Source: Saccharospirillum sp. (GTDB taxonomy: Bacteria > Pseudomonadota > Gammaproteobacteria > Pseudomonadales > Natronospirillaceae). Taken from it: a DNA stretch of 64,000 nucleotides. Where the stretch lies: contig JAGYIL010000001.1 of assembly GCA_018402545.1 (NCBI GenBank), positions 1 to 64,000 of the forward strand. Reading direction: 5' to 3'. A program made the position numbers and the translations under genes. The number at the start of each line of letters is the position of its first letter. Position 1 is the stretch's first letter. The notes under the pieces are model-generated. The model saw only the letters and a program-made list of their open reading frames with translations, ran no database searches and had not been told where the DNA came from. Shown here piece after piece: positions 1 through 64,000 of this stretch.

Positions 1-51
1 TGGCCTCCCACTTTGTACAGCGGCTTTATCGCGCTCACTTCACTCACCCAC

Positions 52-3000
52 TCAATGAAAATCCCGCGACCGAATGCTTACCTCCTTGCTGGCTTCCCCT
101 AATCCATCTATCCGTTGCGCGATGACATGAACCACATCGTTATCCCAGGCTTTTTCAATCAAACCGGTTACCAACACTAACTGCTCGGTAGTCAGTGCTT
201 TTATGTATTGCTGTGCCTGCTGTAACCAGACAATGACGTTGATGTTTCCGGTGTCGTCTTCGAGCGTAACAAAAGTAACGCCTGCTTTTGTTTTCGGCCG
301 TTGCCGGTTAACCACCAGTCCCAGCACGCGGATGGGTAGGCGCACCCGGTCTGGCTGGTTTAACCCCAGTCGTTTCGATAACCCCGCAATTCGGCGTTGT
401 TCGGTCTGCATCATGGGTAGCAAATCGCTGGCAGGTATGGTCTCAGGGATGATTTTGTCTTCCCGCAATAGGGTGATCAGATGTCGCCCCAGGGTCAGTC
501 CCTGGCTGTGATAGTCTTCAATCAGGTTGTCGAGTTCGTTCGGCGCTGGCAATTGGTTTTGTTGATCGGTTGCCGGTTCGTACGCGTCGGTCAGCAGTGG
601 CGTTTGCAGTCGTAATGCCGAGCTTTCCCAGCGTGCCTGGTAGCGATCATGGCTGAGGTCGGCGAAGGCGCCTGCTGAGGCCAGCAGGTCGAGATCGGCC
701 GTGCTGATGCCGGGCAACCGTTCTAGTTCCTTAATGCGCTTGAAGCCGTGTTTGGGGCGATGCCTGAGCAGATTGTCTGCACTGTTTTGAGTAAAGCCTT
801 TTATCCGACAAAAACCCAATCGAATGGCCGTGTCGTTGTTGTGCCATTCCAGCTGGTTTTCCCAGCCACTGTGATTAATGTTAACCGGTAAAACGGCTTT
901 ACCATGACGTTGTAAATCCTGTACTAGCTGTGAGGCGGTATAAAACCCCATAGGCAGGCTGTTCAGCAGGGCACAGCAGAATTCTGCCGGGTAGTGGCAT
1001 TTGAGCCAGGACGAGAAGTAGGCAATCAGCGCAAACCCGGCCGCATGAGATTCCGGAAAGCCGTATTCACCAAAGCCTTCAATCTGGCGATTGATGCGTT
1101 GAATAAATTCATCGGGGTAACCGTTTTCGTGCATGCGCTCGGTCAGTTTGGAGCGTAATTTATTAATGTGTCCGCTCTGTTTCCAACTGGCCATTGAGCG
1201 TCTTAAATCGTTTGCTTCGTCGGAACTGAAACCGGCAGCGACCATAGCCAGTGCAATGATCTGTTCCTGAAAGATGGGTACACCCAGGGTGCGTTCCAGC
1301 ACCGGTCGTAACGCTTCATTCGGATAGTGCACGGCTTCTTTACCGATGCGCCGCTTTAGGTAGGGGTGCACCATGTCGCCATGAATTGGCCCGGGCCGCA
1401 CGATCGCCACCTGAACCACCAGGTCGTAATAGCAATTGGGTTTCAGGCGCGGCAACATGTTCATTTGTGCGCGTGATTCAATCTGAAAAACACCAACGGT
1501 ATCGGCCTGTTGAATCATTGCAAAGGTGGCGGCATCGTCGCGCGGGATATGCTGTAATTTGAGGTTCTTACCATGGTGCTGGCGAATCAGATCCAGGGTG
1601 CGGCGTACGGCACTGAGCATGCCGAGCGCGAGAATGTCGACCTTCATCAGCCCCACCGTTTCCAGGTCGTCTTTATCCCACTGAATTACGGTGCGGTCGG
1701 GCATGGCTGCATTCTCGATCGGGACCAGATCGGCTACGACACCTTCGGTAATGATAAAACCACCGACATGCTGTGACAGATGACGGGGGAACCCCAATAT
1801 GCCTTCCAGCAAATGCTTGAACACGCCAATCTGATGTTCGGATAACCCCATGCCGTCCGAAATGATTTCCTCGATCCAGTTCTTGCTGCGATAGCGCCAG
1901 CCATAGTTGGCAATTTTCTGGTCCAACTGACTGATGTTTAACCCCATGGCGCGACCAATGTCGCGCAACGCACTTTTGCGCCGGTAGCTGATTACCGTGG
2001 CGGCCAGAGCTGCCCGCTTGCGGCCGTACTTCTGATAAATGTACTGAATGACTTCTTCGCGCCGCTGATGTTCAAAATCGACATCGATGTCCGGCGGGTC
2101 GTTGCGCCCTTTGGATATAAACCGGTCGAATAACAAAGAGGCCTGTTTGGGGTTTACTTCGGTGATGCCCAGGCAATAGCAGACTACCGAGTTCGCTGCA
2201 GAACCGCGCCCCTGACACAGAATGTTTTGCGACCGGGCAAAGCGCACAATGTCGTAGACAGTCAGAAAATAATGCTCGTAGTCTTTCTCGCGAATCATCG
2301 CCAGTTCGCGCTCGATGGTCGCGTCGATCTCGGCTGTGCTGCCTTCAGGAAAGCGCCGGGCGACGCCCTGGCGCACCAGCAGTCTTAAATATTGTTCGGC
2401 GGTGTACTGGCCGGGAAGGATGTCTTTCGGGTAACGGTAACGCAGGGCATCGAGCGTGAAGTCGCACCGGTCGGCAATGCGCAGGGTTTCCTGCATAAGG
2501 TCCGTGCCGTAGAGGCTGTGCAGTTTGTTGGCCGAGCGCAGATGGTTCTCTGCATTGGGAAACAGGTAGGGCAGGGCCTCGGTCAGGGTGGTGTTGAAGC
2601 GAATGGCGGTCAGGGCATCCTGCAGGTCTTTGCGCTCGGGTGTGTGCATGTGCACGTTGTTGGCGCAGGTTGCGGGCAGGTTGTGTTGCCTGGCCAGTTG
2701 TTGGGCGTGAGTGGCGAGTTCAAAACTGTTTTCGGTCAGCAGGTTTTCCACGAGCACCCAGCAGCGGTTTTTAAAACAATCGGCGTAGTAAGCCAACTGT
2801 TCGTCATCATCACTGCGCGCCCGGGGTGACCAGAGGCACAGGCAGTCATCCAGGTTCAGTGTGAAATCCTGGCGGGTTAACCGGTATTCGCCCTTGTCGC
2901 ACCGTCGCCGGGCCCGGGTAATCAGATGGCACAGCTGGCTGTAGGCGGCTTCGGTGGGGGCGAGCAGGATGATCAACTGACCGTCGAGACGAAATTCGGC

Positions 3001-3210
3001 GCCGATGATCAGTTTAATCGGTAGCTTCTGGTCTCTGACGACGCGCCAGGCTTTGACCACGCCGGCGACCGAGCACTCGTCGGTAATGGCCAGCGCCTGA
3101 TAACCCAGCTCGACCGCTCGCAGTACCAGCTCCTGCGGGTGAGAGGCACCGCGCAGAAAACTGTGGTTGCTCAGACAATGCAATTCGGCGTAGGGCAGTG
3201 AGTCGGTCAT
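52..3210 (-). CDS. dnaE2: Error-prone DNA polymerase DnaE2 (ImuC)
   Basis: Second-type C-family DNA polymerase, 1052 aa, which performs translesion synthesis in the SOS response with ImuA and ImuB. The N-terminal PHP domain begins with the HCLSNHSFLRGASHP segment (about residues 11-25). The polymerase palm shows GRGSAANS (334-341) and the catalytic PDIDVDFE (373-380). A C-terminal OB-fold (near residue 960, PIRVLGLVVNRQRPKTK) follows. Length is typical for DnaE2 and shorter than replicative DnaE. It is the last gene of imuA-imuB-dnaE2, starting 3 bp after the imuB stop, so it is co-transcribed and controlled by the LexA box before imuA. The frame is intact; its stop lies 52 bp from the window edge. 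Confidence 0.96.
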   Translation of the reverse strand: MTDSLPYAELHCLSNHSFLRGASHPQELVLRAVELGYQALAITDECSVAGVVKAWRVVRDQKLPIKLIIGAEFRLDGQLIILLAPTEAAYSQLCHLITRARRRCDKGEYRLTRQDFTLNLDDCLCLWSPRARSDDDEQLAYYADCFKNRCWVLVENLLTENSFELATHAQQLARQHNLPATCANNVHMHTPERKDLQDALTAIRFNTTLTEALPYLFPNAENHLRSANKLHSLYGTDLMQETLRIADRCDFTLDALRYRYPKDILPGQYTAEQYLRLLVRQGVARRFPEGSTAEIDATIERELAMIREKDYEHYFLTVYDIVRFARSQNILCQGRGSAANSVVCYCLGITEVNPKQASLLFDRFISKGRNDPPDIDVDFEHQRREEVIQYIYQKYGRKRAALAATVISYRRKSALRDIGRAMGLNISQLDQKIANYGWRYRSKNWIEEIISDGMGLSEHQIGVFKHLLEGILGFPRHLSQHVGGFIITEGVVADLVPIENAAMPDRTVIQWDKDDLETVGLMKVDILALGMLSAVRRTLDLIRQHHGKNLKLQHIPRDDAATFAMIQQADTVGVFQIESRAQMNMLPRLKPNCYYDLVVQVAIVRPGPIHGDMVHPYLKRRIGKEAVHYPNEALRPVLERTLGVPIFQEQIIALAMVAAGFSSDEANDLRRSMASWKQSGHINKLRSKLTERMHENGYPDEFIQRINRQIEGFGEYGFPESHAAGFALIAYFSSWLKCHYPAEFCCALLNSLPMGFYTASQLVQDLQRHGKAVLPVNINHSGWENQLEWHNNDTAIRLGFCRIKGFTQNSADNLLRHRPKHGFKRIKELERLPGISTADLDLLASAGAFADLSHDRYQARWESSALRLQTPLLTDAYEPATDQQNQLPAPNELDNLIEDYHSQGLTLGRHLITLLREDKIIPETIPASDLLPMMQTEQRRIAGLSKRLGLNQPDRVRLPIRVLGLVVNRQRPKTKAGVTFVTLEDDTGNINVIVWLQQAQQYIKALTTEQLVLVTGLIEKAWDNDVVHVIAQRIDGLGEASKEVSIRSRDFH

Positions 3211-3213
3211 GGG

Positions 3214-4632
3214 TTATCCGAAAAAGCCGGCCAGGCTCCAGTGGCCATCGTCGTGACGGGCGAGCCAGACGGCTTGCTGATGGTGTGGATGCCAGGCGCG
3301 AAAATAATCACGCCGGTAAGGGGCCGGTTGCGCCCAGCGACCCATCACAATGCGCTCGGGTCCGCTCAGTAACTGAAATTGTTGCGGTTCGACCCTTTGC
3401 CCGCTATCCGGCACCAGCAAAGGCTGGAAACGGGGGCGTGACGATTCCGGGCGCCCGGCGCGATCGACCGCCGGGGTAAGCCGGGTGGCGTGTTCCGGTC
3501 TGGGGTCGGCGGTAGTCGTCAGTGTGTGTACCTGGTGGTGACCAAGCCGCGAAACCAGCAAAGACAGCAAACGATCGGCATCCGCTTCCGGATAGGCGGT
3601 ACCTAGCAGGTCACCCGTGGGCATGGGGTCGGTGCGAAAGCGCCGCGCTCTCAGTTGCAGCGAAAGTACGGGTTCCGGTAAGACCAGATGGTCGAGCTGC
3701 AGGTTGATCAGGCTGAGCCACTCCTGAGCACTGCGTGAGCCCTGTACGGCTTGAATGCGCAGCCGGGTTGCGGGCCGGTTTCGATGGTTCAGACGCAGAT
3801 AGAGGTTGTCGGCCAGGCGCTGACGCGCTTTCAGGTAGGCTTCCAGGTTCGTCAGCAGGCGCTTGAGCGGAAACAGCAGGCTGGCACTGTGCTCGGCCTC
3901 GTGGCTCAGCTCCAGGCGTTCGTCGAAATGCGGTGGGATGTCAAAGCGGTGGCCCAGGGTGTCGGGGGATTCCAGAGCCGAGAGCCGTTGCAACAGGGTC
4001 GGGCCGAAGCGATAGCCGAGTTCGGCCCGGGGCAGCCGGCGAATATCGGCATAGCAGTGCAGGCCCATGGATTTCAGCCGGGCGGCGTCTTTGGCGTCGA
4101 GGCCCAGCCGGTCGATGGCAATGGGGTCGAGTGCGCTGATCAGTCGTTGGCGGTCGCTGCTGACGAGCGGCTGATCGTTGATGGCCAACACCTGAGCGGC
4201 CTGAGCAGTGTGACCACAAGCCCAGCGGTAGTGGAAACCACAGTGATCCAGACGCTCTCGCAGCGAGCTGACCAGGGCATCAAGCCCCTGATACAACCGC
4301 AGCATCGAGCCGATTTCGAGACTGAGGCCTGAAGGCGGGCACAGCCGGATATCGGCGCAGGCCTGATACAGCAACAGCGCCAGGCGTTGCAGTTGTTCCT
4401 GTTCGGCCAGGGCATCGTAGTGGGCGGTTTCGACGTCGCTCAGCAGACAGTAGGCGGTGGCGGTGTTCATTCCGGGTCGCACACCCAGGGCAGTCGCTGC
4501 GCCATTGCATTGTTCAATGCCGGACCGGGCGTTGAGCAGCAATTGCGGCGTGGCGCTCTCCAGAGTGCCAAACCGGGCTTGCAAGGCAAGCTGGGGAAAG
4601 TCGATGTACAGCCAGAGTCGGGTGTTAGCCAT
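3214..4632 (-). CDS. imuB: ImuB, inactive Y-family polymerase-like protein
   Basis: Y-family polymerase fold protein, 472 aa, acting as the clamp-binding adaptor for DnaE2 mutagenesis. The N-terminus (LWLYIDFPQLALQARF) matches the Y-family start. Where active polymerases carry the SIDE-type acidic motif, this protein reads SLEIGSMLRL, consistent with the known loss of catalytic residues in ImuB. The little-finger region follows, and the C-terminus ends in the typical ImuB segment (YFRAWHPHHQQAVWLARHDD then WSLAGFFG). The start overlaps the end of imuA by 8 bp, indicating translational coupling. Family identity is clear from both sequence and operon order. Confidence 0.93.
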   Translation of the reverse strand: MANTRLWLYIDFPQLALQARFGTLESATPQLLLNARSGIEQCNGAATALGVRPGMNTATAYCLLSDVETAHYDALAEQEQLQRLALLLYQACADIRLCPPSGLSLEIGSMLRLYQGLDALVSSLRERLDHCGFHYRWACGHTAQAAQVLAINDQPLVSSDRQRLISALDPIAIDRLGLDAKDAARLKSMGLHCYADIRRLPRAELGYRFGPTLLQRLSALESPDTLGHRFDIPPHFDERLELSHEAEHSASLLFPLKRLLTNLEAYLKARQRLADNLYLRLNHRNRPATRLRIQAVQGSRSAQEWLSLINLQLDHLVLPEPVLSLQLRARRFRTDPMPTGDLLGTAYPEADADRLLSLLVSRLGHHQVHTLTTTADPRPEHATRLTPAVDRAGRPESSRPRFQPLLVPDSGQRVEPQQFQLLSGPERIVMGRWAQPAPYRRDYFRAWHPHHQQAVWLARHDDGHWSLAGFFG

Positions 4633-5275
4633 GGTGTCGGACTCTGTCGGGTTGCAGCGGCACGGTTACCGCCAGGTTGTGCAGCGGCCAGCCAGCGCGT
4701 CGTTTGAGAATGTGCAGCTGCACCCGGTCGGCCTGTTCGGCGCACACCTGAAGTCGCAGGGCGGCGATGGACGCACGGTCGCGCCAGCGTTCGGGGCGCA
4801 GCAGAAACACCGGCAGCCGGTTGCTCTCGGCGGCCAGCTGCAGGCGGCGCATGTGGGCGTTGTCGAGCCGGTCGACCCAGGCGATGACGGCCTGGCAGCC
4901 GCCGGTGGTCAGGCAGCGCTCCAGGCTCCACAGCAGGTCGTCCTGACGTGGGGCCTGACACAGCAACAGCCGGGACAAGTCGAGCCCCCAGTGGGCCAGC
5001 CCCGGGGCATGGGGCCGGTAGGGCGGGTTGAACCAGGCCTGCCAGAGCTGGTCTGTCTGGCTGAGTGTGGCCAGGTACGGCAGCAGCAGTCTCAGTTCGC
5101 CCTGGCCAGGCCGGGCGTAGAGAATTTCGGTAACGGCACCGAGCGGCCAGCCACCGCCGGGCAGCTCGGCATCCAGTGCTGCGTAGCCGCTGGGGGCGGC
5201 ATGAATACGGGCCATGCGCCAGTCGCTGGCGGACCAAAGCCGACCGCTCCGGGTCAGATCGTTCAGCAAAGACAT
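4625..5275 (-). CDS. imuA: ImuA, SOS mutagenesis RecA-like protein
   Basis: 216 aa protein of the ImuA/SulA-RecA-like family, first gene of the mutasome operon. It opens with a typical ELPGGGWPLGAVTEILY segment (about residues 37-53), which resembles the start of a RecA core but lacks a proper Walker A. In known systems ImuA works with ImuB and DnaE2, and probably links them to RecA. The start ATG at 5275 is 20 bp from the LexA box, so LexA binding would cover the promoter. Downstream imuB overlaps it. Confidence 0.9.
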   Translation of the reverse strand: MSLLNDLTRSGRLWSASDWRMARIHAAPSGYAALDAELPGGGWPLGAVTEILYARPGQGELRLLLPYLATLSQTDQLWQAWFNPPYRPHAPGLAHWGLDLSRLLLCQAPRQDDLLWSLERCLTTGGCQAVIAWVDRLDNAHMRRLQLAAESNRLPVFLLRPERWRDRASIAALRLQVCAEQADRVQLHILKRRAGWPLHNLAVTVPLQPDRVRHHG

Positions 5276-5294
5276 GATGAAGGTGCTCGATAAG

Positions 5295-5310
5295 CTGTAT
5301 GGATATACAG
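5295..5310 (-). promoter_or_regulatory. LexA (SOS) box upstream of imuA
   Basis: CTGTATGGATATACAG fits the gammaproteobacterial LexA consensus CTG-N10-CAG, with TA-rich half sites. It lies 20 bp upstream of the imuA start and overlaps a possible -10 (TATACT read on the minus strand). This makes imuA-imuB-dnaE2 a DNA-damage-inducible operon; the inference rests on the match and position. Confidence 0.9.
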
Positions 5311-5450
5311 TATAATCAGCCGCGATCAGGATGCCAGTGGTTGATTCGTAATGATCTGTATCGGTGTATTCGTTGGGCGGCCCTTAGTGCCATGAGCCCG
5401 AAATTCGCAGGGTAATTGGCGAAGTTGGCACCTTGTACTTAGTGCCAGTC

Positions 5451-5557
5451 GGACTGCCGGGTACGCCTACTGGGGGTATGCTGTAAATACTTCCCTGTAA
5501 GCTCGGAGACCGCATCCCTGCGGTCTAACGACCCCCAGTAGACGTACCCGGCAGTCC
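5451..5557 (-). repeat. Structured intergenic element, copy A
   Basis: A 27-bp inverted repeat (5451-5477 and 5531-5557, 26 of 27 paired) closes this element. Inside is the perfect hairpin AGACCGCA-TCCC-TGCGGTCT (5507-5526) and a weaker one around 5484-5501. Read on the minus strand, the loops are CAGGGATG (5513-5520) and ACAGGGAAGT. It lies between the TauE-like gene and the imuA promoter, both on the minus strand. The interior (TGCTGTAAATAC... and ...GCGGTCTAACG) is shared with copy D, so A and D form one subfamily. Confidence 0.85.
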
Positions 5558-5593
5558 TTGGGTCATCACAGGTGGTTGAACCAAGGCGAATTT

Positions 5594-6346
5594 CTAAGCC
5601 ATCAACCCTGAGGCCACCAGGCTCAAGCCCGACCCCATCAGCAAAGCAAACGCCAGACGGCGCATCCAGAGTTCCGGGAGGGGAGGTCCGAAGCGTTTGC
5701 CAATGAGCGTGCCCAGAATGACCAGTGGCAGGCCCAGTACACAGATCAGCAGAACGTTCATGGCGTCTTGCAGAAAGGGTAATGCCAGGGCGATGCGAAC
5801 GACTGAGGTGGCGAAAAAGGTCATCAGCAGGGTCAGCCGAATGCTGAGCAGTGGCAGGGGCTGGCGGTACATCAGAAACGCCAGTGGCGGGCCGTAGGTG
5901 GCGAACAGGCCGCCGAGCAAGCCGGCGATGGCGCCCGCTGTGGCAAAGGCGAAACGACCGTTTACGTCGGCCTGGGGTTTGGGTTTGAGCATCATCAGCA
6001 GGCAACTGATGACCAGGGTAATGCCGAGCAGCAGTTGCAGCAGGCTGAGGCTGCTTTGACTGAAGTGGGTGAGCAGCCATAAGCCCAGGCCGGTTAACGG
6101 GATGGCCGTTGCCAGCATGGCGATGACTGCCGGGCGATGCACATGCTGGGTGTGGCCACGCAGGGCGATGCCGGTGTTGGCCAGACTCAGGGTGCTGGTG
6201 GCGAACGCCAGAAAGGCGAGGTCGGCCAGGCCAAGAACCGAGCTCAGGCCCATAACGATCAGGCCGAAGGCAAAGCCGGTGACGGTTTGAATGTAACTGC
6301 CCAGAAAGAACAGGCCCAGCAGCAGGGCAGCGTTGGTGATGTCCAT
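5594..6346 (-). CDS. TauE/SafE-family sulfite exporter-like permease
   Basis: 250 aa integral membrane protein with about eight hydrophobic segments arranged as two repeated halves, the usual TauE/SafE (TSUP) topology. Typical signatures are the glycine-rich first helix (GLFFLGSYIQTVTGFAFGLI) and the second-half counterpart (AGAIAGLLGGLFATYGPP, about residues 137-154). Family members export sulfite, sulfoacetate or other organosulfur anions; the substrate here cannot be told. It is a monocistronic-looking minus-strand gene with element A just past its stop. Confidence 0.88.
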   Translation of the reverse strand: MDITNAALLLGLFFLGSYIQTVTGFAFGLIVMGLSSVLGLADLAFLAFATSTLSLANTGIALRGHTQHVHRPAVIAMLATAIPLTGLGLWLLTHFSQSSLSLLQLLLGITLVISCLLMMLKPKPQADVNGRFAFATAGAIAGLLGGLFATYGPPLAFLMYRQPLPLLSIRLTLLMTFFATSVVRIALALPFLQDAMNVLLICVLGLPLVILGTLIGKRFGPPLPELWMRRLAFALLMGSGLSLVASGLMA

Positions 6347-6429
6347 GCGTGTAGTTTACGGGGTTCGGGTGGCTGCGGCGAGGCGGGATGGTGCGGTCCG
6401 AACCCCGGGTAAGGGCCGGACCGGTGGCG

Positions 6430-6876
6430 CTACAGTTCGTCGATCAGGGATTTGACGTCGGTGTGCTGGGCAATTACCTGTTCGAGTGCCGCCGGGCTGA
6501 TCAGCTGATACAGGCGGTTGTCTTTTTCGATGGTGCCCTGAATGTAGCCGCCAGCCATGTTGGTGTCGGCGTCTTCCATGGCAAAGTATTGCACCCCCTC
6601 AACCTTGGTAACGGCCATGCCAACCCGGGTTTCCGACAGGTCGAGCACGAGCAGAAAGCTGGGCTCGGTGATTTGGCCGTAGCCCGTCATCTGGTGTACA
6701 TCGATAACCGCCAGGGTTTCGCCGCGCAGGCTGACCAGCCCCATGACACCCAGGGCATCGCTGGGGACCGGATGCAACGGCTGCCACGGAACCACTTCTT
6801 TGATCAGAGTGGCCGGGAATGCCAGCGGCTCGGTATCGAGCTGAACCACAACCCACATTTCGTTCGACATCGACAT
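6430..6876 (-). CDS. CheW-like chemotaxis coupling protein
   Basis: 148 aa, a single CheW domain. The first strand reads WVVVQLDTEPLAFPATLIKEV, and the conserved VSLRGETLAVIDVHQMTG segment (about 48-65) is the usual GLVNLRGxxLPVIDL motif. CheW proteins couple methyl-accepting receptors to the kinase CheA. No cheA, cheB or cheR is adjacent, so this is an orphan coupling protein that may serve the two chemoreceptors elsewhere in the window (14.7 and 34.3 kb); that link is inference. The start ATG at 6876 has a GGAGCC-type ribosome site. Upstream is a 470-bp non-coding gap holding element B. Confidence 0.88.
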   Translation of the reverse strand: MSMSNEMWVVVQLDTEPLAFPATLIKEVVPWQPLHPVPSDALGVMGLVSLRGETLAVIDVHQMTGYGQITEPSFLLVLDLSETRVGMAVTKVEGVQYFAMEDADTNMAGGYIQGTIEKDNRLYQLISPAALEQVIAQHTDVKSLIDEL

Positions 6877-7040
6877 TCGACGGGCTCCTATGCCTTACAG
6901 CGCGGATGCAGTCCGCATTCAATCAGATTAGTCAGGCCCCGGTGGCCTTGCAAGCGGGCCGACGGGGTAAGCATTGTTCAGGTTATCGACCGGCAATGCC
7001 AATAGTTAAGGAGCGCCTGTTTCGACTTTTGGTTTTCTCC

Positions 7041-7250
7041 GGTGCCAAGCGTCCGTATCAGGCACCGGGTGTGGCTATCTGGGGTCGGCGTGGACCCGTC
7101 CATGGGGCCTAGACTGCAGGATATGAATCCCCTCCCTGGGATTCACCCTTCGGGCTCGCTGCGCTCATGCAAAAACGCTCCTGGCGTTTTAGTCCCTGCT
7201 TCAGACTCCCCCAGATAGCCACACCCGGCACCTGACACTCAGTTGGTTGC
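7041..7250 (-). repeat. Structured intergenic element, copy B (long form)
   Basis: Explains most of the 471-bp gap (6877-7347) between the divergent cheW-like and helicase genes. The main arms are 7059-7084 and 7209-7234 (24 of 26 paired, core GTGGCTATCTGGGG). The interior has three small hairpins: CCCGTCCATGGG (minus strand loop CATGGACG, 7097-7104), GAATCCC...GGGATTC (7125-7144) and AAAACGC...GCGTTTT (about 7172-7190). The right flank ends in the TTGGTTGC shared with copies E and G. On the minus strand it could form part of the cheW leader. I see no gene in the rest of the gap. Confidence 0.85.
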
Positions 7251-7347
7251 AAACTACGAGACATGAATGAAATCACAGTCGGTTAAATCGCAGACAAGTC
7301 AGCATGACTTTGCTAGCCTTGTCCGCCGCCTTTGACTCTGACCAAGC

Positions 7348-9615
7348 ATGCGCTTTTCCGACACCGACTTCACAGACGAGCAACAACGCATCATCGCCCA
7401 CCCGGGTGGCCATGCGCGTATTGTGGCGGTGGCCGGGTCGGGCAAGACGGCGACGCTGACGGCTTATGTCAGCCGCCGCATTCGTGAAGGGCTGTCACCG
7501 CGCCGTCTGTTAGTGCTGATGTACAATAAAACGGCACAGCGGGACTTCGCCCGTCGTCTGACTGAGCAGAACCCGGCGGGAACGCGCTTGCCGGAAGTGC
7601 GGACTTTCCATTCGCTCGGTTATCGCATTTATCAGCGCCTGGTTCAGGATGGCGACTTGCCGCCGTTTGACCGGACGCTGTTGTCCGATGCCCAGGTCGA
7701 GCCGCTGGTCTGGCGTATTCTGCGGGAGCTGGCCGATGATGATCAGGCCGAAGACATTCTGACCCGCAAGAAGAAGTGGGTCGAACCGGCGCTTTCCTAT
7801 TTTGAACTGGTGAAAAGCAGTTTGAACCCGCCCGAGGTGGTGTTTGAGCAAAGCCACCTGCCTGCTCAGTGCCGGATCTTCATCGAAGCCTTTGAGCGCT
7901 TTGAGCAGTGGCGTCAGTCGGAGCGTCGTGTCACCTTCAGCGACCTGCTGTACGACCCGGTGCGTTGCCTGAACAGCCGGCCCGAGTTGGCCGAGCGTTT
8001 TGGTGGCCATATGCAGGAAATTCTGGTGGATGAGTACCAGGACATTAACCCCATTCAGCAACGGTTGCTCGAAATCGTGCACGGTGGGCGCGGCCAGGTG
8101 ATGGTGGTGGGTGACCCGGACCAGACCATCTATGAGTTTCGCGGGTCGGAGCCGACCTTGTTGACTGAGGGCTTTACCGAACAGTTCGAGGCGGTGCACG
8201 ACTACGAACTGAGCTGGACCTTTCGTTACGGTCATCACTTGAGCCTGTTAGCTAACCACTTGATCGGTGCCGGACATTTGCACCCGGACAGCCGCACCCT
8301 GTGTTACTCCCATGCCATCACGCCGCCCACCCGGGTGGAGCAGGTGCGCAGTGACGATGGCGCAAGCACGGCGCTGGGGCTGATTCAACAGATTCGACAA
8401 CAGCGTCCGCTGAGCGACGTTGCGGTGTTGAACCGGCTGTGGGCGAACAGTGCCCGGCTTGAGCTGCTGTTGATGGCGGCCGACGTCCCTTACCATCTGG
8501 ATCACCACCAGACGGTGCTGGAGCGGTTCGAATTGCGCCCCTTCTGGGTGCTGTTTGATCTGGCCAGTGGCGATTTCAGCCGTTATGACCCGGACCGGCG
8601 CCGCCAGGCGTGGCAAACACTGCTGACCCAGCCTTATCTAAAGATCCGCAAGGCGATCATCGACGATCTGGTTAAACGGCTGGCTACGGTGGCGGTGGAT
8701 GTCGCCCGGCATTTGCGCAATGCCATTCCCGAGTCGCTGTCGGGCTACCAGGCCGATCAGTTGATGGAGCGGGCGCGACTGTTGCAAAAGGCGGAGGAGG
8801 CGAAGGCCAGTGCCTCCGAGTTGCTCAGCGGCTGGATTCGCGGAACGGAGTACTACGCCGCGCTGAAAGAGTCGGCGTTTTCTGCCCAGCAGGTGGATGA
8901 TCAGGTCGCGACCGTTAAAGCCTTCGCTCAGTTTGTAGCGGCCCAGGACTGGCCCGCTGCTGAGGCCTCGCCGCGTTTGCGTCAGTGGCAGCAACACCAG
9001 ACCGGTCAGAATGCTTCTGGCCAGTCGCAGCGGGGCGTACACATAACCTCCATTCACAAAGCCAAGGGGCGTGAGTGGCCGATCGTGATTTTGCCCGAGG
9101 TCAACGCCCGGTTTTACCCCTACCATCCTGAAGGCGACCTGACCCGGCCGACCTCGGAAGACAGTGAGCGACGCTTGCTCTATGTGGCGATGACGCGGGC
9201 GCGCGAACATCTGGTACTGCTGACGCCGGCCGACCGCAGCGAACACCCGGACAGCCCTTTCGTCAACGAACTGCGATGGCTGGGGTCGACGGACCTGGCG
9301 CACGCCCTGAATGACGGCAGTACCGAGCTGACCCTGAACGATGCGATGGACACGCACATGGTCAGCCGCTATCTGAACGCGGTTGGTGCATCCCTTCGCG
9401 TTCACTGGGAGGCCGCACCGCGACCGATTGATGCAGTTGCCGGTACTGCCGACGATGCAGCCCCGCCCGCTGCCCGGCGCGTGCGGCACCAGCAGTGGGG
9501 CGTCGGCCGGGTGGTGCAGCAAGACCCACAGCGATTGCGCATCCGCTTTGTGCGCAATGGCCAGGAGCGAACCTTCGACCGGGCAACCGTCGAGCCTTTT
9601 CTGGAGTGGTTGTAG
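7348..9615 (+). CDS. UvrD/Rep-family ATP-dependent DNA helicase
   Basis: 755 aa superfamily 1A helicase. Q-motif and motif I (FTDEQQRIIAHPGG, AVAGSGKTATL, residues about 9-36), motif II as VDEYQDINPIQQ (about 228-239), motif III GDPDQTIYEFRGS, motif V/VI HITSIHKAKGREWPIV and RRLLYVAMTRAREHLVLL. The C-terminus (HQQWGVGRVVQQDPQRLRIRFV) is a small beta domain like the PcrA/UvrD Tudor-type tail that binds RNA polymerase. It is longer than Rep (about 670 aa) and close to UvrD (about 720), but too divergent for me to call it uvrD itself. It probably unwinds DNA in repair or conflict resolution. A second, housekeeping UvrD may exist elsewhere. Confidence 0.9.
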   Translation: MRFSDTDFTDEQQRIIAHPGGHARIVAVAGSGKTATLTAYVSRRIREGLSPRRLLVLMYNKTAQRDFARRLTEQNPAGTRLPEVRTFHSLGYRIYQRLVQDGDLPPFDRTLLSDAQVEPLVWRILRELADDDQAEDILTRKKKWVEPALSYFELVKSSLNPPEVVFEQSHLPAQCRIFIEAFERFEQWRQSERRVTFSDLLYDPVRCLNSRPELAERFGGHMQEILVDEYQDINPIQQRLLEIVHGGRGQVMVVGDPDQTIYEFRGSEPTLLTEGFTEQFEAVHDYELSWTFRYGHHLSLLANHLIGAGHLHPDSRTLCYSHAITPPTRVEQVRSDDGASTALGLIQQIRQQRPLSDVAVLNRLWANSARLELLLMAADVPYHLDHHQTVLERFELRPFWVLFDLASGDFSRYDPDRRRQAWQTLLTQPYLKIRKAIIDDLVKRLATVAVDVARHLRNAIPESLSGYQADQLMERARLLQKAEEAKASASELLSGWIRGTEYYAALKESAFSAQQVDDQVATVKAFAQFVAAQDWPAAEASPRLRQWQQHQTGQNASGQSQRGVHITSIHKAKGREWPIVILPEVNARFYPYHPEGDLTRPTSEDSERRLLYVAMTRAREHLVLLTPADRSEHPDSPFVNELRWLGSTDLAHALNDGSTELTLNDAMDTHMVSRYLNAVGASLRVHWEAAPRPIDAVAGTADDAAPPAARRVRHQQWGVGRVVQQDPQRLRIRFVRNGQERTFDRATVEPFLEWL

Positions 9616-9639
9616 GGGATTGAGTGACGGGTGACATTG

Positions 9640-9695
9640 TAGGACGCGAAACATTGAAGGACGAAACACAGTGAAAGACGCAAAACATGAAGTTC
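9640..9695. repeat. Short degenerate tandem repeat
   Basis: Three imperfect units of about 17 bp (GGACGCGAAACATTGAA and variants GGACGAAACACAGTGAAA, GACGCAAAACATGAAG) lie between the helicase stop and the next gene. They are too degenerate to call a known element; they may be iterons for a regulator or a relic. Confidence 0.4.
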
Positions 9696-9757
9696 CTAGT
9701 CCATCCGTAGAGCGGTGGTGTACGTACAACTGAGCAACCAATCAATGGAGCTCTTTT

Positions 9758-10285
9758 GTGTGGAAACTCATCGCAAGCACAGCGCTTGTTGCGCTGCTGA
9801 CGGGGTGCGCTAGTGTGACCGTCGCAACCTATGAAGACGCCGATCTGGTGTTCGACCCGATCGAGTATTTTAACGGCCCCCTCGTTGCTGAAGGGGTGGT
9901 GCGTGGCCGCAACGGCGAGGTCAGCCGTTATTTCAACGCAACCATCGATGCCCGCTGGGATGAAAACGGCGGCGTGCTCGATGAGGTCTTCATCTGGAGC
10001 GATGGCGAACGCCAGACCCGGGTCTGGAATTTCGAGCGCGTTGGTGAGCAGTATTATCGCGGCACGGCAGGGGATGTGGTCAAACCGGCTGAAATGCGTT
10101 TTGCCGGCAATGCGGTAAACATGAAGTACGTGTTGTCCGTGCCGATGGCGAATGGCAATACCATTAACGTCACCATGGACGACTGGTTATATCAGGTAAA
10201 TGATAAGACGCTGATTAACGTAACGCAGATGAGCAAATTCGGCATTCGCGTGGGTGAGGTTGTACTGACCATGCGCAAGCTTTGA
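9758..10285 (+). CDS. DUF3833-family lipoprotein
   Basis: 175 aa with a lipoprotein signal (LVALLTGC, Cys at residue 17), so it is exported and lipidated at the periplasmic face. The body matches the DUF3833 pattern: an early FDPIEYFNGPLVAEGVVRGRNGEVSRYF stretch in two parts and a late VTMDDWLYQVNDKTLINVT segment. The fold is a lipocalin-like beta barrel by family knowledge; the function is unknown. Translation starts at GTG 9758, with GGAG 8 bp before it. A strong terminator follows, so it is likely its own transcription unit. Confidence 0.85.
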   Translation: MWKLIASTALVALLTGCASVTVATYEDADLVFDPIEYFNGPLVAEGVVRGRNGEVSRYFNATIDARWDENGGVLDEVFIWSDGERQTRVWNFERVGEQYYRGTAGDVVKPAEMRFAGNAVNMKYVLSVPMANGNTINVTMDDWLYQVNDKTLINVTQMSKFGIRVGEVVLTMRKL

Positions 10286-10302
10286 GTCCGGACAGCGCGG
10301 TG

Positions 10303-10326
10303 AAAAGGGCCCTCGGGCCCTTTTTT
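10303..10326 (+). terminator. Rho-independent terminator after the DUF3833 gene
   Basis: AAAAGGGCC-CTCG-GGCCCTTTT followed by further T residues: a 9-bp stem with a 4-nt loop and a T run, 17 bp past the stop codon. Confidence 0.9.
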
Positions 10327-10415
10327 GGTTGAACGCCGCCCAGGAAAATACCCCCGACATTTAAGACGCGCCCCGCTATACTGGCGCCACTATTTTTCTA
10401 GCTGGAGTGAGCTTT

Positions 10416-11387
10416 ATGTTCTCAGCCTGGTTGGCTGTTGTCGCCGGACTGGCCTTGCTGGTCTGGAGTGCCGACAAGTTTGTTGAAGGCGCCTCGGTGA
10501 CCGCCAAATACGCGGGTATGTCACCGCTGCTGATCGGTATGGTGATCATCGGTTTTGGTACCTCGGCACCGGAAATGGTGGTCTCCGCCATTGCCTCGCT
10601 GCAGGGTAACCCTGGCCTGGCACTGGGTAACGCTTATGGCTCGAACATTACTAACATAGGCCTGGTTATCGGCCTAGTGGCGGTGATTGCGCCGATTCGG
10701 GTGCAGTCGCGCATACTGAGCAAAGAGCTGCCATTGTTGCTGGCCGTTACCGTGCTTGCGGGTTATCAGCTGCTGGATGGCGAATTAAGCCGGCTGGATG
10801 CCTATATTTTGTTGCTGGTGTTTTTCGGCATCATGGGCTGGTCGATCCTTCAGGGGCGGCAGAAGCCGGCGGACTCGCTCGAAGCCGAATACCTGAAAGA
10901 AATTGACTCCCACCCGATGAGCTTGTCCAGAGCCATTACCTGGCTGGTTATTGGTCTTGTGTTGCTGGTGATCAGTTCGCGTCTGTTGGTCTGGGGTGCC
11001 GTGATCATCGCCCAGAGCTTTGGTGTCAGTGATCTGATCATTGGTTTGACGGTCGTGGCAGTCGGTACCTCGCTACCGGAGCTGGCGTCCTCCCTGGTGG
11101 CGATTAAGAAGAACGAGCATGAACTGGCTCTGGGCAATGTGTTGGGTTCCGGTTTGTTCAACACGCTGGCGGTCGTCGGTATTGCCGCCGGTATTCACCC
11201 GTTGGCGGTTGATCCGGAAGTGCTGTACCGCGACTGGGTAGTGATGGCGGCGCTGACGGTAGTGCTGCTGATCATGGGTATTGGCCTGCGCGGCCGCCAG
11301 GGGCGCATAAACCGGGTAGAAGGCGGCATGTTATTGCTGGTGTATGCAGGCTATACCGGCTATCTGGTTTCGCTGGTGTTAAGTTAA
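10416..11387 (+). CDS. Calcium/sodium antiporter, CaCA family (YrbG-like)
   Basis: 323 aa inner-membrane exchanger with about ten hydrophobic segments. Both signature alpha repeats are intact: GFGTSAPEMVVSAIASLQGN...LGNAYGSN (about residues 45-75) and VGTSLPELASSLVAI...LGNVLGSGLFN (about 210-248). These helices form the ion site that exchanges Ca2+ for Na+ or H+. The ATG at 10416 is chosen over an upstream GTG at 10407 because GGAG (10404-10407) sits at the right distance for it. A likely promoter is CCGACA-17 bp-TATACT ending near 10381. Confidence 0.93.
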   Translation: MFSAWLAVVAGLALLVWSADKFVEGASVTAKYAGMSPLLIGMVIIGFGTSAPEMVVSAIASLQGNPGLALGNAYGSNITNIGLVIGLVAVIAPIRVQSRILSKELPLLLAVTVLAGYQLLDGELSRLDAYILLLVFFGIMGWSILQGRQKPADSLEAEYLKEIDSHPMSLSRAITWLVIGLVLLVISSRLLVWGAVIIAQSFGVSDLIIGLTVVAVGTSLPELASSLVAIKKNEHELALGNVLGSGLFNTLAVVGIAAGIHPLAVDPEVLYRDWVVMAALTVVLLIMGIGLRGRQGRINRVEGGMLLLVYAGYTGYLVSLVLS

Positions 11388-11502
11388 TCACATAACGGAT
11401 GAGAAATCGTGGTGAGTCGTGGTAACGGGAATTACTATGCTCACCGCCCGGGGCGAGGATCGCTCCGGGTCATTAAACTCATTGCCAACAAGGAAGACAA
11501 TA

Positions 11503-12309
11503 ATGTCATCTGTACCTGCCCGCCGTTTACCCGTTTTTGCGTTAATCACAGATAGCCTCCGTTACAGCGTCAGCCATGCCCGGGCCTTGCTGATCCTGGC
11601 ACTGCCCTTTCTGGTGGTCCAGTACGGGCTGCTGCAATTCACCAAGCCCACCACTGAATACCTTCCCGTTCTGAGTTGGCAATATTGGGTTGTGGTTGGT
11701 GTTGCTCTGTTGGCGGGCGTCGTCGTTGCCGTCAGTGTTCACCGTCAATTTCTGCAATCTCCTGATCGGCAGATGCCACTTCGTTGGGGGAAGGCTGAAA
11801 CGCGCTATGCCTGGGGATTGCTTAAGCTGACCCTGATCATGATTGTGCCCTCCGTCCTGTATGCTCTGGTCCTTCTTGGTATTCTTGCCGCCGTTTTCTC
11901 AAACTGGAATATCGAGTCTTTCGGCGTTGAACAGCCGTTGCTGGCGCTGCCGCTTATTTGGTTAATGATGCTACCTATGTTGTATTTGTGGGCTCGAATG
12001 ACACTGATTTTGCCGTCGGCGGCCATCAGCCAGCAGCCTTCGGTTACTCTGTCCGATTCCATGGCATTAACCAAAGGAAACGGCTGGCGCATGGTGGCAT
12101 TAACTGTGGCGCCCCTGATGGCGCTTGGAATGCTGGATGTTCTGATTCAAATGAGCCTGCCTGCCGTTGCTTACTGGTGGCTTCAGCCGTTGATTGTCAC
12201 TGTGAATACCGTGCTGGGCGTTGTTTTGGTGTCGGTATCATTCAAGCAGTTGTATGGCGAGCGTCACCTGAATATCGAGTCTGGCAATAACGGTGTAGTA
12301 GCTGCGTAA
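11503..12309 (+). CDS. Uncharacterised integral membrane protein
   Basis: 268 aa with about six hydrophobic segments grouped as two, two and two (around 27-45, 60-80, 110-140, 155-175, 200-225, 230-250). The start ATG at 11503 follows AAGGAAG. An in-frame start 84 bp upstream lacks such a site and would add charged residues before the first helix. The topology recalls YciC/UPF0259-type proteins, but I see no diagnostic motif. No obvious functional partner; the antiporter ends 115 bp upstream. Confidence 0.8.
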   Translation: MSSVPARRLPVFALITDSLRYSVSHARALLILALPFLVVQYGLLQFTKPTTEYLPVLSWQYWVVVGVALLAGVVVAVSVHRQFLQSPDRQMPLRWGKAETRYAWGLLKLTLIMIVPSVLYALVLLGILAAVFSNWNIESFGVEQPLLALPLIWLMMLPMLYLWARMTLILPSAAISQQPSVTLSDSMALTKGNGWRMVALTVAPLMALGMLDVLIQMSLPAVAYWWLQPLIVTVNTVLGVVLVSVSFKQLYGERHLNIESGNNGVVAA

Positions 12310-12456
12310 CCTGGCTGAAAAAAATTTTGGGTGCCTGCATCCATTTGAGCTGATCAAGTCGTCTGAGGGGTAAGTAGGACGTCCAATGGACCCTAACTTC
12401 ACCGTTCAATGCACTTGGACGACGCATTCTTGATCATGACTCAAAGGGAACACACC

Positions 12457-12888
12457 ATGAAATTACCGACACTCAGCACCTTCGCTCTGGCATCTGCACT
12501 GGTATTAACCGGTTGCGCTACTGACTCCTATGCAAGCTCTTATTGCAGCAATAATGAGTCACCGGCAAGCGGCGTAGTTTCGAAAGTGGAAACTGCCATT
12601 GGTGAAGTTTTTGCCACAACGCAGGGGATGACGCTCTACACCTTCACCCGCGACTCAGCTTCGGTATCAAACTGCTACGACGGCTGTGCGGAAAGCTGGC
12701 CACCGTTCACCGCTGCAAAAGATGCTGAAACCTGGGGCGCGTTTACGGTGATTGAACGGACAGATGGCAGTTACCAGTGGGCGTATGAAAACCAGCCGCT
12801 ATACACCTGGGTGGGTGATCGCCAGCGCGGTGACGTCAATGGCCATGAAATCAGTGACGTCTGGTTTGCTGCCCAGACGGGTCAGTAA
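12457..12888 (+). CDS. COG4315-type secreted-repeat lipoprotein
   Basis: 143 aa with a lipobox (LALVLTGC-like, LVLTGCATD). It carries two copies of the secreted repeat of PF03640: GMTLYTFTRDSASVSNCYDGCAESWPP (split around residues 62-88) and YQWAYENQPLYTWVGDR (about 107-123). Two cysteines in the first repeat fit the CxxxCAxxWPP signature. Members are periplasmic or surface proteins of unknown role, often near redox or cytochrome genes; no such neighbour is seen. The ATG at 12457 follows AAGGGA, so an earlier ATG at 12409 is unlikely. Confidence 0.87.
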   Translation: MKLPTLSTFALASALVLTGCATDSYASSYCSNNESPASGVVSKVETAIGEVFATTQGMTLYTFTRDSASVSNCYDGCAESWPPFTAAKDAETWGAFTVIERTDGSYQWAYENQPLYTWVGDRQRGDVNGHEISDVWFAAQTGQ

Positions 12889-12898
12889 TTCAACGCCG

Positions 12899-13516
12899 TC
12901 AGCTTTTGACGGCCAGCAGGGCGCCGGCACTGATCATGATGGTGCCAGCAGCCCGGTTCAGCCGTTGCATGGCCCGGCTGGACCGGGCCAGTTTGCGAGC
13001 TTTCGAAGCGCCCCAGGCAACCAGCATCAATCCGGCCATCAGCGCTACAACAGTGAGCGCGGCGGCCAGCACTATGTCGGTATGGCTGAGCCGGGTGAGG
13101 TCCATAAAGGTCGGCAAAAAGGCAATGTAGAACAGAATAACCTTGGGGTTGGAGGCTGAGATGGCGATGCCCTGCAGCAGACTGGCCCCGATACCCGAAC
13201 GCTTTACCGGAATGTCGCCCGCTTCAGTCGGCGCTGGCGTCGTCCAGAGTTTCCAGCCAAGGTAAATCAGATAGGCCGCACCGGCATACCGAATGAGCGT
13301 GAACAACGTGCCGTAGTTTTCGGCAATGGCCGACAGGCTGAAGCACGCCAATACCAGATAGACCACGTCGCTGATGACCATGCCAAAGGCCAGTGCCGTG
13401 CACGCTCTGGCTCCCTGACTTAACGCGCGGGCCATAATGGCAAAGATGCCCGGACCCGGGGTGATGCCGAAAATAAAAATGGCGACAAAGAAGGTCAGGG
13501 CACTGGTCAGGGTCAT
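12899..13516 (-). CDS. LysE/RhtB-family amino-acid exporter
   Basis: 205 aa, about six transmembrane segments. The N-terminal signature FGITPGPGIFAIMARALSQG (about residues 15-34) is the LysE/RhtB hallmark. It ends in a short hydrophobic helix. These proteins export amino acids or derivatives (lysine, homoserine lactone, threonine, leucine); the substrate is not predictable here. The start at 13516 (MTLTSALTFF) is chosen because it puts the first helix at the N-terminus; a longer open frame would prepend a polar Cys-containing stretch. Convergent with the lipoprotein gene, 10 bp apart. Confidence 0.9.
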   Translation of the reverse strand: MTLTSALTFFVAIFIFGITPGPGIFAIMARALSQGARACTALAFGMVISDVVYLVLACFSLSAIAENYGTLFTLIRYAGAAYLIYLGWKLWTTPAPTEAGDIPVKRSGIGASLLQGIAISASNPKVILFYIAFLPTFMDLTRLSHTDIVLAAALTVVALMAGLMLVAWGASKARKLARSSRAMQRLNRAAGTIMISAGALLAVKS

Positions 13517-13717
13517 GCTAACGCTCGGTGGGCAGGTGAATGCGCTATTCTCGCAGTATCCTGTGCTGCCGTGAAGCACCGCCAGGCATCTTTGTTGGTC
13601 CACTTAAGCCCGTTTTGCGGACCCGGTTGGCATTTTTTGTCTTTGTTTCATGAAAAGATCAGGAAAAGTCTTGGCGCCTGCTCATGCACAGGTACACTGC
13701 TTAAAACAGAAACGAGT

Positions 13718-14650
13718 ATGGATACGGTGATAGAAAAACAGGCGTGGCGACAGGTCAGTCTGGGTGTATTGGTGGCAACACTGGCCGCTTGCAATACAGC
13801 CATCGACGAACCGCTCGCAACGAACAGCGTATTGGCCGGCACGCCACTTCAGGCGCGCAGTGCCAGTGCGTTTTCTGTTATCGATCACAGCCCGGTCGAT
13901 GGTGCCGAGAACCAGGCACTGACGCGGGACATCCGCATCACCTTCGATACCCCGCTGTTAATTGAATCGATCACCGACAACAGTGTTGAATTGTGGCTGG
14001 ATGATCGGCGTGTTCCCGCCAGAACCGTCTATGTCGCCGACACCCAGAGTATTCGACTGATCCCGACTTCCAACCTGATTCCGAATCAACGCTACCGGGT
14101 ACAATTGAATCCGCGGCTGATGTCGGCCGAGGGTGATCTCTACAGCGGAGCGCAATGGCAGTTTCGAACCGCAGGGGCCATTGGCGCTACCTCGCAGTGG
14201 ACACTCGACCATTGCCTGGATGCAACCGATCAGGCCTGGCTGGAACAGATAAACCAGGCACGCAGCGAAGCGCGCTATTGTGGCCGGGTATTGCAAGCCG
14301 CCGCCGAGCCACTGAGCTATCAGTGTACGCTGGCAGGCGCCGCCCAGCGGCACAGCAACGACATGGCGCAACATGGCATGCTCAGTCATCTCAGCAGTGA
14401 TGGACAGGATGCCTACCGGCGCTTGCAGCAACAGGGCTATGAAGCGACCACTCTGGGCGAAAACGTGGCCATGACCGCAACCGGCGACGCCGATGTGGTT
14501 CAGCAATGGCTGGCCAGTCCGGGGCATTGTCGCAATATCATGGAAGCCGAATTCACGTCGCTGGGCATGGGTCAGGCCATATCTGACACGGGCGATGTTT
14601 ACTGGACGCTGAACCTGGCCGCGCCGCTCAACCCACAGTCTGACGACTGA
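13718..14650 (+). CDS. Lipoprotein with Ig-like and CAP/SCP domains
   Basis: 310 aa. A lipobox (VATLAACN, Cys about residue 25) predicts membrane anchoring. Residues about 50-155 form an SbsA-type Ig-like domain (HSPVDGAENQALTRDIRITF...NLIPNQRYRVQL). Residues about 175-305 form a CAP (SCP/PR-1) domain with HSNDMAQHGMLSHLSSDGQ, GENVAMT, VVQQWLASPGHCRNIM and LGMGQA. These hold the conserved His/Glu cavity residues. Bacterial CAP proteins are extracytoplasmic and mostly uncharacterised. ATG 13718 was chosen because it gives a short basic n-region before the lipobox. Confidence 0.88.
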   Translation: MDTVIEKQAWRQVSLGVLVATLAACNTAIDEPLATNSVLAGTPLQARSASAFSVIDHSPVDGAENQALTRDIRITFDTPLLIESITDNSVELWLDDRRVPARTVYVADTQSIRLIPTSNLIPNQRYRVQLNPRLMSAEGDLYSGAQWQFRTAGAIGATSQWTLDHCLDATDQAWLEQINQARSEARYCGRVLQAAAEPLSYQCTLAGAAQRHSNDMAQHGMLSHLSSDGQDAYRRLQQQGYEATTLGENVAMTATGDADVVQQWLASPGHCRNIMEAEFTSLGMGQAISDTGDVYWTLNLAAPLNPQSDD

Positions 14651-14652
14651 GA

Positions 14653-14679
14653 GGTTACCCGGCCACCACCAGGGTGACC
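14653..14679. terminator. Possible bidirectional hairpin between convergent genes
   Basis: GGTTACCC (14653-14660) pairs with GGGTGACC (14672-14679), 7 of 8 bp, between the CAP lipoprotein stop and the MCP stop. There is no strong T run, so confidence is low. Confidence 0.3.
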
Positions 14680-14693
14680 GGTTGAGGTGAGTC

Positions 14694-16343
14694 TCAGCTC
14701 AGCCGGTACCCCGACAACACCGTCTGAACCTGGCTCGATTGTTCCACAAGCTGGTCAGTTGCGTGATCGATCTCCTGCGAATGTCGGGTATTTTCCTTAG
14801 AGTAGTCACTGATCGAGACCAGATGTTCGGTTATGCCGGACACCACCTGGCTCTGTTCTTCTGTGGCCGTCGCAATCTGGGCACTGATGTCATTGATATC
14901 CTGCATCAGGGATTCGATGGCGATGAAGGAGCTCTGGGTGTCACCGACATTGCCAGCGGTTTCCTGAACCATGCTGGAACCGGTCTGCATGGCGTTCACC
15001 GTTTTATCCACACCCTGTTGCAAGCGTTCAATGCGTTGCTGAATATCGGCGGTGGACTGCTGTGTCTTTTGCGCCAAACTCCGCACTTCATCGGCGACGA
15101 CGGCAAAGCCCCGGCCCTGCTCACCGGCCCGGGCGGCTTCAATGGCCGCGTTCAACGCCAGCAGGTTGGTCTGTTCCGCAATGTTGCGAATGACGTCCAG
15201 CACACTGGTGATGCTGGTGGCTTCCTCGGCCAGTACCTGAGACGCCTGGGTGGCGCTGTCCAGCTGGGCTTTAAGCTCAGTTACCTTGTTGTTGGCCTCG
15301 GCCGCACGCTGCGTGCCGGTGCGCACGTTATCGAGTGCCTCATTGGCGGTGCTGGAACCGCGCTCGGCATTGCTGGCCACTTCGCGCGCTGATCCGTGCA
15401 ATTCCTCGACGGCCGTGACCACTTGTTCCAGCGCCGCTTCCTGTTGTTGTGCCAGCGACATATTGCCGCTGCTGGCCTGGTTCAGAATATGGCTGCTGTC
15501 TCGCAATTCTTCGTTGACCCGGGTGATGTGCGACATCGATTGATGCAGTTTTTCCATCAGCCGGTTGAAGTGGTGCGCCAGCTGGCCCACTTCATCGGCC
15601 CGGTCTGACGCCAGGCGTGCGGTCAGGTCACCTTCGCCCGAGGCCAGGTCGTTCAGGCGATCGCGCAGGCGGGCGATCGGCCGCGACAACGACAATGGCA
15701 GCCAGAGCGCGATGGCAACAAGCAGCGCCAGGCTAACCGCCAATTGAAGCCACGCCTGAATGATGGCCTGGTCGCTGATGGACTCGGCCGCTTCAACCCG
15801 CGCAGTGGAATCGACACTGATTTGTTCGGACAGCGAATTCTTGATGCCCAGGGCCTCGTTGAACAACGGCGCGCCTTCCAGTTCGCCGATCTGAAGGGCA
15901 ACCGATGCGGCGCCGCCATCGGCGAACTCGGTAATTTCGGTATTCAGGGTCTGCCAGGCCTCAATCGCAGTGGTGAACTGTTCCATCAGCGCTGCACTGT
16001 TGTCGGTCGCCAGCGTTGCGGCCGTGGCGCTGGCCAGTTGCAATGCCTTGTCGGATTCGGTTGTGAAGGTGGCCTGGTAGCCATCGAGCTCGTCCCGAAC
16101 CGAGCCCCAGGACGCCGCCTGGATATAAGCGCGCTGTGCCAGCAGGGCCTGGTGCAGAGAGGTGTCCATCTCGGCCAGGGTCAGCAGGGCAGGCTGATAA
16201 CGCTGAATCAGCACATCGGAACTGGAGGTAACCGTCATCAGGCTGCGTACGCCACTGACGGTGCTGACGAGGGTGACGATCAGAATAAGTAATAGGGGAA
16301 GTCGTACCTTGTTGGCGATCGACAGGTTTTTAAGCCAGGACAT
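14694..16343 (-). CDS. Methyl-accepting chemotaxis protein
   Basis: 549 aa transducer. A first membrane helix (about 10-32), a periplasmic four-helix-bundle-type sensor (about 33-190), a second helix (about 195-212), then HAMP ([20 protein letters not shown]...) and the cytoplasmic signalling coiled coil. The highly conserved tip reads [20 protein letters not shown] followed by [18 protein letters not shown]. There is no CheR-docking pentapeptide at the C-terminus (ends SGYRLS). The ligand cannot be predicted. The start at 16343 ([12 protein letters not shown]) gives a standard cytoplasmic N-terminus before the first helix. A candidate sigma-28 promoter lies about 95 bp upstream. Confidence 0.93.
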
Positions 16344-16436
16344 AGCATCGGATCCTTGAATATTTGAGCACAGAGAAGGGCGCCAGGCACACACCTTGCC
16401 ACAGTGTTGCCCTGAGATGGCTGTCATTAATAATCA

Positions 16437-16463
16437 TTATCGACAATTATCGCATCGACTTAA
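16437..16463 (-). promoter_or_regulatory. Candidate sigma-28 (FliA) promoter for the MCP
   Basis: On the minus strand TTAAGTCG - 11 bp - GTCGATAA resembles the flagellar/chemotaxis sigma-28 consensus TAAAGTTT-N11-GCCGATAA: 7 of 8 in the -10 part and a partial -35. It lies about 95 bp before the MCP start. Confidence 0.5.
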
Positions 16464-16647
16464 GGCGTACGCTGTTCTGTTTTGATAAACGCTGGGTACA
16501 GATCGACGGAAAATTGGCGAAATTCAGTCCGTTTAGCCCTGCATTGTCGTAGATACAAACTAGACTTTGGAAACAGGTCCTGACCAGTTAGGGGTATGGC
16601 CTTTCGAGTTCGCAGGAATGTCCCAGGGCGTGAGGTAAGTATCGACC

Positions 16648-19233
16648 GTGACAGCGATGATCCAACCCGGTACCGGGAAAACAGCAGGGAAGGCTTACGG
16701 CGGGTGGCGCTGGTTCAGTCGATGCCACGCCGCCAGAGGATGGCGGGCGCTCATTGTGGTACTGGCGTTTGCCAGCCAGGCGTCGGCGACGACCCCCTGG
16801 CCTGATCATCAGTGGCTTACTCAACCACAGGCGGCGGTTCTGGCCGCGCCGGAAGAACAACTGGAAGACGTTCAAGCGGCTCTGTTTCTCAGTGCCCGGT
16901 CCGACCCGCCCATGGTCAGTCGCGAGGCGCTGTGGCTGAGGTACGATCTGGAGCTGCAGGGCGAACCCGGCGTCCCCCAGACCTTCATCCTGACCAACGA
17001 AAACGTCATTCTGGCGGAATTCACAGTGCATTTGCTCGATGAATGGGATCGGCTGATCAGTTCCCATCCATTGGGCATGAACCAGCCGGGACTGGCGCAG
17101 AAACGACCCGCGGAACGCTACCAGGACCGCATTCAGGTACCGGGCCCGGGCGAATACCATCTTGTTTTGCGCCTGTTCAGTTCGACGCCTCTGGCCCCTG
17201 CGTTACTGGTCTCACCAGAGGTGGAACAGGATCACCTAAACCAGAACCGTATTGCGACGGACTGGGTGATGCTGGTGCTGACGCTGGCCATGTTCGCCTT
17301 CAATGCCGTGTTGCTGTACGGGCGGGCCGACGCCGCTTACCGCTGGTTCATGGTGTTTCACGTACTCATTGTGTTTTATTTCTCGGCGCTGACCGGTTTC
17401 GGTCATCTTTTTATGCCGTTGTCGGTCGTGCAATTTCTGTCGACCCACATCATGACCATGAACTTCCTGGTGATCTTCCTGATATTCTCCTTTGCCATTC
17501 CTTTTCTGGGCAAGGGCGCCGATCAGGGTTTGCTGTTCCGCTTGCCTCTGGTGCGTGCACTGCAGGGCGTGAACCTGGCGTTTGCGCTGATCAGCCTGGT
17601 GGTGCCCGACTACTATTTGTTTATTCCGCTCGTGCTGATGCAACTGGTGACCTTCGGGCCCGTGCTGTACATCAGTGCGCAACAGATTCAGCGCGGGTAT
17701 GGCCCGGCGGCTTTCCTGCTTGGGTCCATCGCGGTTCAAATCGTTGGCGGTGCCATAGGAACGGCCGCCTACGCCGGTCAGTTACCGGTTTCCTGGTTTA
17801 CCTTGAATGCGTTTTTCGCATCCACCGTTATTGAGCTGTTGCTGATGTCGTTTGCCGTTACCTCGCGCATGCGATATCTGGAAACCCGACAGAAGCAATT
17901 GCTGCTGCAGGATCCGGAAACCGGATTACCCAGCCGGGCCTATTTCAGCAAGGTCTTGAGCCCGAACTGGGCGAGGCTGAGCGCGCAGATGTCAGAACCG
18001 GTTGTGGTGCTGATCGAAATTGATGGCATTCGCAGCATGATTCGCCTGCTCGGACCAACGGTGGCCCATCGGCTGTGGATGCAGGCGACGGAGCGCTGGA
18101 ACCAGTTTCTGCTCAGCCAGCATGGGGTTATGCCACTGGCCGGGTACGAAGCCGATGCTGCTGGCAGCCGGCAACCGCGAGCGGCAATGGTGCTTTGGTC
18201 GCGCAGCAGTTTCATGACGGTTTTTGACGCCGCCGACCTGACTGATTTCGATGCCACCATGGCCCCCATGCGTACCCTGGTGCTGGAAGAGGATGACCAC
18301 CGGTTTGAAGTGTCTTCCCGAATGGCCGCCTATGCGGTGACCGACATGACAGAATCGTTGGATGAGCTGTTGCGCAAACTCAATGTCGCGCTGATTACCG
18401 CAGAGCGTGAAAACCACTACATCCATTATTACTCCGATCAGCAGAACGACTTTTTTATTCGTCAGAATGAACTCAACCGGGCATTGCCGCAGGCGATTCA
18501 GCGCGACCAGATGCACTGCCATGTGCAGCCTATTATCGATCTCGCCAGCGGTGCGGTCGTTGCTGGTGAATTGCTGTTGCGCTGGCAGCACCCGACGCTG
18601 GGCAACGTCTCGCCGGGTGAGTTTATTCCGCTGGCTGAGCAAACCTATGGGATATCCAGTCTAACCCGTGAGGTACTGCGGGTAGCGGCTCGCTGGCTTT
18701 CGGCACACCGCGACGAGGCGGTATCCATGTCGGTGAATTTGTCGGTACTGGATCTGATTACCCGGGCCGACGATCAGGATCTGGCCATGAGAATAGCGGC
18801 AACCGGAGTCGATGCGACCCGGCTCAAGGTAGAGGTGACCGAATCGGTCCTGATGGAAAACCCCGATGCCTGCATGGCCATGCTGGATCGGCTGCGCCAG
18901 CTGGGTTGTCAGATCAGCATTGACGACTTTGGCACCGGCTACAGTTCTCTGGCGTATCTGAGCCGCATTCGACCCGATGAAATTAAGATCGATCGTGCTT
19001 TTATCAGTAAGCTGGAAACGTCGGAGGTGGATCGGGATATCGTCGCTGCCATCGTCAGGCTAGCGCGCAGCATGGGCGCCATTGTTGTCGCCGAAGGCGT
19101 GGAGCTGGAGACAACCCTGGCCCTGTGCACCGAGCTTGGCTGCGACCGGGTTCAGGGCTATTTGATTGCCCGGCCAATGCCCTTGCCGGAATTCAGCGCC
19201 TGGCTGGCTGCGCACAGTCCGACGGTTTCATGA
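16648..19233 (+). CDS. 7TMR-DISM sensor with degenerate GGDEF and EAL domain
   Basis: 861 aa membrane c-di-GMP protein. An N-terminal signal-like helix (ALIVVLAFASQASA) leads to a periplasmic 7TMR-DISMED2-type domain (about 55-195), then seven transmembrane helices (about 200-400). The GGDEF region (from DPETGLPSRAYFSKVL) has lost the GGDEF signature entirely. The EAL domain has ELL in place of EAL (GELLLRWQHP), but keeps VNLS, EVTES, IDDFGTGYSSLAYL, KIDRAFI, AEGVE and QGY, so the phosphodiesterase may be active. It starts at GTG 16648; ATG 16657 is an alternative. Its stop overlaps the convergent gene's stop in TCATGA. Confidence 0.9.
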   Translation: MTAMIQPGTGKTAGKAYGGWRWFSRCHAARGWRALIVVLAFASQASATTPWPDHQWLTQPQAAVLAAPEEQLEDVQAALFLSARSDPPMVSREALWLRYDLELQGEPGVPQTFILTNENVILAEFTVHLLDEWDRLISSHPLGMNQPGLAQKRPAERYQDRIQVPGPGEYHLVLRLFSSTPLAPALLVSPEVEQDHLNQNRIATDWVMLVLTLAMFAFNAVLLYGRADAAYRWFMVFHVLIVFYFSALTGFGHLFMPLSVVQFLSTHIMTMNFLVIFLIFSFAIPFLGKGADQGLLFRLPLVRALQGVNLAFALISLVVPDYYLFIPLVLMQLVTFGPVLYISAQQIQRGYGPAAFLLGSIAVQIVGGAIGTAAYAGQLPVSWFTLNAFFASTVIELLLMSFAVTSRMRYLETRQKQLLLQDPETGLPSRAYFSKVLSPNWARLSAQMSEPVVVLIEIDGIRSMIRLLGPTVAHRLWMQATERWNQFLLSQHGVMPLAGYEADAAGSRQPRAAMVLWSRSSFMTVFDAADLTDFDATMAPMRTLVLEEDDHRFEVSSRMAAYAVTDMTESLDELLRKLNVALITAERENHYIHYYSDQQNDFFIRQNELNRALPQAIQRDQMHCHVQPIIDLASGAVVAGELLLRWQHPTLGNVSPGEFIPLAEQTYGISSLTREVLRVAARWLSAHRDEAVSMSVNLSVLDLITRADDQDLAMRIAATGVDATRLKVEVTESVLMENPDACMAMLDRLRQLGCQISIDDFGTGYSSLAYLSRIRPDEIKIDRAFISKLETSEVDRDIVAAIVRLARSMGAIVVAEGVELETTLALCTELGCDRVQGYLIARPMPLPEFSAWLAAHSPTVS

Positions 19234-20016
19234 GCAGTATCTCACCGGCCAGGCCTGGTTTTGCAGGCTGAAGAAGGCGTTTTGCGCCAGTTGAATGCGC
19301 ACTGTGGCCTGGAACCGGAAGCTGGCGGTATCGACTTCAAACTCGACGCGGTCTTCGGCCCGGGCAACTCCGGGTTTGAACGGCGGTTGCCAGTCCATGT
19401 CGAAGGCTTCCCACAGGCTGACTCGCACCCGGATCTGCCCGTTCAGATCGGCTTCGGCGGCGTTGTTGATTTGTTGCATCAGGCGGCCGAGATCGAGTTC
19501 AAGTTCGGTTTCATCGCGCGGTAGCGAGCGGTTGATGGTCCAGCTTTCGTTGCCACACCAGGCGGTGAACGACCAGCCCCGGGGCCGGTCGGTCGTGCCG
19601 CGCACCGACAGTACAAGTTCGTCTTCACGGTCAAAACGGTCGCCAGCGATACTGCTGGCACCGGCCAGTGAGACGGTTTCTCCCACCGGTAACGTCAGGT
19701 CGGCCAGGTCCGGAATCGTCAATCGGTAGGGGCCAGTCTCGGGGTCGAGCGACACTGAGTATTCGCCATCATCCGCCCCGCGATTGAGCACCAGAACTTC
19801 ACCGCCACGTGTCAGCAGTTCTGGCGGGGTGCCACTGGCATCAACGCGGCGGTTCCAGAAGCCGGTGCGCCACTGGGTGTCCAGTTCGACCCGGTCAGGC
19901 AACTGGCGGTAGTCCACCGTGACTTCCAGTTCCTCGGTGTCGACGTTGCTGAGCGGAACAGAGCTGCAACCGGCCAGCAGTACCAGGCTTGCAACCAGAG
20001 CGGTGTGGGTGCGCAT
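19228..20016 (-). CDS. Uncharacterised lipoprotein
   Basis: 262 aa with a clear lipobox (SLVLLAGC, Cys about residue 17). The rest is beta-rich, with many paired hydrophobic strands, and lacks any motif I recognise. It has two Cys near the C-terminus and ends NQAWPVRYCS. Probably a periplasmic or outer-membrane-anchored protein. It is a single gene; its stop codon shares six bases (TCATGA) with that of the convergent EAL gene. Confidence 0.8.
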   Translation of the reverse strand: MRTHTALVASLVLLAGCSSVPLSNVDTEELEVTVDYRQLPDRVELDTQWRTGFWNRRVDASGTPPELLTRGGEVLVLNRGADDGEYSVSLDPETGPYRLTIPDLADLTLPVGETVSLAGASSIAGDRFDREDELVLSVRGTTDRPRGWSFTAWCGNESWTINRSLPRDETELELDLGRLMQQINNAAEADLNGQIRVRVSLWEAFDMDWQPPFKPGVARAEDRVEFEVDTASFRFQATVRIQLAQNAFFSLQNQAWPVRYCS

Positions 20017-20173
20017 AAGCGTTCACGTCCGAAGCGACTATCAGGGACGCCAGTATAGTGTTTTCAGGGGTGAAGCATAGGTTTGGTCCGGCCGGTTTAC
20101 AGGCCGAAGACGAACAGGGTCATCCTTCTGGGGTACCATTCTCCTGTTGTTCACAAAAAAACAGGAGCTATCC

Positions 20174-20773
20174 ATGATTGCAGAGGGTCCCGAGAATGGC
20201 CCGATACTGGTTCTGGCCCATGGCGCCGGTGCACCCATGGACTCGGAGTTCATGAACGAGATGGCCACCCGGTTAACCGGGCGCGGTGTGCGTGTCATCA
20301 GGTTTGAATTTCCATATATGGCAGAGCGGCGGACGACGGGCAAGAAACGCCCGCCCGACAGAGGCCCCCGGCTGGTAGCGCAGTTTAATCAGGTACTGGA
20401 TGAGTTGGGCGACGGGCCGGTGTACATCGGTGGCAAATCCATGGGTGGTCGAATGGCGACGCTGGTGGCTACAGAGCGGGAGGTCGCGGGCGTTTGTGTG
20501 CTGGGCTATCCGTTTCACCCGCCGGGTAAACCGGAGAAGACCCGGCTTGAGCACCTGCCCGACGTCCAGTGCCCGGTGCTGATTTGCCAGGGTGAGCGTG
20601 ATGCGCTGGGTAACCGTAAACAGGTGGCCGGCTACACCCTGCCGGATTCAGTAGCGCTGGTCTGGTGCCCGGACGGTGATCACAGCCTGAAGCCGCGCAA
20701 AGTCAGCGGCGTCAGCCTGGCCGAAAACCTGGATCTGGCCACGGACGCCATGGTTCGTTTTATCGGTGTTTGA
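20174..20773 (+). CDS. Small alpha/beta hydrolase (KANL3/Tex30-like)
   Basis: 199 aa alpha/beta-hydrolase fold. HGAGAPMDS (about residues 19-27) marks the oxyanion region, GKSMGGRMA (about 93-101) is the nucleophile elbow with Ser, CQGERDALG carries the acid, and DGDHSLKPRK the His. This set matches the KANL3/Tex30 family of small bacterial hydrolases whose substrate is unknown. The start ATG 20174 has AGGAG 7 bp before it, so an earlier ATG at 20147 is rejected. Confidence 0.88.
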   Translation: MIAEGPENGPILVLAHGAGAPMDSEFMNEMATRLTGRGVRVIRFEFPYMAERRTTGKKRPPDRGPRLVAQFNQVLDELGDGPVYIGGKSMGGRMATLVATEREVAGVCVLGYPFHPPGKPEKTRLEHLPDVQCPVLICQGERDALGNRKQVAGYTLPDSVALVWCPDGDHSLKPRKVSGVSLAENLDLATDAMVRFIGV

Positions 20774-20803
20774 CGACTCACTGTCGAGCTTTTGTCCGAT
20801 TTT

Positions 20804-20849
20804 AACCGGGGTTTGGCACTACGCTTGGTAACGCTTTAGCGCCCCGGTT
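20804..20849 (+). terminator. GC-rich hairpin downstream of the hydrolase
   Basis: AACCGGGG (20804-20811) pairs perfectly with CCCCGGTT (20842-20849) across a 30-nt loop, 31 bp past the stop codon. The T run is weak (GCCTTTC), so termination is uncertain. Confidence 0.4.
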
Positions 20850-21010
20850 GCCTTTCATGCGGCGCCCGGCACTGGTATTCTTGCCGGCCTGAGCTTCGGA
20901 TCCGTGCCCGGACCCAAGTGAGACTAACCAGGGCAAGGACTTGTGCACTCAAGCACAGGTCTTACATTCTCAGGCTGCAGTACGTAGCCACCTCCAAACA
21001 GGAGCCTCTT

Positions 21011-21475
21011 ATGAACATTGCTGCTCAACGCGTTGTATCCATCCATTATGAAGTGAAGGATGAAGACGGCGTTGTCGTAGATTCCTCCGAAGGGCGCGAT
21101 CCTCTGGTGTACCTGCATGGTAACCAGAACATCATCCCCGGTCTTGAAAAAGCCCTCGACGGCCTGGCCCAGGGCGATGCCTTTGATGTCCAGGTAACGC
21201 CGGAAGAAGCCTATGGCGAAATCCAGGACGGTCTGGTCCAGTCGGTGCCCATGGAATCGTTCCAGGGTGTCGAAAAAGTGGAAGAAGGCATGGTATTTAC
21301 AGCCCAGACTCAGGGCGGGCCGCTGCAGGTCACCGTTACCGCCATTGAAGGCGATACCGTAACCGTCGATGGCAACCACCCGCTGGCGGGTAAATCGCTG
21401 AGCTTCAAAGGTGAAGTTGCGGATATCCGCGAAGCCACCGCAGAAGAACTCGAGCACGGTCACGTGCACCAGTAA
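21011..21475 (+). CDS. FKBP-type peptidyl-prolyl isomerase, SlyD-like
   Basis: 154 aa, FKBP domain with an inserted flap (IF) domain as in SlyD. VVSIHYEVKDEDGVVVDSSE and DPLVYLHGNQNIIPGLEKAL give the FKBP active-site strand and loop, and the middle QVTPEEAYGEIQDGLVQSVP is the SlyD-type junction. The C-terminal tail is only GHVHQ, without the metal-binding His/Cys tail of E. coli SlyD, so nickel delivery is unlikely. Probably a cytoplasmic proline isomerase/chaperone. The ATG at 21011 follows AGGAGCC; the open frame extends upstream without a better start. Confidence 0.92.
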   Translation: MNIAAQRVVSIHYEVKDEDGVVVDSSEGRDPLVYLHGNQNIIPGLEKALDGLAQGDAFDVQVTPEEAYGEIQDGLVQSVPMESFQGVEKVEEGMVFTAQTQGGPLQVTVTAIEGDTVTVDGNHPLAGKSLSFKGEVADIREATAEELEHGHVHQ

Positions 21476-21483
21476 ACTGCGGT

Positions 21484-21600
21484 GCATGCTGTTTCAGACC
21501 GCGAAGGGCATTGGGCGCTGTCAACCGACAGCACTCAATGCCCGGTTCAAGGGGTCTGTTAGCATGCAATTCAGAGTGCATCAGGCCTCTTCTGGTGCAC
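21484..21600. other. Two large hairpins in the slyD-GGDEF gap
   Basis: The first (21484-21567) is a long imperfect hairpin with paired blocks GCATGCT, CAGACC, GGGCATTG and GCTGTC closing on an AACC loop. The second (21576-21600) pairs GTGCATCAG with CTGGTGCAC, 8 of 9. They fill most of the 203-bp gap. Neither has a T run. This could be a small RNA, a terminator-like structure or a different intergenic repeat. Confidence 0.5.
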
Positions 21601-21678
21601 CTCAACATCCAATAAGCCCGCCTGCACAGGGAAAAGGCAGCGACGACAGGCGACATCCATTACCTCAGGTTCACAACA

Positions 21679-22788
21679 GTGTCGGTTAAATATTGGACGA
21701 GTGCAGTGCCCAGTGATGCTGAATTACGCAGCCAGTCACTGCGCCATTGCCTCTGGCTCGGCCTTTTTGCCTACGGCCTCTATACGCTGGTGCTGGAAGT
21801 GACGGCACCGCCAAGTGTACTCGGGTTGTTTCTGGTGCTGTGTGGTGCCCTGCATGCCCTGGCCATTCTGGCGTACTACCTGAGCCGGCCACTGCTGGCT
21901 TCGATCTGGATGATTGCCGTGCTGCTGTTCTGCATTTCGGTGATGAACCTCTACGGTTTCACGCCCGAACAGTCCGCCGAATACTATTTTCTGCTGGTCC
22001 CTCCGCTGATTTTCATGGTGCTGCCGCCCGAGCAGCGTCAGTGGCAGCTATCGCTGTTAACGCTGACCGTGGTGTTGATGACCCTGGTGTTCTTGTTGCC
22101 CCGGGGCACTTCACCCTGGTTTTCCATGTCGGCAGACGACTATGCCGGGTACAAATGGCTCGATCTGATGGTCTGTCTGATGGCGATGTCGGTCGTCTGC
22201 CGCTCTTTCATTACCCGGCTATTGCGTCAGCGCGACCAGCTGGAACGCCTGGCCCTGATCGATCAGCTGACCGGCCTGCCTAACCGCAACGCCAGTCTGG
22301 AGCGCATGGCGACCCTGTATAACCAGGCTCTGCCATTTTCAGTGGTGATTCTCGATATCGACGATTTTCGCGAGGTAAACCATCGCAAAGGCCAGGAAAT
22401 GGCCGATGTGTTAGTGCGTAAACTGGCGCAGCGTCTGCGCACGCACTTACCGGAGTCGGAATTCATGGCCCGGGTGGGGGGGGATCAGTTTATGGTGGTC
22501 AGTGACCGGGCCACGTCGGCCGAGTCGGTTGAAGCGCTGATGCTCCAGTTGCAGGAAGTCGTGACCCGGCGCAACTTTGAAATGGGCAGCGCCAGCGAAC
22601 GGCTTCGGGTCAGCCTGGGCGCTACCCTCAGCGAACTGTCGGAATCGCCCCAGGCGCTTAACCGGCGGCTGATGCAGGCACTGGCACTGGCGCGGACTGC
22701 CGAGCATAAACGGTTTCTGCTTAGCCCCGGCACCAGTGCTGAAAAGCCGGCGGCCTCCTCTGTTTTGTCACGCGCCCCCGCTCGATGA
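21679..22788 (+). CDS. Membrane GGDEF-family protein with GGDQF site
   Basis: 369 aa. Residues about 25-175 form five or six transmembrane helices (a MASE-like sensor). The C-terminal GGDEF domain starts at DQLTGLPNRNASLERM (about 195). The metal Asp is present (ILDIDDFREVN), but the active site reads GGDQF (267-271), replacing the Glu that coordinates metal and substrate. It may be weak or inactive as a diguanylate cyclase. Translation likely starts at GTG 21679. The gene overlaps the next by 4 bp (ATGA), so they are coupled. Confidence 0.88.
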   Translation: MSVKYWTSAVPSDAELRSQSLRHCLWLGLFAYGLYTLVLEVTAPPSVLGLFLVLCGALHALAILAYYLSRPLLASIWMIAVLLFCISVMNLYGFTPEQSAEYYFLLVPPLIFMVLPPEQRQWQLSLLTLTVVLMTLVFLLPRGTSPWFSMSADDYAGYKWLDLMVCLMAMSVVCRSFITRLLRQRDQLERLALIDQLTGLPNRNASLERMATLYNQALPFSVVILDIDDFREVNHRKGQEMADVLVRKLAQRLRTHLPESEFMARVGGDQFMVVSDRATSAESVEALMLQLQEVVTRRNFEMGSASERLRVSLGATLSELSESPQALNRRLMQALALARTAEHKRFLLSPGTSAEKPAASSVLSRAPAR

Positions 22789-23387
22789 TTCGGCGCATCC
22801 TGGCCTGGGTCGCCATTGCCGCCATGATTTGGCTGGTGTTTTTTACCGATGGACAGGGCCTGGTGATGCGCTGGCTGGAAGCACAGAATCAACCTCATGT
22901 CTGGATCGTGCTCGGCACGGCGCTGATCTACGCCATCGCGCTGTCAGTGCCCTTCCTGCCGGCGGTGGAGCTGGGCTGGCTGATCATGGCGGCCTTCGGC
23001 CCCCTCGGTATTCTGGCCATTTGGGCGGCAACCCCACTGGGCTTATTGCTGGCCTTCAGCATCGGCTACTGGCTGCGCGAGTGGCCGCAGGTGCAACGCC
23101 TGCAGCGGCGATTTGAAGACCGGGTCGCCGCGGCGACCAGTGATCGCCCGGGCGATCGGATGCTGCGCTTTGCCAGCGACAAACTCGCCAGTCACCCGTA
23201 TATCGCCCTGGCGGTTCTCGTTAATATGCCGGGCAACTGGCTGATTGGCGGCGGCGGTGGCATAGGGCTGATGGCCGGCGCCTCGGGGTTGTATCACCCG
23301 CTTAAATTCGTGCTGGTGCTGATTCCGGCCACGGGCGTTGTTGCCGTATTAATGCTGGTTGGGGTGTATTCCAAGCCTGTTGGCTAG
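22785..23387 (+). CDS. Uncharacterised membrane protein, DedA/TMEM64-like outline
   Basis: 200 aa with four or five hydrophobic segments. PFLPAVELGWLIMAAFGPLG and NMPGNWLIGGGGGIGLMAG recall the re-entrant glycine-rich helices of SNARE-associated (VTT/DedA) proteins, but the match is loose, so the name is tentative. It is translationally coupled (ATGA) to the GGDQF-domain gene, which suggests a shared role at the membrane; no specific function can be stated. Confidence 0.75.
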   Translation: MIRRILAWVAIAAMIWLVFFTDGQGLVMRWLEAQNQPHVWIVLGTALIYAIALSVPFLPAVELGWLIMAAFGPLGILAIWAATPLGLLLAFSIGYWLREWPQVQRLQRRFEDRVAAATSDRPGDRMLRFASDKLASHPYIALAVLVNMPGNWLIGGGGGIGLMAGASGLYHPLKFVLVLIPATGVVAVLMLVGVYSKPVG

Positions 23388-23482
23388 CCTCGGGCCTACC
23401 TTATAGTTGCGAGTGACGGGCACTGGTTGTCTTCAACCAACGAACTGCTCCCTCTCCCGTCCCACAGGAGAACAAGGTGCAC

Positions 23483-24925
23483 TCACAACAACGGGCTGGC
23501 CAGCTGCGCCAGGTTTTCCACGACTCGCTTGTGATAACGGCGCTTGCGCCACTGGGTCAGGTCCAGGCTGTGGCTGTTCTTTTTATACTCGGCCACCACG
23601 GCGACCATGGCGTTGCAAAAGGCCGGGTCATCCACCACCAGGGTGGCCTCGAAGTTCAGCCAGAGTGAACGCATGTCGAGGTTCACCGAGCCGACCAGCA
23701 CCAGATGGTCGTCGATGATCACGCTCTTGGTGTGCAGCAGGCCGCCTTCAAAGCGCAATATTTCAATGCCATGGCTGAGCAATTCTTCGTAAAACGACCG
23801 CCCGGCGTACTTGGCCAGGCGGCTGTCGATGCGTCTCGGCACCAGCAGGGTAACCTCCAGGCCACGCTTGGCGACCGACTTGAGCGCTTGCAATAATGAT
23901 TCGTCCGGCACGAAATAGGGCGTGGTGATGATCACCCGGCGCTGCGCGTTGTGTACCGCGGTCAGCAATACCTGCAACAAAATGTCTTCATCGAAGGCCG
24001 GGCCGGTCGGCAGAAATTGCATCAGTGCCGGGCCGTCGCTGGCCGCTTCTGGCCAGCTTAGGGCCGTGTTCAGGCGGTGACCGGTTTCCATTTCCCAGTC
24101 AAAGATCATGGTGCCCTGAATGATCGACGCCATCGGGCCTTCGACCCTCACCATCACATCGACCCAGGGGCCAAAGCCGCTGTGCTTCTTGAACCAGTCC
24201 GGGTCGGCCAGGTTCATTGAGCCGTTGTAGGCGATTCGATTGTCGATGCTGACCAGCTTGCGGTGCTGGCGCAGGTCGATGCGTTGCAGGAACATGCGCA
24301 GCACGTTGGCGTGCAATACGTCCAGCACCTCGACACCGGCTTCAACCAGTTGGCGGTGCCGGGCACTTTTCAAAAAGCGATTGCAGCCCACGCTGTCGAG
24401 CAGCAAATAGACAGACACGCCACGGGCCCGGGCGTCAGTCAGGGCGGTGAGAACTTCCTCGACCCGGCCTTCGGGTTCCAGTATGTAGAACTCCATGAAG
24501 ATCCAGTGTTCGGCGAGGTTCAGGTCGTCCAGCAGGGCGTCGAAGACACTGTCCGGCTCACTCAGCAATTGCCAGTTGTGGCCGCGCAAGGCCGGTAACT
24601 TCAAGCTGCCTAGGGTCAGCTCCATAACCGGTCGCAGTGGTGTATCGATCAGGGTATTCAGTGCGTCGCGTTCGCCGACCTGATGCAGCCACTGGTTATA
24701 AAACCGGTTTTGAACCATGGCGCGTTTGGCCCGCAACCGGCCAAGATAGCGTTCACCAAACAGCAGATACAGACCAAAGCCAACCAGTGGCACGATGTAA
24801 ATCAGCAGCAGCCAGGCCAGGGTGACACCCACACTGCGCCGGCGCATCAGAATGCGGAAGCTCAGGGCGATCAACAGTGCAATGTAGAGCCAGAGGCCCA
24901 GTGTCAGCAGCCAGTCCCAGGTCAT
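23483..24925 (-). CDS. cls: Cardiolipin synthase (phospholipase D family)
   Basis: 480 aa. Two N-terminal transmembrane helices (about 5-25, 35-57), then two phospholipase D domains with intact HKD motifs: HRKLVSIDNRIAYNGSMN (about 222-239) and HTKSVIIDDHLVLVGSVN (about 400-417). The layout and length match bacterial ClsA, which condenses two phosphatidylglycerol molecules into cardiolipin and glycerol at the inner membrane. It stands alone. I cannot tell ClsA from other paralogues with certainty. Confidence 0.94.
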   Translation of the reverse strand: MTWDWLLTLGLWLYIALLIALSFRILMRRRSVGVTLAWLLLIYIVPLVGFGLYLLFGERYLGRLRAKRAMVQNRFYNQWLHQVGERDALNTLIDTPLRPVMELTLGSLKLPALRGHNWQLLSEPDSVFDALLDDLNLAEHWIFMEFYILEPEGRVEEVLTALTDARARGVSVYLLLDSVGCNRFLKSARHRQLVEAGVEVLDVLHANVLRMFLQRIDLRQHRKLVSIDNRIAYNGSMNLADPDWFKKHSGFGPWVDVMVRVEGPMASIIQGTMIFDWEMETGHRLNTALSWPEAASDGPALMQFLPTGPAFDEDILLQVLLTAVHNAQRRVIITTPYFVPDESLLQALKSVAKRGLEVTLLVPRRIDSRLAKYAGRSFYEELLSHGIEILRFEGGLLHTKSVIIDDHLVLVGSVNLDMRSLWLNFEATLVVDDPAFCNAMVAVVAEYKKNSHSLDLTQWRKRRYHKRVVENLAQLASPLL

Positions 24926-25012
24926 GCGTATCCAGTCATTGTCGGGGGTTCAGAGAGTGTCGGCCATTGTACGACGGGGCACAAGGTCGGGGTAGGTGAA
25001 GTCGGTGGGTCG

Positions 25013-26257
25013 TCAGCGTGCAGCCTGGTTTCCCAGCACCAGTTGGCGGGTATAGTCCTGCATGAAAATGCCGTAGCTGCCATCGTGCAGCATGGTCTTA
25101 ACCCGAAACTGGGGCAGGCCGTCATTTCCGGTCAGGTGTTTCAGGTTTACGACGCGTTCACTGACCGGTTGCTTGTTGCGGTCGCGAACCACGGCAATTT
25201 TGGGCAACAGCCTGGCATCGTGATTCTGACCGATCACCACCGCAACTTCACCGCTGCTCAGTTCGACCAGGGTACCGATGGGGTATACCCCCATTAATTC
25301 GATGAACTGATCGACCAGGGCAGAATCGAATTCCGTGGTACGGCCTTTGTAGAGCACCCGAATGGCATCGTAAACCGTACGTTGCTGGGCATAGGGCCGG
25401 TAACTGATCATGGCGTCAAAGGCGTCCAGAATATGAATCAGCCGGGCGCTCAACGGCACCTGGCCGGCCAGCTTCTGCACCGGGTAACCCTGGCCATCGG
25501 GCCGTTCGTGGTGGTAGTAACAGGCGGCGATAACATCGTGACCGAAACCCGATTTTTCCAGAAGATAGCGCGTCCATTTCGGATGTTCGTGAAACAATTG
25601 CCATTCGGTTTCAGTCAGCGGGCCGGGTTTGGTCAGCAGCGATTTCGGTATGCGCAGCTTGCCCAGGTCGAACAATAAACCGGCCAGCCCGACCGTGCGC
25701 ACCTCGTCCCGGGGCCAGCCGCAGTGAATGCCAAACACCATGCACAGCAGGCTCACATGGAGGGCATGTTCGTAAGTGTAATCGTCGTGGCTTTTTACGC
25801 GTGATAGCCAGGTCATGGCTGGAATGTTGTCGATCAGGGCGGTAATGCAATCATCGATTTGCTGGCCCAGGGTGTCGGGATTCAGCGGGTGACCCTTGCT
25901 CAGCCCACGCATGGCCTCTTTGACGTGCTTCAGCGTGCGGGTGTAGGTGGGCAATACGCTGCGCAACCCCATTTGTGCCATGTCGCGGTCAAAAGAGGCC
26001 GGTAAGGTCGGGGGTGCCTGGTTTTTGCCGGGCCGCGCCTTGAATTTGACAAGGCTCTTGCGGGTGTCGACACACACCTGGCTGCACAGGCTTTGCACCT
26101 GGTGCAGCATGTCCCGGTTTTCAATCAGAAAACCCTGCATCAGGAAGGGCGTGCCCAGCCAGGGCCTGTCTAACCGGCACACGAACATCCCGACTTGCAA
26201 CAAGGCAACCGGCATGCGAAGTGTTGTATCGGACAAGCGCTGACTGTATTGGCTCAA
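25013..26257 (-). CDS. HD-GYP domain protein with altered HD site
   Basis: 414 aa. An N-terminal DUF3391 domain (about 12-95) precedes an HD-GYP domain (about 160-330). HEHP, the HHERPDGQGYP motif (249-259) and FDAMISYRPY are kept, but the HD pair reads FD (LLFDLGK, Phe196-Asp197): the metal-binding His is lost. HD-GYP enzymes hydrolyse c-di-GMP; this one may be impaired or act as a sensor. The codon at 25670-25672 (TTC) confirms Phe. A C-terminal KOW/SH3-like part follows (VELSSGEVAVVIGQ). A candidate CRP site lies 29 bp upstream. Confidence 0.9.
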   Translation of the reverse strand: MSQYSQRLSDTTLRMPVALLQVGMFVCRLDRPWLGTPFLMQGFLIENRDMLHQVQSLCSQVCVDTRKSLVKFKARPGKNQAPPTLPASFDRDMAQMGLRSVLPTYTRTLKHVKEAMRGLSKGHPLNPDTLGQQIDDCITALIDNIPAMTWLSRVKSHDDYTYEHALHVSLLCMVFGIHCGWPRDEVRTVGLAGLLFDLGKLRIPKSLLTKPGPLTETEWQLFHEHPKWTRYLLEKSGFGHDVIAACYYHHERPDGQGYPVQKLAGQVPLSARLIHILDAFDAMISYRPYAQQRTVYDAIRVLYKGRTTEFDSALVDQFIELMGVYPIGTLVELSSGEVAVVIGQNHDARLLPKIAVVRDRNKQPVSERVVNLKHLTGNDGLPQFRVKTMLHDGSYGIFMQDYTRQLVLGNQAAR

Positions 26258-26285
26258 ATCCGACGATCCCGAGCTATAGACATAA

Positions 26286-26301
26286 TGTGAACCACATCAC
26301 T
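26286..26301 (-). promoter_or_regulatory. Candidate CRP/Vfr-type site upstream of the HD-GYP gene
   Basis: TGTGA-ACCACA-TCACT matches TGTGA-N6-TCACA at 9 of 10 positions and is flanked by AA and TTT. It lies 29 bp before the HD-GYP start codon, so a bound regulator would overlap the promoter or initiation region. Confidence 0.45.
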
Positions 26302-26462
26302 TTATTAACACACAACTTATAGCAGATAACGGGCCGCTTGCGCCAGATGCCGAGAAACTTTACGTCTGGGCCGGGCGCAGACCGTATTAAGAATTATCGG
26401 CCCGGAAAGCCAGGCTTAAAGTCTAATTTGGTCGTCTCCTGGTTACCGGATGTCAGCGACTG

Positions 26463-27248
26463 TTAGCGGGCCCGGTCGGATCGGGACAGTGCCGCGTGCA
26501 GCCAGCGCACCGGCAGGTGGCGCAGAACGGCAACAATCAGCCGGTAGTTCCAACCCTGAATCGACAACACCCGGCCCCGGGCCAGGTCGTTGAACGAGCG
26601 CTCGACCACGGCCTTGGCCGACCAGGCTCGGGTGATGCCGTGGCGTTTATAGAAACTCCCCGGGTCGAGCCCCAGGCGGGCATGAAAATCGGTGACCGTG
26701 AAACCGGGACAGACGGCCAGTGCACGCAACCCTTCGCGCCGATAACTCAACGCCAGCGTCTCGGTAAACGCCCTGACGAACGTTTTTGTGGGTCCATAAA
26801 GGGCACTTTGCGGCGTGGGCAGCCAACTGGCTACCGACGCCAGGTTGATCAGCAGCCCCCGGGCCCGGATCAGGTTGGGCAGGGCGGCATGGGTCAGCTG
26901 CAGGGTACTGGTGACATGCACATCGAGCAGTGCCTGGTGACGGGACCAGTTCAAGTCGCCGAAGCGGCCATCCTCGGCGTAACCGGCATTGTTGATCAGA
27001 GCATCCAGCCGCGGCAGCAAGGTCACTTCCTGAACCAGGGCCTCGCGCTGATCGGTCTCGGCCAGATCCACAAGCCGGTACTCAACCTCAACCGGGTAGT
27101 GCCGGCGTAGCCGGTCGCACACCGCAGCCAGTTCGTCTTCGCGCCGGCCGGTCAGCAGCAGGTTATAGCCATCGGCGGCCATTCGGTCAGCGTAGGCGGC
27201 ACCAATGCCACTGGTGGCGCCGGTTATCACGGCCAGGGGTTGAGACAT
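26463..27248 (-). CDS. Short-chain dehydrogenase/reductase
   Basis: 261 aa SDR. The cofactor motif is TGATSGIGAAYA (about residues 9-20), followed by TGRREDEL (Arg after beta-2, typical of NADPH use), NNAGYAEDG, the catalytic Ser region LASVASW and the YGPTK catalytic pair (Tyr-X3-Lys). It most resembles the YqjQ/DltE-like class of SDRs with unknown substrates. ATG 27248 (MSQPLAVITG) is chosen because it gives the standard short N-terminus. Confidence 0.9.
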   Translation of the reverse strand: MSQPLAVITGATSGIGAAYADRMAADGYNLLLTGRREDELAAVCDRLRRHYPVEVEYRLVDLAETDQREALVQEVTLLPRLDALINNAGYAEDGRFGDLNWSRHQALLDVHVTSTLQLTHAALPNLIRARGLLINLASVASWLPTPQSALYGPTKTFVRAFTETLALSYRREGLRALAVCPGFTVTDFHARLGLDPGSFYKRHGITRAWSAKAVVERSFNDLARGRVLSIQGWNYRLIVAVLRHLPVRWLHAALSRSDRAR

Positions 27249-27348
27249 GGACAGGCATCCTAATGAAAATAACGGTGGAGGATGATGCCAGAGTGGCACC
27301 GCCGGGCAAACCGAAGCACAACGCAATGAGGAGCCGGATTATCCAATT

Positions 27349-27445
27349 CCGTTCGGGGTGAGCTTGTCGAACCCCCTTGGGGATCGGATTAAGCCAGTGG
27401 TTGGAGGTGCTCCCCAAGACCCTTCGACAGGCTCGGGGCGAACGG
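27349..27445. repeat. Inverted intergenic repeat (TTCG...CTTGTCGAA type)
   Basis: Left arm CCGTTCGGGGTGAGCTTGTC (from 27349) and right arm 27421-27445 (CCTTCGACAGGCTCGGGGCG then AACGG) are inverted copies of one 24-bp unit. A shorter internal pair is CTTGGGGA/TCCCCAAG. The CTTCGACAGGCTC...GAACGG unit is a dispersed repeat type I know from many proteobacterial genomes. It is unrelated to the eight elements A-H and accounts for most of the gap between the SDR and methyltransferase genes. Confidence 0.7.
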
Positions 27446-27539
27446 GTTGGGTGTCAAGCTAGCGGTCCGTGATTCCACCTGACGCCTGCTTTATACTGCG
27501 CCGCTCGCTTGCCTTGCAATGACAACAGGACCTCACGCC

Positions 27540-28850
27540 ATGGCGCACACCGACACCCCGACGCGGCCACACTGGCCCGGCTATCGCTGGCCACATCTGT
27601 GCGACCTGACGCGGGCGCTGCAAGCCGAACCGGAGTGGCCGCAGATGGATCGCTGGCTGGCCGCCCGTTTTCGGGAGCGCAAGGCCTACGGCGGCAAAGA
27701 CCGGCGGTTCTATAGTGACCGGTTGTTTCAGCTGTGCCGCCTGGCCGCCGTGCCGGTCATTCTGCAACAGGGTTATTCATTGTCAGACCCCCACAATGAC
27801 GGGCAGGAAGCCTGGACTGCCGACACCCTCTGGCAAGCCTTCAAGGCCATTCCTGCGGTTGAGCTCTGGGGCTGGCTGGTGTTGCTGGACGGTCTGGACG
27901 AGCAGGTGCCCAATGAGCTGACGGATGTCGCACAGCGGCGCGCCTGGCTGGATAGTCAGCGCGACGATCCCGCGCTGCAAGCCGCCAGTCAGGGGTGGCT
28001 GCCTGGTTGGCAGCCCTGGCTGGAACGGCGCGTGGCAGCAAGCCGCTGGTCCGATTCCCAGGCCGGGCAATGGCTCGCGATGCAACTAACCCGTCCGCCG
28101 ATCTGGTTGCGCGCTTTGCCTGGCAAGGGTGAGCAGTCAGCCCGGTCATTGCACGCAGCGGGCCTTGCCGTGCTGGACCAGGCGGGCGATGTTCTGGCAC
28201 TGGCCTCCGATTCCCCAGTCACCAAAACCAAAGCCTGGGATGCCGGCTGGGTGGAAATTCAGGATCGCGCCAGCCAGCGCATTGTCGAAGCCGTGGCGGC
28301 CGAGCACGGCCATCGGGTCTGGGATGTTTGTGCGGGAGGTGGTGGCAAGGCAGTGGCGCTAGCGAGTCTGGTAGGGCCGGTCGGTGAGGTACTGGCAACG
28401 GACATTCGCGCCCATGCCCTGCAGGAGACCGAACGCCGCGCTGCGCGGCAGGGTTTTACCAATCTGCGCACTCAGACACTGGATGGGACTCGGCCGGAGG
28501 CCGTCGCTGACTTGAAGGCCGGGGCCTTCGATCGGGTCGTGATTGACGCCCCCTGCTCGGGTGCCGGCACCTGGCGGCGTAATCCGGACAGCCGCTGGCG
28601 CCTCACTGAAGCATCCATTCGCACCCTGCAGCCGATTCAGGATCAGTTGCTGGCGCAGGCGTCAGCCTCGGTCAAAGCGGGCGGTTATCTGGTGTATGCG
28701 ACCTGCAGCTGGCTGGTCGAAGAAAACGAAGACCGGGTAAGCCAGTTTCTGTCAGAACACCCTGAGTTTACCTTGCTCAGCCAGAGCATGGTCGGCGCGC
28801 CGGAAGACGACGCCGACACCATGTTTGTGGCGGTGATGCAGCGAGGTTAA
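27540..28850 (+). CDS. RsmB/NOP2-family RNA (cytosine-5) methyltransferase
   Basis: 436 aa class I SAM-dependent RNA methyltransferase of the Sun/NOL1/NOP2 group. Residues about 10-200 are a divergent N-terminal domain rather than the NusB domain of RsmB. The catalytic domain shows VCAGGGGKAVALASL (SAM loop), DAPCSGAGTWRRNPDSRW (motif IV with Cys) and ATCSWLVEENEDRV (motif VI with catalytic Cys). The target is a cytosine in rRNA or tRNA, unspecified. ATG 27540 has AGGA 8 bp before it, preferred over ATG 27519. Its stop overlaps that of the convergent sensor gene. Confidence 0.9.
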   Translation: MAHTDTPTRPHWPGYRWPHLCDLTRALQAEPEWPQMDRWLAARFRERKAYGGKDRRFYSDRLFQLCRLAAVPVILQQGYSLSDPHNDGQEAWTADTLWQAFKAIPAVELWGWLVLLDGLDEQVPNELTDVAQRRAWLDSQRDDPALQAASQGWLPGWQPWLERRVAASRWSDSQAGQWLAMQLTRPPIWLRALPGKGEQSARSLHAAGLAVLDQAGDVLALASDSPVTKTKAWDAGWVEIQDRASQRIVEAVAAEHGHRVWDVCAGGGGKAVALASLVGPVGEVLATDIRAHALQETERRAARQGFTNLRTQTLDGTRPEAVADLKAGAFDRVVIDAPCSGAGTWRRNPDSRWRLTEASIRTLQPIQDQLLAQASASVKAGGYLVYATCSWLVEENEDRVSQFLSEHPEFTLLSQSMVGAPEDDADTMFVAVMQRG

Positions 28851-29839
28851 TCCTTCTCTGGTTTTTGTATTTTCTGTTCCTGTTGTGCCTTCAGGGTTTT
28901 GGCCACTTTAATAGCTTGCTGGGCGGCGGCACGCGCTTCCTTTACCTTGCGAATCGACAAGTTAAAACTGGTTTTCATGCGCGAGGTCGCCAGCTTTAAC
29001 TGGTCGATTTCATTGCGGCTGTTCAGCGGTATTGAGCTGACATCGAGTTCGGTTTCCTGCCCCTTGGAAATGTTGTCGGCCATCTGCGTCAGCACACCCA
29101 CTGGTTGAATAATGGTGCGTCGCACAAACCACAGAATGACCAGAATCGACAGGGCAATGGCCAGTATTTCAACCATACCGAACAGCGATACCGTGCCAGC
29201 CAGCAGGTTGCGTTGCGGGATGGTCACACTGATGATGCCGGCCAGGTCGCCTGCTTCAAAACCAAAACCGTTTTCAGAGCCGTAACGGGTCAGCACATCG
29301 CGCGGCGCACTTGCTGCGCTGCCATGGCAAACGATGCAGGCTTCCGTGTGATACACCGGCTTGGCATAGCGGTATTCGCCACCAACGGTCTCGAAGAACT
29401 CGGGCAAATTAAACGACTGAATGTTGTTCAGCGCCCGTGATTCGAAAGCATCCGGGGTATTGGCCGGGTTCATCACGTTTTGCGAAGTCATGCGGAACTT
29501 TGCGGGCGATGCTGAGGCCGCCACGGTTTCTGAGAATTCCCGTTGGGCCAGTGCCGGGTTTTTCGAATAAAAAGTGATGGTCTGGCTTGGGTTATCGACC
29601 GGGTGAACGTCCATTTCCCCCAGGAAGCTGTCCTGTCCGTCGCGCACCCAGACCCGCCCGGTTTTAGCCACCCAGGTGCCAAAGGCATCGACGTTGGCGA
29701 CAACGGTTTGCGCCTGGGCTCGAAGCTCTTGCATGTAGACATTCTTGAGCAATAGAAAGAAGGCGCCTGCGTTTAATGCCAGAACACACAACAGCAGCAG
29801 CACGAACTGGGTGCTGATCGAAAACCGTTTTCCGAACAT
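28847..29839 (-). CDS. Tll0287-like heme sensor protein with HAMP
   Basis: 330 aa. A membrane helix (about 10-30) leads to a periplasmic Tll0287-like (DUF3365) domain with the c-type heme motif CIVCH (about residues 169-173) in YHTEACIVCHGSA. A second membrane helix (about 215-237) and a HAMP-like linker follow, then a short charged coiled coil rich in Ala/Lys ending in QKPEKD. There is no kinase, GGDEF or methyl-accepting module, so the output is unclear; it may pair with a separate protein. AAGGAG precedes the start. Confidence 0.88.
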   Translation of the reverse strand: MFGKRFSISTQFVLLLLCVLALNAGAFFLLLKNVYMQELRAQAQTVVANVDAFGTWVAKTGRVWVRDGQDSFLGEMDVHPVDNPSQTITFYSKNPALAQREFSETVAASASPAKFRMTSQNVMNPANTPDAFESRALNNIQSFNLPEFFETVGGEYRYAKPVYHTEACIVCHGSAASAPRDVLTRYGSENGFGFEAGDLAGIISVTIPQRNLLAGTVSLFGMVEILAIALSILVILWFVRRTIIQPVGVLTQMADNISKGQETELDVSSIPLNSRNEIDQLKLATSRMKTSFNLSIRKVKEARAAAQQAIKVAKTLKAQQEQKIQKPEKD

Positions 29840-29878
29840 GAGCGGTAACTCCTTTTATACCTTTATGTTGCTATACGA

Positions 29879-30154
29879 TTAACGGCGAGCCGGGGGCTGC
29901 CCGGTACCGGATGTCATGCTGTAAACCACCTTGCTGGTGGCTTCCAGAAAAGCCTGTTTATCCCGTTCGCTCTCGATGTTCGAAGCCAGCTCGCTGATAT
30001 AATGGCGCAGCGCTGACGGGCCTTTCCAGCCCTTGCGGCGCCAGATTTGCCGGGTATCTTCTATGATTATTTCGCCAATCGGGCCGACGGCGGATTTGAA
30101 TTCCTGGTCGATTAGTGCCAGCAGGCGTTGTGAACGGCTTCCCTGTGTTGCCAT
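29879..30154 (-). CDS. Small uncharacterised protein upstream of the heme sensor
   Basis: 91 aa, mostly helical, cytoplasmic, with RLLALIDQEFKSAVGPIGEI and IIEDTRQIWRRKGWKGPSAL as the two main blocks. I recognise no named family with confidence; the GPIGEIIIED stretch resembles small helical domains at the ends of some signalling proteins. It lies 39 bp before the heme-sensor gene on the same strand, so they probably form a two-gene operon. The start is uncertain: ATG 30154 is given, and 30199 would add 15 residues. Confidence 0.65.
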   Translation of the reverse strand: MATQGSRSQRLLALIDQEFKSAVGPIGEIIIEDTRQIWRRKGWKGPSALRHYISELASNIESERDKQAFLEATSKVVYSMTSGTGQPPARR

Positions 30155-30307
30155 GGGGGGTCTCGTTGTAAAGTGTGATTGCATTTGGGCAGTCGGCAAA
30201 ATACCAGATTCAACCCCCGGTGTTGACTGAAATAGTGCTATATCGACCTGCTTGCTGGTTATTAACGTAGACTGTAGATCTGATTAATCGAGTTTTCAGG
30301 AGTTTGC

Positions 30308-31042
30308 ATGAACAAAATATGGCCTTTAGCCGTTATAGCCGTCTTCTTTGTTCTGGCACCCTTGTTGGGGTTCTGGTTGCCTCTGGGCCCATCGGCCGCC
30401 CCGAATTTCGACGATTATGCCGCCGGCGATGCCCGAAAAGCGGCTTTTTTTGAGTATATGGTGCCCCTGGTCGAACAGGAGAACGCCGCCATACTGAGCA
30501 GCCGCGAGCGGTTGCTGGCCATTCAGGAACACGGCTCGCCGGGGTGGGCTGAGCGCCGTTGGCTGCTGCAGTTGGCCGAGCGCTATGAACTGGAAGCGTT
30601 TGACCCGACCAAGACCGCAGATCGGGCACAACTGATCAAACGGCTGGATGTGGTACCGCCTTCCATAGCGCTGGCTCAGGCCGCTAACGAGAGTGCCTGG
30701 GGCACCTCACGCTTTGCCCGGCTGGGCAATAACTATTTCGGTCAGTGGTGTTTTGTGGCTGGTTGCGGGCTGGTGCCCGAGGCGCGAAACACCGGGGCCA
30801 GCCATGAAGTGGCCGCGTTCGAGTCGGTGCGGGAATCGGTTCGTCGATATATGAATAACATCAACACCCACCCCGCCTATGCCGATCTGCGTAACCGGCG
30901 GGCGTCGCTGCGCAGCGAAGGCAACGACATCAGCGGCCTGGCGTTGGCACCGGCCCTGATTCGTTATTCCGAACGCGGACAGGAATACGTGAGTGAGTTG
31001 CAGGCGATGATTCGCAGCAACGACCTGCAACAATACGACTGA
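30308..31042 (+). CDS. Bax-like glucosaminidase-domain protein
   Basis: 244 aa. An N-terminal hydrophobic segment (about 5-24) acts as a signal anchor. The Bax/glucosaminidase domain contains LAQAANESAWGTSRFARLGN with the catalytic Glu, NYFGQWCF, and the downstream YMNNINTHPAYADLRNRRA block. Such proteins cleave or bind the glycan strands of peptidoglycan in the periplasm. AGGAG precedes ATG 30308. It converges on the glycoside hydrolase gene, 4 bp apart. Confidence 0.9.
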   Translation: MNKIWPLAVIAVFFVLAPLLGFWLPLGPSAAPNFDDYAAGDARKAAFFEYMVPLVEQENAAILSSRERLLAIQEHGSPGWAERRWLLQLAERYELEAFDPTKTADRAQLIKRLDVVPPSIALAQAANESAWGTSRFARLGNNYFGQWCFVAGCGLVPEARNTGASHEVAAFESVRESVRRYMNNINTHPAYADLRNRRASLRSEGNDISGLALAPALIRYSERGQEYVSELQAMIRSNDLQQYD

Positions 31043-31046
31043 CACT

Positions 31047-33287
31047 TCACCGGATCAGTACGGCCTGGTTCTGCGTCTGCCCCGCGTCAATCCAGACCGG
31101 TTGATGGCCGGGCAGACGAATGGCCAGTGCGGGCGCCGGGCCATGCCAGTCGGCGTCCCAGCGGACTTCAGTTTCGGTAGCGCTGGTTGCTTTAACCGTT
31201 ACTGTCACTTCACCGAACTCGGTCGGGGCGGCCCCGAATGAAATGGGACCTTCAGCCTCGAGCCAGCGTTCGGGAATGCCCTGGCACAGGACCAGGTGGT
31301 CGCCTTCTTCGCGCAAGAAACAGTAGCGCATCATTAATACCCATTCCGAAGAAGCCCAGACATGGTGGCCATCGCCCATGCAACCGGCGCCGGTGAGCGG
31401 GTGAATGGCTTCGGGCCACTGCCCGGTTGGCGAAGCGATGTCGGCCACGGCGTCAATCAGGTCGAGATAGCGCGGGTCGTCTGCACGCATCATCACCTGA
31501 GCCACATGCAGGGTGAGGTAGGCGTTGAGGCCCGAGTGAATCATGTCCTGATAGAAGGTGCCTTTCAGGAAGCAACGCTCCAGCAGAAACTCGACCAGAT
31601 CACTCATGCGCGGGTCGTCCGCTGCCCAGAGTTGTAACGGATACCCGCACACCACAGATCCGATGGCACCGGAGTCGAGCCGCCGGTAGGGAGAGGCAGG
31701 CATGGCAGGCCGGCGCAGTTTGTCGGCCTGGGTAGCCAGGCTGCGTTCGATCGATTGTTCAAAATCACGCGCTGCATCGACATAGCGCTGGCTCAGTTCC
31801 GGGTCAGTCGCGGCCACCATGCGGCTGGCGCAGTGCAGGCCGGCGACGCTCCAGAAATCATCCCAGTAGTAAAAGTCGTTCGGCCCCAGGTGTTCGGCGC
31901 TGAAACCGGCCGGCATCAGGCCCGCATGAGGGGCATCCAGCTTCGTTGACACCCGTTTTTTGATGATCCAGTCGGCACCGCGTTTGATGATGTTCAACCA
32001 CTTGTCCGGGCGCCGGTGAGTGAACTTAAAAAACCGCTCCAGTATCCACAGTACCTGGCCGTTTGAATCCCACTCACCTTCCTGAGAGCGAAAATAGCCG
32101 GCCGCTGTTTGTCGATCGATAAAACGATCCAGTGCCCGCTCCGCGCGATGCGTTAAGCCGATGCTAAGCAAGGCATCGATAATGTAGGCGGCATCGCGGA
32201 ACCAGAACCGTTTGTAGGTGTAGGGGCCCGGGAATACATCGTCCGGTGAGTGCAATACCAGTGAGGTTGCGGCGGCATCGAACAGGAATTGCCAGTGCGG
32301 GTCCGGGCAGGTGAGGGTGCATCTCTGGTTGTTGACGGCCGTCCAGGCATCGTCAATTAACGGGGTGCTCGGCTTGGTATCGAGTTCAATACTGGCGGTC
32401 AGCTCTTTGGTCACACCAGGCTCCAGGTTGAACAGGGCAGCGGCGGTGGCCATGCCCACTTCGCAATGGCCGCTGTGCTGGTCTTCACGATCGTGCAGAT
32501 GAATGTTCACGTCGCCTTCGCGGTAATGGGAAAGATGGTGGCGGTCTGCCGGTGCTGAGAATTGAACCGTGCTTTCGTCGTTAATGCGCCAGCCATCGCG
32601 GCTGTCATTCAGTGCCACATCGTGAATAAAGGAGATGCCTTCAGGGTTGTATGGGCGCAATGCCAGCACCAGGTGCCCGGCCTGGTCACTGTCGCCGCTG
32701 ATGTGCAGCCGACACAGCATTTTACCGTCGACGCGTTCAACCCAGACTTTGGTGCGCAGCTCCAGTCCTTCATCGGTTGCCACTGTCCGGATCAGTGGGC
32801 CATCGTCCAGGTGCTGGCGCTGATCAACCTGTTTCAGTTTGGACGGCAGCAAACGGCGACCGTCTTCCGTGATCAGCCAGGCATCCAGTGACCAGCCATT
32901 AAACAGGGGAGTCAGCAGGCCGTTCGGGTCGACAATCGGCAAGTCCGGGCAATCGGGGTAGCCCACAGCCGTCCAGTTGCGATTACTGATGTTGATGTGG
33001 GTAATGGCAAAGGCCCGTGGAATGAAAGACGGGTCTTTCGGATCGAACTGCCGTTCGATCCAGACCGGCCACACCCAGTCGAGGTTGTGCTGGATCACAC
33101 GGCTGTTGATCAGCCCGCGCGCGTGAAACACAACGCCGGAGCGAATCAGCTCAATCGGTTCGGCCACTTCAGAGGGCTGAGCCAGAGCCTGCACCCTCGC
33201 CATGATCGGAATGGGATCGAGTATGCCCTGCTTTCTGGCAATGTAGGAAATGGCAAAACGCCAGGGCAGCCACTTGGTCCACTTCAT
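31047..33287 (-). CDS. (alpha/alpha)6-barrel glycoside hydrolase-like protein
   Basis: 746 aa. Residues about 60-310 form a beta-sandwich N-domain (ITHINISNRNWTAVG, LELRTKVWVERVDGKMLC). Residues about 330-660 form an (alpha/alpha)6 barrel with YKRFWFRDAAYIIDALLSIG, EGEWDSNGQVLWILERFF and YYWDDFWSVAGLHCAS. The acidic residues there suit a GH15- or GH63-like glucosidase. No signal peptide is visible, so it probably acts on a cytoplasmic oligosaccharide or osmolyte glycoside (inference). GAGGAG precedes the ATG, inside the end of the upstream TMEM64-family gene, with which it forms an operon. Confidence 0.75.
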   Translation of the reverse strand: MKWTKWLPWRFAISYIARKQGILDPIPIMARVQALAQPSEVAEPIELIRSGVVFHARGLINSRVIQHNLDWVWPVWIERQFDPKDPSFIPRAFAITHINISNRNWTAVGYPDCPDLPIVDPNGLLTPLFNGWSLDAWLITEDGRRLLPSKLKQVDQRQHLDDGPLIRTVATDEGLELRTKVWVERVDGKMLCRLHISGDSDQAGHLVLALRPYNPEGISFIHDVALNDSRDGWRINDESTVQFSAPADRHHLSHYREGDVNIHLHDREDQHSGHCEVGMATAAALFNLEPGVTKELTASIELDTKPSTPLIDDAWTAVNNQRCTLTCPDPHWQFLFDAAATSLVLHSPDDVFPGPYTYKRFWFRDAAYIIDALLSIGLTHRAERALDRFIDRQTAAGYFRSQEGEWDSNGQVLWILERFFKFTHRRPDKWLNIIKRGADWIIKKRVSTKLDAPHAGLMPAGFSAEHLGPNDFYYWDDFWSVAGLHCASRMVAATDPELSQRYVDAARDFEQSIERSLATQADKLRRPAMPASPYRRLDSGAIGSVVCGYPLQLWAADDPRMSDLVEFLLERCFLKGTFYQDMIHSGLNAYLTLHVAQVMMRADDPRYLDLIDAVADIASPTGQWPEAIHPLTGAGCMGDGHHVWASSEWVLMMRYCFLREEGDHLVLCQGIPERWLEAEGPISFGAAPTEFGEVTVTVKATSATETEVRWDADWHGPAPALAIRLPGHQPVWIDAGQTQNQAVLIR

Positions 33288-33289
33288 GT

Positions 33290-34033
33290 TTAAGACTCCT
33301 CGTTGTCAGCAGGTTCGGTGTATTGGCTCAGGGCCCGCCGTGCCAGCCGGTTCAGATAGAACACGATGACCACGGTCATGACAAAACCGCCGCCGTAGAG
33401 GATCCATTCAAACCCGGTGCGCTCAGTGTTGCGCAAGCCAAGCGTAGTGACATCGGCAGCGATCGAGCCGAGGTAGACGTTGTGTACAGAGAACGGAATA
33501 AAACCGATCAGCGAACCGACCAGGTACCCCTGCCAGGAAAACCGGGTCAGCCCAAAAAAGTAGTTGGACAGTTTGCCGGGAAAAAACGGAATCAACCGTG
33601 TCAGCAAGACAATTTTCCAGCCGTTGGCGCTCATCTCTTCATTGATCAGCCGCAACCGGTTACGACGGCGCACAAAATCGACGGCGTAGGGGCCAAACAA
33701 ATAGCGGGCAATCATGAAGGCAGCGAGCGCGCCCAGCGTGGTGCCCAGAACAATGTAGATCGACCCTTCAACGACGCCGAACACAAAGCCAGCCCCGGTG
33801 GTCAGCAATATACCGGGCAACACAAGCACCACCACCAGCGCCATGAGTAGTATCAGCAGTACTGGCCCCCAGATGCCCTGGGCATCCACCCAGTGCAACA
33901 AATCGATAATGGTGTGGTGAACGTCGAAATACAGCAGAATTGCCAACAAGAGTGTCACGAACACCACGCTGGCGATGAGGCCCAGCAAGGGTGAGGCAGC
34001 CCTTTTGGCGGGAGCGGGAGTATGTGCTTTCAT
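33290..34033 (-). CDS. TVP38/TMEM64-family membrane protein
   Basis: 247 aa, about six hydrophobic segments. The SNARE-associated (VTT) core is evident: PGILLTTGAGFVFGVVEGS, GTTLGALAAFMIARYLFG and LTRLIPFFPGKLSNYFFGLT (roughly residues 85-175). Family members are inner-membrane transporters or scramblases of lipids (DedA superfamily); the exact role is unknown. The start ATG 34033 (MKAHTPAP) has AGGA nearby and a basic n-region. It is followed 2 bp later by the glycoside hydrolase gene, suggesting joint expression. Confidence 0.88.
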   Translation of the reverse strand: MKAHTPAPAKRAASPLLGLIASVVFVTLLLAILLYFDVHHTIIDLLHWVDAQGIWGPVLLILLMALVVVLVLPGILLTTGAGFVFGVVEGSIYIVLGTTLGALAAFMIARYLFGPYAVDFVRRRNRLRLINEEMSANGWKIVLLTRLIPFFPGKLSNYFFGLTRFSWQGYLVGSLIGFIPFSVHNVYLGSIAADVTTLGLRNTERTGFEWILYGGGFVMTVVIVFYLNRLARRALSQYTEPADNEES

Positions 34034-34287
34034 TCGCAACAGATCCTGATCGTCCTTCCTCTGGTCACATGTGGCTGAATTCGGGCCGATTATTGAGCCT
34101 ACAGAAGAAAATATACTAGTCAGTGTAGTGATCTGTTGCAGCAATGTGGCAGCCAGGATGAAAAGAGACGTAAAGTTTTGTTGGAAGGCTCTGGTCCGGG
34201 CATTTGATGATGGCTACCGTGCTAAAACGCTGTTGCGACGGGCGGATCGTTCAGCGTTGGGGGATTAATAGCGCTTATGCATGGGCG

Positions 34288-35889
34288 TCAGCGAGCTTGT
34301 TCCGATGACTCTTTGAGACCCCGGGTCAGCATGGCCAGAAAGTGGCTGGCCAGCAGTTGTGCCCGGTCGACGGCGTGAGCCAGGTTTTCGGATTCATTGC
34401 ATGCATGCTCACTGCTGGTGACAGACTGGTCTCCAAGCATACCGAGGTTATTGCTTTGCTGCTGAACCTGGACACTTAGGGCAGATTGTTCTTCGGTGGC
34501 GCTGGCCACTTCCTGAGCGTGTTGTTCAATCAGTTCAATATGCCCCAATATATCACTCAGGCTCGACTGTGCTTCCCGGGTCATGGTGGTTGCGAGCGTT
34601 GAGGCTTTATGACCCTGGTGAATGGTTGCCACCACCGACCCGGTAACCTGACGCAGACCATTGATGATGCTGCTAATTTCATCGGTAGAGGTCCGGGTGC
34701 GCCGGGCGAGGCCGCGAACCTCATCGGCGACGACGGCAAAACCCCGCCCGGCTTCACCTGCACGGGCGGCTTCAATGGCAGCGTTCAAGGCTAGCAGATT
34801 CGTTTGTTCGGCGATGTCGGTAATGACGTCCAGTACCTGATTGATATCCAGACTGCGCCGAGCCAGATCTTCGATACCCGTGGATGCCTGCTCCAACTGC
34901 GATGTCAATGCTGTAATGGCATCGGTCATCTGTTGCATCTTTTCATTGCTAAGCCGCGACGATTCGCGAGCGGACTGAGTAGCGGAGTGGGTGATGTCTG
35001 TCAGTTCGCTGACTCGCTGAACACTGGATTCGAGTTCATCGAAGGCCTGCTGAATCGACACTATGTCACTGCGTTGCGCCTGAATGTGATTCATGGAAAA
35101 CTGGATGCAGTCGAGCGTTTTTTCCTTGGACAAGCCCATGACACCCACATTGGCGTGCATCCTTGCGGCGATGGCCCTCATGGTCGAATCCCGCTTCATG
35201 CGATCGTATTCCAGCCAGGCAGCGTCGCCTCGCTTACCGGTATAGAGGTAGGGCATCACCGGGTGAGTACCCACTCTGGCTTCGCGGGCCAGTTTTACCT
35301 GAGGCCAGACAGCAAACAGCGTCGCTGCAAACAACAAAGACATGCCAGTGAAGCCGTATGCCAGGGTCCATAGCCCCTGAAAGAGGCCGGTGATTAGCAG
35401 CAGTCCGGAGAGGGCCAAATAAGCGGCCGTTATTTTAAGATGCAAGGGTAAAGCCAGGGCCTGATACCGTGAAGGAAGTTTGCCCGTACGCCAGACCTCG
35501 TACACCTTCTCCGCACGTGCAATCTGTTCCGGAGTTGGCAGTACCCGAACTGACTGGTACTCAACGGTTTTTCCGTTTTTGGTGATGGGGGTTACGAAGG
35601 CGTCCACCCAGTAATGATCGCCATTCTTGCATCGGTTTTTAACCAGCCCTTTCCAGGAATGGCCGGCCCGGATGGATTCCCATAAATTTGCAAACGCGCC
35701 TTCTGGCATATCCGGATGTCGTATCAGGTTGTGTGGCTGGCCAATAAGTTCATCTTTCGTGTAGCCGGAAATGGCCACAAAACTGTCATTAACCGCAGTA
35801 ATGGTGCTGTCGAGTTCTGTTGTAGTAATCAGATGTTCGCTGGCCGCGTATGACCGCTGATGTCCGGTGACTGGTCCTGTTTTACGCAT
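34288..35889 (-). CDS. Aer-like PAS-domain chemoreceptor
   Basis: 533 aa. A cytoplasmic N-terminal PAS domain (about 20-125: [49 protein letters not shown]) matches the FAD-binding PAS of Aer. Two close membrane helices (about 155-195) follow with no periplasmic domain, then the methyl-accepting coiled coil with tip [20 protein letters not shown] and [18 protein letters not shown]. By family it senses redox or oxygen and signals to CheA. No sensor-specific partner is adjacent. Confidence 0.92.
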
Positions 35890-36138
35890 TCTGCTGTCTC
35901 GATTTTCTAGGTGTCAGCCACTATGAGTGGCCAACCCAAATGCAGCCATCCAGATTTTGCAAATTTTCTGTTCGGGTTCGGAATTTTCAGGAAATCACCA
36001 GCGACAAAGTTTGCTTTCGAAAACCAGAAGTCACCTTCTTCAATGTATTGACGCATTAATTTGCATTATCTGGATAGGCTGGTCCTGAAACTTCACTAGC
36101 CTGTTCATACACACCGACACATTGAATCATTCTGACTT

Positions 36139-37818
36139 ATGGACACAGGTATTCTGGACAGGGAATTCAAGGCACTTGTCGACGCCCACCCCCGAGCCAT
36201 GATGCTCGCGACTCAGGAGCCCCGGATTGTCTACGTCAACCGGGCTTTTCAACAGGTGACCGGATACGACGCCGACACCGTGGTTGGTGAAAAACCCTCG
36301 GTTCTCAGCTCGGGCTATCACGGACGTGATTTTTACCGCAGCATGTGGCGACAGTTGTCAACTGAAAATAGATGGGAAGGGCTGGTATGGAACCAGCGTT
36401 CCAATGGTGAGATATACCCGCAGTGGCTGACCATATACGGCGTCGAGGTGAATGAGTCGCAGTGCTACGTTGGCACCTTCATGGACGTGGGTGATCTTGC
36501 GGCGATGGATGAAAAGCTGGCCAGCCTCGCCTACTACGATGTGCTTACCCGACTGCCCAACCGCCATTTGTTCCAGGCATTCCTGGAATCGAGAACCGGA
36601 CAGCAGGATCACTCCCCGGCACACTTCTCAGTGCTGTACCTGGACCTCGATTTCTTCAAGGAAGTGAACGATCTTCATGGTCATGCGAAGGGTGACGAGT
36701 TGTTGGTGCAGGTGGCACAGCGGCTGCATTCGGTCTTGCGCAAGGGGGATGTACTTGCGCGTCTCTCGGGAGATGAATTTGCAGCCATCATCGAGGTTGA
36801 CAGCATGGCCGGAACAGAAGCCTTTTGCGAGAGAATACTGAACGCCTTCAAAGAACCCTTTGTTGTTAATGATGAGCCACATTATATAAGCTTGTCGATC
36901 GGTGCCAGTTTGTTTCCCTTGCATGCAGACGAAGACAGATCGTTGCTTGAAAAAGCGGATCAGGCCATGTATTCCGCGAAGCGTATGGGCCGGTTTCGGT
37001 ACCAGATTTTCAATCCGGACATCAACCGAAAGCTGTTGTATGAAGAAACCATTGGGCAGTATCTGTCTCGCTCAATCGTCGAATCCCATCATGAATTCAG
37101 TGTGGTTTATCAGCCACATTACATGCTTGAAAGTGGTGAAGTAACAGGGCTGGAAGCACTGGTGCGCTGGCATCACCCCGTTCTCGGTCCGGTACCACCC
37201 AGCGACTTTATTCCGATTGCCGAAAAACGAGGCTGGATAGCCGAGTTGACGACCGTTGTTTTGCAAAATATTCAAGTTCACTTGAAGGAGAGCACCTTCA
37301 GACTACCCATGGGTATACGTCTGGCCATTAACGTGTCTGCCCGGCATATGCTGGACGACGGTTTCGTGTCGGAAATAACCCGAATGCGCCGTTATACCGA
37401 TCAGCTTAACTGGGAACTGGAACTGGAGATCACCGAAACATCACTGGTCCATTTTAATGATCAGCTGAGTTTAAAACTGGCGTCATTGCAGGAGCAGGGC
37501 ATTCGAATAGCGATTGACGATTTCGGTACCGGATATTCTTCACTGGCGTATCTGCAGTCGCTACCGGTCAATGTTCTCAAGATTGACCGGAGCTTTGTTG
37601 CCAGGCTTAACCAGCAACAAGCTGACATTACTCTGGTCAGGGCCATTCTGGCCATGGCCCATGCCCTGAACCTCGAAGTGGTTGCAGAAGGTGTGGAAAA
37701 CGAACCGCAGCGACTGATTCTGTGCCAGTTGGATTGCAAACATGGACAGGGGTTCCTTTTCGCAAAACCCCAGCGCTGGAGCGAGCAATTGTTTCACGCC
37801 CTTGATATGGATCAATAG
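36139..37818 (+). CDS. PAS-GGDEF-EAL c-di-GMP protein
   Basis: 559 aa, soluble. A PAS domain (about 10-120) with VNRAFQQVTGYDADTVVGEK precedes a GGDEF domain (DVLTRLPNRHLFQ, active site SGDEF) and a complete EAL domain (GLEALVRWHHP, INVSARHM, EITETSL, IDDFGTGYSSLAYL, KIDRSFV, AEGVENE, GQGFLFAKP). SGDEF is a functional variant in many cyclases, so both activities are possible. No transmembrane helix is seen. A regulator of c-di-GMP responding to a cytoplasmic cue (inference). Confidence 0.93.
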   Translation: MDTGILDREFKALVDAHPRAMMLATQEPRIVYVNRAFQQVTGYDADTVVGEKPSVLSSGYHGRDFYRSMWRQLSTENRWEGLVWNQRSNGEIYPQWLTIYGVEVNESQCYVGTFMDVGDLAAMDEKLASLAYYDVLTRLPNRHLFQAFLESRTGQQDHSPAHFSVLYLDLDFFKEVNDLHGHAKGDELLVQVAQRLHSVLRKGDVLARLSGDEFAAIIEVDSMAGTEAFCERILNAFKEPFVVNDEPHYISLSIGASLFPLHADEDRSLLEKADQAMYSAKRMGRFRYQIFNPDINRKLLYEETIGQYLSRSIVESHHEFSVVYQPHYMLESGEVTGLEALVRWHHPVLGPVPPSDFIPIAEKRGWIAELTTVVLQNIQVHLKESTFRLPMGIRLAINVSARHMLDDGFVSEITRMRRYTDQLNWELELEITETSLVHFNDQLSLKLASLQEQGIRIAIDDFGTGYSSLAYLQSLPVNVLKIDRSFVARLNQQQADITLVRAILAMAHALNLEVVAEGVENEPQRLILCQLDCKHGQGFLFAKPQRWSEQLFHALDMDQ

Positions 37819-37922
37819 CGTTGCAGATTGTCGCTGCAATGGTCCGCCGCACCGATCGGGTGATTCAGTTTTAGTATACTCTCATATAAGACCCCCTCGA
37901 ATGACACCATAACAAGAGTCTG

Positions 37923-38924
37923 ATGATGTATTACGGATCTGGATTGACTTCCTATTTGCGCTTTACCCGGTCAAGCCCCGGGCAGTGGCTGGGGAGTGTT
38001 AAGGTACTGCTTGGTCTCCCCGGTATTGAGTTTTCATTCCCACCCAGCGTGAAAAGTTTCCCCGGGATGTCCGTCCTTTATACCGCCAGTGGCAATCTGG
38101 GTCAGATCGTTGTGGACGGACCTACGGGGGTGACTGGACGGAACGCTGGTCAGCCGGTGCTGATCTGGGTATGCACGGGGCGGATACAATTTAAGAATGA
38201 TGTATTCCTTGTACGTGCCGATGAACCCTTTGATCTGGTTACCGACGGCCATTCGGTATTGACGATTGTTCAGTTTCCAGAATCAGACGCAGCCAGGTTC
38301 TCAAGTGACCGGAGCTTTTTGGAGTCTGATCGTCAACGGCAGCAAGTTCGCTCGCTGCTGGAGGACTATAACCTGAGGAGCCGGTATTTCCCGGACTATG
38401 AAAGTGCCGTCCGTGAGACCCGGTATATGCTGGCACAACTGACAGCGTGCCTGAGTGAACCGACCTTCCAGATCAACCTGCCCCGACGGCGAATTATTGA
38501 TCCAAAAATTGAGCAGGCGGTTCAATTCATTGCCAACAACCCGGGCTGGGAGTTCAACCTGGAGGACCTGACCAGAATTGTGCACAGCAGCGAGCGCACC
38601 CTTTACTACCAGATGAAACGTTACATCGGCATGACCCCGTACCGTTATTACCAGCGTTGCAAGCTGCTTAGGCTGCGCATGGCCTTACTGGCGTGTGAAG
38701 GCGATTCGCCCAGTATTTCCTGGCATGCGCTGGAACATGGCCTGAACCATCTGGGGCGTCTGCCTGCACTGTATGCAAGTCAATTCGGTGAGAAGCCCAG
38801 CGAAACGCTGGCCAGGCGCAAGGCGCTACTGGTGGCGAGTGAACGAGCTCTGTCCATGAAAGACGGCTCCGGGACATATCCTGGCATGGCTGATGGTTGC
38901 GCTGCCGGGCGTCGCACATCATGA
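37923..38924 (+). CDS. AraC-family transcriptional regulator
   Basis: 333 aa. The N-terminal two-thirds is an AraC-binding-like domain (residues about 1-190: VLIWVCTGRIQFKNDVFLV, FDLVTDGHSVLTIVQFPES). The C-terminal AraC HTH domain spans about 195-290 (AVQFIANNPGWEFNLEDLT, IVHSSERTLYYQMKRYIGMT, PYRYYQRCKLLRLRMAL). The second helix-turn-helix is less canonical. It precedes the aminotransferase-amidohydrolase run on the same strand by 51 bp, so it may control it. ATG 37923 and 37926 are both possible starts. Confidence 0.88.
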   Translation: MMYYGSGLTSYLRFTRSSPGQWLGSVKVLLGLPGIEFSFPPSVKSFPGMSVLYTASGNLGQIVVDGPTGVTGRNAGQPVLIWVCTGRIQFKNDVFLVRADEPFDLVTDGHSVLTIVQFPESDAARFSSDRSFLESDRQRQQVRSLLEDYNLRSRYFPDYESAVRETRYMLAQLTACLSEPTFQINLPRRRIIDPKIEQAVQFIANNPGWEFNLEDLTRIVHSSERTLYYQMKRYIGMTPYRYYQRCKLLRLRMALLACEGDSPSISWHALEHGLNHLGRLPALYASQFGEKPSETLARRKALLVASERALSMKDGSGTYPGMADGCAAGRRTS

Positions 38925-38975
38925 TATGGGCACTGTTTCGATTACTGATTTCCCACCCAGCAGGACGCACCCAGG

Positions 38976-40175
38976 ATGATTCAAGTTCCCCACATTGATG
39001 GCCTAAACCAGATTTTGCCCGAAGAACCCCTGTTGATGATGGGGGCCGGTCCGGTGCCCATTCCCGGCCCGGTGGCGGCGGCGAACGGCATTGTGATCAA
39101 TCACCTGGGCGAGACCATGGCGCGCATCATCGATCAGGTGAAGCGCATGGGGCGCTATATTTTTCAGACCGAATCGCCCTGGCTGATGGGCGTGGCCGGC
39201 CCTGGTTCGGCAGCGATGGAGATGGCCGTCACCAACCTGGTGTGGCCCGGTACGCGGGTGCTGTGCGTCTGCAATGGCTTTTTCTCACAGCGCCTGTCTG
39301 AAATGGCCCGGCGCGCGGGTGGCGAGGTTGAACGATTGCTGGTCGACGAAGGCAGCAGTGCGGACGCTCGCCGCATTGAAGACATCCTGCAGACATTTCA
39401 GCCTGAGGTGATGACCATCGTTCAGGGCGAAACCTCCAACACCACCCACAATAAAGATCTGGCCGCTATTGGCGCCCTGGCTCAGCGATACAACTGTCGC
39501 CTCATTGTCGATGCAGTGTGTACGCTGAGCACCATGGAACTGAACATGGACGACTGGGGCATCGATGTGGTGATCACCGGTGGGCAAAAGGGGCTGAGTT
39601 CAATTCCAGGCGTCTCTCTGGTTGCCTTTTCCGAATTAGCCTGGCAGCGCATTTTGCAGCGCCCGGTGCCGATGCCGCACTGGACGCTCGACGCGCTCCT
39701 TGCCACCCGGTTCTGGCATGAAGCCTCCTATCATTACACCGCGCCGGTGTCTGGACTGCTGGCCCTGCACGAAGCCATGCGCCTGGTGTGCGAGGAAACG
39801 CTGGAGCGTCGCTTTCAGCGTCATCGCAAGAGCAGCCTGGCGCTCCAGGGCGGCATTGAAGCGCTGGGGCTGTCGCTCTATGTGCCTGCCGAAGCCCGAT
39901 TGAATTCAGTGGTGGGTATCGCCTTGCCCGAAGGGCTCGATTCGAAAGCGGTTTGTGCTCACATCTCCCGTCATTTTCGGGTCGAGATCGCCGGTTCTTT
40001 TGGCCCGCCGATCGTGCGAATCGGCCAGATGGGCGAGCAGTGCCGGGTTCACAACCTGTTTCGCACCCTGCATGCGTTCGGTTCCACCTTTAACGCCCTG
40101 GGCCATCCAGTTGACGTGCCTGCGGGTATGGCTGCGCTGGAGAATCGCCTGCAAGCCCTGTCGGCCGAAGAGTAA
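38976..40175 (+). CDS. PLP-dependent aminotransferase, alanine-glyoxylate/serine-pyruvate type
   Basis: 399 aa class V fold. GAGPVPIPGPVAAANG (about 23-38), PGSAAMEMAVTNL (about 76-88), the PLP-ring Asp in LIVDAVCT (D179) and the Schiff-base Lys in TGGQKGLSS (K205) are all visible. Related enzymes include serine-glyoxylate, alanine-glyoxylate and 2-aminoethylphosphonate aminotransferases; no phosphonate genes are nearby, so the substrate remains open. It follows the AraC-type regulator and starts the run of three collinear genes to 41.9 kb. Confidence 0.9.
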   Translation: MIQVPHIDGLNQILPEEPLLMMGAGPVPIPGPVAAANGIVINHLGETMARIIDQVKRMGRYIFQTESPWLMGVAGPGSAAMEMAVTNLVWPGTRVLCVCNGFFSQRLSEMARRAGGEVERLLVDEGSSADARRIEDILQTFQPEVMTIVQGETSNTTHNKDLAAIGALAQRYNCRLIVDAVCTLSTMELNMDDWGIDVVITGGQKGLSSIPGVSLVAFSELAWQRILQRPVPMPHWTLDALLATRFWHEASYHYTAPVSGLLALHEAMRLVCEETLERRFQRHRKSSLALQGGIEALGLSLYVPAEARLNSVVGIALPEGLDSKAVCAHISRHFRVEIAGSFGPPIVRIGQMGEQCRVHNLFRTLHAFGSTFNALGHPVDVPAGMAALENRLQALSAEE

Positions 40176-40183
40176 GGTCGCCC

Positions 40184-40810
40184 ATGACGCATTGGTGGGT
40201 GGCCGAAATGATTCTGACGGCCAGTGCCTGGTGGGCCAGTCTGCAGTTGATGCAAACCCGCCGCTCGGCCGCCTTTATGGCCGCCGTCTGTTTTACATTG
40301 CTGGGGCTGGCGTCCGCCATTGGCGCGATTAAGTTCGGCTTTCAGTGGCAGGCCGGGCTTGATGAGCTGCACAGCCTGGCCTCACGGGCTTTTGGCGTTG
40401 CCGGTCTCTATCTGCTGACCATGGCACTGCTCGACTGGGTCGGCTGGTTACGCCTGCACCGTAAATTATGGCTGGCGCATTTGGCCGATGCGACGCTGGT
40501 GTTTATTCTCGGCTACTGGCTGAGTCGATTATCGCTGTTCCAGCTCGTCATTGGTCTGGTCATGACACTGGTCGCTGGCGCCATTGTGGTGGCCTTGTGG
40601 CAGCGGGGTCAGCGTGTTCAGGCGGGCTGGTTGTTGCTCGCTGCCGTTGTTTTTGTGGTCAATGGTTTGTTGATTGGTGGTGGTGCCGAGCCGCTGTTGG
40701 GCTTGCCGGTAGGAATGGATGTGTTTCATATCGGTCTGGCGTTCTGGGCCTACTGCATGGTGCAGGTATTCGCCTACCCGGCCGACCGAACGAATCAAAA
40801 TGCAGAATAA
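40184..40810 (+). CDS. Uncharacterised six-helix membrane protein
   Basis: 208 aa with about six hydrophobic segments and a short loop carrying a Trp-rich stretch. I see no transport or enzyme motif. Its ATG lies 8 bp after the aminotransferase stop, so they are co-transcribed. It is followed at 13 bp by the amidohydrolase gene. The context suggests a membrane component of the same pathway, but this is inference only. Confidence 0.78.
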   Translation: MTHWWVAEMILTASAWWASLQLMQTRRSAAFMAAVCFTLLGLASAIGAIKFGFQWQAGLDELHSLASRAFGVAGLYLLTMALLDWVGWLRLHRKLWLAHLADATLVFILGYWLSRLSLFQLVIGLVMTLVAGAIVVALWQRGQRVQAGWLLLAAVVFVVNGLLIGGGAEPLLGLPVGMDVFHIGLAFWAYCMVQVFAYPADRTNQNAE

Positions 40811-40823
40811 GAGAGGGTGTGGA

Positions 40824-41882
40824 ATGAAGCAGAGTGGCAGGAAATCAGCGCTCATGGGCGCTGTGTTGTCTCTGGTGGTCAGCGGTTCAGCGCTGGCAGA
40901 AATGTGTTACGACCGCAGTGTTCAGGGCCATCGGCTGGTGGTTGACAGCCACTTGCACTTCCAGCCATTCAGCGGCCCACATCTTGATCATCAGGTCATG
41001 GTCGAATACCTGCAACGTGCGGGCATCAAATACGCCAATGTCTATGGCATTGGCCAGACCCGCATTCAGGACTGGGCCTGCCTGAATGGCGGTGACTGCA
41101 GCGGCAATGCAGTGATTGCTCCGACGATGAAGAACGATTTCGTCAACGGCGTGAACATGAACGCCTACCCCAGAACCGGGGTGAAGCTGCGCGCCTCAAT
41201 GACGTTCCCCGATCTGCAAAACCCTGAAGGCATCGTCGACCGCATGGCAATACTGGACCGGGAGTTTCCGGGTTTGTTTCAGTGGATGGGCGAGGCGAAT
41301 CTGGTCAAGCAGGCCTTGTTTTCCTACGGCCATGAAGCAGCCACGCTGGACGACATTGCCAACTGGGCGCCGTTCATGGAACGACTGGCTGAGCGCAATA
41401 TGCCCCTGGCCCTGCATTCCGACATGGGCAATGACGAAGATGATTACGGCTACGTGCACCTGATGGAAGCGGTGCTGGAGCAATACCCGGACAACACCGT
41501 GGTGTGGATGCACCTGGGCACCTCGCGTGAGCAAATGGAGCTCGATCCGCAAGAACACGTCGCCGAAATGAGCCGGCTGATGGATACCTACCCCAACCTC
41601 TGGTTCGATATCTCCTGGAATGTCCTGTACGACGGCTATTTCCGCGATGCCGACCGGCGTGAGCACTATGTCGGGTTTCTGAACAAATACGCCAGCAGAA
41701 TCCTGACCGGTACCGACCTAGTCGCCTCCAGCTACACCAGCTATAACGATTACCTGCGGGCACTGGAGCAGAACAGCTACATCAACCAGTATCTCGATAA
41801 ACGTGCCTTTCGCTACATCGCGCTGGGGCAGAGTTATTTTGACCTGCTCGACATCGATGACGTCGCGCCACCGGTTTGCTGA
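40824..41882 (+). CDS. Exported amidohydrolase (amidohydrolase 2 family)
   Basis: 352 aa with a signal peptide (LMGAVLSLVVSGSALA then EMC, cleavage about residue 26). VDSHLHFQPF (metal-binding His-X-His), MPLALHSDMGND, VVWMHLGTS and LTGTDLVASS carry the metal ligands of the TIM-barrel amidohydrolase 2 group. A periplasmic location is unusual for the family, whose members are mostly cytosolic hydrolases or decarboxylases. ATG 40824 is preceded by GAGAGGG. Two further in-frame upstream starts would disrupt the signal peptide. Confidence 0.87.
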   Translation: MKQSGRKSALMGAVLSLVVSGSALAEMCYDRSVQGHRLVVDSHLHFQPFSGPHLDHQVMVEYLQRAGIKYANVYGIGQTRIQDWACLNGGDCSGNAVIAPTMKNDFVNGVNMNAYPRTGVKLRASMTFPDLQNPEGIVDRMAILDREFPGLFQWMGEANLVKQALFSYGHEAATLDDIANWAPFMERLAERNMPLALHSDMGNDEDDYGYVHLMEAVLEQYPDNTVVWMHLGTSREQMELDPQEHVAEMSRLMDTYPNLWFDISWNVLYDGYFRDADRREHYVGFLNKYASRILTGTDLVASSYTSYNDYLRALEQNSYINQYLDKRAFRYIALGQSYFDLLDIDDVAPPVC

Positions 41883-41884
41883 TT

Positions 41885-41906
41885 GACGCACCCGGCCGCG
41901 TGCGTC
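41885..41906 (+). terminator. Hairpin after the amidohydrolase gene
   Basis: GACGCAC (41885-41891) and GTGCGTC (41900-41906) form a 7-bp perfect stem right after the stop codon. There is no T run, so it may be a stability hairpin or a weak terminator. Confidence 0.35.
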
Positions 41907-41940
41907 ATCGTGACCAACCCTGAAAGCGAGACATGACGCT

Positions 41941-42312
41941 GTGACCCGACGGCAGCTCCGGGCGGGCTGGGCACTCCAGGTCATCACCTGGCTGTGCTTC
42001 ACCGCCATACCCATTGTCAACGCCAGCAGCGTTCAAACCGCTGAGGGTTGGCTGCGCCTGTGCACCGGGCTGGGCGTTACCTGGGTACAGATCGATACGC
42101 TGGAAACTGCCGAGACGGCCCCGGTTGAAACCAGCTCGTCGTCGCAACACTGCCCCTGCGTAAACCAGGCGCTGGGTTTGCCCGAAATCTGGTCATTTGC
42201 AGCCTTGTCAGGCGTGGCCGCAGTCACCCGGCAAGACTGTTTTGTTTCACCCCGTACAACCTCATTTCAAGCCTATTCCAGTCGCGCCCCGCCCCTGACT
42301 GCACACCTGTAA
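41941..42312 (+). CDS. Small membrane/exported protein, DUF2946-like
   Basis: 123 aa, GTG start. A hydrophobic stretch at about 9-28, the segment WLRLCTGLGV, and the cysteine pair HCPCVNQALGLP (about 74-85) followed by a second hydrophobic helix resemble DUF2946 proteins, which are commonly encoded next to PCu(A)C copper chaperones. That is the arrangement here (116 bp upstream of the chaperone gene). A role in periplasmic copper handling is inference; the similarity is short. Confidence 0.55.
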   Translation: MTRRQLRAGWALQVITWLCFTAIPIVNASSVQTAEGWLRLCTGLGVTWVQIDTLETAETAPVETSSSSQHCPCVNQALGLPEIWSFAALSGVAAVTRQDCFVSPRTTSFQAYSSRAPPLTAHL

Positions 42313-42428
42313 GCCATAACCATCGACCGTTGTCATCGTCGCGGCGGCCAATCACTGATAAAACCCATAACCTATCAACGGAGTTGACCGGTTTGCGTCA
42401 TTCCGTCGATGCAGTAAGGAATTCAACG

Positions 42429-42935
42429 ATGCGTAACATCAAACTGACCGTGGCGCTGGCCACACTTTTATTCTCTGTCGTGGCTCAAGCCCACGACTAC
42501 ACGCTGGGCTCCCTGTCGATCGACCACCCCTGGGCACGGGCGACAGCACCGGGGGCACCTGTTGGCGGGGGCTTCATGAGCATTAACAACGCTGGCGACC
42601 AGCCCGACCGCCTGATTGGCGCGGCGGCCGATTTTGCCGCCGAGGTTCAGATCCACGAATCCAGCATGGCCGATGGCATGATGCGCATGCAGCACCTGCC
42701 AGACGGTGTCGTCGTGCCTGAGGGGGAGGCGCTTGTGCTGCGTCCGGGTAGCTATCATCTGATGTTTGTCGGTTTGCAACGCCGGCTGGTGGAAGGCGAG
42801 CGTGAAACCGTGACACTGGAATTTGAGCGAGCCGGTGAGATTGAGGTTGAACTCACAATCGAAGGCCCCGGTGAGCAGGGCCCGCATCAGGGTGGGCACG
42901 CCATGGAGATGGATCATGGCGATATGAGTCACTAG
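42429..42935 (+). CDS. PCu(A)C copper chaperone
   Basis: 168 aa. A signal peptide (LTVALATLLFSVVAQA, cut about residue 20) gives a periplasmic protein. The domain has HPWARATAPGAPVGGGFM, then the copper ligands in VQIHESSMADGMMRMQHL (His-X10-Met...Met pattern with H and M residues). The tail is His/Met rich (HQGGHAMEMDHGDMSH), a second likely copper site. PCu(A)C proteins deliver Cu(I) to the cytochrome oxidase CuA centre. ATG 42429 follows AAGGA; earlier open frame would lack a signal start. Confidence 0.93.
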   Translation: MRNIKLTVALATLLFSVVAQAHDYTLGSLSIDHPWARATAPGAPVGGGFMSINNAGDQPDRLIGAAADFAAEVQIHESSMADGMMRMQHLPDGVVVPEGEALVLRPGSYHLMFVGLQRRLVEGERETVTLEFERAGEIEVELTIEGPGEQGPHQGGHAMEMDHGDMSH

Positions 42936-42943
42936 CAGCGATT

Positions 42944-42970
42944 GCCGGGCAGACGTCAGGTCAGCCCGGC
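42944..42970. terminator. Hairpin between convergent chaperone and YajQ genes
   Basis: GCCGGGC (42944-42950) and GCCCGGC (42964-42970) form a perfect 7-bp stem in the 49-bp space between two convergent stops. A bidirectional terminator is likely by position; no clear T run. Confidence 0.45.
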
Positions 42971-42984
42971 ATTAATGGTTTCGC

Positions 42985-43470
42985 TCAGTCGCGAAAGTTG
43001 TTGTACTGCAGTGAAATTTCGATATCTGACTGCTTCAGCAGAGCCATGACCGCCTGCAGGTCATCCCGCTTTTTGCCGTTAACCCGAACCTGTTCACCCT
43101 GAATTGATGCCTGGACTTTCAGCTTGCTGTCTTTGATCAGCTTGATAATCTTCTTCGCCGTCGGCTGGTCGATGCCCTGCTTGAACGTCATGTTCCAGGA
43201 GAACGTCTTGCCGCTGTGCACCGGTGTGTCTTCCTTGTCGGCACCGGCGGCGCTGATGCCTTGCTTGACGCAGGCTTTGGAGAACAGTTCTTCAAGCTGG
43301 CGCAGTTGAAAGTCAGATTCGGTCTTCAGCGTGACCACCAGGCCTTTTTGCTCGATGCTGGCTTCGACGCCACGAAAGTCGAAGCGAGTGGCCAGTTCCC
43401 GGTTGGCGTTGTCGACGGCATGGCGCAGGGCCACTTCATCGATTTCGGAGACGATGTCGAAGGAAGGCAT
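42985..43470 (-). CDS. yajQ: YajQ-family nucleotide-binding protein
   Basis: 161 aa, the whole YajQ fold. The opening MPSFDIVSEIDEVALRHAVD, the GVEASIEQKGLVVTLKTESD block, KQGIDQPTAKKIIKLIKDSK and the end DIEISLQYNNFRD are all strongly conserved. Family members bind nucleotides or tRNA, and some bind c-di-GMP (XC_3703 in Xanthomonas), which is notable among the many c-di-GMP genes here. Start at 43470 is standard. Confidence 0.96.
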   Translation of the reverse strand: MPSFDIVSEIDEVALRHAVDNANRELATRFDFRGVEASIEQKGLVVTLKTESDFQLRQLEELFSKACVKQGISAAGADKEDTPVHSGKTFSWNMTFKQGIDQPTAKKIIKLIKDSKLKVQASIQGEQVRVNGKKRDDLQAVMALLKQSDIEISLQYNNFRD

Positions 43471-43522
43471 GGTGGTGTCCTTAAGCTGGAAAATGAGAGT
43501 GCGATCAGTTTAACACAACCCG

Positions 43523-43894
43523 TTATTCCAACGGCAAGCGAGCCCGTTCGTTGCGATTCTGCAAGGCATCGAGACGATCATCGAACAGTTGAATGGCAAC
43601 CGGGGTAATCAGCAGCATCCGCTCCCCGTGCAAACCAATGTACCCGGCCCGGTGCTCGGTCATAAAATGCCCGTCGCGATGGGTCAGCGGTGAAGTTTTG
43701 GACAGATCGGTCAGCGCTATCAGGCCATTGCCAAGCGGGTCGCCGACGGCGGCTTCGTCTTTGTACAATGCCAGCGCCGTCGCGCTAATCACCAATACAG
43801 AGCCTCCACGCAACCACAGCTGCTCGGCAAGCTCGCCATTACTCAAAGTGAAGGTTACGCTGTTGGTAACCAGGTCGGACGGGCCAAAGTTCAT
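43523..43894 (-). CDS. Hypothetical protein
   Basis: 123 aa with a mixed beta-type pattern (VTFTLSNGELAEQLW, SVLVISATALALYKD, GERMLLITPVAIQLFDDRL). No recognised motif, no signal and no membrane helix. No Shine-Dalgarno site stands out before the ATG, so the start is weakly supported. It lies on the minus strand 52 bp from yajQ (same direction) with element C upstream. Confidence 0.6.
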   Translation of the reverse strand: MNFGPSDLVTNSVTFTLSNGELAEQLWLRGGSVLVISATALALYKDEAAVGDPLGNGLIALTDLSKTSPLTHRDGHFMTEHRAGYIGLHGERMLLITPVAIQLFDDRLDALQNRNERARLPLE

Positions 43895-43973
43895 GATCGG
43901 GTGTGCCGGCTAAGACTGGAATAGCAACCATACGACCAAACCGGTTAGAGTCGCAACTGCCAGTCAGTCGTCC

Positions 43974-44085
43974 GTGTCAGCCACCGGGTATGCCTCTCCG
44001 GGGCCGGCGTGAACCCATCCATGGGGCCTAGACCGCAGCATCCTGCTGCGGACTTCCCCGGAGAGGCATACCCGGCACCTGACAC
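43974..44085 (-). repeat. Structured intergenic element, copy C (short form)
   Basis: Arms 43974-44003 and 44056-44085 are 30 bp and pair at 27 of 30 positions (core GCCTCTCCGGGG). The interior is a CCCATCCATGGG hairpin (minus loop CATGGATG, 44016-44023) and CCGCAGCA-TCC-TGCTGCGG (44033-44051). Flanking sequence also shows TAGCAACC left and GGTTGCTA right. It sits between divergent genes (43523 and 44148) and explains most of that gap. Confidence 0.88.
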
Positions 44086-44147
44086 TCACCTGGTTGCTAA
44101 CCCTTACTTTACTAAGTATTAGGTTTGAAATTTAAAGGAGAACGGCG

Positions 44148-44516
44148 ATGGCCGTCCTGGTATTCCGGTTAAATGGCGTCAGTGAGCAAGAGGCCGATGA
44201 AGTGCGTGACTTGCTCTCGGCTGAAGGCTTTGAGTTTTATGAAACCAGCGCGGGTCGCTGGCGCATTTCGGTGGCCGCTATCTGGTTAGTACAGGATGAT
44301 GACTATGCCGCCGCGCGAGCCTGTATCGACCGATATCAACAGCAGCGTCAGACTGAACAACGGGAAGCCGTGCAGCGAGCCCGTGAAGAAGGCCGGGCGC
44401 CCAGTTGGAAAGACCGGTGGCGTGACGAGCCTGCGACTCTGATTCTGGTGTGGATTGGTTTGGCGGTGGTGGTCGCCATTTCGATTTGGCCATTTTTCAA
44501 TTGGGTGCGGGGTTAG
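44148..44516 (+). CDS. DUF6164-like small membrane protein
   Basis: 122 aa. A soluble N-terminal half (AVLVFRLNGVSEQEADEVRD, LLSAEGFEFYETSAGRWRIS) resembles a small ferredoxin-like fold, and a single C-terminal transmembrane helix (LILVWIGLAVVVAISIWPFF, about 98-118) anchors it. The architecture fits the DUF6164 family; its function is unknown. AAAGGAGAAC precedes the ATG. Element D lies downstream. Confidence 0.8.
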   Translation: MAVLVFRLNGVSEQEADEVRDLLSAEGFEFYETSAGRWRISVAAIWLVQDDDYAAARACIDRYQQQRQTEQREAVQRAREEGRAPSWKDRWRDEPATLILVWIGLAVVVAISIWPFFNWVRG

Positions 44517-44520
44517 TGTT

Positions 44521-44800
44521 CTGCTTTAGAAATTCGTAACGATCAACCTGATAGTTATCCGAGGAGTGTTGGGTAGGGTTAATGGGGGCCGTTAGACCGC
44601 ATGGACTAAAACGCCAGGAGCGTTTTAGCACGAGCGGAGCGAGCCCTTAGGGTGAACCCCATGGATGGGGTTCATATCCGGCATCCGAGCCTACATGGAT
44701 GTATTTACGGCGTGCTCCCATTAACCCTACCCAATACTCCGCCTGGCACTGTAGACATGAATGCCACCCGAACAAGTTACCCACAGAATTTCTAAAGCAG
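44521..44800 (+). repeat. Structured intergenic element, copy D (long form, inverted)
   Basis: Main arms 44563-44586 and 44717-44740 pair at 23 of 24 (core GTAGGGTTAATGGG). A further outer perfect 15-bp pair, CTGCTTTAGAAATTC (44521-44535) and its complement (44786-44800), suggests the whole 280-bp unit is palindromic. Interior hairpins on this strand: AAAACGC-CAGGA-GCGTTTT (44608-44626), CCCCATGGATGGGG (loop 44660-44667) and TACA-TGGA-TGTA (loop 44694-44701). The interior runs opposite to copies B, E and G. It fills the 438-bp gap before the moxR operon. Confidence 0.87.
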
Positions 44801-44954
44801 GACACGACGCCACAGCCACAAACCCAAAACCAGCATGGTCAAGCCAGTGTAAACCCCCGGCCTCCTTTTGCCGGTGACGTTGACCCGGCCTGACAGCGCT
44901 CTAGAATCGACGGGTCGGTCTGCGGGACCGGCGTTCACTGATCGATTCAACTCC

Positions 44955-45932
44955 ATGAATGAAACAGGCTCGCCAATGGCAACGCAACACCCTCTGCTCG
45001 AATTGAAAGACGCCCTCCAACACCGGATTCTGGGGCAGCCGGAACTGGTCGAATCGCTGCTGCTGGCGCTGCTCGCCGACGGGCATTTGCTGGTGGAAGG
45101 CGCGCCGGGCCTGGCCAAGACCACGGCCATTAAAGCCCTGGCGGAAGGGGTGCATGGCGCCTTTAGCCGGGTGCAATTCACGCCCGACCTGATGCCGTCT
45201 GATATTACCGGGGCCGAGATCTACCGGGCCGATGAGCATCGCTTTGAATTTCAGCCCGGACCGGTGTTTGCTAACCTGGTGCTGGCCGATGAAATCAACC
45301 GGGCGCCAGCTAAGGTGCAGTCCGCCTTGCTGGAGGCGATGTCGGAACGCCAGGTCTCGGTTGCCGGCACCACTTACCCGCTGGCTTCGCCGTTTCTGGT
45401 GATGGCCACACAAAACCCGGTGGAGCACGAAGGCACTTATCCCCTGCCCGAAGCCCAGCTCGACCGGTTTCTGTTAAAAGTTTCACTTGATTACCCCGAT
45501 GTCGGCATTGAACACGCCATCTTAAAGCTGGCGCGGGAAGAAGAAGCCCACCAGACCCGGGCTTTGCCCCAGGTCTCGCCCGATGACGTGCTTGCGGCTC
45601 GCCGGGCGCTGAACGATGTCTATATGGCCGATGCCGTGACCGATTACCTGGTACACCTGGTCGATGCTACCCGCTCTGCCGAACGTTACAGCGAGGAGCT
45701 GGCCGGAGTTATCGAGTTTGGTGCCTCGCCGCGCGGCACCATCGCGCTCGACCGCTGTGCCCGGGCGCTGGCCTGGCTCGAGGGGCAGGATTTTGTCACG
45801 CCCGAGCAAGTGCAACAGGTTGCCGTTCGCGTGCTGGCGCACCGGCTGGTGTTGTCGCTGTCTGGTCAGGCTCAGGGCTGGAATGGCGTCAGCGTCGTCA
45901 ACCACTTGCTGGAGCGGGTGGCCGTCGGGTGA
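44955..45932 (+). CDS. MoxR-family AAA+ ATPase
   Basis: 325 aa. Walker A GAPGLAKT (about 56-63), Walker B VLADEINRAPAKVQSALLEA, sensor region MATQNPVEHEGTYPLPEAQL and the C-terminal lid. MoxR ATPases remodel or activate VWA-domain partners; here the partners are the Bat proteins downstream. It is the first gene of the six-gene bat operon. Two nearby starts exist (44955, 44976) and neither has a strong ribosome site, so the first 7 residues are uncertain. Confidence 0.94.
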   Translation: MNETGSPMATQHPLLELKDALQHRILGQPELVESLLLALLADGHLLVEGAPGLAKTTAIKALAEGVHGAFSRVQFTPDLMPSDITGAEIYRADEHRFEFQPGPVFANLVLADEINRAPAKVQSALLEAMSERQVSVAGTTYPLASPFLVMATQNPVEHEGTYPLPEAQLDRFLLKVSLDYPDVGIEHAILKLAREEEAHQTRALPQVSPDDVLAARRALNDVYMADAVTDYLVHLVDATRSAERYSEELAGVIEFGASPRGTIALDRCARALAWLEGQDFVTPEQVQQVAVRVLAHRLVLSLSGQAQGWNGVSVVNHLLERVAVG

Positions 45933-45933
45933 T

Positions 45934-46863
45934 ATGAGCACAGCGGGCATGGCCACACCCTTCGCGGTCGAGGGTACCGAAGTAGAGCTAGACGAGTTGC
46001 TGGCCCTGCGTTTTGTCGCAGCAGATCTCGGCCGGGTGCCGGTGCGCCGGGCTTTGGGGCTGGGGGCGGGCGAGCAACGGTCGCCGTACCGGGGGCAGGG
46101 GCGCGAATTTGTTGAAATGCGTCGTTACCAGCCCGGTGACGACGTGCGTCGCATCGACTGGCACGTCACGGCCCGCAAGCAGGCGCCTTTTGTACAGGTG
46201 ATGGAAGAAGACCGGCAGGCGGCGCAGCTGATCTGGGTCGACCTGTCCGACAGTCTTTATTTTGGCAGCCAGCGCGCCTTGAAGTCTGTACTGGCCTGCC
46301 ACTGGGCGGCCTTTCTCGCCTGGCGCCTGCTGGCACTGCGACACCCGACCCGGGCGGTGATTACCGGTGTGGGCGATGCCCGCCCAATGATGCTGCGCCG
46401 CTCCAGCGATGTCGCTCAATTTTGCCAGCGCCTGGTCGACGCCCATGCTCAACTGGCTGAACGGTACCGCGAGGGCACCGTGCCGCCGGCCCCGAGCGAC
46501 ATTGCGTCGCTGCTGCGCCAGAATCCGACCCTGTGGCTGGTCTCCGACCTGTCGCACTGGCAGCCCGATGCCCTGGCCGCCTGTCTGCCGCAAGCCCGCA
46601 TCAACCGCACCCTGATTCTGCAGCCGATCGACCGGCTCGAATCCGACCTGCCCGACGTCGGGGTACTGCAGGGCCGCGCCCGCGATAAAAGCGTTCAACT
46701 TGATACCGGCTCCGCCACGGTGCGCAGTGCCCACCACCGGGCTTTTGAACATCGTCAGCGGGTCTGGCAACGCTGGGCGCCGGCGCATCAGGCCAGGCTG
46801 ATCAGCCATTTCGTCCATGATTTCGACTGGGGGGAGGTGAACCGTTGGCCAATCCACAGCTGA
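45934..46863 (+). CDS. DUF58-domain protein of the Bat operon
   Basis: 309 aa with the DUF58 signature GDDVRRIDWHVTARKQAPFVQ (in two parts, about 62-82) and a VWA-like fold after it (QLIWVDLSDSLYFGS). DUF58 proteins partner with MoxR ATPases and VWA proteins. It starts 1 bp after the moxR stop, with GGGTGA before it, and its 3' end overlaps the next gene by 19 bp, which supports translational coupling. Confidence 0.9.
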   Translation: MSTAGMATPFAVEGTEVELDELLALRFVAADLGRVPVRRALGLGAGEQRSPYRGQGREFVEMRRYQPGDDVRRIDWHVTARKQAPFVQVMEEDRQAAQLIWVDLSDSLYFGSQRALKSVLACHWAAFLAWRLLALRHPTRAVITGVGDARPMMLRRSSDVAQFCQRLVDAHAQLAERYREGTVPPAPSDIASLLRQNPTLWLVSDLSHWQPDALAACLPQARINRTLILQPIDRLESDLPDVGVLQGRARDKSVQLDTGSATVRSAHHRAFEHRQRVWQRWAPAHQARLISHFVHDFDWGEVNRWPIHS

Positions 46864-47300
46864 GTCCGCAAGATCCGGCGCTGGCGACCTTGCTGGCCGA
46901 ACTTGAAGCGAACGCCGCGCCCGTCGCACCGGGGTTCTGGCCACCGGCGCCGGTGTATTGGCTGAGTGTGATCCTGTTGGTCGCCGTCATCGTCGCGGGC
47001 GCTTGGCTGTGGCGCCGGAGGCGCATGCGCCGGCGCTGTTTGCTGGCGCTGAAAACCCTGCAGCAGGAACCCAATGGCGCACGCCAGTTGCAGCAGCTGC
47101 ACATAGTGTTACGCAACGCAGCTGCCCAGCACGCGCCCGCGCACAGAACCGAATCCGCTCCCGCCTTCGCCCAACTGGTGCGGACTACGCTGAACCGCAA
47201 CGACGTGCCAGCCTGGGTCAATGCTCACTATCGCCCCGACTCCCACGTAGAAATCGACTGGCGCGAACCGCGCACCCTGATCAAACGGTGGTGCCGATGA
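46845..47300 (+). CDS. DUF4381-domain protein of the Bat operon
   Basis: 151 aa. A short N-terminal region, one transmembrane helix (VYWLSVILLVAVIVAGAWLW, about 43-62) and a basic helical tail match DUF4381, a small membrane subunit found in bat operons between the DUF58 and VWA genes. TTG 46845 is chosen because GGGGAGG lies 7 bp upstream. It overlaps the DUF58 gene (19 bp) and the next gene (ATGA). Confidence 0.85.
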   Translation: MANPQLSPQDPALATLLAELEANAAPVAPGFWPPAPVYWLSVILLVAVIVAGAWLWRRRRMRRRCLLALKTLQQEPNGARQLQQLHIVLRNAAAQHAPAHRTESAPAFAQLVRTTLNRNDVPAWVNAHYRPDSHVEIDWREPRTLIKRWCR

Positions 47301-48268
47301 CGCTGGCCTGGTGGTGGATGCTCGCCCTGATGCCGGTGCCCTGGATGATCGCGCGCTGGGTAAAGGCGGTGGACGCGGGTGACCGGCTCGACCACCCGGT
47401 CCTGGCGCGCTGGTCGGCAGGCGGTGCTTCAAGCGGTGGCCCTTCAGCCGTGCACAGCCGCTGGCTCTGGCTGGCCTGGGCTTTGCTGCTTCTGGCACTG
47501 GCGCGTCCGCAAACGCTGGGGCCCTGGGTCGAGCCCGAGCAACCGGCCCGGGCCATCATGCTGGTGGTGGATGTATCGCGCAGCATGGAAGAACCGGATA
47601 TGGAGTGGGACGGCCGGCGGGTGCGCCGGTTTCAGGCAGTACAGCAGGTGGTCGGCGATTTTGCCCGCGAACGCCAGGGCGATGCACTCGGCCTGGTGGT
47701 GTTTGGCGAATTTGCCGACACCCAGGCGCCACTAACGCCAGATGTCGAAGCCGTGCGCGACCTGCTGTTTGACATTCTGCCCGGCATGGCCGGCGACAGC
47801 ACCGCCATTGGCAATGCCCTGGGTCTGGCGGTTAAGCAGCTGCGTGATCAGCCAGTGACCGACCCGGTGATACTGTTGCTATCGGACGGTGAAAACAATG
47901 CCGGTGAACTGGAGCCCATGGCCGCCGCCGGCGCCGCGCGCGACAGCGGCATCCGAGTGCACACCATTGCCTTCGGGCAGCAGCGCAGCGGCGATTTCTT
48001 CGGCATCATGCGCGGCGCCGGGGTCGATGTGGAGACCCTGGGCCGCGTTGCCCGGGAGACCGGGGGTGAACTTTTTGCCGCTGAAAACACCGACGAGCTG
48101 GCCGATGTGTACGACCGCATCGATGCCCTGGAACCCAGCCCGCGGGCCGGGCAGGCGCAGCGACTGGCCGCCGAATGGTTCTGGGTACCCGCCCTTGCAG
48201 CCGTGCTGGTGATGGTGATCGGTCAGCATGCCCGGTTGCCGCGCCGGCGCCGGAGGGCACCGTCATGA
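47297..48268 (+). CDS. batA: BatA-like VWA-domain membrane protein
   Basis: 323 aa. N-terminal membrane helix (about 3-17), a second at about 55-70, then a VWA domain with the metal-site (MIDAS) motif DVSRSME and the conserved LSDGENNAGE. A C-terminal membrane helix (WVPALAAVLVMVIGQHA) anchors it. BatA-type proteins are periplasmic-facing; bat mutants in Bacteroides and Leptospira studies are linked to oxygen or oxidative stress tolerance, hence the name. It overlaps both neighbours by 4 bp. Confidence 0.9.
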   Translation: MTLAWWWMLALMPVPWMIARWVKAVDAGDRLDHPVLARWSAGGASSGGPSAVHSRWLWLAWALLLLALARPQTLGPWVEPEQPARAIMLVVDVSRSMEEPDMEWDGRRVRRFQAVQQVVGDFARERQGDALGLVVFGEFADTQAPLTPDVEAVRDLLFDILPGMAGDSTAIGNALGLAVKQLRDQPVTDPVILLLSDGENNAGELEPMAAAGAARDSGIRVHTIAFGQQRSGDFFGIMRGAGVDVETLGRVARETGGELFAAENTDELADVYDRIDALEPSPRAGQAQRLAAEWFWVPALAAVLVMVIGQHARLPRRRRRAPS

Positions 48269-49980
48269 TCTGGACGCGTCCTTTTATCTTGCTGGCACTG
48301 CTGCCCTGGCTGGTCTGGGCCATTTGGCGCTGGCGTCGACAGCAACGCCAGGGTGCCTGGCACCGACTGATGGATGAGCGTCTGCTGCGTCGCCTGAATT
48401 ATCAGGGCGGTGCCCGCCGGCAGTCGCTGTCGCAGGGTGCCTTGTTGCTGGCCGGCGTTCTGTTGATTGTCGCCGCTGCCGGGCCAGCGCGCCCGCTAAC
48501 CGGAGGCTCGACGCTGACGGCTGGCAACCTGATCGTGGTGCTCGATGCAACCCTGTCGATGACGGTGGAGGACACGCCACCGTCCCGCGCCGTTAGGGCC
48601 GAGCGCCTGGTGCAGGACTGGGCCTCGTCGGGCGTGTTTGAACGCACGGCCGTGGTGGTGTACTCGGGCTCGGCGCACTGGCTGGTGCCGCTCACCCGGG
48701 ATATCGAAACCCTGGCGTTGCAGCTGGAACAGATGTCGCCCTACATCATGCCGCAGTTCGGCAACCGGCCGGAGCTGGCGTTTGAGCAGGTGAGCGAGCG
48801 ACTTGAATCGCTTCAGGGACGCAGCCAGCTGCTCTGGATCACCGACGACGCCAGCCCTGGCCGAATCGACGCCCTGCTGGCGGCCAGGCCCTCGGTGGAG
48901 CGCCTCTGGCTGATGCCGATGGGCACCGAGTCGGGCGGCCCGATTCCCCTGCCGGATGGCAGTGGTTATCTGCAGGACGGCAGCCGCATGGTGATGCCCA
49001 CGCTGGATCGGGCCGCGTTTCGGGACGTCGCCGGCCAATTGAATGCGACGCTGCTGCCCATGGAGCAGCCGGTGGCCAGTCTCGACCTCAATATTGACCG
49101 GGGCGAGGCCTCCAGTGAACGTCAGGTGCGCGAATGGGGGTTCTGGCTGTTGCTGCCTGTATTGTTCCTGTTGCTGCCCTGGTATCGGCGTGGCCTGGTC
49201 TACGCCTTGCCGCTGGGTCTGCTGTGGCAGCCCATGCCGGCAGAGGCTGCCGGTTGGGCCGACCCGCTGCTGAAAAACCGGGAACAACGGGCCTTTCAGG
49301 CGTATCAGGATGGCGAAGTAAATCGTAGCCTGGCGCTGACCGAACGCCCCGACCTGGCTGCCCAGCTGGCGTTTGAGCAGGGCGATTACGAGCAAGCCGC
49401 TGAACTTTGGCAACAGCTGGATAACGCCTCGGCACACTACAACCGGGGCAATGCCCTGGCTCACCAGGGGCGCTTGCAGGAGGCCATCGATGCCTACGAT
49501 GAAGCCCTGGCCAGAGCCGATCTGGCCGCCGCCCGCCACAACAGAGACCGGGTGGCCGAAGCGCTGGAGCAACAGCAACAACAGCAACAGCAACAGCAAC
49601 AGGACCAGCAACAACAGGACCCACAGAGCGAAGACCAGCAGGATGGCGATTCAGACTCTCCTTCGGGCGAGTCGCAAGACCCCGCTCAGCAGCCACCGGA
49701 ACAGCCAGGCAACCAGGATGAGCCTCAACCACAGGACGAGGACGACGCCGGGCAGGATCAGGATGAAGGTGACGCCGGAAGCGATGAAGCACCGGGCGAA
49801 CCGGAGGATACTGAAGCCCAGTCTGAACCGGAGGCCGACCTCGAAGCCCGGCGCCGCGACCAGGCCGTCGAACAATTGCTCAACCGGGTACCTGCGGTTC
49901 AGGGCCAGGTGTTACAGCGAAAATTTCAGTACCAGTTTCAACAAGCCCCAACGGACGAGGAGCCTGATTCATTATGGTAA
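48265..49980 (+). CDS. BatB-type VWA protein fused to TPR (BatC) and Gln-rich tail
   Basis: 571 aa. N-terminal membrane helices, a VWA domain with the DATLSM site (D94-S98) and LWITDDASPGR, a further membrane pair near residues 290-330, then TPR-like helices (about 370-435: AFQAYQDGEVNRSL..., HYNRGNALAHQGRLQEAIDA). The tail (about 435-520) is a Gln tract coded by CAG/CAA repeats followed by an Asp/Glu/Gln/Pro-rich stretch. This joins two usual genes (batB and batC) in one. The periplasmic TPR part likely mediates assembly of the Bat complex. Confidence 0.88.
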   Translation: MIWTRPFILLALLPWLVWAIWRWRRQQRQGAWHRLMDERLLRRLNYQGGARRQSLSQGALLLAGVLLIVAAAGPARPLTGGSTLTAGNLIVVLDATLSMTVEDTPPSRAVRAERLVQDWASSGVFERTAVVVYSGSAHWLVPLTRDIETLALQLEQMSPYIMPQFGNRPELAFEQVSERLESLQGRSQLLWITDDASPGRIDALLAARPSVERLWLMPMGTESGGPIPLPDGSGYLQDGSRMVMPTLDRAAFRDVAGQLNATLLPMEQPVASLDLNIDRGEASSERQVREWGFWLLLPVLFLLLPWYRRGLVYALPLGLLWQPMPAEAAGWADPLLKNREQRAFQAYQDGEVNRSLALTERPDLAAQLAFEQGDYEQAAELWQQLDNASAHYNRGNALAHQGRLQEAIDAYDEALARADLAAARHNRDRVAEALEQQQQQQQQQQQDQQQQDPQSEDQQDGDSDSPSGESQDPAQQPPEQPGNQDEPQPQDEDDAGQDQDEGDAGSDEAPGEPEDTEAQSEPEADLEARRRDQAVEQLLNRVPAVQGQVLQRKFQYQFQQAPTDEEPDSLW

Positions 49981-51698
49981 CCACCGCGCGCGACTGCCTG
50001 ATGTCATTGTCGGCCTATGCCCGGAGAGCCGGCCGTCGCTGCTTGGCCGCCGGTTTGCTGGTGGCTCTGTGGCTGGTCAGCGCCGTTGCCGTGGCGGCGG
50101 TGACGGCCGATGTGGACCGCACGCGGTTGTATCAGGATGAACTGCTGACACTGACCATTCGCGCCGACTTTCCGGCCGCCAATGAGCCGCTGGATCTGAC
50201 AGCGCTGACCACCCTGTTCGAGGTGGTCGGCCAATCGCAAACCACCCAGAGCCGCTATTCTACCGCCCAGGGCCAGGAGCGCTGGCGGGAATGGCGGCTG
50301 CAGTTGCAACCGCGCGAAATCGGCACCCTGGCAATTCCCAATTTCAGATTAGGGGGCGACCAGTCTAGCCCGATCATGGTAACCGTGATGGACCCGGCCG
50401 ACCGTCAGGAAGGCTTGCCCGAGGAAGCCGTGATTCTGTCGGTCGCGATCGACGATGAGTCGCTCTACATTGGCCAGAGCACCACCCTGACCATCAATCT
50501 AGACTACCAGGTACGGTTACAGGGCAACTTCGACCAACTGGATCTGAGCGCCTTCGATGCCGAGAAACTGACCGAAGACAACACCCAGACGCGCCATGGC
50601 GGCCAGCCCTACCGGCGCTACCAACTGGTTTACCGGCTGACGCCGGAGCAGGACGGCACGCTCTCCATCCCTGAAATTCGCTTTGTCGGGCAGTACGAAA
50701 GCAGCAACTACGGCCAGCAATTGCGCATGCACCGCATTCACCCGGGCTTTGACGTTGAGGTTAAGCCCATTCCGGCCTCTTACCCGGCCGATGCCGTCTG
50801 GCTGCCGGCCGAGTCGGTTACCCTGAGCGATAACCTGGGTGCCAGTGTGCAGGCCGAGGCGGGTGAGCATCTCGACTGGCAGATCAGAACTCGCATTGAG
50901 GGCCAGCCTGCCACCCAGTTGCCCGACCCGCTGGCGACGTTGGCGGAAGACGATTTCCGGCTCTACCGCAACAGCCCTGAATTCAGTCAGCCTGGCGGTC
51001 AGCAGCAACGAACCGATCAGGCTGCGCTGGTGTTTGCACAACCCGGCCGTTACGACTTGCCCGCCGTAAGAGTGCCCTGGTGGAACACCAATACTGACGA
51101 ATTGCAGTACGCTGAACTGCCAGCGCGCACCGTTCGTATAGAGGGTATCAGTAACGAAGCCATGGACCGGTTGACCGACCCCGCACGGCAGAATGGGTCC
51201 GGTTCGGGCGAATTGTCAGACGTGCAGAATGCAGAACAGGTGACAGACCGACAGAGTGGTGTCTGGCCCTGGGTCAGTGTCAGCCTGGGCATTGGCTGGC
51301 TGGCCACGGTTCTGGTCTTTTGGGCCAGCAACCGTTACCTGAAACGCCGGCTGCGAGAGACCACGCCAGGCAGCAGGCGCGAACCTACCACACCGCCGCC
51401 CCCGGCCCGGGATGAAATGACCCGGGCGGCGCGCGATGGTGATGTGAGTGCTTACCACGCCGCCCTGTTGCGCTGGCTGCGAACCCGGCCTGAGCAAACG
51501 CCGGGTCGATTGCGCGCCCGGCTCGAAGCGCCAGAGCGGGCCACATTGGTGCAGGTGGAAGCCTGTTTGTTTGCCCGCACACCGGATACCGCCGCGCCCG
51601 ACCAGGTAGCGCTGGTGGCACTGAACGACGCTGTACTGGCGTTGCAGCATCCGGCAGATAAAGCCCCTGAACCGGATGTCATGACACTTTACCCCTGA
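49974..51698 (+). CDS. batD: BatD-like oxygen-tolerance protein
   Basis: 574 aa. A cleaved or anchoring signal (LAAGLLVALWLVSAVAVAA, end about residue 41), a long beta-rich periplasmic region (BatD domain, LYQDELLTLTIRADFPAAN onwards), and a C-terminal membrane helix (WVSVSLGIGWLATVLVFWAS, about 423-442) followed by a cytoplasmic tail. It is the last gene of the moxR-bat run, overlapping its predecessor by 7 bp. ATG 49974 or 50001 could be the start. Confidence 0.88.
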   Translation: MVTTARDCLMSLSAYARRAGRRCLAAGLLVALWLVSAVAVAAVTADVDRTRLYQDELLTLTIRADFPAANEPLDLTALTTLFEVVGQSQTTQSRYSTAQGQERWREWRLQLQPREIGTLAIPNFRLGGDQSSPIMVTVMDPADRQEGLPEEAVILSVAIDDESLYIGQSTTLTINLDYQVRLQGNFDQLDLSAFDAEKLTEDNTQTRHGGQPYRRYQLVYRLTPEQDGTLSIPEIRFVGQYESSNYGQQLRMHRIHPGFDVEVKPIPASYPADAVWLPAESVTLSDNLGASVQAEAGEHLDWQIRTRIEGQPATQLPDPLATLAEDDFRLYRNSPEFSQPGGQQQRTDQAALVFAQPGRYDLPAVRVPWWNTNTDELQYAELPARTVRIEGISNEAMDRLTDPARQNGSGSGELSDVQNAEQVTDRQSGVWPWVSVSLGIGWLATVLVFWASNRYLKRRLRETTPGSRREPTTPPPPARDEMTRAARDGDVSAYHAALLRWLRTRPEQTPGRLRARLEAPERATLVQVEACLFARTPDTAAPDQVALVALNDAVLALQHPADKAPEPDVMTLYP

Positions 51699-51760
51699 TT
51701 TGATGGCGCTGGCTGCAACTTTGGCTAGTGTGATTACTATACCCATGCTGAGGATTGCCT

Positions 51761-53368
51761 GTGCAGCCAGAACGGCCCTTCACTGAAGTGGCATCCACCG
51801 CCAAAGCACCATCGATTATCCGAATCGTGACACTGATTCTGGCGGCGCTCAGCATTATTGTGTTTGCGGCGCTGGCCCGGTTTCTGTATCAGGCTGAAAC
51901 CAACGCTATTCATCAATCCTTTGCGGCGGAAGTGGCGCAGCAGGCGTTGTCGTTCGAGCGCGAAGTGGTGCTGAATCTGGAAATCCTGTTTGCGCTAAAT
52001 GCGTCGGTGTCACTGGTGAGGACCATGACGCCGGACCGCTTCGATCAGCTGACTGACGACGTTCTGGCCCGGTCGCCAGCCATTCAGGCCTTTGCCTGGG
52101 CTGAGATTGTGACCCCCGAGACACTTGCCGCCTTTGAATCCCGCATGAATGACTGGTACCCGGGTTATCGGGTTACCGAACGCAATGCCAGTGGCGAGGT
52201 GGTGCCGGTGTCAATGCGGCCCCAATATGCGCCGGTGCAGATGATTGAGCCGATCGAATCCAACCAGGCGGCTCTCGGCTTTGATCTGGCCAGTGAGCCC
52301 CGCCGTCTGGCGGCGCTGCTGCAATCGATGGAAAGTGGCAAAATGGTGGCGACAGCGGGTATTAGGCTAGTGCAAGAGCCTGACAATCAGCGCGGGTTTC
52401 TGGTGTTTACTCCGCAGTTTTTGCCGCCGTTGGCTGAAGGTGAGGCAAACGGTGACGAGCCACGCATGGTTTTTTTGAATGGGGTATTCCGGGTCGGCGA
52501 ACTGGTCAATCAATCGGTCGGTAACAGGATCACTGAGCAGATGCAGTTACAGGTGGTTGATCGAACCCGGGGCGCGCAAGACGTTCTGTACAACACTGTG
52601 CCAGATCAGTCTGAACACTGGCTGACTTCCCAAACCGTGGTTCACGATCTGCCCGATGTGGCAGGCCGGCAATGGCATTTCGAGGTGACCCCTGCCGCGT
52701 CTTTGTATTCCCAGCGACGCAGTTATGTGCCCTGGCTGGTACTTGGCTCGGGAACAGTAGTGGTGGTGTTACTGGTGATTTATGTCTTTGTAACCCAGCG
52801 CCAGACGCAAGACCTGAATGCGGCCAAGTCGGAGCTGGAGCGCATTTCGCTGACCGACAGTCTGACCGGGCTTGCCAATCGCCGGCATTTCGACCAGCAT
52901 CTGGAGCAGCAATGGGCACTGGCGGCCCGACAAAAGAGTGCCCTGTCACTGGTCATGCTCGATATCGATAATTTCAAACCCTACAACGATGAGTACGGCC
53001 ACCCCGAGGGTGATACAGCGCTGGAGCAGGTGGCCAAAGCCCTGCGCCAGGTTGCAACCCGGCCGCTGGATCTGGTGGCCCGTTACGGTGGCGAGGAGTT
53101 CGCGCTGGTCCTGCCCGACACCGAAGACCCGGCCGAGATCGCCGAGACCTGTCGGCGCAGGATAGAAGCGCTGGCACTGCGTCACGACTATTCCAATGTT
53201 GCCCGGGTTGTCACCATCAGTGCCGGGGTGTGCACACTAAAACCATCAGAGAACCATAGCCTGAAAGAACTGACGGAATTCGCGGACGACGCCTTGTACC
53301 AGGCCAAGGAGGAGGGGCGCAATCGGGTGGTGGTTTACTCGGCAGAGCGCGGGTTGAATCGGGGGTAG
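51761..53368 (+). CDS. CHASE-domain diguanylate cyclase
   Basis: 535 aa. First membrane helix (about 25-47), a periplasmic CHASE sensor (about 85-225; AFAWAEIVTPETLAAFE, GFDLASEPRRLAALLQS), a second helix (about 330-350), then a GGDEF domain with TDSLTGLANRRHFDQHL, VMLDIDNFKPYNDEYGH and the active-site GGEEF. The I-site RXXD is not obvious. It should make c-di-GMP from GTP in response to an extracytoplasmic ligand. GTG 51761 follows GAGGA at 6 bp. Confidence 0.93.
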   Translation: MQPERPFTEVASTAKAPSIIRIVTLILAALSIIVFAALARFLYQAETNAIHQSFAAEVAQQALSFEREVVLNLEILFALNASVSLVRTMTPDRFDQLTDDVLARSPAIQAFAWAEIVTPETLAAFESRMNDWYPGYRVTERNASGEVVPVSMRPQYAPVQMIEPIESNQAALGFDLASEPRRLAALLQSMESGKMVATAGIRLVQEPDNQRGFLVFTPQFLPPLAEGEANGDEPRMVFLNGVFRVGELVNQSVGNRITEQMQLQVVDRTRGAQDVLYNTVPDQSEHWLTSQTVVHDLPDVAGRQWHFEVTPAASLYSQRRSYVPWLVLGSGTVVVVLLVIYVFVTQRQTQDLNAAKSELERISLTDSLTGLANRRHFDQHLEQQWALAARQKSALSLVMLDIDNFKPYNDEYGHPEGDTALEQVAKALRQVATRPLDLVARYGGEEFALVLPDTEDPAEIAETCRRRIEALALRHDYSNVARVVTISAGVCTLKPSENHSLKELTEFADDALYQAKEEGRNRVVVYSAERGLNRG

Positions 53369-53399
53369 CGTCACGAGTTTCGGCGTTTGGGTTTGTTTT

Positions 53400-53609
53400 G
53401 GTGCCAGGAGTCCGTGTCAGGCACCGGGTAAGGCTATCTGGGGTCGGCGTGAACCCATCCGTGGGGCCTAGACTTCGGGATATGAATCCCCTCCCTGGGA
53501 TTCACCCTTCGGGCTCGCTGCGCTCATGCTAAAACGCTCCTGGCGTTTTAGTCCATGCCTCAGACTTCCCCAGATAGGTATACCCGGCACCTGACACTTA
53601 ATTGGTTGC
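53400..53609 (-). repeat. Structured intergenic element, copy E (long form)
   Basis: Arms 53414-53443 and 53568-53597, 25 of 30 paired (core CTATCTGGGG). A small GGTGCC...GGCACC pair lies at its left. Interior loops on the minus strand: CACGGATG (53456-53463), CAGGGAGG in GAATCCC...GGGATTC (53484-53503) and CAGGA in AAAACGC...GCGTTTT (about 53531-53549). It fills the 288-bp space between convergent stops of the CHASE-GGDEF gene and icmF. Confidence 0.87.
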
Positions 53610-53656
53610 GAACTCCGAAACTTGAGTAGTAAGCCGCCGGGCAGCTCGATCTCTTA

Positions 53657-56600
53657 CTACATATTTCTACGATATTCCCCGCCCACCTGATACAGCGCGT
53701 GGCTAATCTGCCCGAGACTGGCGACTTTCACCGTCTCCATCAGCGTCGCAAACAAGTTTCGACGTGCCCGGGCGTCATCGGCCAGAGTGGTGAGTGCGTC
53801 GGTTACCTGGTCTTTGTGCTGATGCTGGAAGCGGGCGACCTGTTCGATCTGTTGCTGTTTTTCAGTGTCGGTTGAACGCATCAGTTCAATGGGCGCTTCC
53901 GTCTCTTTGTCCTTCTTCGACAAGAAGGTGTTCACGCCAATGATCGGCAGTTCACCGCTGTGCTTTTTGTGTTCATACAGCATCGATTCATCCTGAATCT
54001 TGCTGCGCTGGTACATCGTATCCATGGCGCCCAGTACACCCCCGCGTTCACTCAGTCGTTCGAATTCCTCAAAGACGGCCGCCTCGACCAGGTCGGTCAG
54101 GTACTCCAGGGTAAAGGCACCCTGCATTGGGTTTTCATTCTGGTTCAGGCCGAGTTCTTTATTGATGATCAGCTGAATGGCCACCGCGCGGCGCACGCTG
54201 TCTTCCGTTGGGGTGGTGATGGCCTCGTCGAAGGCGTTGGTGTGCAGGCTGTTGCAGTTGTCAAACAACGCATAGAGCGCTTGCAGGGTGGTGCGAATGT
54301 CGTTGAACTGAATTTCCTGGGCGTGCAGCGAACGGCCCGAGGTTTGAATGTGGTATTTCAGCATTTGCGAGCGGGCGTCGGCGCCGTAGCGGTACTTCAT
54401 GGCCCGTGCCCAGATGCGCCGTGCGACCCGGCCGATCACGGCGTATTCCGGGTCCATGCCGTTGCTGAAAAAGAAACTCAGGTTGGGCGCGAAGGCGTTA
54501 ATGTCCATACCGCGTGCGCGGTAATACTCGACCAGGGTAAAGCCATTGGCCAGCGTGAACGCGAGCTGGGTGATCGGGTTGGCCCCGGCTTCGGCTATGT
54601 GATACCCGCTGACGCTGACGCTGTAGAAATTGCGCACGTCACGTTCGATAAACCAGGCCTGAACATCGCCCATTAAATGCAGGGCGAATTCGGTTGAGAA
54701 GATGCAGGTATTTTGTGCCTGGTCTTCTTTTAAAATGTCGGCCTGTACGGTGCCGCGCACTTGAGTCAGTGTTTTGGCGGCAATGCGCTGGTAGGTGTCG
54801 GCATCGACCAGTTGGTCGCCGGTGACGCCGAGCAAGCCGAGACCCAGGCCGGAATGACCTTCCGGTAACTCGCCCTGATAGCTGACCGGAACATCACCCA
54901 GAATGTCGTTGATGCGTTGTTGTGCGTCTTCCCATTCGCCGTTGTCGCGCAAATGTTTTTCAACTTGCTGATCGATGGCGGTGTTCAGAAACATCGCCAG
55001 AATGATTGGCGCCGGGCCGTTGATGGTCATCGATACCGAGGTTGTTGGTGCGCATAGATCAAACCCTGAATAGAGTTTTTTCATGTCGTCCAGCGTCGCG
55101 ATGGAGACACCGCTGTTGCCGACCTTGCCGTAAATATCCGGGCGTTCGGCCGGGTCTTCGCCGTACAGGGTGACGGAGTCGAAGGCGGTCGACAGTCGTG
55201 CGGCGGGCTGGCCGAGCGACAAATAGTGGAAGCGACGATTGGTGCGTTCCGGTGGGCCTTCGCCGGCGAACATCCGCGTCGGGTCTTCGCCGCTGCGCCG
55301 GTAGGGGTAAACCCCGGCGGTATAGGGGAAGTGGCCGGGCAGGTTTTCCTGGCCGCTGAACCAGACCCGTTCGCCCCAGTCCTGGCTGGTGTTGGCGCTG
55401 ACTTTGGGGATGCGATTGCCGCTGAGGGTGTCGCGGTAGTTGTCGCCGGTAATGGCTTTGCCGCGCACCTGGTATTCGAAGGTATCGCTTTGCACCGAGT
55501 CCATCAGGGCATCCCAGTCGAGCAAGGTGCGCCGGCTTTCGGGTTGAAGTTGCTCCAGTGCCGCGTTGTGCCGTTCAGCCAGTGCTTTTTGCGCAGCGTC
55601 CAGGCCTTCGGGTGCGACTTCATTGAGAGGGGCAAGATCGTCCAGTCCGAGCAAGCGCAAGCTTTCATACAAATGTTGCACGGTGCGCGCGCAGTCAGCC
55701 TGGTTCTGCAGCTGTTCACGCAGGGAGCGACCCTGCTCGGCAATCTCTGCCAGGTAGCGTTGCTGCGCACCGGGGATTAATACATGAGCTTGCGGGTCAC
55801 CCTCGGTCAGTTCAGCCTGCCAGTTGGATTCTGTTGCCTCGCTGAGGCGCCGGCACAGATGATTGAATACGCGGTTTACACCGGGGTCGGAAAAGTGGCT
55901 GGCGATGGTGGCGAAGACCGGCAGGTCAGCGTCTTTGGATTCGAAATCAATGCGGTTGCGGCGCCATTGCTTGCGCACATCGCGCAGCGCATCGGCCGCG
56001 CCCTTGCCATCGAATTTGTTGATCACGATCCAGTCGGCCAGATCGAGCATGTCGATTTTTTCGAGCTGACTGGCGGCGCCGTAATCGGGGGTCATCACAT
56101 AGCCTGGTAGATCAACCAGGTCGACAATGGCACTGTCTGACTGGCCGATACCGGCGGTTTCCACAAACACCAGATCGAACCCCTGATGGCTCAGCTCGGC
56201 AATGGCGTCCTGCAATACTTCGCTGGTCGACAGATGCTGGCGTCGTGTCGCCATGCTGCGAAAATAGACGTTGGGCAGGCGCAGGCTGTTGATGCGAATG
56301 CGGTCACCCAGCAGGGCCCCACCGGTGCGCCGTCGGGTCGGGTCGATCGCCAGTACGGCAAAACGTTTGTCGGGGAATTCAGTGGCGAAACGGAGCACCA
56401 GTTCATCGGTCAGGCTCGATTTGCCCGCGCCGCCAGTACCGGTTAAACCAAGCGTTGGTGCGCCTTTGCTTTTGGCGTTCGGCGTCTTGCGACGCGCTTC
56501 AATATCCGACAGAGCCCATGCCTGAATCAGGTCCGGGTGGGCATCGCTGGGCAGCGATGTAGGCCGGGCATCGCGAGCGGCCCGAATGCGCGCTACAGCA

Positions 56601-57001
56601 TCGTCGATCATGCCGGGCAGACCCAGTTTCATACCGTCGTTAGGGTGGTAAATTCGGGTAACGCCATAGGCTTCGAGTTCAGCGATTTCTTCGGGCGTGA
56701 TAGTGCCACCACCGCCACCAATAACCGCCATGTAGCCTGCACCGCTGGCTTTGAGCCGGTCGATCAGATATCGAAAATACTCCATATGCCCGCCCTGATA
56801 AGAGCTGAGCGCAATGCCATCGGCGTCTTCCTGCAGGGCAGCCTTGATCAAATCGTCTACACTGCGGTTGTGGCCCAGGTGAATCACTTCGCAACCACGA
56901 TCCTGAATCAGCCGACGCATCACATTGATGGCGGCATCGTGGCCATCGAAGAGGCTGGCGGCGGTGATGATGCGCAATGGTGCGGTGTTATCGTGACTCA
57001 T
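53657..57001 (-). CDS. icmF: Fused isobutyryl-CoA mutase IcmF
   Basis: 1114 aa. Three modules in IcmF order: an N-terminal cobalamin-binding domain ([15 protein letters not shown], His21 as cobalt ligand), a MeaB-like GTPase chaperone (Walker [10 protein letters not shown] about 188-196; GIGQSDS), then the acyl-CoA mutase large domain. IcmF interconverts isobutyryl-CoA and n-butyryl-CoA (or isovaleryl/pivalyl-CoA), with the G-protein protecting the radical enzyme. ATG 57001 ([10 protein letters not shown]) is the standard N-terminus. It lies downstream of the dehydrogenase gene, separated by element F. Confidence 0.95.
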
Positions 57002-57040
57002 AAGGCGTTTTCCCAGCAGGTGTCTTTTGTGGCTATCACC

Positions 57041-57220
57041 CAAGTTTCGGAGTTCGGTTCACGACTGTGGTGTTGGCCCGCACCGGATGCCGGGTATACC
57101 TCTGTGGGGTCGGCGTGAACCCATCCATGGGGCCTAGACCGCAGCATCCTTGCTGCGGACTTCCCCACAGAGGTATACCCGGCACCCGTTGCTAGTCTCC
57201 TGAGCGAACTCCGAAACTTG
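57041..57220 (-). repeat. Structured intergenic element, copy F with terminal inverted repeats
   Basis: The outer ends are a perfect 16-bp inverted repeat, CAAGTTTCGGAGTTCG at 57041-57056 and its complement at 57205-57220. Inside, arms 57086-57109 and 57163-57186 pair at 23 of 24 (core ATACCTCTGTGGGG). Interior minus-strand loops: CATGGATG (57122-57129) and CAAGGATG in CCGCAGCA...TGCTGCGG (57145-57152). It lies between the dehydrogenase and icmF genes, so a shared transcript would include it. Confidence 0.9.
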
Positions 57221-57236
57221 AGTGAAAGCGGCAACT

Positions 57237-58112
57237 TCAGTCGTAGTTGTAAAACCCGCGACCACTCTTGCGGCCTGTGTAACCAGCATCGACCATCTGA
57301 ACCAGTAGCGGGCAGGGCCGGTATTTCGGGTCTTTAAAACCGTCGTGCAAGACGTTCATGATGAACAGGCAGGTATCGAGCCCGATCATGTCGGCCAGTT
57401 TCAGCGGGCCCATGGGGTGGTTCATGCCCAGTGTCATTACGGAATCGATGGCCTCGGCGTCGGCAACGCCCTCGTACAGTGTGAAGATGGCTTCGTTGAT
57501 CATCGGCATCAAAATGCGGTTCGAAACAAAGCCTGGGGCGTCGCGCACTTCGATGGGTGTTTTGCCCAGTTGTTCGCTGAGCGATTTGATGGCGTTGAAG
57601 GTTGCATCCGAGGTTTGCAGTGCCCGAATCAGTTCCACCAGTTGCATCAGCGGCACCGGGTTCATGAAGTGCATGCCCATGAAGCGGTCGGGTCGGGAGG
57701 TCGCGGCCGCCATGCGGGTGAGGGAGATGGCGCTGGTGTTGGAGGCGAACAGGGTTTCGGCAGGGCAGAGGGCATCGAGCTTGCGAAACAGGTCGATCTT
57801 GACGGTTTCGTTCTCGGTAATGGCTTCTACCACCAGGTCACAGCCGCCAAACACCTCAATGTCGGTATGGGTGTGCAATCGGCCCAGACTAGCTGAATGC
57901 TGGTCGCCGGTCAGTTTTCCCTTCTCAACGAACTTTCCCAGGCTGCGGTCAACGGCTTTTAAGGCGGTTTCAAGCTGGGCTTGCTGGTTATCGACGAGAT
58001 GAACGGTATAGCCACTCTGGGCAAACACCTGGGCGATGCCATGGCCCATGGTACCGGCCCCCAGAACACCGATAGTTTGAAGTGAGTCGGTACTGAACGC
58101 AGTCGTCGTCAT
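57237..58112 (-). CDS. 3-hydroxyacyl-CoA (3-hydroxybutyryl-CoA) dehydrogenase
   Basis: 291 aa. N-terminal NAD-binding Rossmann fold GVLGAGTMGHGIAQVFAQSG (about 14-33), NTSAISLT, HFMNPVPLMQLVEL (catalytic His region, about 148-161) and the C-terminal helical domain NHPMGPLKLADMIGLD. It oxidises 3-hydroxybutyryl-CoA or a similar substrate. With icmF downstream on the same strand it fits branched-chain or butyrate carbon catabolism. The start ATG at 58112 has AGGAT before it. A LiuR-like operator sits in its promoter. Confidence 0.93.
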   Translation of the reverse strand: MTTTAFSTDSLQTIGVLGAGTMGHGIAQVFAQSGYTVHLVDNQQAQLETALKAVDRSLGKFVEKGKLTGDQHSASLGRLHTHTDIEVFGGCDLVVEAITENETVKIDLFRKLDALCPAETLFASNTSAISLTRMAAATSRPDRFMGMHFMNPVPLMQLVELIRALQTSDATFNAIKSLSEQLGKTPIEVRDAPGFVSNRILMPMINEAIFTLYEGVADAEAIDSVMTLGMNHPMGPLKLADMIGLDTCLFIMNVLHDGFKDPKYRPCPLLVQMVDAGYTGRKSGRGFYNYD

Positions 58113-58152
58113 AGAGGATCCTGTGGATGAGCTGTAATTTTTATTGATCCCG

Positions 58153-58182
58153 AGGCTAGTTTTCGTTTACGTTAACGTCAAC
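58153..58182 (-). promoter_or_regulatory. Promoter with LiuR-type palindromic operator
   Basis: GTTTACGTTAACGTCAAC (58165-58182) is a near-perfect palindrome of the TTTACGTnnACGTAAA type used by the MerR-family regulator LiuR. On the minus strand it supplies -35 TTGACG, 17 bp, then TAGCCT as -10, ending about 40 bp before the dehydrogenase start. The operator overlapping the spacer fits MerR-type control. Confidence 0.75.
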
Positions 58183-58259
58183 TTGTGGCGAACCATGCGT
58201 GATGAGGCGTGCGTAAACTCTGGCAAACAGTCTGGGCTAGGCGTTGTGGCATGGGCCCG

Positions 58260-58453
58260 TGCTGGATACCGGGTATGCTTCTCCGGGGTCGGCGTGAACC
58301 CGACCATGGGGCCTAGGCTTCGGGATATGAATCCCATCCATGGGATTCACCCTTCGGGCTCGCAGGGCTCGTGCTAAAACGCTCCTGGCGTTTTAGTCCA
58401 TGCCTCAGACTTCCCCGGATAAGCACACCCGGTACCCGCACTTAATTGGTTGC
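58260..58453 (-). repeat. Structured intergenic element, copy G (long form)
   Basis: Arms 58267-58288 and 58413-58434, 20 of 22 paired (core TATGCTTCTCCGGGG against CCCCGGATAAGCACA). The right flank is CTTAATTGGTTGC as in copy E. Interior: GAATCCCATCCATGGGATTC hairpin (minus loop CATGGATG, 58335-58342) and AAAACGC...GCGTTTT. The other usual loop is altered here (CGACCATG at 58301-58308, so GGA is lost). It stands between the operator and the MerR gene in a 431-bp divergent gap. Confidence 0.83.
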
Positions 58454-58543
58454 CAATCAAAACTAGATGATCAGACCCCATTTTTTTGTGGTATCCGTAT
58501 TGTAGTGGTGACCTGTGATTTATTACCTGAAGTCCCTGATCTC

Positions 58544-58942
58544 ATGAATAAAGCGACACCCGAATTGCAGACCTTCAGCATCCGCGACCTGGCCGGCGAA
58601 TTTGACGTGACCACTCGCACCATCCGTTTTTACGAAGACAGAGGCCTGCTAACCCCCGAGCGCGATGGCCAGCGCCGCATCTACCACAAGCGCGACCGCG
58701 CCCGGCTGGTGCTGATATTGCGAGGCAAACGTCTGGGCTTCAGTCTGGATGAGATTCAGCAACTGGTCACCGCCTATGAAACCCCCGACGATGAAATTCC
58801 CCAGCTGGAACAGTATCTGAAAACCCTGACCGAACATCGGGAGACGCTGCTGCAACAGAAGGAAGATCTGGAGAAAACCTTGCAGGAACTGGAACAGGCG
58901 GAGCGGGATTGTCGGGCGGCGCTGGAGAGAAAGCAGGGCTGA
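58544..58942 (+). CDS. MerR-family regulator, LiuR-like
   Basis: 132 aa. Winged HTH at the N-terminus (FSIRDLAGEFDVTTRTIRFY, EDRGLLTPERDGQRRIY) followed by a long coiled coil (LEQYLKTLTEHRETLLQQ, KEDLEKTLQELEQAERD). No metal-binding cysteines. This pattern, and the palindromic operator by the 3-hydroxyacyl-CoA dehydrogenase gene it faces, point to LiuR, which controls leucine/isovalerate and related acyl-CoA degradation genes. ATG 58544 is the start that begins close to the HTH. Confidence 0.87.
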   Translation: MNKATPELQTFSIRDLAGEFDVTTRTIRFYEDRGLLTPERDGQRRIYHKRDRARLVLILRGKRLGFSLDEIQQLVTAYETPDDEIPQLEQYLKTLTEHRETLLQQKEDLEKTLQELEQAERDCRAALERKQG

Positions 58943-59043
58943 ACAGTTACTTTGAGTATGGTTGCAGGCGGTAAAGTAACTACCGCGCCGGGTGAGATTG
59001 CACTACCATCAGCGATAGTTATGAAAGAGTATTGGACAGTGCC

Positions 59044-59268
59044 ATGAAGACAAATGAACTGATAGACGAGGCCGCGATGTTGCCGGTCGAAGAGCGAGCC
59101 AGGTTGATTGATTCACTACTTTTGAGCTTCAATCCACCTGAATCAGACATAGAGCAGCTTTGGGCAAAAGAGGCAAAGCGCAGGCTGGCAGAAATGCGTA
59201 CCGGGCAATCAGCAGTGGTTTCGGGTGAGGCGGTATTTGAGCGTGTATGGACTCGGCTGAATAAATGA
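59044..59268 (+). CDS. Antitoxin, addiction-module component family
   Basis: 74 aa, small acidic/basic helical protein. Its sequence (IDEAAMLPVEERARLIDSLL, ...ESDIEQLWAKEAKRRLAEM) matches the addiction module component family (TIGR02574) that forms an antitoxin with a RelE/ParE toxin. The stop overlaps the toxin start (ATGA), the usual TA arrangement. A promoter TTGCAC-16 bp-TATGAA ends about 59026. The antitoxin would bind and repress both toxin activity and its own promoter. Confidence 0.85.
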   Translation: MKTNELIDEAAMLPVEERARLIDSLLLSFNPPESDIEQLWAKEAKRRLAEMRTGQSAVVSGEAVFERVWTRLNK

Positions 59269-59555
59269 CCTTTTTGTTCCACCCAGATGCCGAGCTTGAA
59301 TTTAATCAGTCGATTGACTACTACGAAAACATTCGGGCCGGCTTGGGCCATGATTTTGCCGTGGAAGCTTACTTGACCATTCAGAGAATAATTGAATATC
59401 CCGAAGCTTGGCCTGTCTTCGATGGTGATGTTCGTCGGTCATTATTGCGCAGATTCCCTTACGGTGTTCTGTACACATTAGAAAATGGCTCCGTTTTTAT
59501 TGTTGCGGTTATGAATCTGCATCGTGCTCCTGACTACTGGCAAGATAGAAATTAA
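59265..59555 (+). CDS. RelE/ParE-family toxin
   Basis: 96 aa. Fits the ParE/RelE fold: FHPDAELEFNQSIDYYENIR (helix pair), LTIQRIIEYPEAWPVFDGDV, and the C-terminal strand set RRFPYGVLYTLENGSVFIVAV. The arginine-rich RRFPYG stretch is typical of members acting on ribosome-bound mRNA or gyrase; which one cannot be told. It is coupled to the antitoxin by ATGA, and its stop abuts the stop of the convergent MerR gene. Confidence 0.88.
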   Translation: MTFLFHPDAELEFNQSIDYYENIRAGLGHDFAVEAYLTIQRIIEYPEAWPVFDGDVRRSLLRRFPYGVLYTLENGSVFIVAVMNLHRAPDYWQDRN

Positions 59556-59996
59556 CTAAAGACTCTCTTTTCCTGCCTCGTGGTCATGCAAGCACAAAGC
59601 ATGGTTTTCCAGCACTTCAATTACCCGGCAATGCTCCACCGTATTTCCTTCACAAACCCCCACCATCCGGGATAATTCCTCCTCCAGTGCCTGCAACCGG
59701 GCAATTCTCGAGCGTACGGCGGTCAGTTGCTCTTCGGCAATGGCGTTGGCCTCATGGCAGGGCTCGTTGGCGTGGCGCGACAGGCGCAGCAGGGATTTGA
59801 TGGCCTCGAGCGAGAAGCCAAGTTCCCGTGCGTGGCGAATGAAGCGCAGCTGGTTCAGGTGGGCATCGCTGTAACGCCGTTGGTTGCCTTCGGTGCGATG
59901 CGGCGGCGCGACCAGGCCTATACTTTCGTAATACCGCAGCGTCTGAACGGCGCAGTTCAGGCGTTTGGCCAACTGGCCTATGCTGTAATGTTGCAT
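59556..59996 (-). CDS. MerR-family metal-responsive regulator (ZntR/CadR-like)
   Basis: 146 aa. HTH YSIGQLAKRLNCAVQTLRYY then ESIGLVAPPHRTEGNQRRYS, a dimer helix, and Cys/His residues suited to metal binding: EPCHEANAIAEEQL (about 79-92), the loop VCEGNTVEHC (about 117-126) and HALCLHDHEAG at the tail. It regulates the divergent cation transporter via the operator at 60022-60052. ATG 59996 begins right at the HTH, as in other MerR proteins. Confidence 0.9.
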   Translation of the reverse strand: MQHYSIGQLAKRLNCAVQTLRYYESIGLVAPPHRTEGNQRRYSDAHLNQLRFIRHARELGFSLEAIKSLLRLSRHANEPCHEANAIAEEQLTAVRSRIARLQALEEELSRMVGVCEGNTVEHCRVIEVLENHALCLHDHEAGKESL

Positions 59997-60021
59997 GCTT
60001 GGACACTCCCTTAAAAAGTGT

Positions 60022-60052
60022 TTGAACCTACAATCATTGTAGCTAATAGACT
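60022..60052 (+). promoter_or_regulatory. MerR-type promoter/operator for the cation transporter
   Basis: -35 TTGAAC (60022-60027) and -10 TAGACT (60047-60052) are separated by 19 bp, the long spacer that MerR proteins untwist. Within it is the perfect palindrome CTACAATCATTGTAG (60028-60042). It lies between the divergent MerR and transporter genes. Confidence 0.85.
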
Positions 60053-60085
60053 GGGCTCTGTGTTGAACAATTGCGAGGGATAACC

Positions 60086-60706
60086 ATGGGTCAGCAGTGT
60101 TGTGGAACCAATAACTTTGATGGCACAACCCGGGGCTACCGGCAAGCCTTGGTGGCCGTTATTGTCATTAACGCGGCCATGTTCGTAGTCGAGATTCTCG
60201 GTGGTGCCTGGGCGGGTTCGCAGGCACTGAAAGCCGATGCGCTCGATTTTCTCGGCGATGCACTGACCTATGGCCTGAGCCTCTGGGTCATTGGCCGGTC
60301 ACTGCGAACCCGGGCCAGTGCGGCGATGTTGAAAGGCATTAGCCTGGCGCTGATGGGCGTTTGGGTTTTGGGCTCAACGATCTGGCAAGTGTGGATTCTG
60401 GGCGTTCCCAGCGCTGGCATTATGGGCGCTATCGGTGTGATGGCCCTGGTGGCGAATATGGCCAGCGTTCTGATTCTGTTGCGTTACCGGGATGGCGATG
60501 CCAACGTCCGGTCCGTCTGGTTGTGCAGCCGCAATGATGCGATTGGTAACGTGGCGGTAATCGGCGCCGCTGTATTGGTGGCGTTTACCGCCAGCCCCTG
60601 GCCGGATCTGGTGGTTGCAGCGCTGATGGCCGGGCTCTTTTTGAAATCGAGCGTCAGTATTATTCGTCAGTCTATGGGAGAGTTGCGCCAGGTGGCAATT
60701 CAGTAG
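60086..60706 (+). CDS. Cation diffusion facilitator-like efflux protein
   Basis: 206 aa with six hydrophobic segments (two near the N-terminus, a long pair in the middle and two at the end). ADALDFLGDALTYG (about 51-64) and SRNDAIGNVAVIG (about 151-163) are CDF-type metal sites in helices 2 and 5, with N, D and D residues in place of some His. The protein is shorter than classical CDFs, lacking the cytoplasmic domain. It is controlled by the MerR regulator next door, so it probably exports a divalent metal ion. ATG 60086 follows GAGGGA. Confidence 0.87.
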   Translation: MGQQCCGTNNFDGTTRGYRQALVAVIVINAAMFVVEILGGAWAGSQALKADALDFLGDALTYGLSLWVIGRSLRTRASAAMLKGISLALMGVWVLGSTIWQVWILGVPSAGIMGAIGVMALVANMASVLILLRYRDGDANVRSVWLCSRNDAIGNVAVIGAAVLVAFTASPWPDLVVAALMAGLFLKSSVSIIRQSMGELRQVAIQ

Positions 60707-60740
60707 CGACTGGCTTAACTAGGGCTGCGCAACGAGGGTC

Positions 60741-60840
60741 GGGTGCTGGGTGTACCTATCCGGGGAAGTCCGCAACATGGATGTTGCGGTCTAGGCCCCA
60801 TGGATGGGTTTACGCCGACCCCGGATAGGTACACCCAGTT
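60741..60840 (+). repeat. Structured intergenic element, copy H (short form, inverted)
   Basis: Arms 60746-60765 and 60819-60838 pair perfectly over 20 bp (core TGTACCTATCCGGGG). Interior plus-strand hairpins: CCGCAACA-TGGA-TGTTGCGG (loop motif 60776-60783) and CCCCA-TGGA-TGGG (60799-60806). It lies between the convergent transporter and BNR-repeat genes and occupies most of that gap. Confidence 0.87.
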
Positions 60841-60883
60841 TCCGACACGGGCTATTGGCAACAAGACAAACTTAATCGCCGTA

Positions 60884-61966
60884 TTACAAATCAAACCGCA
60901 CCACATTGATGGGCGGCAAGTGCTTTGACAGGCATTGCCAGTGGTCGCCCTGGTCTTCACTAACCCAGAGGTTGCCAGTGGTGGACCCGAAGGCGAGCAG
61001 GTCGCCGCCGTCGTCGATGTCGAGGCTGTGGCGGTAGATCAGGTCGTAGGCGGGTTCTTCGGGTAGGCCCCGGGTGAGGGTTTCGAAGGTTTTGCCGCCG
61101 TCTCTGGTGCGGGTGACAACCAGTTGGGCATCTACCGGAATGCGATGCTCATCTTTGATCGCGGGTACGAACCAGGCGGTATCGGGTTGAGTCGGGTGAA
61201 CGGCGACGGCGAACCCGAAGACCGAAGGTGAGACGTCGGTGATTTCGGTCCAGTTATGGCCGCCGTCTTCCGAGCGGAAAATGCCATTGTGATGCTGTAT
61301 CCACAGGTGGTCGGGCGACGCCGCGCATTGCACCATGCGGTGCGGGTCTTGCGAGACCGGGTCGTAGGCCAGCTCGGGTGGCATGAACGCCGCTCGCAAA
61401 CCCTGGCCGGTTTGCTGCCAGGTTTCACCACCGTTGGTGCTCTCCCAAACGCCACCGCAGGAAATGGCTAGCCGAATGGTGTTGCTGTCGTGCGGGTGTA
61501 CGCAAATGGAATGAATACCGGGTTTGTCGTAACCGCCACCAAACCACTTCTCGCGTTCCGGTTTTTGCCAGAGCGCATCGATCAGTCGCCAGCTTTCGCC
61601 GTTATCGGTCGATTTGAACAGACCCCCCGGAATGGTGCCCGCCCATAGGGTGCCGGGTTCATCATCCCCGCCTGTTACCAGTTCCCAGATCAGTTCGACC
61701 GTTGGTCCGTCGCCGTCCTCCACCTTTGGGAAGGCCGGTGTGCCAATTTCCTTCCACTCACTGGTGCCCGCCCGGGCCGCATGCAGTTTTACGCCGAAAT
61801 GACCGTGGTTCAGCCCGGCATAGCGGTCGCCCGTGCGTGGGTCGGTCAACACCATGGTGACCGGGTCGCCTAGGAAGACCGTCTCGTTGCGTTGCCACTG
61901 GCCAGGGGCAGTGCGCGTGAATTGGAATAACCCTTTTCGGGTGCCGATGTGCACGGTTTCGTTCAT
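60884..61966 (-). CDS. BNR/WD40-like repeat protein (sialidase-fold)
   Basis: 360 aa beta-propeller. Repeated BNR-like units such as FKSTDNGESWRLI, ESTNGGETWQQTG, FRSEDGGHNWTEI, RTRDGGKTFETLT and WVSEDQGDHWQCL (Ser-X-Asp-X-Gly-X-X-W pattern) are spread along the chain. No signal peptide. Such proteins are usually annotated as exo-alpha-sialidase-like, but no sialidase active-site set is visible, so a glycosidase role is doubtful. It follows the MoaD-like gene by 39 bp on the same strand. Confidence 0.85.
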   Translation of the reverse strand: MNETVHIGTRKGLFQFTRTAPGQWQRNETVFLGDPVTMVLTDPRTGDRYAGLNHGHFGVKLHAARAGTSEWKEIGTPAFPKVEDGDGPTVELIWELVTGGDDEPGTLWAGTIPGGLFKSTDNGESWRLIDALWQKPEREKWFGGGYDKPGIHSICVHPHDSNTIRLAISCGGVWESTNGGETWQQTGQGLRAAFMPPELAYDPVSQDPHRMVQCAASPDHLWIQHHNGIFRSEDGGHNWTEITDVSPSVFGFAVAVHPTQPDTAWFVPAIKDEHRIPVDAQLVVTRTRDGGKTFETLTRGLPEEPAYDLIYRHSLDIDDGGDLLAFGSTTGNLWVSEDQGDHWQCLSKHLPPINVVRFDL

Positions 61967-62005
61967 GGGAGTCTCCCCCGCTTTTTGTTTTTGTGTTCCG
62001 GTGTA

Positions 62006-62275
62006 TCAGCCACCGGAGAGCGCTTGCAGCACCTGCACATCAGACGACGGCTGCAGTGAGTCAGACAGGGTGTTTCGATCCTGAATCAGGGTGCCGTCAA
62101 TAAAGACAGCGATGTTTTTCCGCAGCCGGTGCTGGTCATCCAGAATGTAGCCTGCGAGCGCTGGGTTTTCAGCAAAAATCTGATGCAGCGCGTTGGCCAC
62201 GGTGTCTGCCTGAAGTTCGCGAGGCGGACTCAACACATGACGTTGCAGATTGGGCGTGAAGGTAACGGTGATCAT
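62006..62275 (-). CDS. MoaD/ThiS-family ubiquitin-like protein
   Basis: 89 aa beta-grasp protein ending in the diagnostic Gly-Gly (ALSGG). ITVTFTPNLQRHV, TVANALHQIFAENP, VFIDGTLIQDRN and DVQVLQALSGG match the MoaD/ThiS pattern. A sulfur carrier or protein modifier needs an E1-like enzyme, which is not in the window. It lies directly upstream of the BNR-repeat gene, 39 bp apart. ATG 62275 gives the normal size; a longer open frame upstream is not supported. Confidence 0.85.
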   Translation of the reverse strand: MITVTFTPNLQRHVLSPPRELQADTVANALHQIFAENPALAGYILDDQHRLRKNIAVFIDGTLIQDRNTLSDSLQPSSDVQVLQALSGG

Positions 62276-62523
62276 AGGCTTTGCCCGGTTGCGATGACCT
62301 GGCCAGCATAGCTCAGCTTTTTTGCCTTGTCCTGTGGTGCTTGAACGCCAAATCCCGCTGAAGACGAAAGGCTTTTTCACTGCTAACGGACTTTGGGAGC
62401 AGCCCTTAAATGGCGGTTCTATAATTCCCCGTTCTGACGCGTTCGTTCTATACTCAATGAACAAGCCAGGGGCTTCCCGGAGGTTGGCTTGCAACAACAA
62501 AAAGACTCAATGGAGACAACGGA

Positions 62524-62931
62524 ATGGACGTAGCAACCCTGAACATCTGGGCAATTCTGCTGGCATCACTCATCGGTTTTGCAGTCGGCGCCCTCTGGTA
62601 CTCCCCCCTGCTGTTTGCCAATGTCTGGATGCGCGAAGCCGGACTCGACGAAGAAAAAATAAAGTCAGCCAACATGCCCAAAATCTTTGGGCTGTCGTTT
62701 ATCTTTTTGCTGATCATGGCCTATTGCCTGGCCATGTTTCTGAATACGCCCGAGATTAACGCAGGCACCGGTGCCTTTTATGGCTTCTTAACCGGCTTTG
62801 GCTGGTTGCTGTTTGCCTTTGGTGTGACCGGGCTGTTTGAACAGCGAAGCTGGCACTATATTCTGATTCATGGTGGCTATTGGACCGTTGTGTTTACATT
62901 GATGGGCCTGATTCTGGGTGCCTGGCGTTAA
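62524..62931 (+). CDS. DUF1761-family membrane protein
   Basis: 135 aa with four transmembrane helices (about 7-26, 53-72, 83-104, 112-132). The first helix ends with GALWYSPLLFANVWM, followed by the GLDEEKIKSANMPKIFGLSF linker typical of DUF1761. Function unknown. The start follows GGAGACAACGG at a good distance. Possible -10 TATAAT and TATACT boxes lie near 62420-62455. Confidence 0.88.
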   Translation: MDVATLNIWAILLASLIGFAVGALWYSPLLFANVWMREAGLDEEKIKSANMPKIFGLSFIFLLIMAYCLAMFLNTPEINAGTGAFYGFLTGFGWLLFAFGVTGLFEQRSWHYILIHGGYWTVVFTLMGLILGAWR

Positions 62932-63016
62932 CAGCTGTTGCAACGCTCCGTGCAGATGCATTCAGGCGTTTGCCGGAGTAGACTCCGGGTTCATTTTTGG
63001 CCTCTGATTACGAACC

Positions 63017-63991
63017 ATGTCCACTGCTATTACTGCACCGGGTACTGCTGCCCGCCAGAAGGTAACGGGGCTGGGCTTTGCCCTGCTGTCTGCGCTGGCC
63101 TTTGGCGGCTCTGGTGCCTTTGCCAAACCGCTGATGGTCGCGGGCATGTCGCCGCTGCATGTGACCTGGCTGCGCTTGCTGGGCATGGTGTTGATTCTGT
63201 TGCCGGTCGCCTGGCATTACCGGCGTTTGTTGCGAACCCAATGGCGCCTACTGATCGCCTATGGCGTGTTCCCCATCGCCGGTGTTCAGGCGCTTTATTT
63301 TGGCGCCGTCTCCCGTATTCCCGTTGCCATTGCGTTGCTGATTGAGTTCCTTGGACCCGTGCTGGTGTTGCTCTGGGTAAGTCTGGTGCGCCGTCAGCCA
63401 GTAGCCGGTTCGGCGATTCTGGGTGTGGCGCTGGCCGTTTTGGGCCTGGCGGGTCTGCTGGAAGTCTGGGATGGTTTGATACTGGACCCACTCGGCTTGT
63501 TGCTCGCGGCTGGTGCTGCGGTGGGCCAGGCGTCTTTCTTTTTACTATCCGACGCAGCGCAGGACGATGTCGAACCCCTTGCACTCATTTCCATTGGCGG
63601 CGTTGTAGCCTTTCTTGCTCTGTCGCTGATCGCTCAGCCCTGGACGTTACCCTGGTCGATACTGGCGGGCGACATCACCATTGCTGGCATACAAACGTCG
63701 GCGATGGTTTCAGTCGTTTGGCTGGGGTTAGTTGCTACTGCACTGGCGTATGTAACCGGCGTCGCCGCTATCCGGCGCTTGTCAGCCCCGGTAGCAGGTG
63801 GTGTGGCCTATTTGGAAGTGGTGACTGCCATTGTGCTGGCCTGGTTGTTGTTGGGTGAGGCGTTATCCACCGCGCAATTGGCGGGGGCTCTGGTCGTTAT
63901 TGCCGGGGCATATCTGGCGCAACGGGCAACACCAGCCGAGAGTCCGCATCCGGAGATTACTTTGGAGGCTAATGACCAGCCCTCAAGTTAA
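63017..63991 (+). CDS. EamA-family (DMT) exporter
   Basis: 324 aa with ten hydrophobic segments in two EamA domains (about 18-150 and 158-300). FGGSGAFAKPLMVAGMSPLH, FLGPVLVLLWVSLVRRQP and a conserved second-half segment TGVAAIRRLSAPVAGGVAYL (about 247-266) are typical. It resembles RhtA-like or RarD-like exporters; the substrate is unknown, possibly an amino acid or drug. The gene stops 9 bp before the window edge. Confidence 0.9.
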   Translation: MSTAITAPGTAARQKVTGLGFALLSALAFGGSGAFAKPLMVAGMSPLHVTWLRLLGMVLILLPVAWHYRRLLRTQWRLLIAYGVFPIAGVQALYFGAVSRIPVAIALLIEFLGPVLVLLWVSLVRRQPVAGSAILGVALAVLGLAGLLEVWDGLILDPLGLLLAAGAAVGQASFFLLSDAAQDDVEPLALISIGGVVAFLALSLIAQPWTLPWSILAGDITIAGIQTSAMVSVVWLGLVATALAYVTGVAAIRRLSAPVAGGVAYLEVVTAIVLAWLLLGEALSTAQLAGALVVIAGAYLAQRATPAESPHPEITLEANDQPSS

Positions 63992-64000
63992 ATTCGACTG

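Follow-up and report, generated by a model that had tools for sequence, protein, structure and literature searches.

Dispersed palindromic repeats with paired GGA hairpin loops in Saccharospirillum belong to a family with a predicted CsrA/RsmA-binding fold

What are the hairpin-rich elements dispersed between the genes of a Saccharospirillum contig, and what might recognize their GGA loops? Eight copies, A to H, lie in the window, the stretch of 64 000 nucleotides that was analyzed. In the family structure P1, a long stem whose sequence varies, closes a three-way junction from which the hairpins P2 and P3 extend, each carrying an ANGGAN hexaloop. The unit is about 180 bp, and long forms of about 250 bp have added GGA hairpins. 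The copies are listed with their matches to our family model R1, from which 3 of 40 copies (a third subfamily: L031, L033 and L043) had been left out beforehand.

Copy A, 5451–5566, minus strand: short form, second type; P2 loop CAGGGATG at 5513–5520, P3 loop AGGGAA; R1 80.4 bits at 5459–5551, and fold.
Copy B, 7019–7266, minus strand: long form with an extra hairpin module; P3-type motif CATGGACG at 7097–7104; weak R1 match, 29.8 bits at 7067–7150.
Copy C, 43938–44101, minus strand: short form; loop CATGGATG at 44016–44023 and, in the other inner hairpin, a CAGGATG loop from which the N is missing; R1 105 bits at 43986–44075, and fold.
Copy D, 44565–44750, plus strand: long form, second type; CATGGATG at 44660–44667 and 44694–44701, and a CAGGA hairpin; no R1 match.
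Copy E, 53378–53626, minus strand: long form; motif CACGGATG at 53456–53463; outer inverted repeat clear at the right end; R1 66.1 bits at 53426–53587.
Copy F, 57041–57219, minus strand: short form; CATGGATG at 57122–57129 and CAAGGATG at 57145–57152; outer inverted repeats intact, AAGTTTCGGAGTTCG / CGAACTCCGAAACTT; R1 111.8 bits at 57092–57182.
Copy G, 58223–58458, minus strand: long form; loop CATGGATG at 58335–58342; the P3-type hairpin has lost its GGA and reads CATGGTCG; no R1 match.
Copy H, 60730–60855, plus strand: short form; CATGGATG at 60776–60783 and 60799–60806; R1 110 bits at 60746–60836.

Copies B, E and G are direct repeats of one another, and B and E also have additional hairpins, whose loops, AGGGAG and CAGGA, fall outside CANGGAYG. 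An earlier note on this DNA had listed 11 CA-N-GGA-YG instances in these copies, and all are present in the window. Its statement that they occupy hairpin loops holds for eight, in which the GGA is unpaired in the loop of the minimum-energy fold of each copy taken alone, and in the other three (one each in B, D and E, in D the second) that single-copy fold has the GGA paired. The consensus structure, which draws on covariation over many copies, places the P3 hairpin loop at the same position as these three motifs. Over the whole window CANGGAYG occurs no more often than by chance (24 matches, with 24.3 expected from shuffles). Twelve of the 24 fall inside the eight elements (∼1.5 kb, 2.3% of the window), where ∼0.6 would be expected, the copies being related and not independent.

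The fold is conserved through extensive base changes. Two alignments were analyzed, A2 comprising 37 copies from the one genome and A6 comprising 107 distinct copies from across the class. In A2 96.4% of cells are paired, and both sides have changed at 26 of 34 pairs compared with 15.3 in shuffles, kinship inflating such shuffle-based counts. In A6 94.8% are paired and 33 of 33 pairs have changed on both sides; the covariation score is 0.817, against 0.185 for shuffles and no more than 0.120 for slid controls, the sequences again being related and the shuffle-based figures inflated. Stem positions in other genera take up to six standard pair types in P1 and five in P2, with the GGA constant. 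The P1 arms are alike within one genome, and of unrelated sequence in other genera.

The loops are under constraint as well. Within the genome the GGA is kept in 162 of 166 P2 loops and in 160 of 162 eight-base P3 loops, and the variable positions are the N preceding the GGA, in P2 and P3 alike, and in P3 also the base that follows. Fourteen orthologous pairs were compared with genome G001 (own counterparts were found for 12 of 20 G001 regions among the segments retrieved, the inverted L209 and L220 were excluded and one window pair was added). The N of P2 differs in 8 of the 14 and its GGA in none, while the P3 GGA is missing from the own copy at two, once with an inserted module. A GGA-blind test on 84 P3-core matches in other genera found the P2 hairpin in 70, of which 68 have GGA in the loop; 5 of the 82 class matches holding the P3 core run into a locus end. 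Since the stems covary widely and the GGA is kept, common ancestry alone is insufficient. The observation in the earlier note that GGA is kept while the N varies is thus borne out, with GGA retained beyond what the covarying stems predict.

Which strand folds? Both strands of the window copies fold very stably, and the GGA strand forms the more stable fold in seven of the eight, the exception being E (–94.7 versus –95.0 kcal/mol). Mismatches in the genome's own copies comprise 88 G-U versus 16 A-C (binomial p = 3e-13) and 70 G-A versus 23 C-U; the class-wide figures are 95 versus 28 and 97 versus 7. This strand asymmetry shows which strand folds, namely the one with the GGA. That it is also the transcribed strand had been suggested in the earlier note, which counted three out of three window copies between co-directional genes, a clue that vanishes genome-wide, where 51 sense and 51 antisense copies make up the 102 in that setting (174 copies counted, 7 dropped at edges or inside genes). 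Nor is there an orientation bias to host genes in other genera, with 13 sense and 14 antisense (109 copies, 50 dropped, 31 as edge and 19 as far). The excess of G-U over A-C is present in both sense (35:3) and antisense (21:4) copies, which means that the strand is not selected by read-through from the gene upstream. An intrinsic terminator was considered and rejected from the flanking sequence: no T-run follows the stem, and the GGA strand has T-rich 5′ and A-rich 3′ flanks, so that the opposite strand has the same flanks. Replication-strand bias was also rejected, since 200-kb counts along contig C1, judged by eye, have no long single-orientation run.

Do the elements have named relatives? 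The earlier note recognized none, which we must revise, because the core is common to TwoAYGGAY (RF01731), YPAL/RU-2 and Ysr224 (RF02770). Judged by sequence and predicted fold, the elements are members of a widespread family that has been partly described already under three names; no paper connecting the three was found among the open-licence papers searched. TwoAYGGAY has the same two adjacent hairpins within a closing stem, with consensus loops CAUGGAUG and CCAUGGAUGG, and copy H matches RF01731 over its full length at 38.1 bits (E = 0.0022), under the cut-off of 43. The genome has 34 RF01731 matches, 2 above the 43-bit cut-off and 32 below; 14 control genomes gave a single match, below cut-off. 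At two positions of P2, 10 and 11 of the 37 copies have non-standard pairs, mostly G-A/A-G as the alignment reads, the remaining copies having Watson–Crick pairs there, and tandem G-A in a stem is stated for TwoAYGGAY in the passage describing it (PMC4333381). The present elements differ in being an intergenic repeat of high copy number, in the GC-richness of their outer stem and in their long forms with extra GGA hairpins. R1 finds at least 176 copies in the 4.25 Mb genome, a number that omits B, D and G of the window and falls short for the third subfamily and for long forms.

The likeness to YPAL/RU-2 of Yersinia is closest in P3, where positions 44687–44712 of copy D are identical (26/26) to the RU-2 core as printed in PMC2759123. 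The P2 hairpin of that printed RU-2 sequence carries CAAGGATG, and the junction fold is the same. YPAL/RU-2 is ∼168 bp, intergenic, dispersed and mobile, comparable with the ∼180 bp unit and the filled and empty sites here, whereas P1 and the flanks are unrelated in sequence (by eye) and most of our copies have other pairs at the base of P3 (TAGGC...GCCG). For Ysr224 the two GGA hairpins and the P3 core appear in the reverse complement of the consensus, RF02770 being modeled on the opposite strand. It scores 94 bits on Yersinia proxima element L235, but in our window reaches only 16.9 and 19.6 bits (53300–60950), with nothing at its 70-bit cut-off in the whole window. RsmU of Xanthomonas was rejected as a member; the relevant passage of PMC7694677 states that its authors found no Rfam homologue.

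What could read the loops? The elements have the structural profile of a CsrA-binding RNA, with paired ANGGAN hexaloops in hairpins; the ANGGAN hexaloop is the site of RsmE in NMR structures, according to a passage of PMC7652899. CsrA binding has been predicted in print for TwoAYGGAY (PMC4333381, in the part devoted to it). No link of YPAL or Ysr224 to CsrA was found among the matches listed from the open-licence literature: the CsrA passages matched in PMC9029176, the source naming both, deal with other matters, and the YPAL source PMC2229807 does not contain the word 'CsrA'. The genome encodes one canonical CsrA, near-identical to solved homologues. The CsrB/RsmZ-like RNAs with which the note had compared the elements gave no match over cut-off in it (best 13.3 bits for RF00018 and 17.3 bits for RF00166, the search covering those two models). 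Among 60 element-bearing genomes csrA was not found in four, including G250 (98% complete, 270 contigs), while 18 of 20 element-negative genomes have it. Thus csrA presence does not tell the two groups apart, and is uninformative as a discriminating test.

We predict CsrA/RsmA as the likeliest ligand. The elements are a mobile-type dispersed palindromic repeat with a TwoAYGGAY-type fold on the GGA strand, and by a narrow balance of probability we favor the reading in which RNA from that strand would bind CsrA/RsmA. One CsrA/RsmA dimer might bridge P2 and P3, the GGA-to-GGA spacing being 23 nt in copies F and H, and the copies together would constitute a distributed set of CsrA sites. Abundant element RNA would then act as a sponge, and an element within an mRNA would recruit the protein locally. 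The GGA hairpin loops and the proposed titration of CsrA recall CsrB and RsmZ, but here each copy has two to about four sites and the genome has many copies, in place of a single many-site RNA. It is with less confidence that we suggest a benefit to the host instead of the repeat.

Several observations were counted against CsrA. There is no bias of orientation to host genes, and Ysr224, the expressed Rfam relative, has its annotation on the other strand. Most SELEX ligands have four or fewer contiguous stem pairs (PMC7652899, in its SELEX passage), whereas the P2 stems here are longer, at 7–8 bp. To these are added the loss of GGA in copy G, the 3 of 11 GGAs paired in single-copy folds, the P3 GGA missing at 2 of the 14 orthologous pairs, and the four element-bearing genomes in which csrA was not found. 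The P3 sequence TTYACGGCG is strongly conserved beyond the requirement of CsrA, hinting at another or an additional ligand.

More tentatively, TwoAYGGAY, Ysr224 and YPAL/RU-2 may be one gammaproteobacterial mobile-repeat superfamily with a predicted CsrA-dimer site, whereby a selfish repeat became a distributed CsrA sink in genomes with hundreds of copies, or exploits CsrA for its own stability and spread; we consider this possible, though short of probable. The published TwoAYGGAY–CsrA prediction thereby becomes tied to a Yersinia repeat family and a multi-copy Rfam 'sRNA', and the covarying core that all three share extends over many genera of Gammaproteobacteria. Should CsrA bind, the free pool of the protein could be governed by copies dispersed in their hundreds, and the mobile repeat would be a route for CsrA sites into new transcripts. 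If it does not, the strict conservation of loop and strand calls for another ligand.

The main rival, which we regard as rather unlikely, is that the fold of the GGA strand, as single-stranded DNA or RNA, serves the spread of the repeat itself, the resemblance to CsrA sites being coincidental. The recognizer would be a recombinase, a transposase or the reverse-transcription machinery, reading structure first and loops second, much as IntI reads attC and TnpA-REP reads REPs. The independence of strand asymmetry from gene direction agrees with this, and G-T and tandem G-A pairs stabilize DNA hairpins as well. Elements have been gained or lost between species: copies F and G are absent in G003 and G004 (F at the orthologous site), E is not present in G001, H has no element at its orthologous place there, and at the site of G that genome has a short form. 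The distribution over the class is patchy (51 of 274 genomes), and neighbors <400 nt apart are head-to-head in 21 of 21 cases in the own genome and 12 of 21 in other genera. Target duplications of YPAL span 3–26 bp; none is clear at copy F, where the flanks are too diverged. YPAL moves and duplicates its targets, as a passage of PMC2229807 reports. Against mobility, no autonomous partner was found in the genome, and the single Y1/RAYT-type gene (C1:1871362) has another repeat at its flanks. Decay after insertion would also be expected of a repeat that is mobile and nothing more, yet the 14 G001 pairs show 65 compensated double changes and 6 single breaks, barring conversion between copies or palindrome correction. 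A RAYT/REP identity was rejected, the sole Y1 transposase match sitting among other repeats, as were carriage by phage (P3 core in 2 viral contigs versus at least 118 genome stretches) and by plasmid (no match for copy F at E = 1e-5).

Returning to CsrA binding, it must also be weighed against an improbable REP/BIME-like role, in which the read-through hairpin of either strand would protect mRNA 3′ ends or attenuate operons, with the loops secondary. The elements resemble REP/BIME in being intergenic palindromes with head-to-head pairs, and in favoring convergent over divergent gene settings (46 versus 19, and 23 versus 9 in other genera). The very stable folds of both strands fit, and YPAL is co-expressed with upstream genes, possibly affecting their RNA stability, according to part of PMC2229807. 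This leaves loop conservation and strand asymmetry unexplained, and the elements are several times longer than the 20–40 bp REPs, lack a flanking RAYT and form a three-way junction.

It is very improbable that the opposite strand is a functional sRNA of the Ysr224 type, with anti-Shine–Dalgarno-like UCC loops. Ysr224 is modeled on that strand, and transcripts from several Yersinia copies are reported in a passage of PMC12112432, but the G-U/A-C and G-A/C-U asymmetries in three sets, and the fold stabilities in the window, favor the GGA strand. Retention of GGA solely through recent common ancestry is scarcely credible: copies within one genome are related and have similar P1 arms, but the N beside the GGA drifts, and the class-wide alignment contradicts such a reading, since other genera combine unrelated P1 and several stem pair types with a constant GGA.

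The elements fold into a three-way junction closed by a long stem (P1), from which two inner hairpins (P2 and P3) extend with ANGGAN loops. In the alignment of 37 copies from the same genome on which our covariance model R1 was built, 96.4% of cells are paired, and both sides have changed in 26 of 34 pairs (15.3 in shuffles). In an alignment of 107 distinct copies from the whole class, all 33 pairs have changed on both sides. Outside the genus P1 is unrelated in sequence while the core is kept, as seen at 33 loci of 13 related genomes (two congeneric, 11 from other genera). Eighty loci were picked solely for having the 26-base P3 core; of their 84 P3-core matches, 82 lie inside an R1 match, five of these being cut off by the end of the locus.

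Which strand folds? Read on the strand that carries GGA in the loops (the GGA strand), the mismatches are G-U 88, A-C 16, G-A 70 and C-U 23 in 174 copies; 95, 28, 97 and 7 respectively in 107 copies; and 43, 13, 44 and 7 in 45 copies. This asymmetry indicates that the folded molecule is the GGA strand, whether as RNA or as single-stranded DNA.

The loops vary at N and keep GGA, as the earlier note had held from the window. In the whole genome, among eight-base P2 loops GGA is intact in 162 of 166 and N is T in 99, G in 40, A in 26 and C in one; 10 of 176 copies, with P2 loops of other lengths, are left out. GGA is likewise intact in 160 of 162 P3 loops (14 of other lengths left out). In P3 N is T in 134, G in 11, A in three and C in 14, and all four letters occur 3′ of GGA. 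A search blind to GGA placed a P2 hairpin upstream of 70 of the 84 P3 cores, its loop having GGA in 68 and lacking it in two; the other 14 gave no stem reaching threshold, some owing to the end of the locus. P3 itself, picked in these loci by a pattern with GGA in it, offers no such test. The loops are the ANGGAN hexaloop of RsmE complexes, as described in PMC7652899.

The window copies fall into these forms:

Copies B, E and G: long forms, one type
Copies C, F and H: short forms
Copy A: short form, second type
Copy D: long form, second type
Window about 7123-7194, 44600-44690, 53480-53552 and 58325-58398: long-form module, adding a CTAAAACGC-CNGGA-GCGTTTTAG hairpin within P2

The long-form module has a further hairpin within P2, with a loop that is mostly ANGGAN, and the base preceding GGA is variable there too (A, T, G). 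All eleven CANGGAYG octamers reported previously are in place. Over the whole window 24 are found where 24.3 are expected, and there is thus no enrichment; 12 of the 24 lie inside the eight elements, about 2% of the sequence. The assignment of GGA to hairpin loops stands for eight of the eleven; with each copy folded singly, GGA is paired in the other three (B, E and D's second motif). The P3-type hairpin of copy G has lost GGA. The two GGA of copies F and H are 23 nt apart, a spacing that suits one CsrA dimer.

Searching the genome by BLAST with copy F gave at least 41 distinct places on both strands, taking the best 40 of 238 candidates. R1 has at least 150 matches in the 4,250,497 bases, every one of 150 at E below 1e-7. 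Including neighbours in fetched stretches, there are at least 176 distinct copies, of which 174 exceed 80 nt; window copies B, D and G do not figure in this count. Two of the 174 are inside genes predicted by codon usage. The core is flanked by a degenerate outer inverted repeat, AAGTTTCGGAGTT, at a distance of ∼23 nt on the upstream and 38 nt on the downstream side, for a unit of about 180 bp. Both ends match at least 10 of 13 bases in 48 of the 174 copies, and the reversed motif gives 6 and 0 single-end matches. Pairing of the outer arms is stronger inside a copy than across copies (mean –17.6 versus –15.0 kcal/mol), and so is that of distal P1 (–14.4 versus –8.8 kcal/mol). Loci L031, L033 and L043 belong to a third subfamily, whose stems are very unlike those of the others. 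Some copies (L154, L156, L159-L161, L163, L045, L047, L050) carry small extra hairpin modules, placed within loops or on the side of P3; these modules are CGGTCCGACGTCTCG-like in either orientation, or GGGCGGCATTCCGCCC.

The earlier note read the GGA strand as the transcribed one in all three window copies between co-directional genes, and called this no more than suggestive. The pattern fails in the whole genome, where copies between co-directional genes are 51 sense and 51 antisense; 46 more lie between convergent and 19 between divergent genes. In other genera the 59 classed copies comprise 13 sense, 14 antisense, 23 convergent and 9 divergent. Sense copies have 35 G-U mismatches to 3 A-C, antisense copies 21 to 4. 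All 21 pairs of copies less than 400 nt apart in this genome are head-to-head, the 5′ ends of their GGA strands facing, and 17 of the 21 are between co-directional genes. Examples are:

C1:102064-102389, head-to-head pair
C5:32201-32469, head-to-head pair

At the same distance in other genera, 12 of 21 are head-to-head, four tail-to-tail and five tandem. Four same-strand tandem copies spaced by ∼180 nt are found in an uncultured Saccharophagus contig (L247, 3114-3741). Elsewhere in our genome (L223, G000:C1:1871362 region, ∼1020-2480) a single Y1/RAYT-like transposase gene is surrounded by tandem copies of a different palindromic repeat (GTAGGAAGCCAGTCCTCTGGG...); this looks like a REP/BIME system in its own right.

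Copies F and G have an R1 match at the orthologous place in the congeneric genome G001, G as a short form. R1, which can miss long forms, has no match at the orthologous place for F and G in congeners G003 and G004, or for E and H in G001. In 14 orthologous pairs of copies in the same orientation between our genome and G001, 382 stem pairs are unchanged and 65 have been altered on both sides without loss of pairing; six changed to or from G-U, six are broken singly and two doubly, with one gap. Between partners the N of P2 differs in eight of 14, GGA of P2 in none and GGA of P3 in two. Any one of selection, conversion between copies and palindrome correction could account for such compensation. 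The excess of G-U speaks for selection, acting on a strand that folds. Two other sites carry the element in opposite orientations in the two species.

The earlier note recognized no named family, but the family already carries names. The elements match TwoAYGGAY (Rfam RF01731) over their full length, mostly with scores under its cut-off of 43 bits, L031 being the best match of the genome at 49.6 bits, with L033 and L043 at 42.9 and 31.8. The Yersinia repeat RU-2/YPAL has a P3 core identical to that of copy D over 26 bases, and its printed sequence (PMC2759123) folds into the same junction. A locus of Yersinia proxima shares 85.6% identity with RU-2 across 167 bases and scores 94 bits with Ysr224 (RF02770), on the opposite strand. 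From the core identity, the common fold and this opposite-strand score, TwoAYGGAY, YPAL/RU-2 and Ysr224 seem to be one superfamily. The clan of TwoAYGGAY, CL00106, is presumably that of CsrA-binding RNAs. Binding by CsrA had already been predicted for TwoAYGGAY (PMC4333381); for our elements this reading is plausible, and we consider the chances that the elements bind CsrA to be about evenly balanced.

How general are the elements? Five genomes of the genus have 7, 17 and, in three, at least 76 matches. Counting our own genome, matches occur in 26 of 57 genomes, and the class model R2, under stricter filters and with the best 15 candidates per genome, matches 51 of 274 genomes of the class at E 1e-5. 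Of 60 genomes with elements, csrA was found in 56; the other four (G063, G124, G155 and G250) are 75, 88, 67 and 98% complete, respectively. Among 20 element-negative genomes it was found in 18. One element-rich genome of the same order (G035) has nine csrA-like matches.
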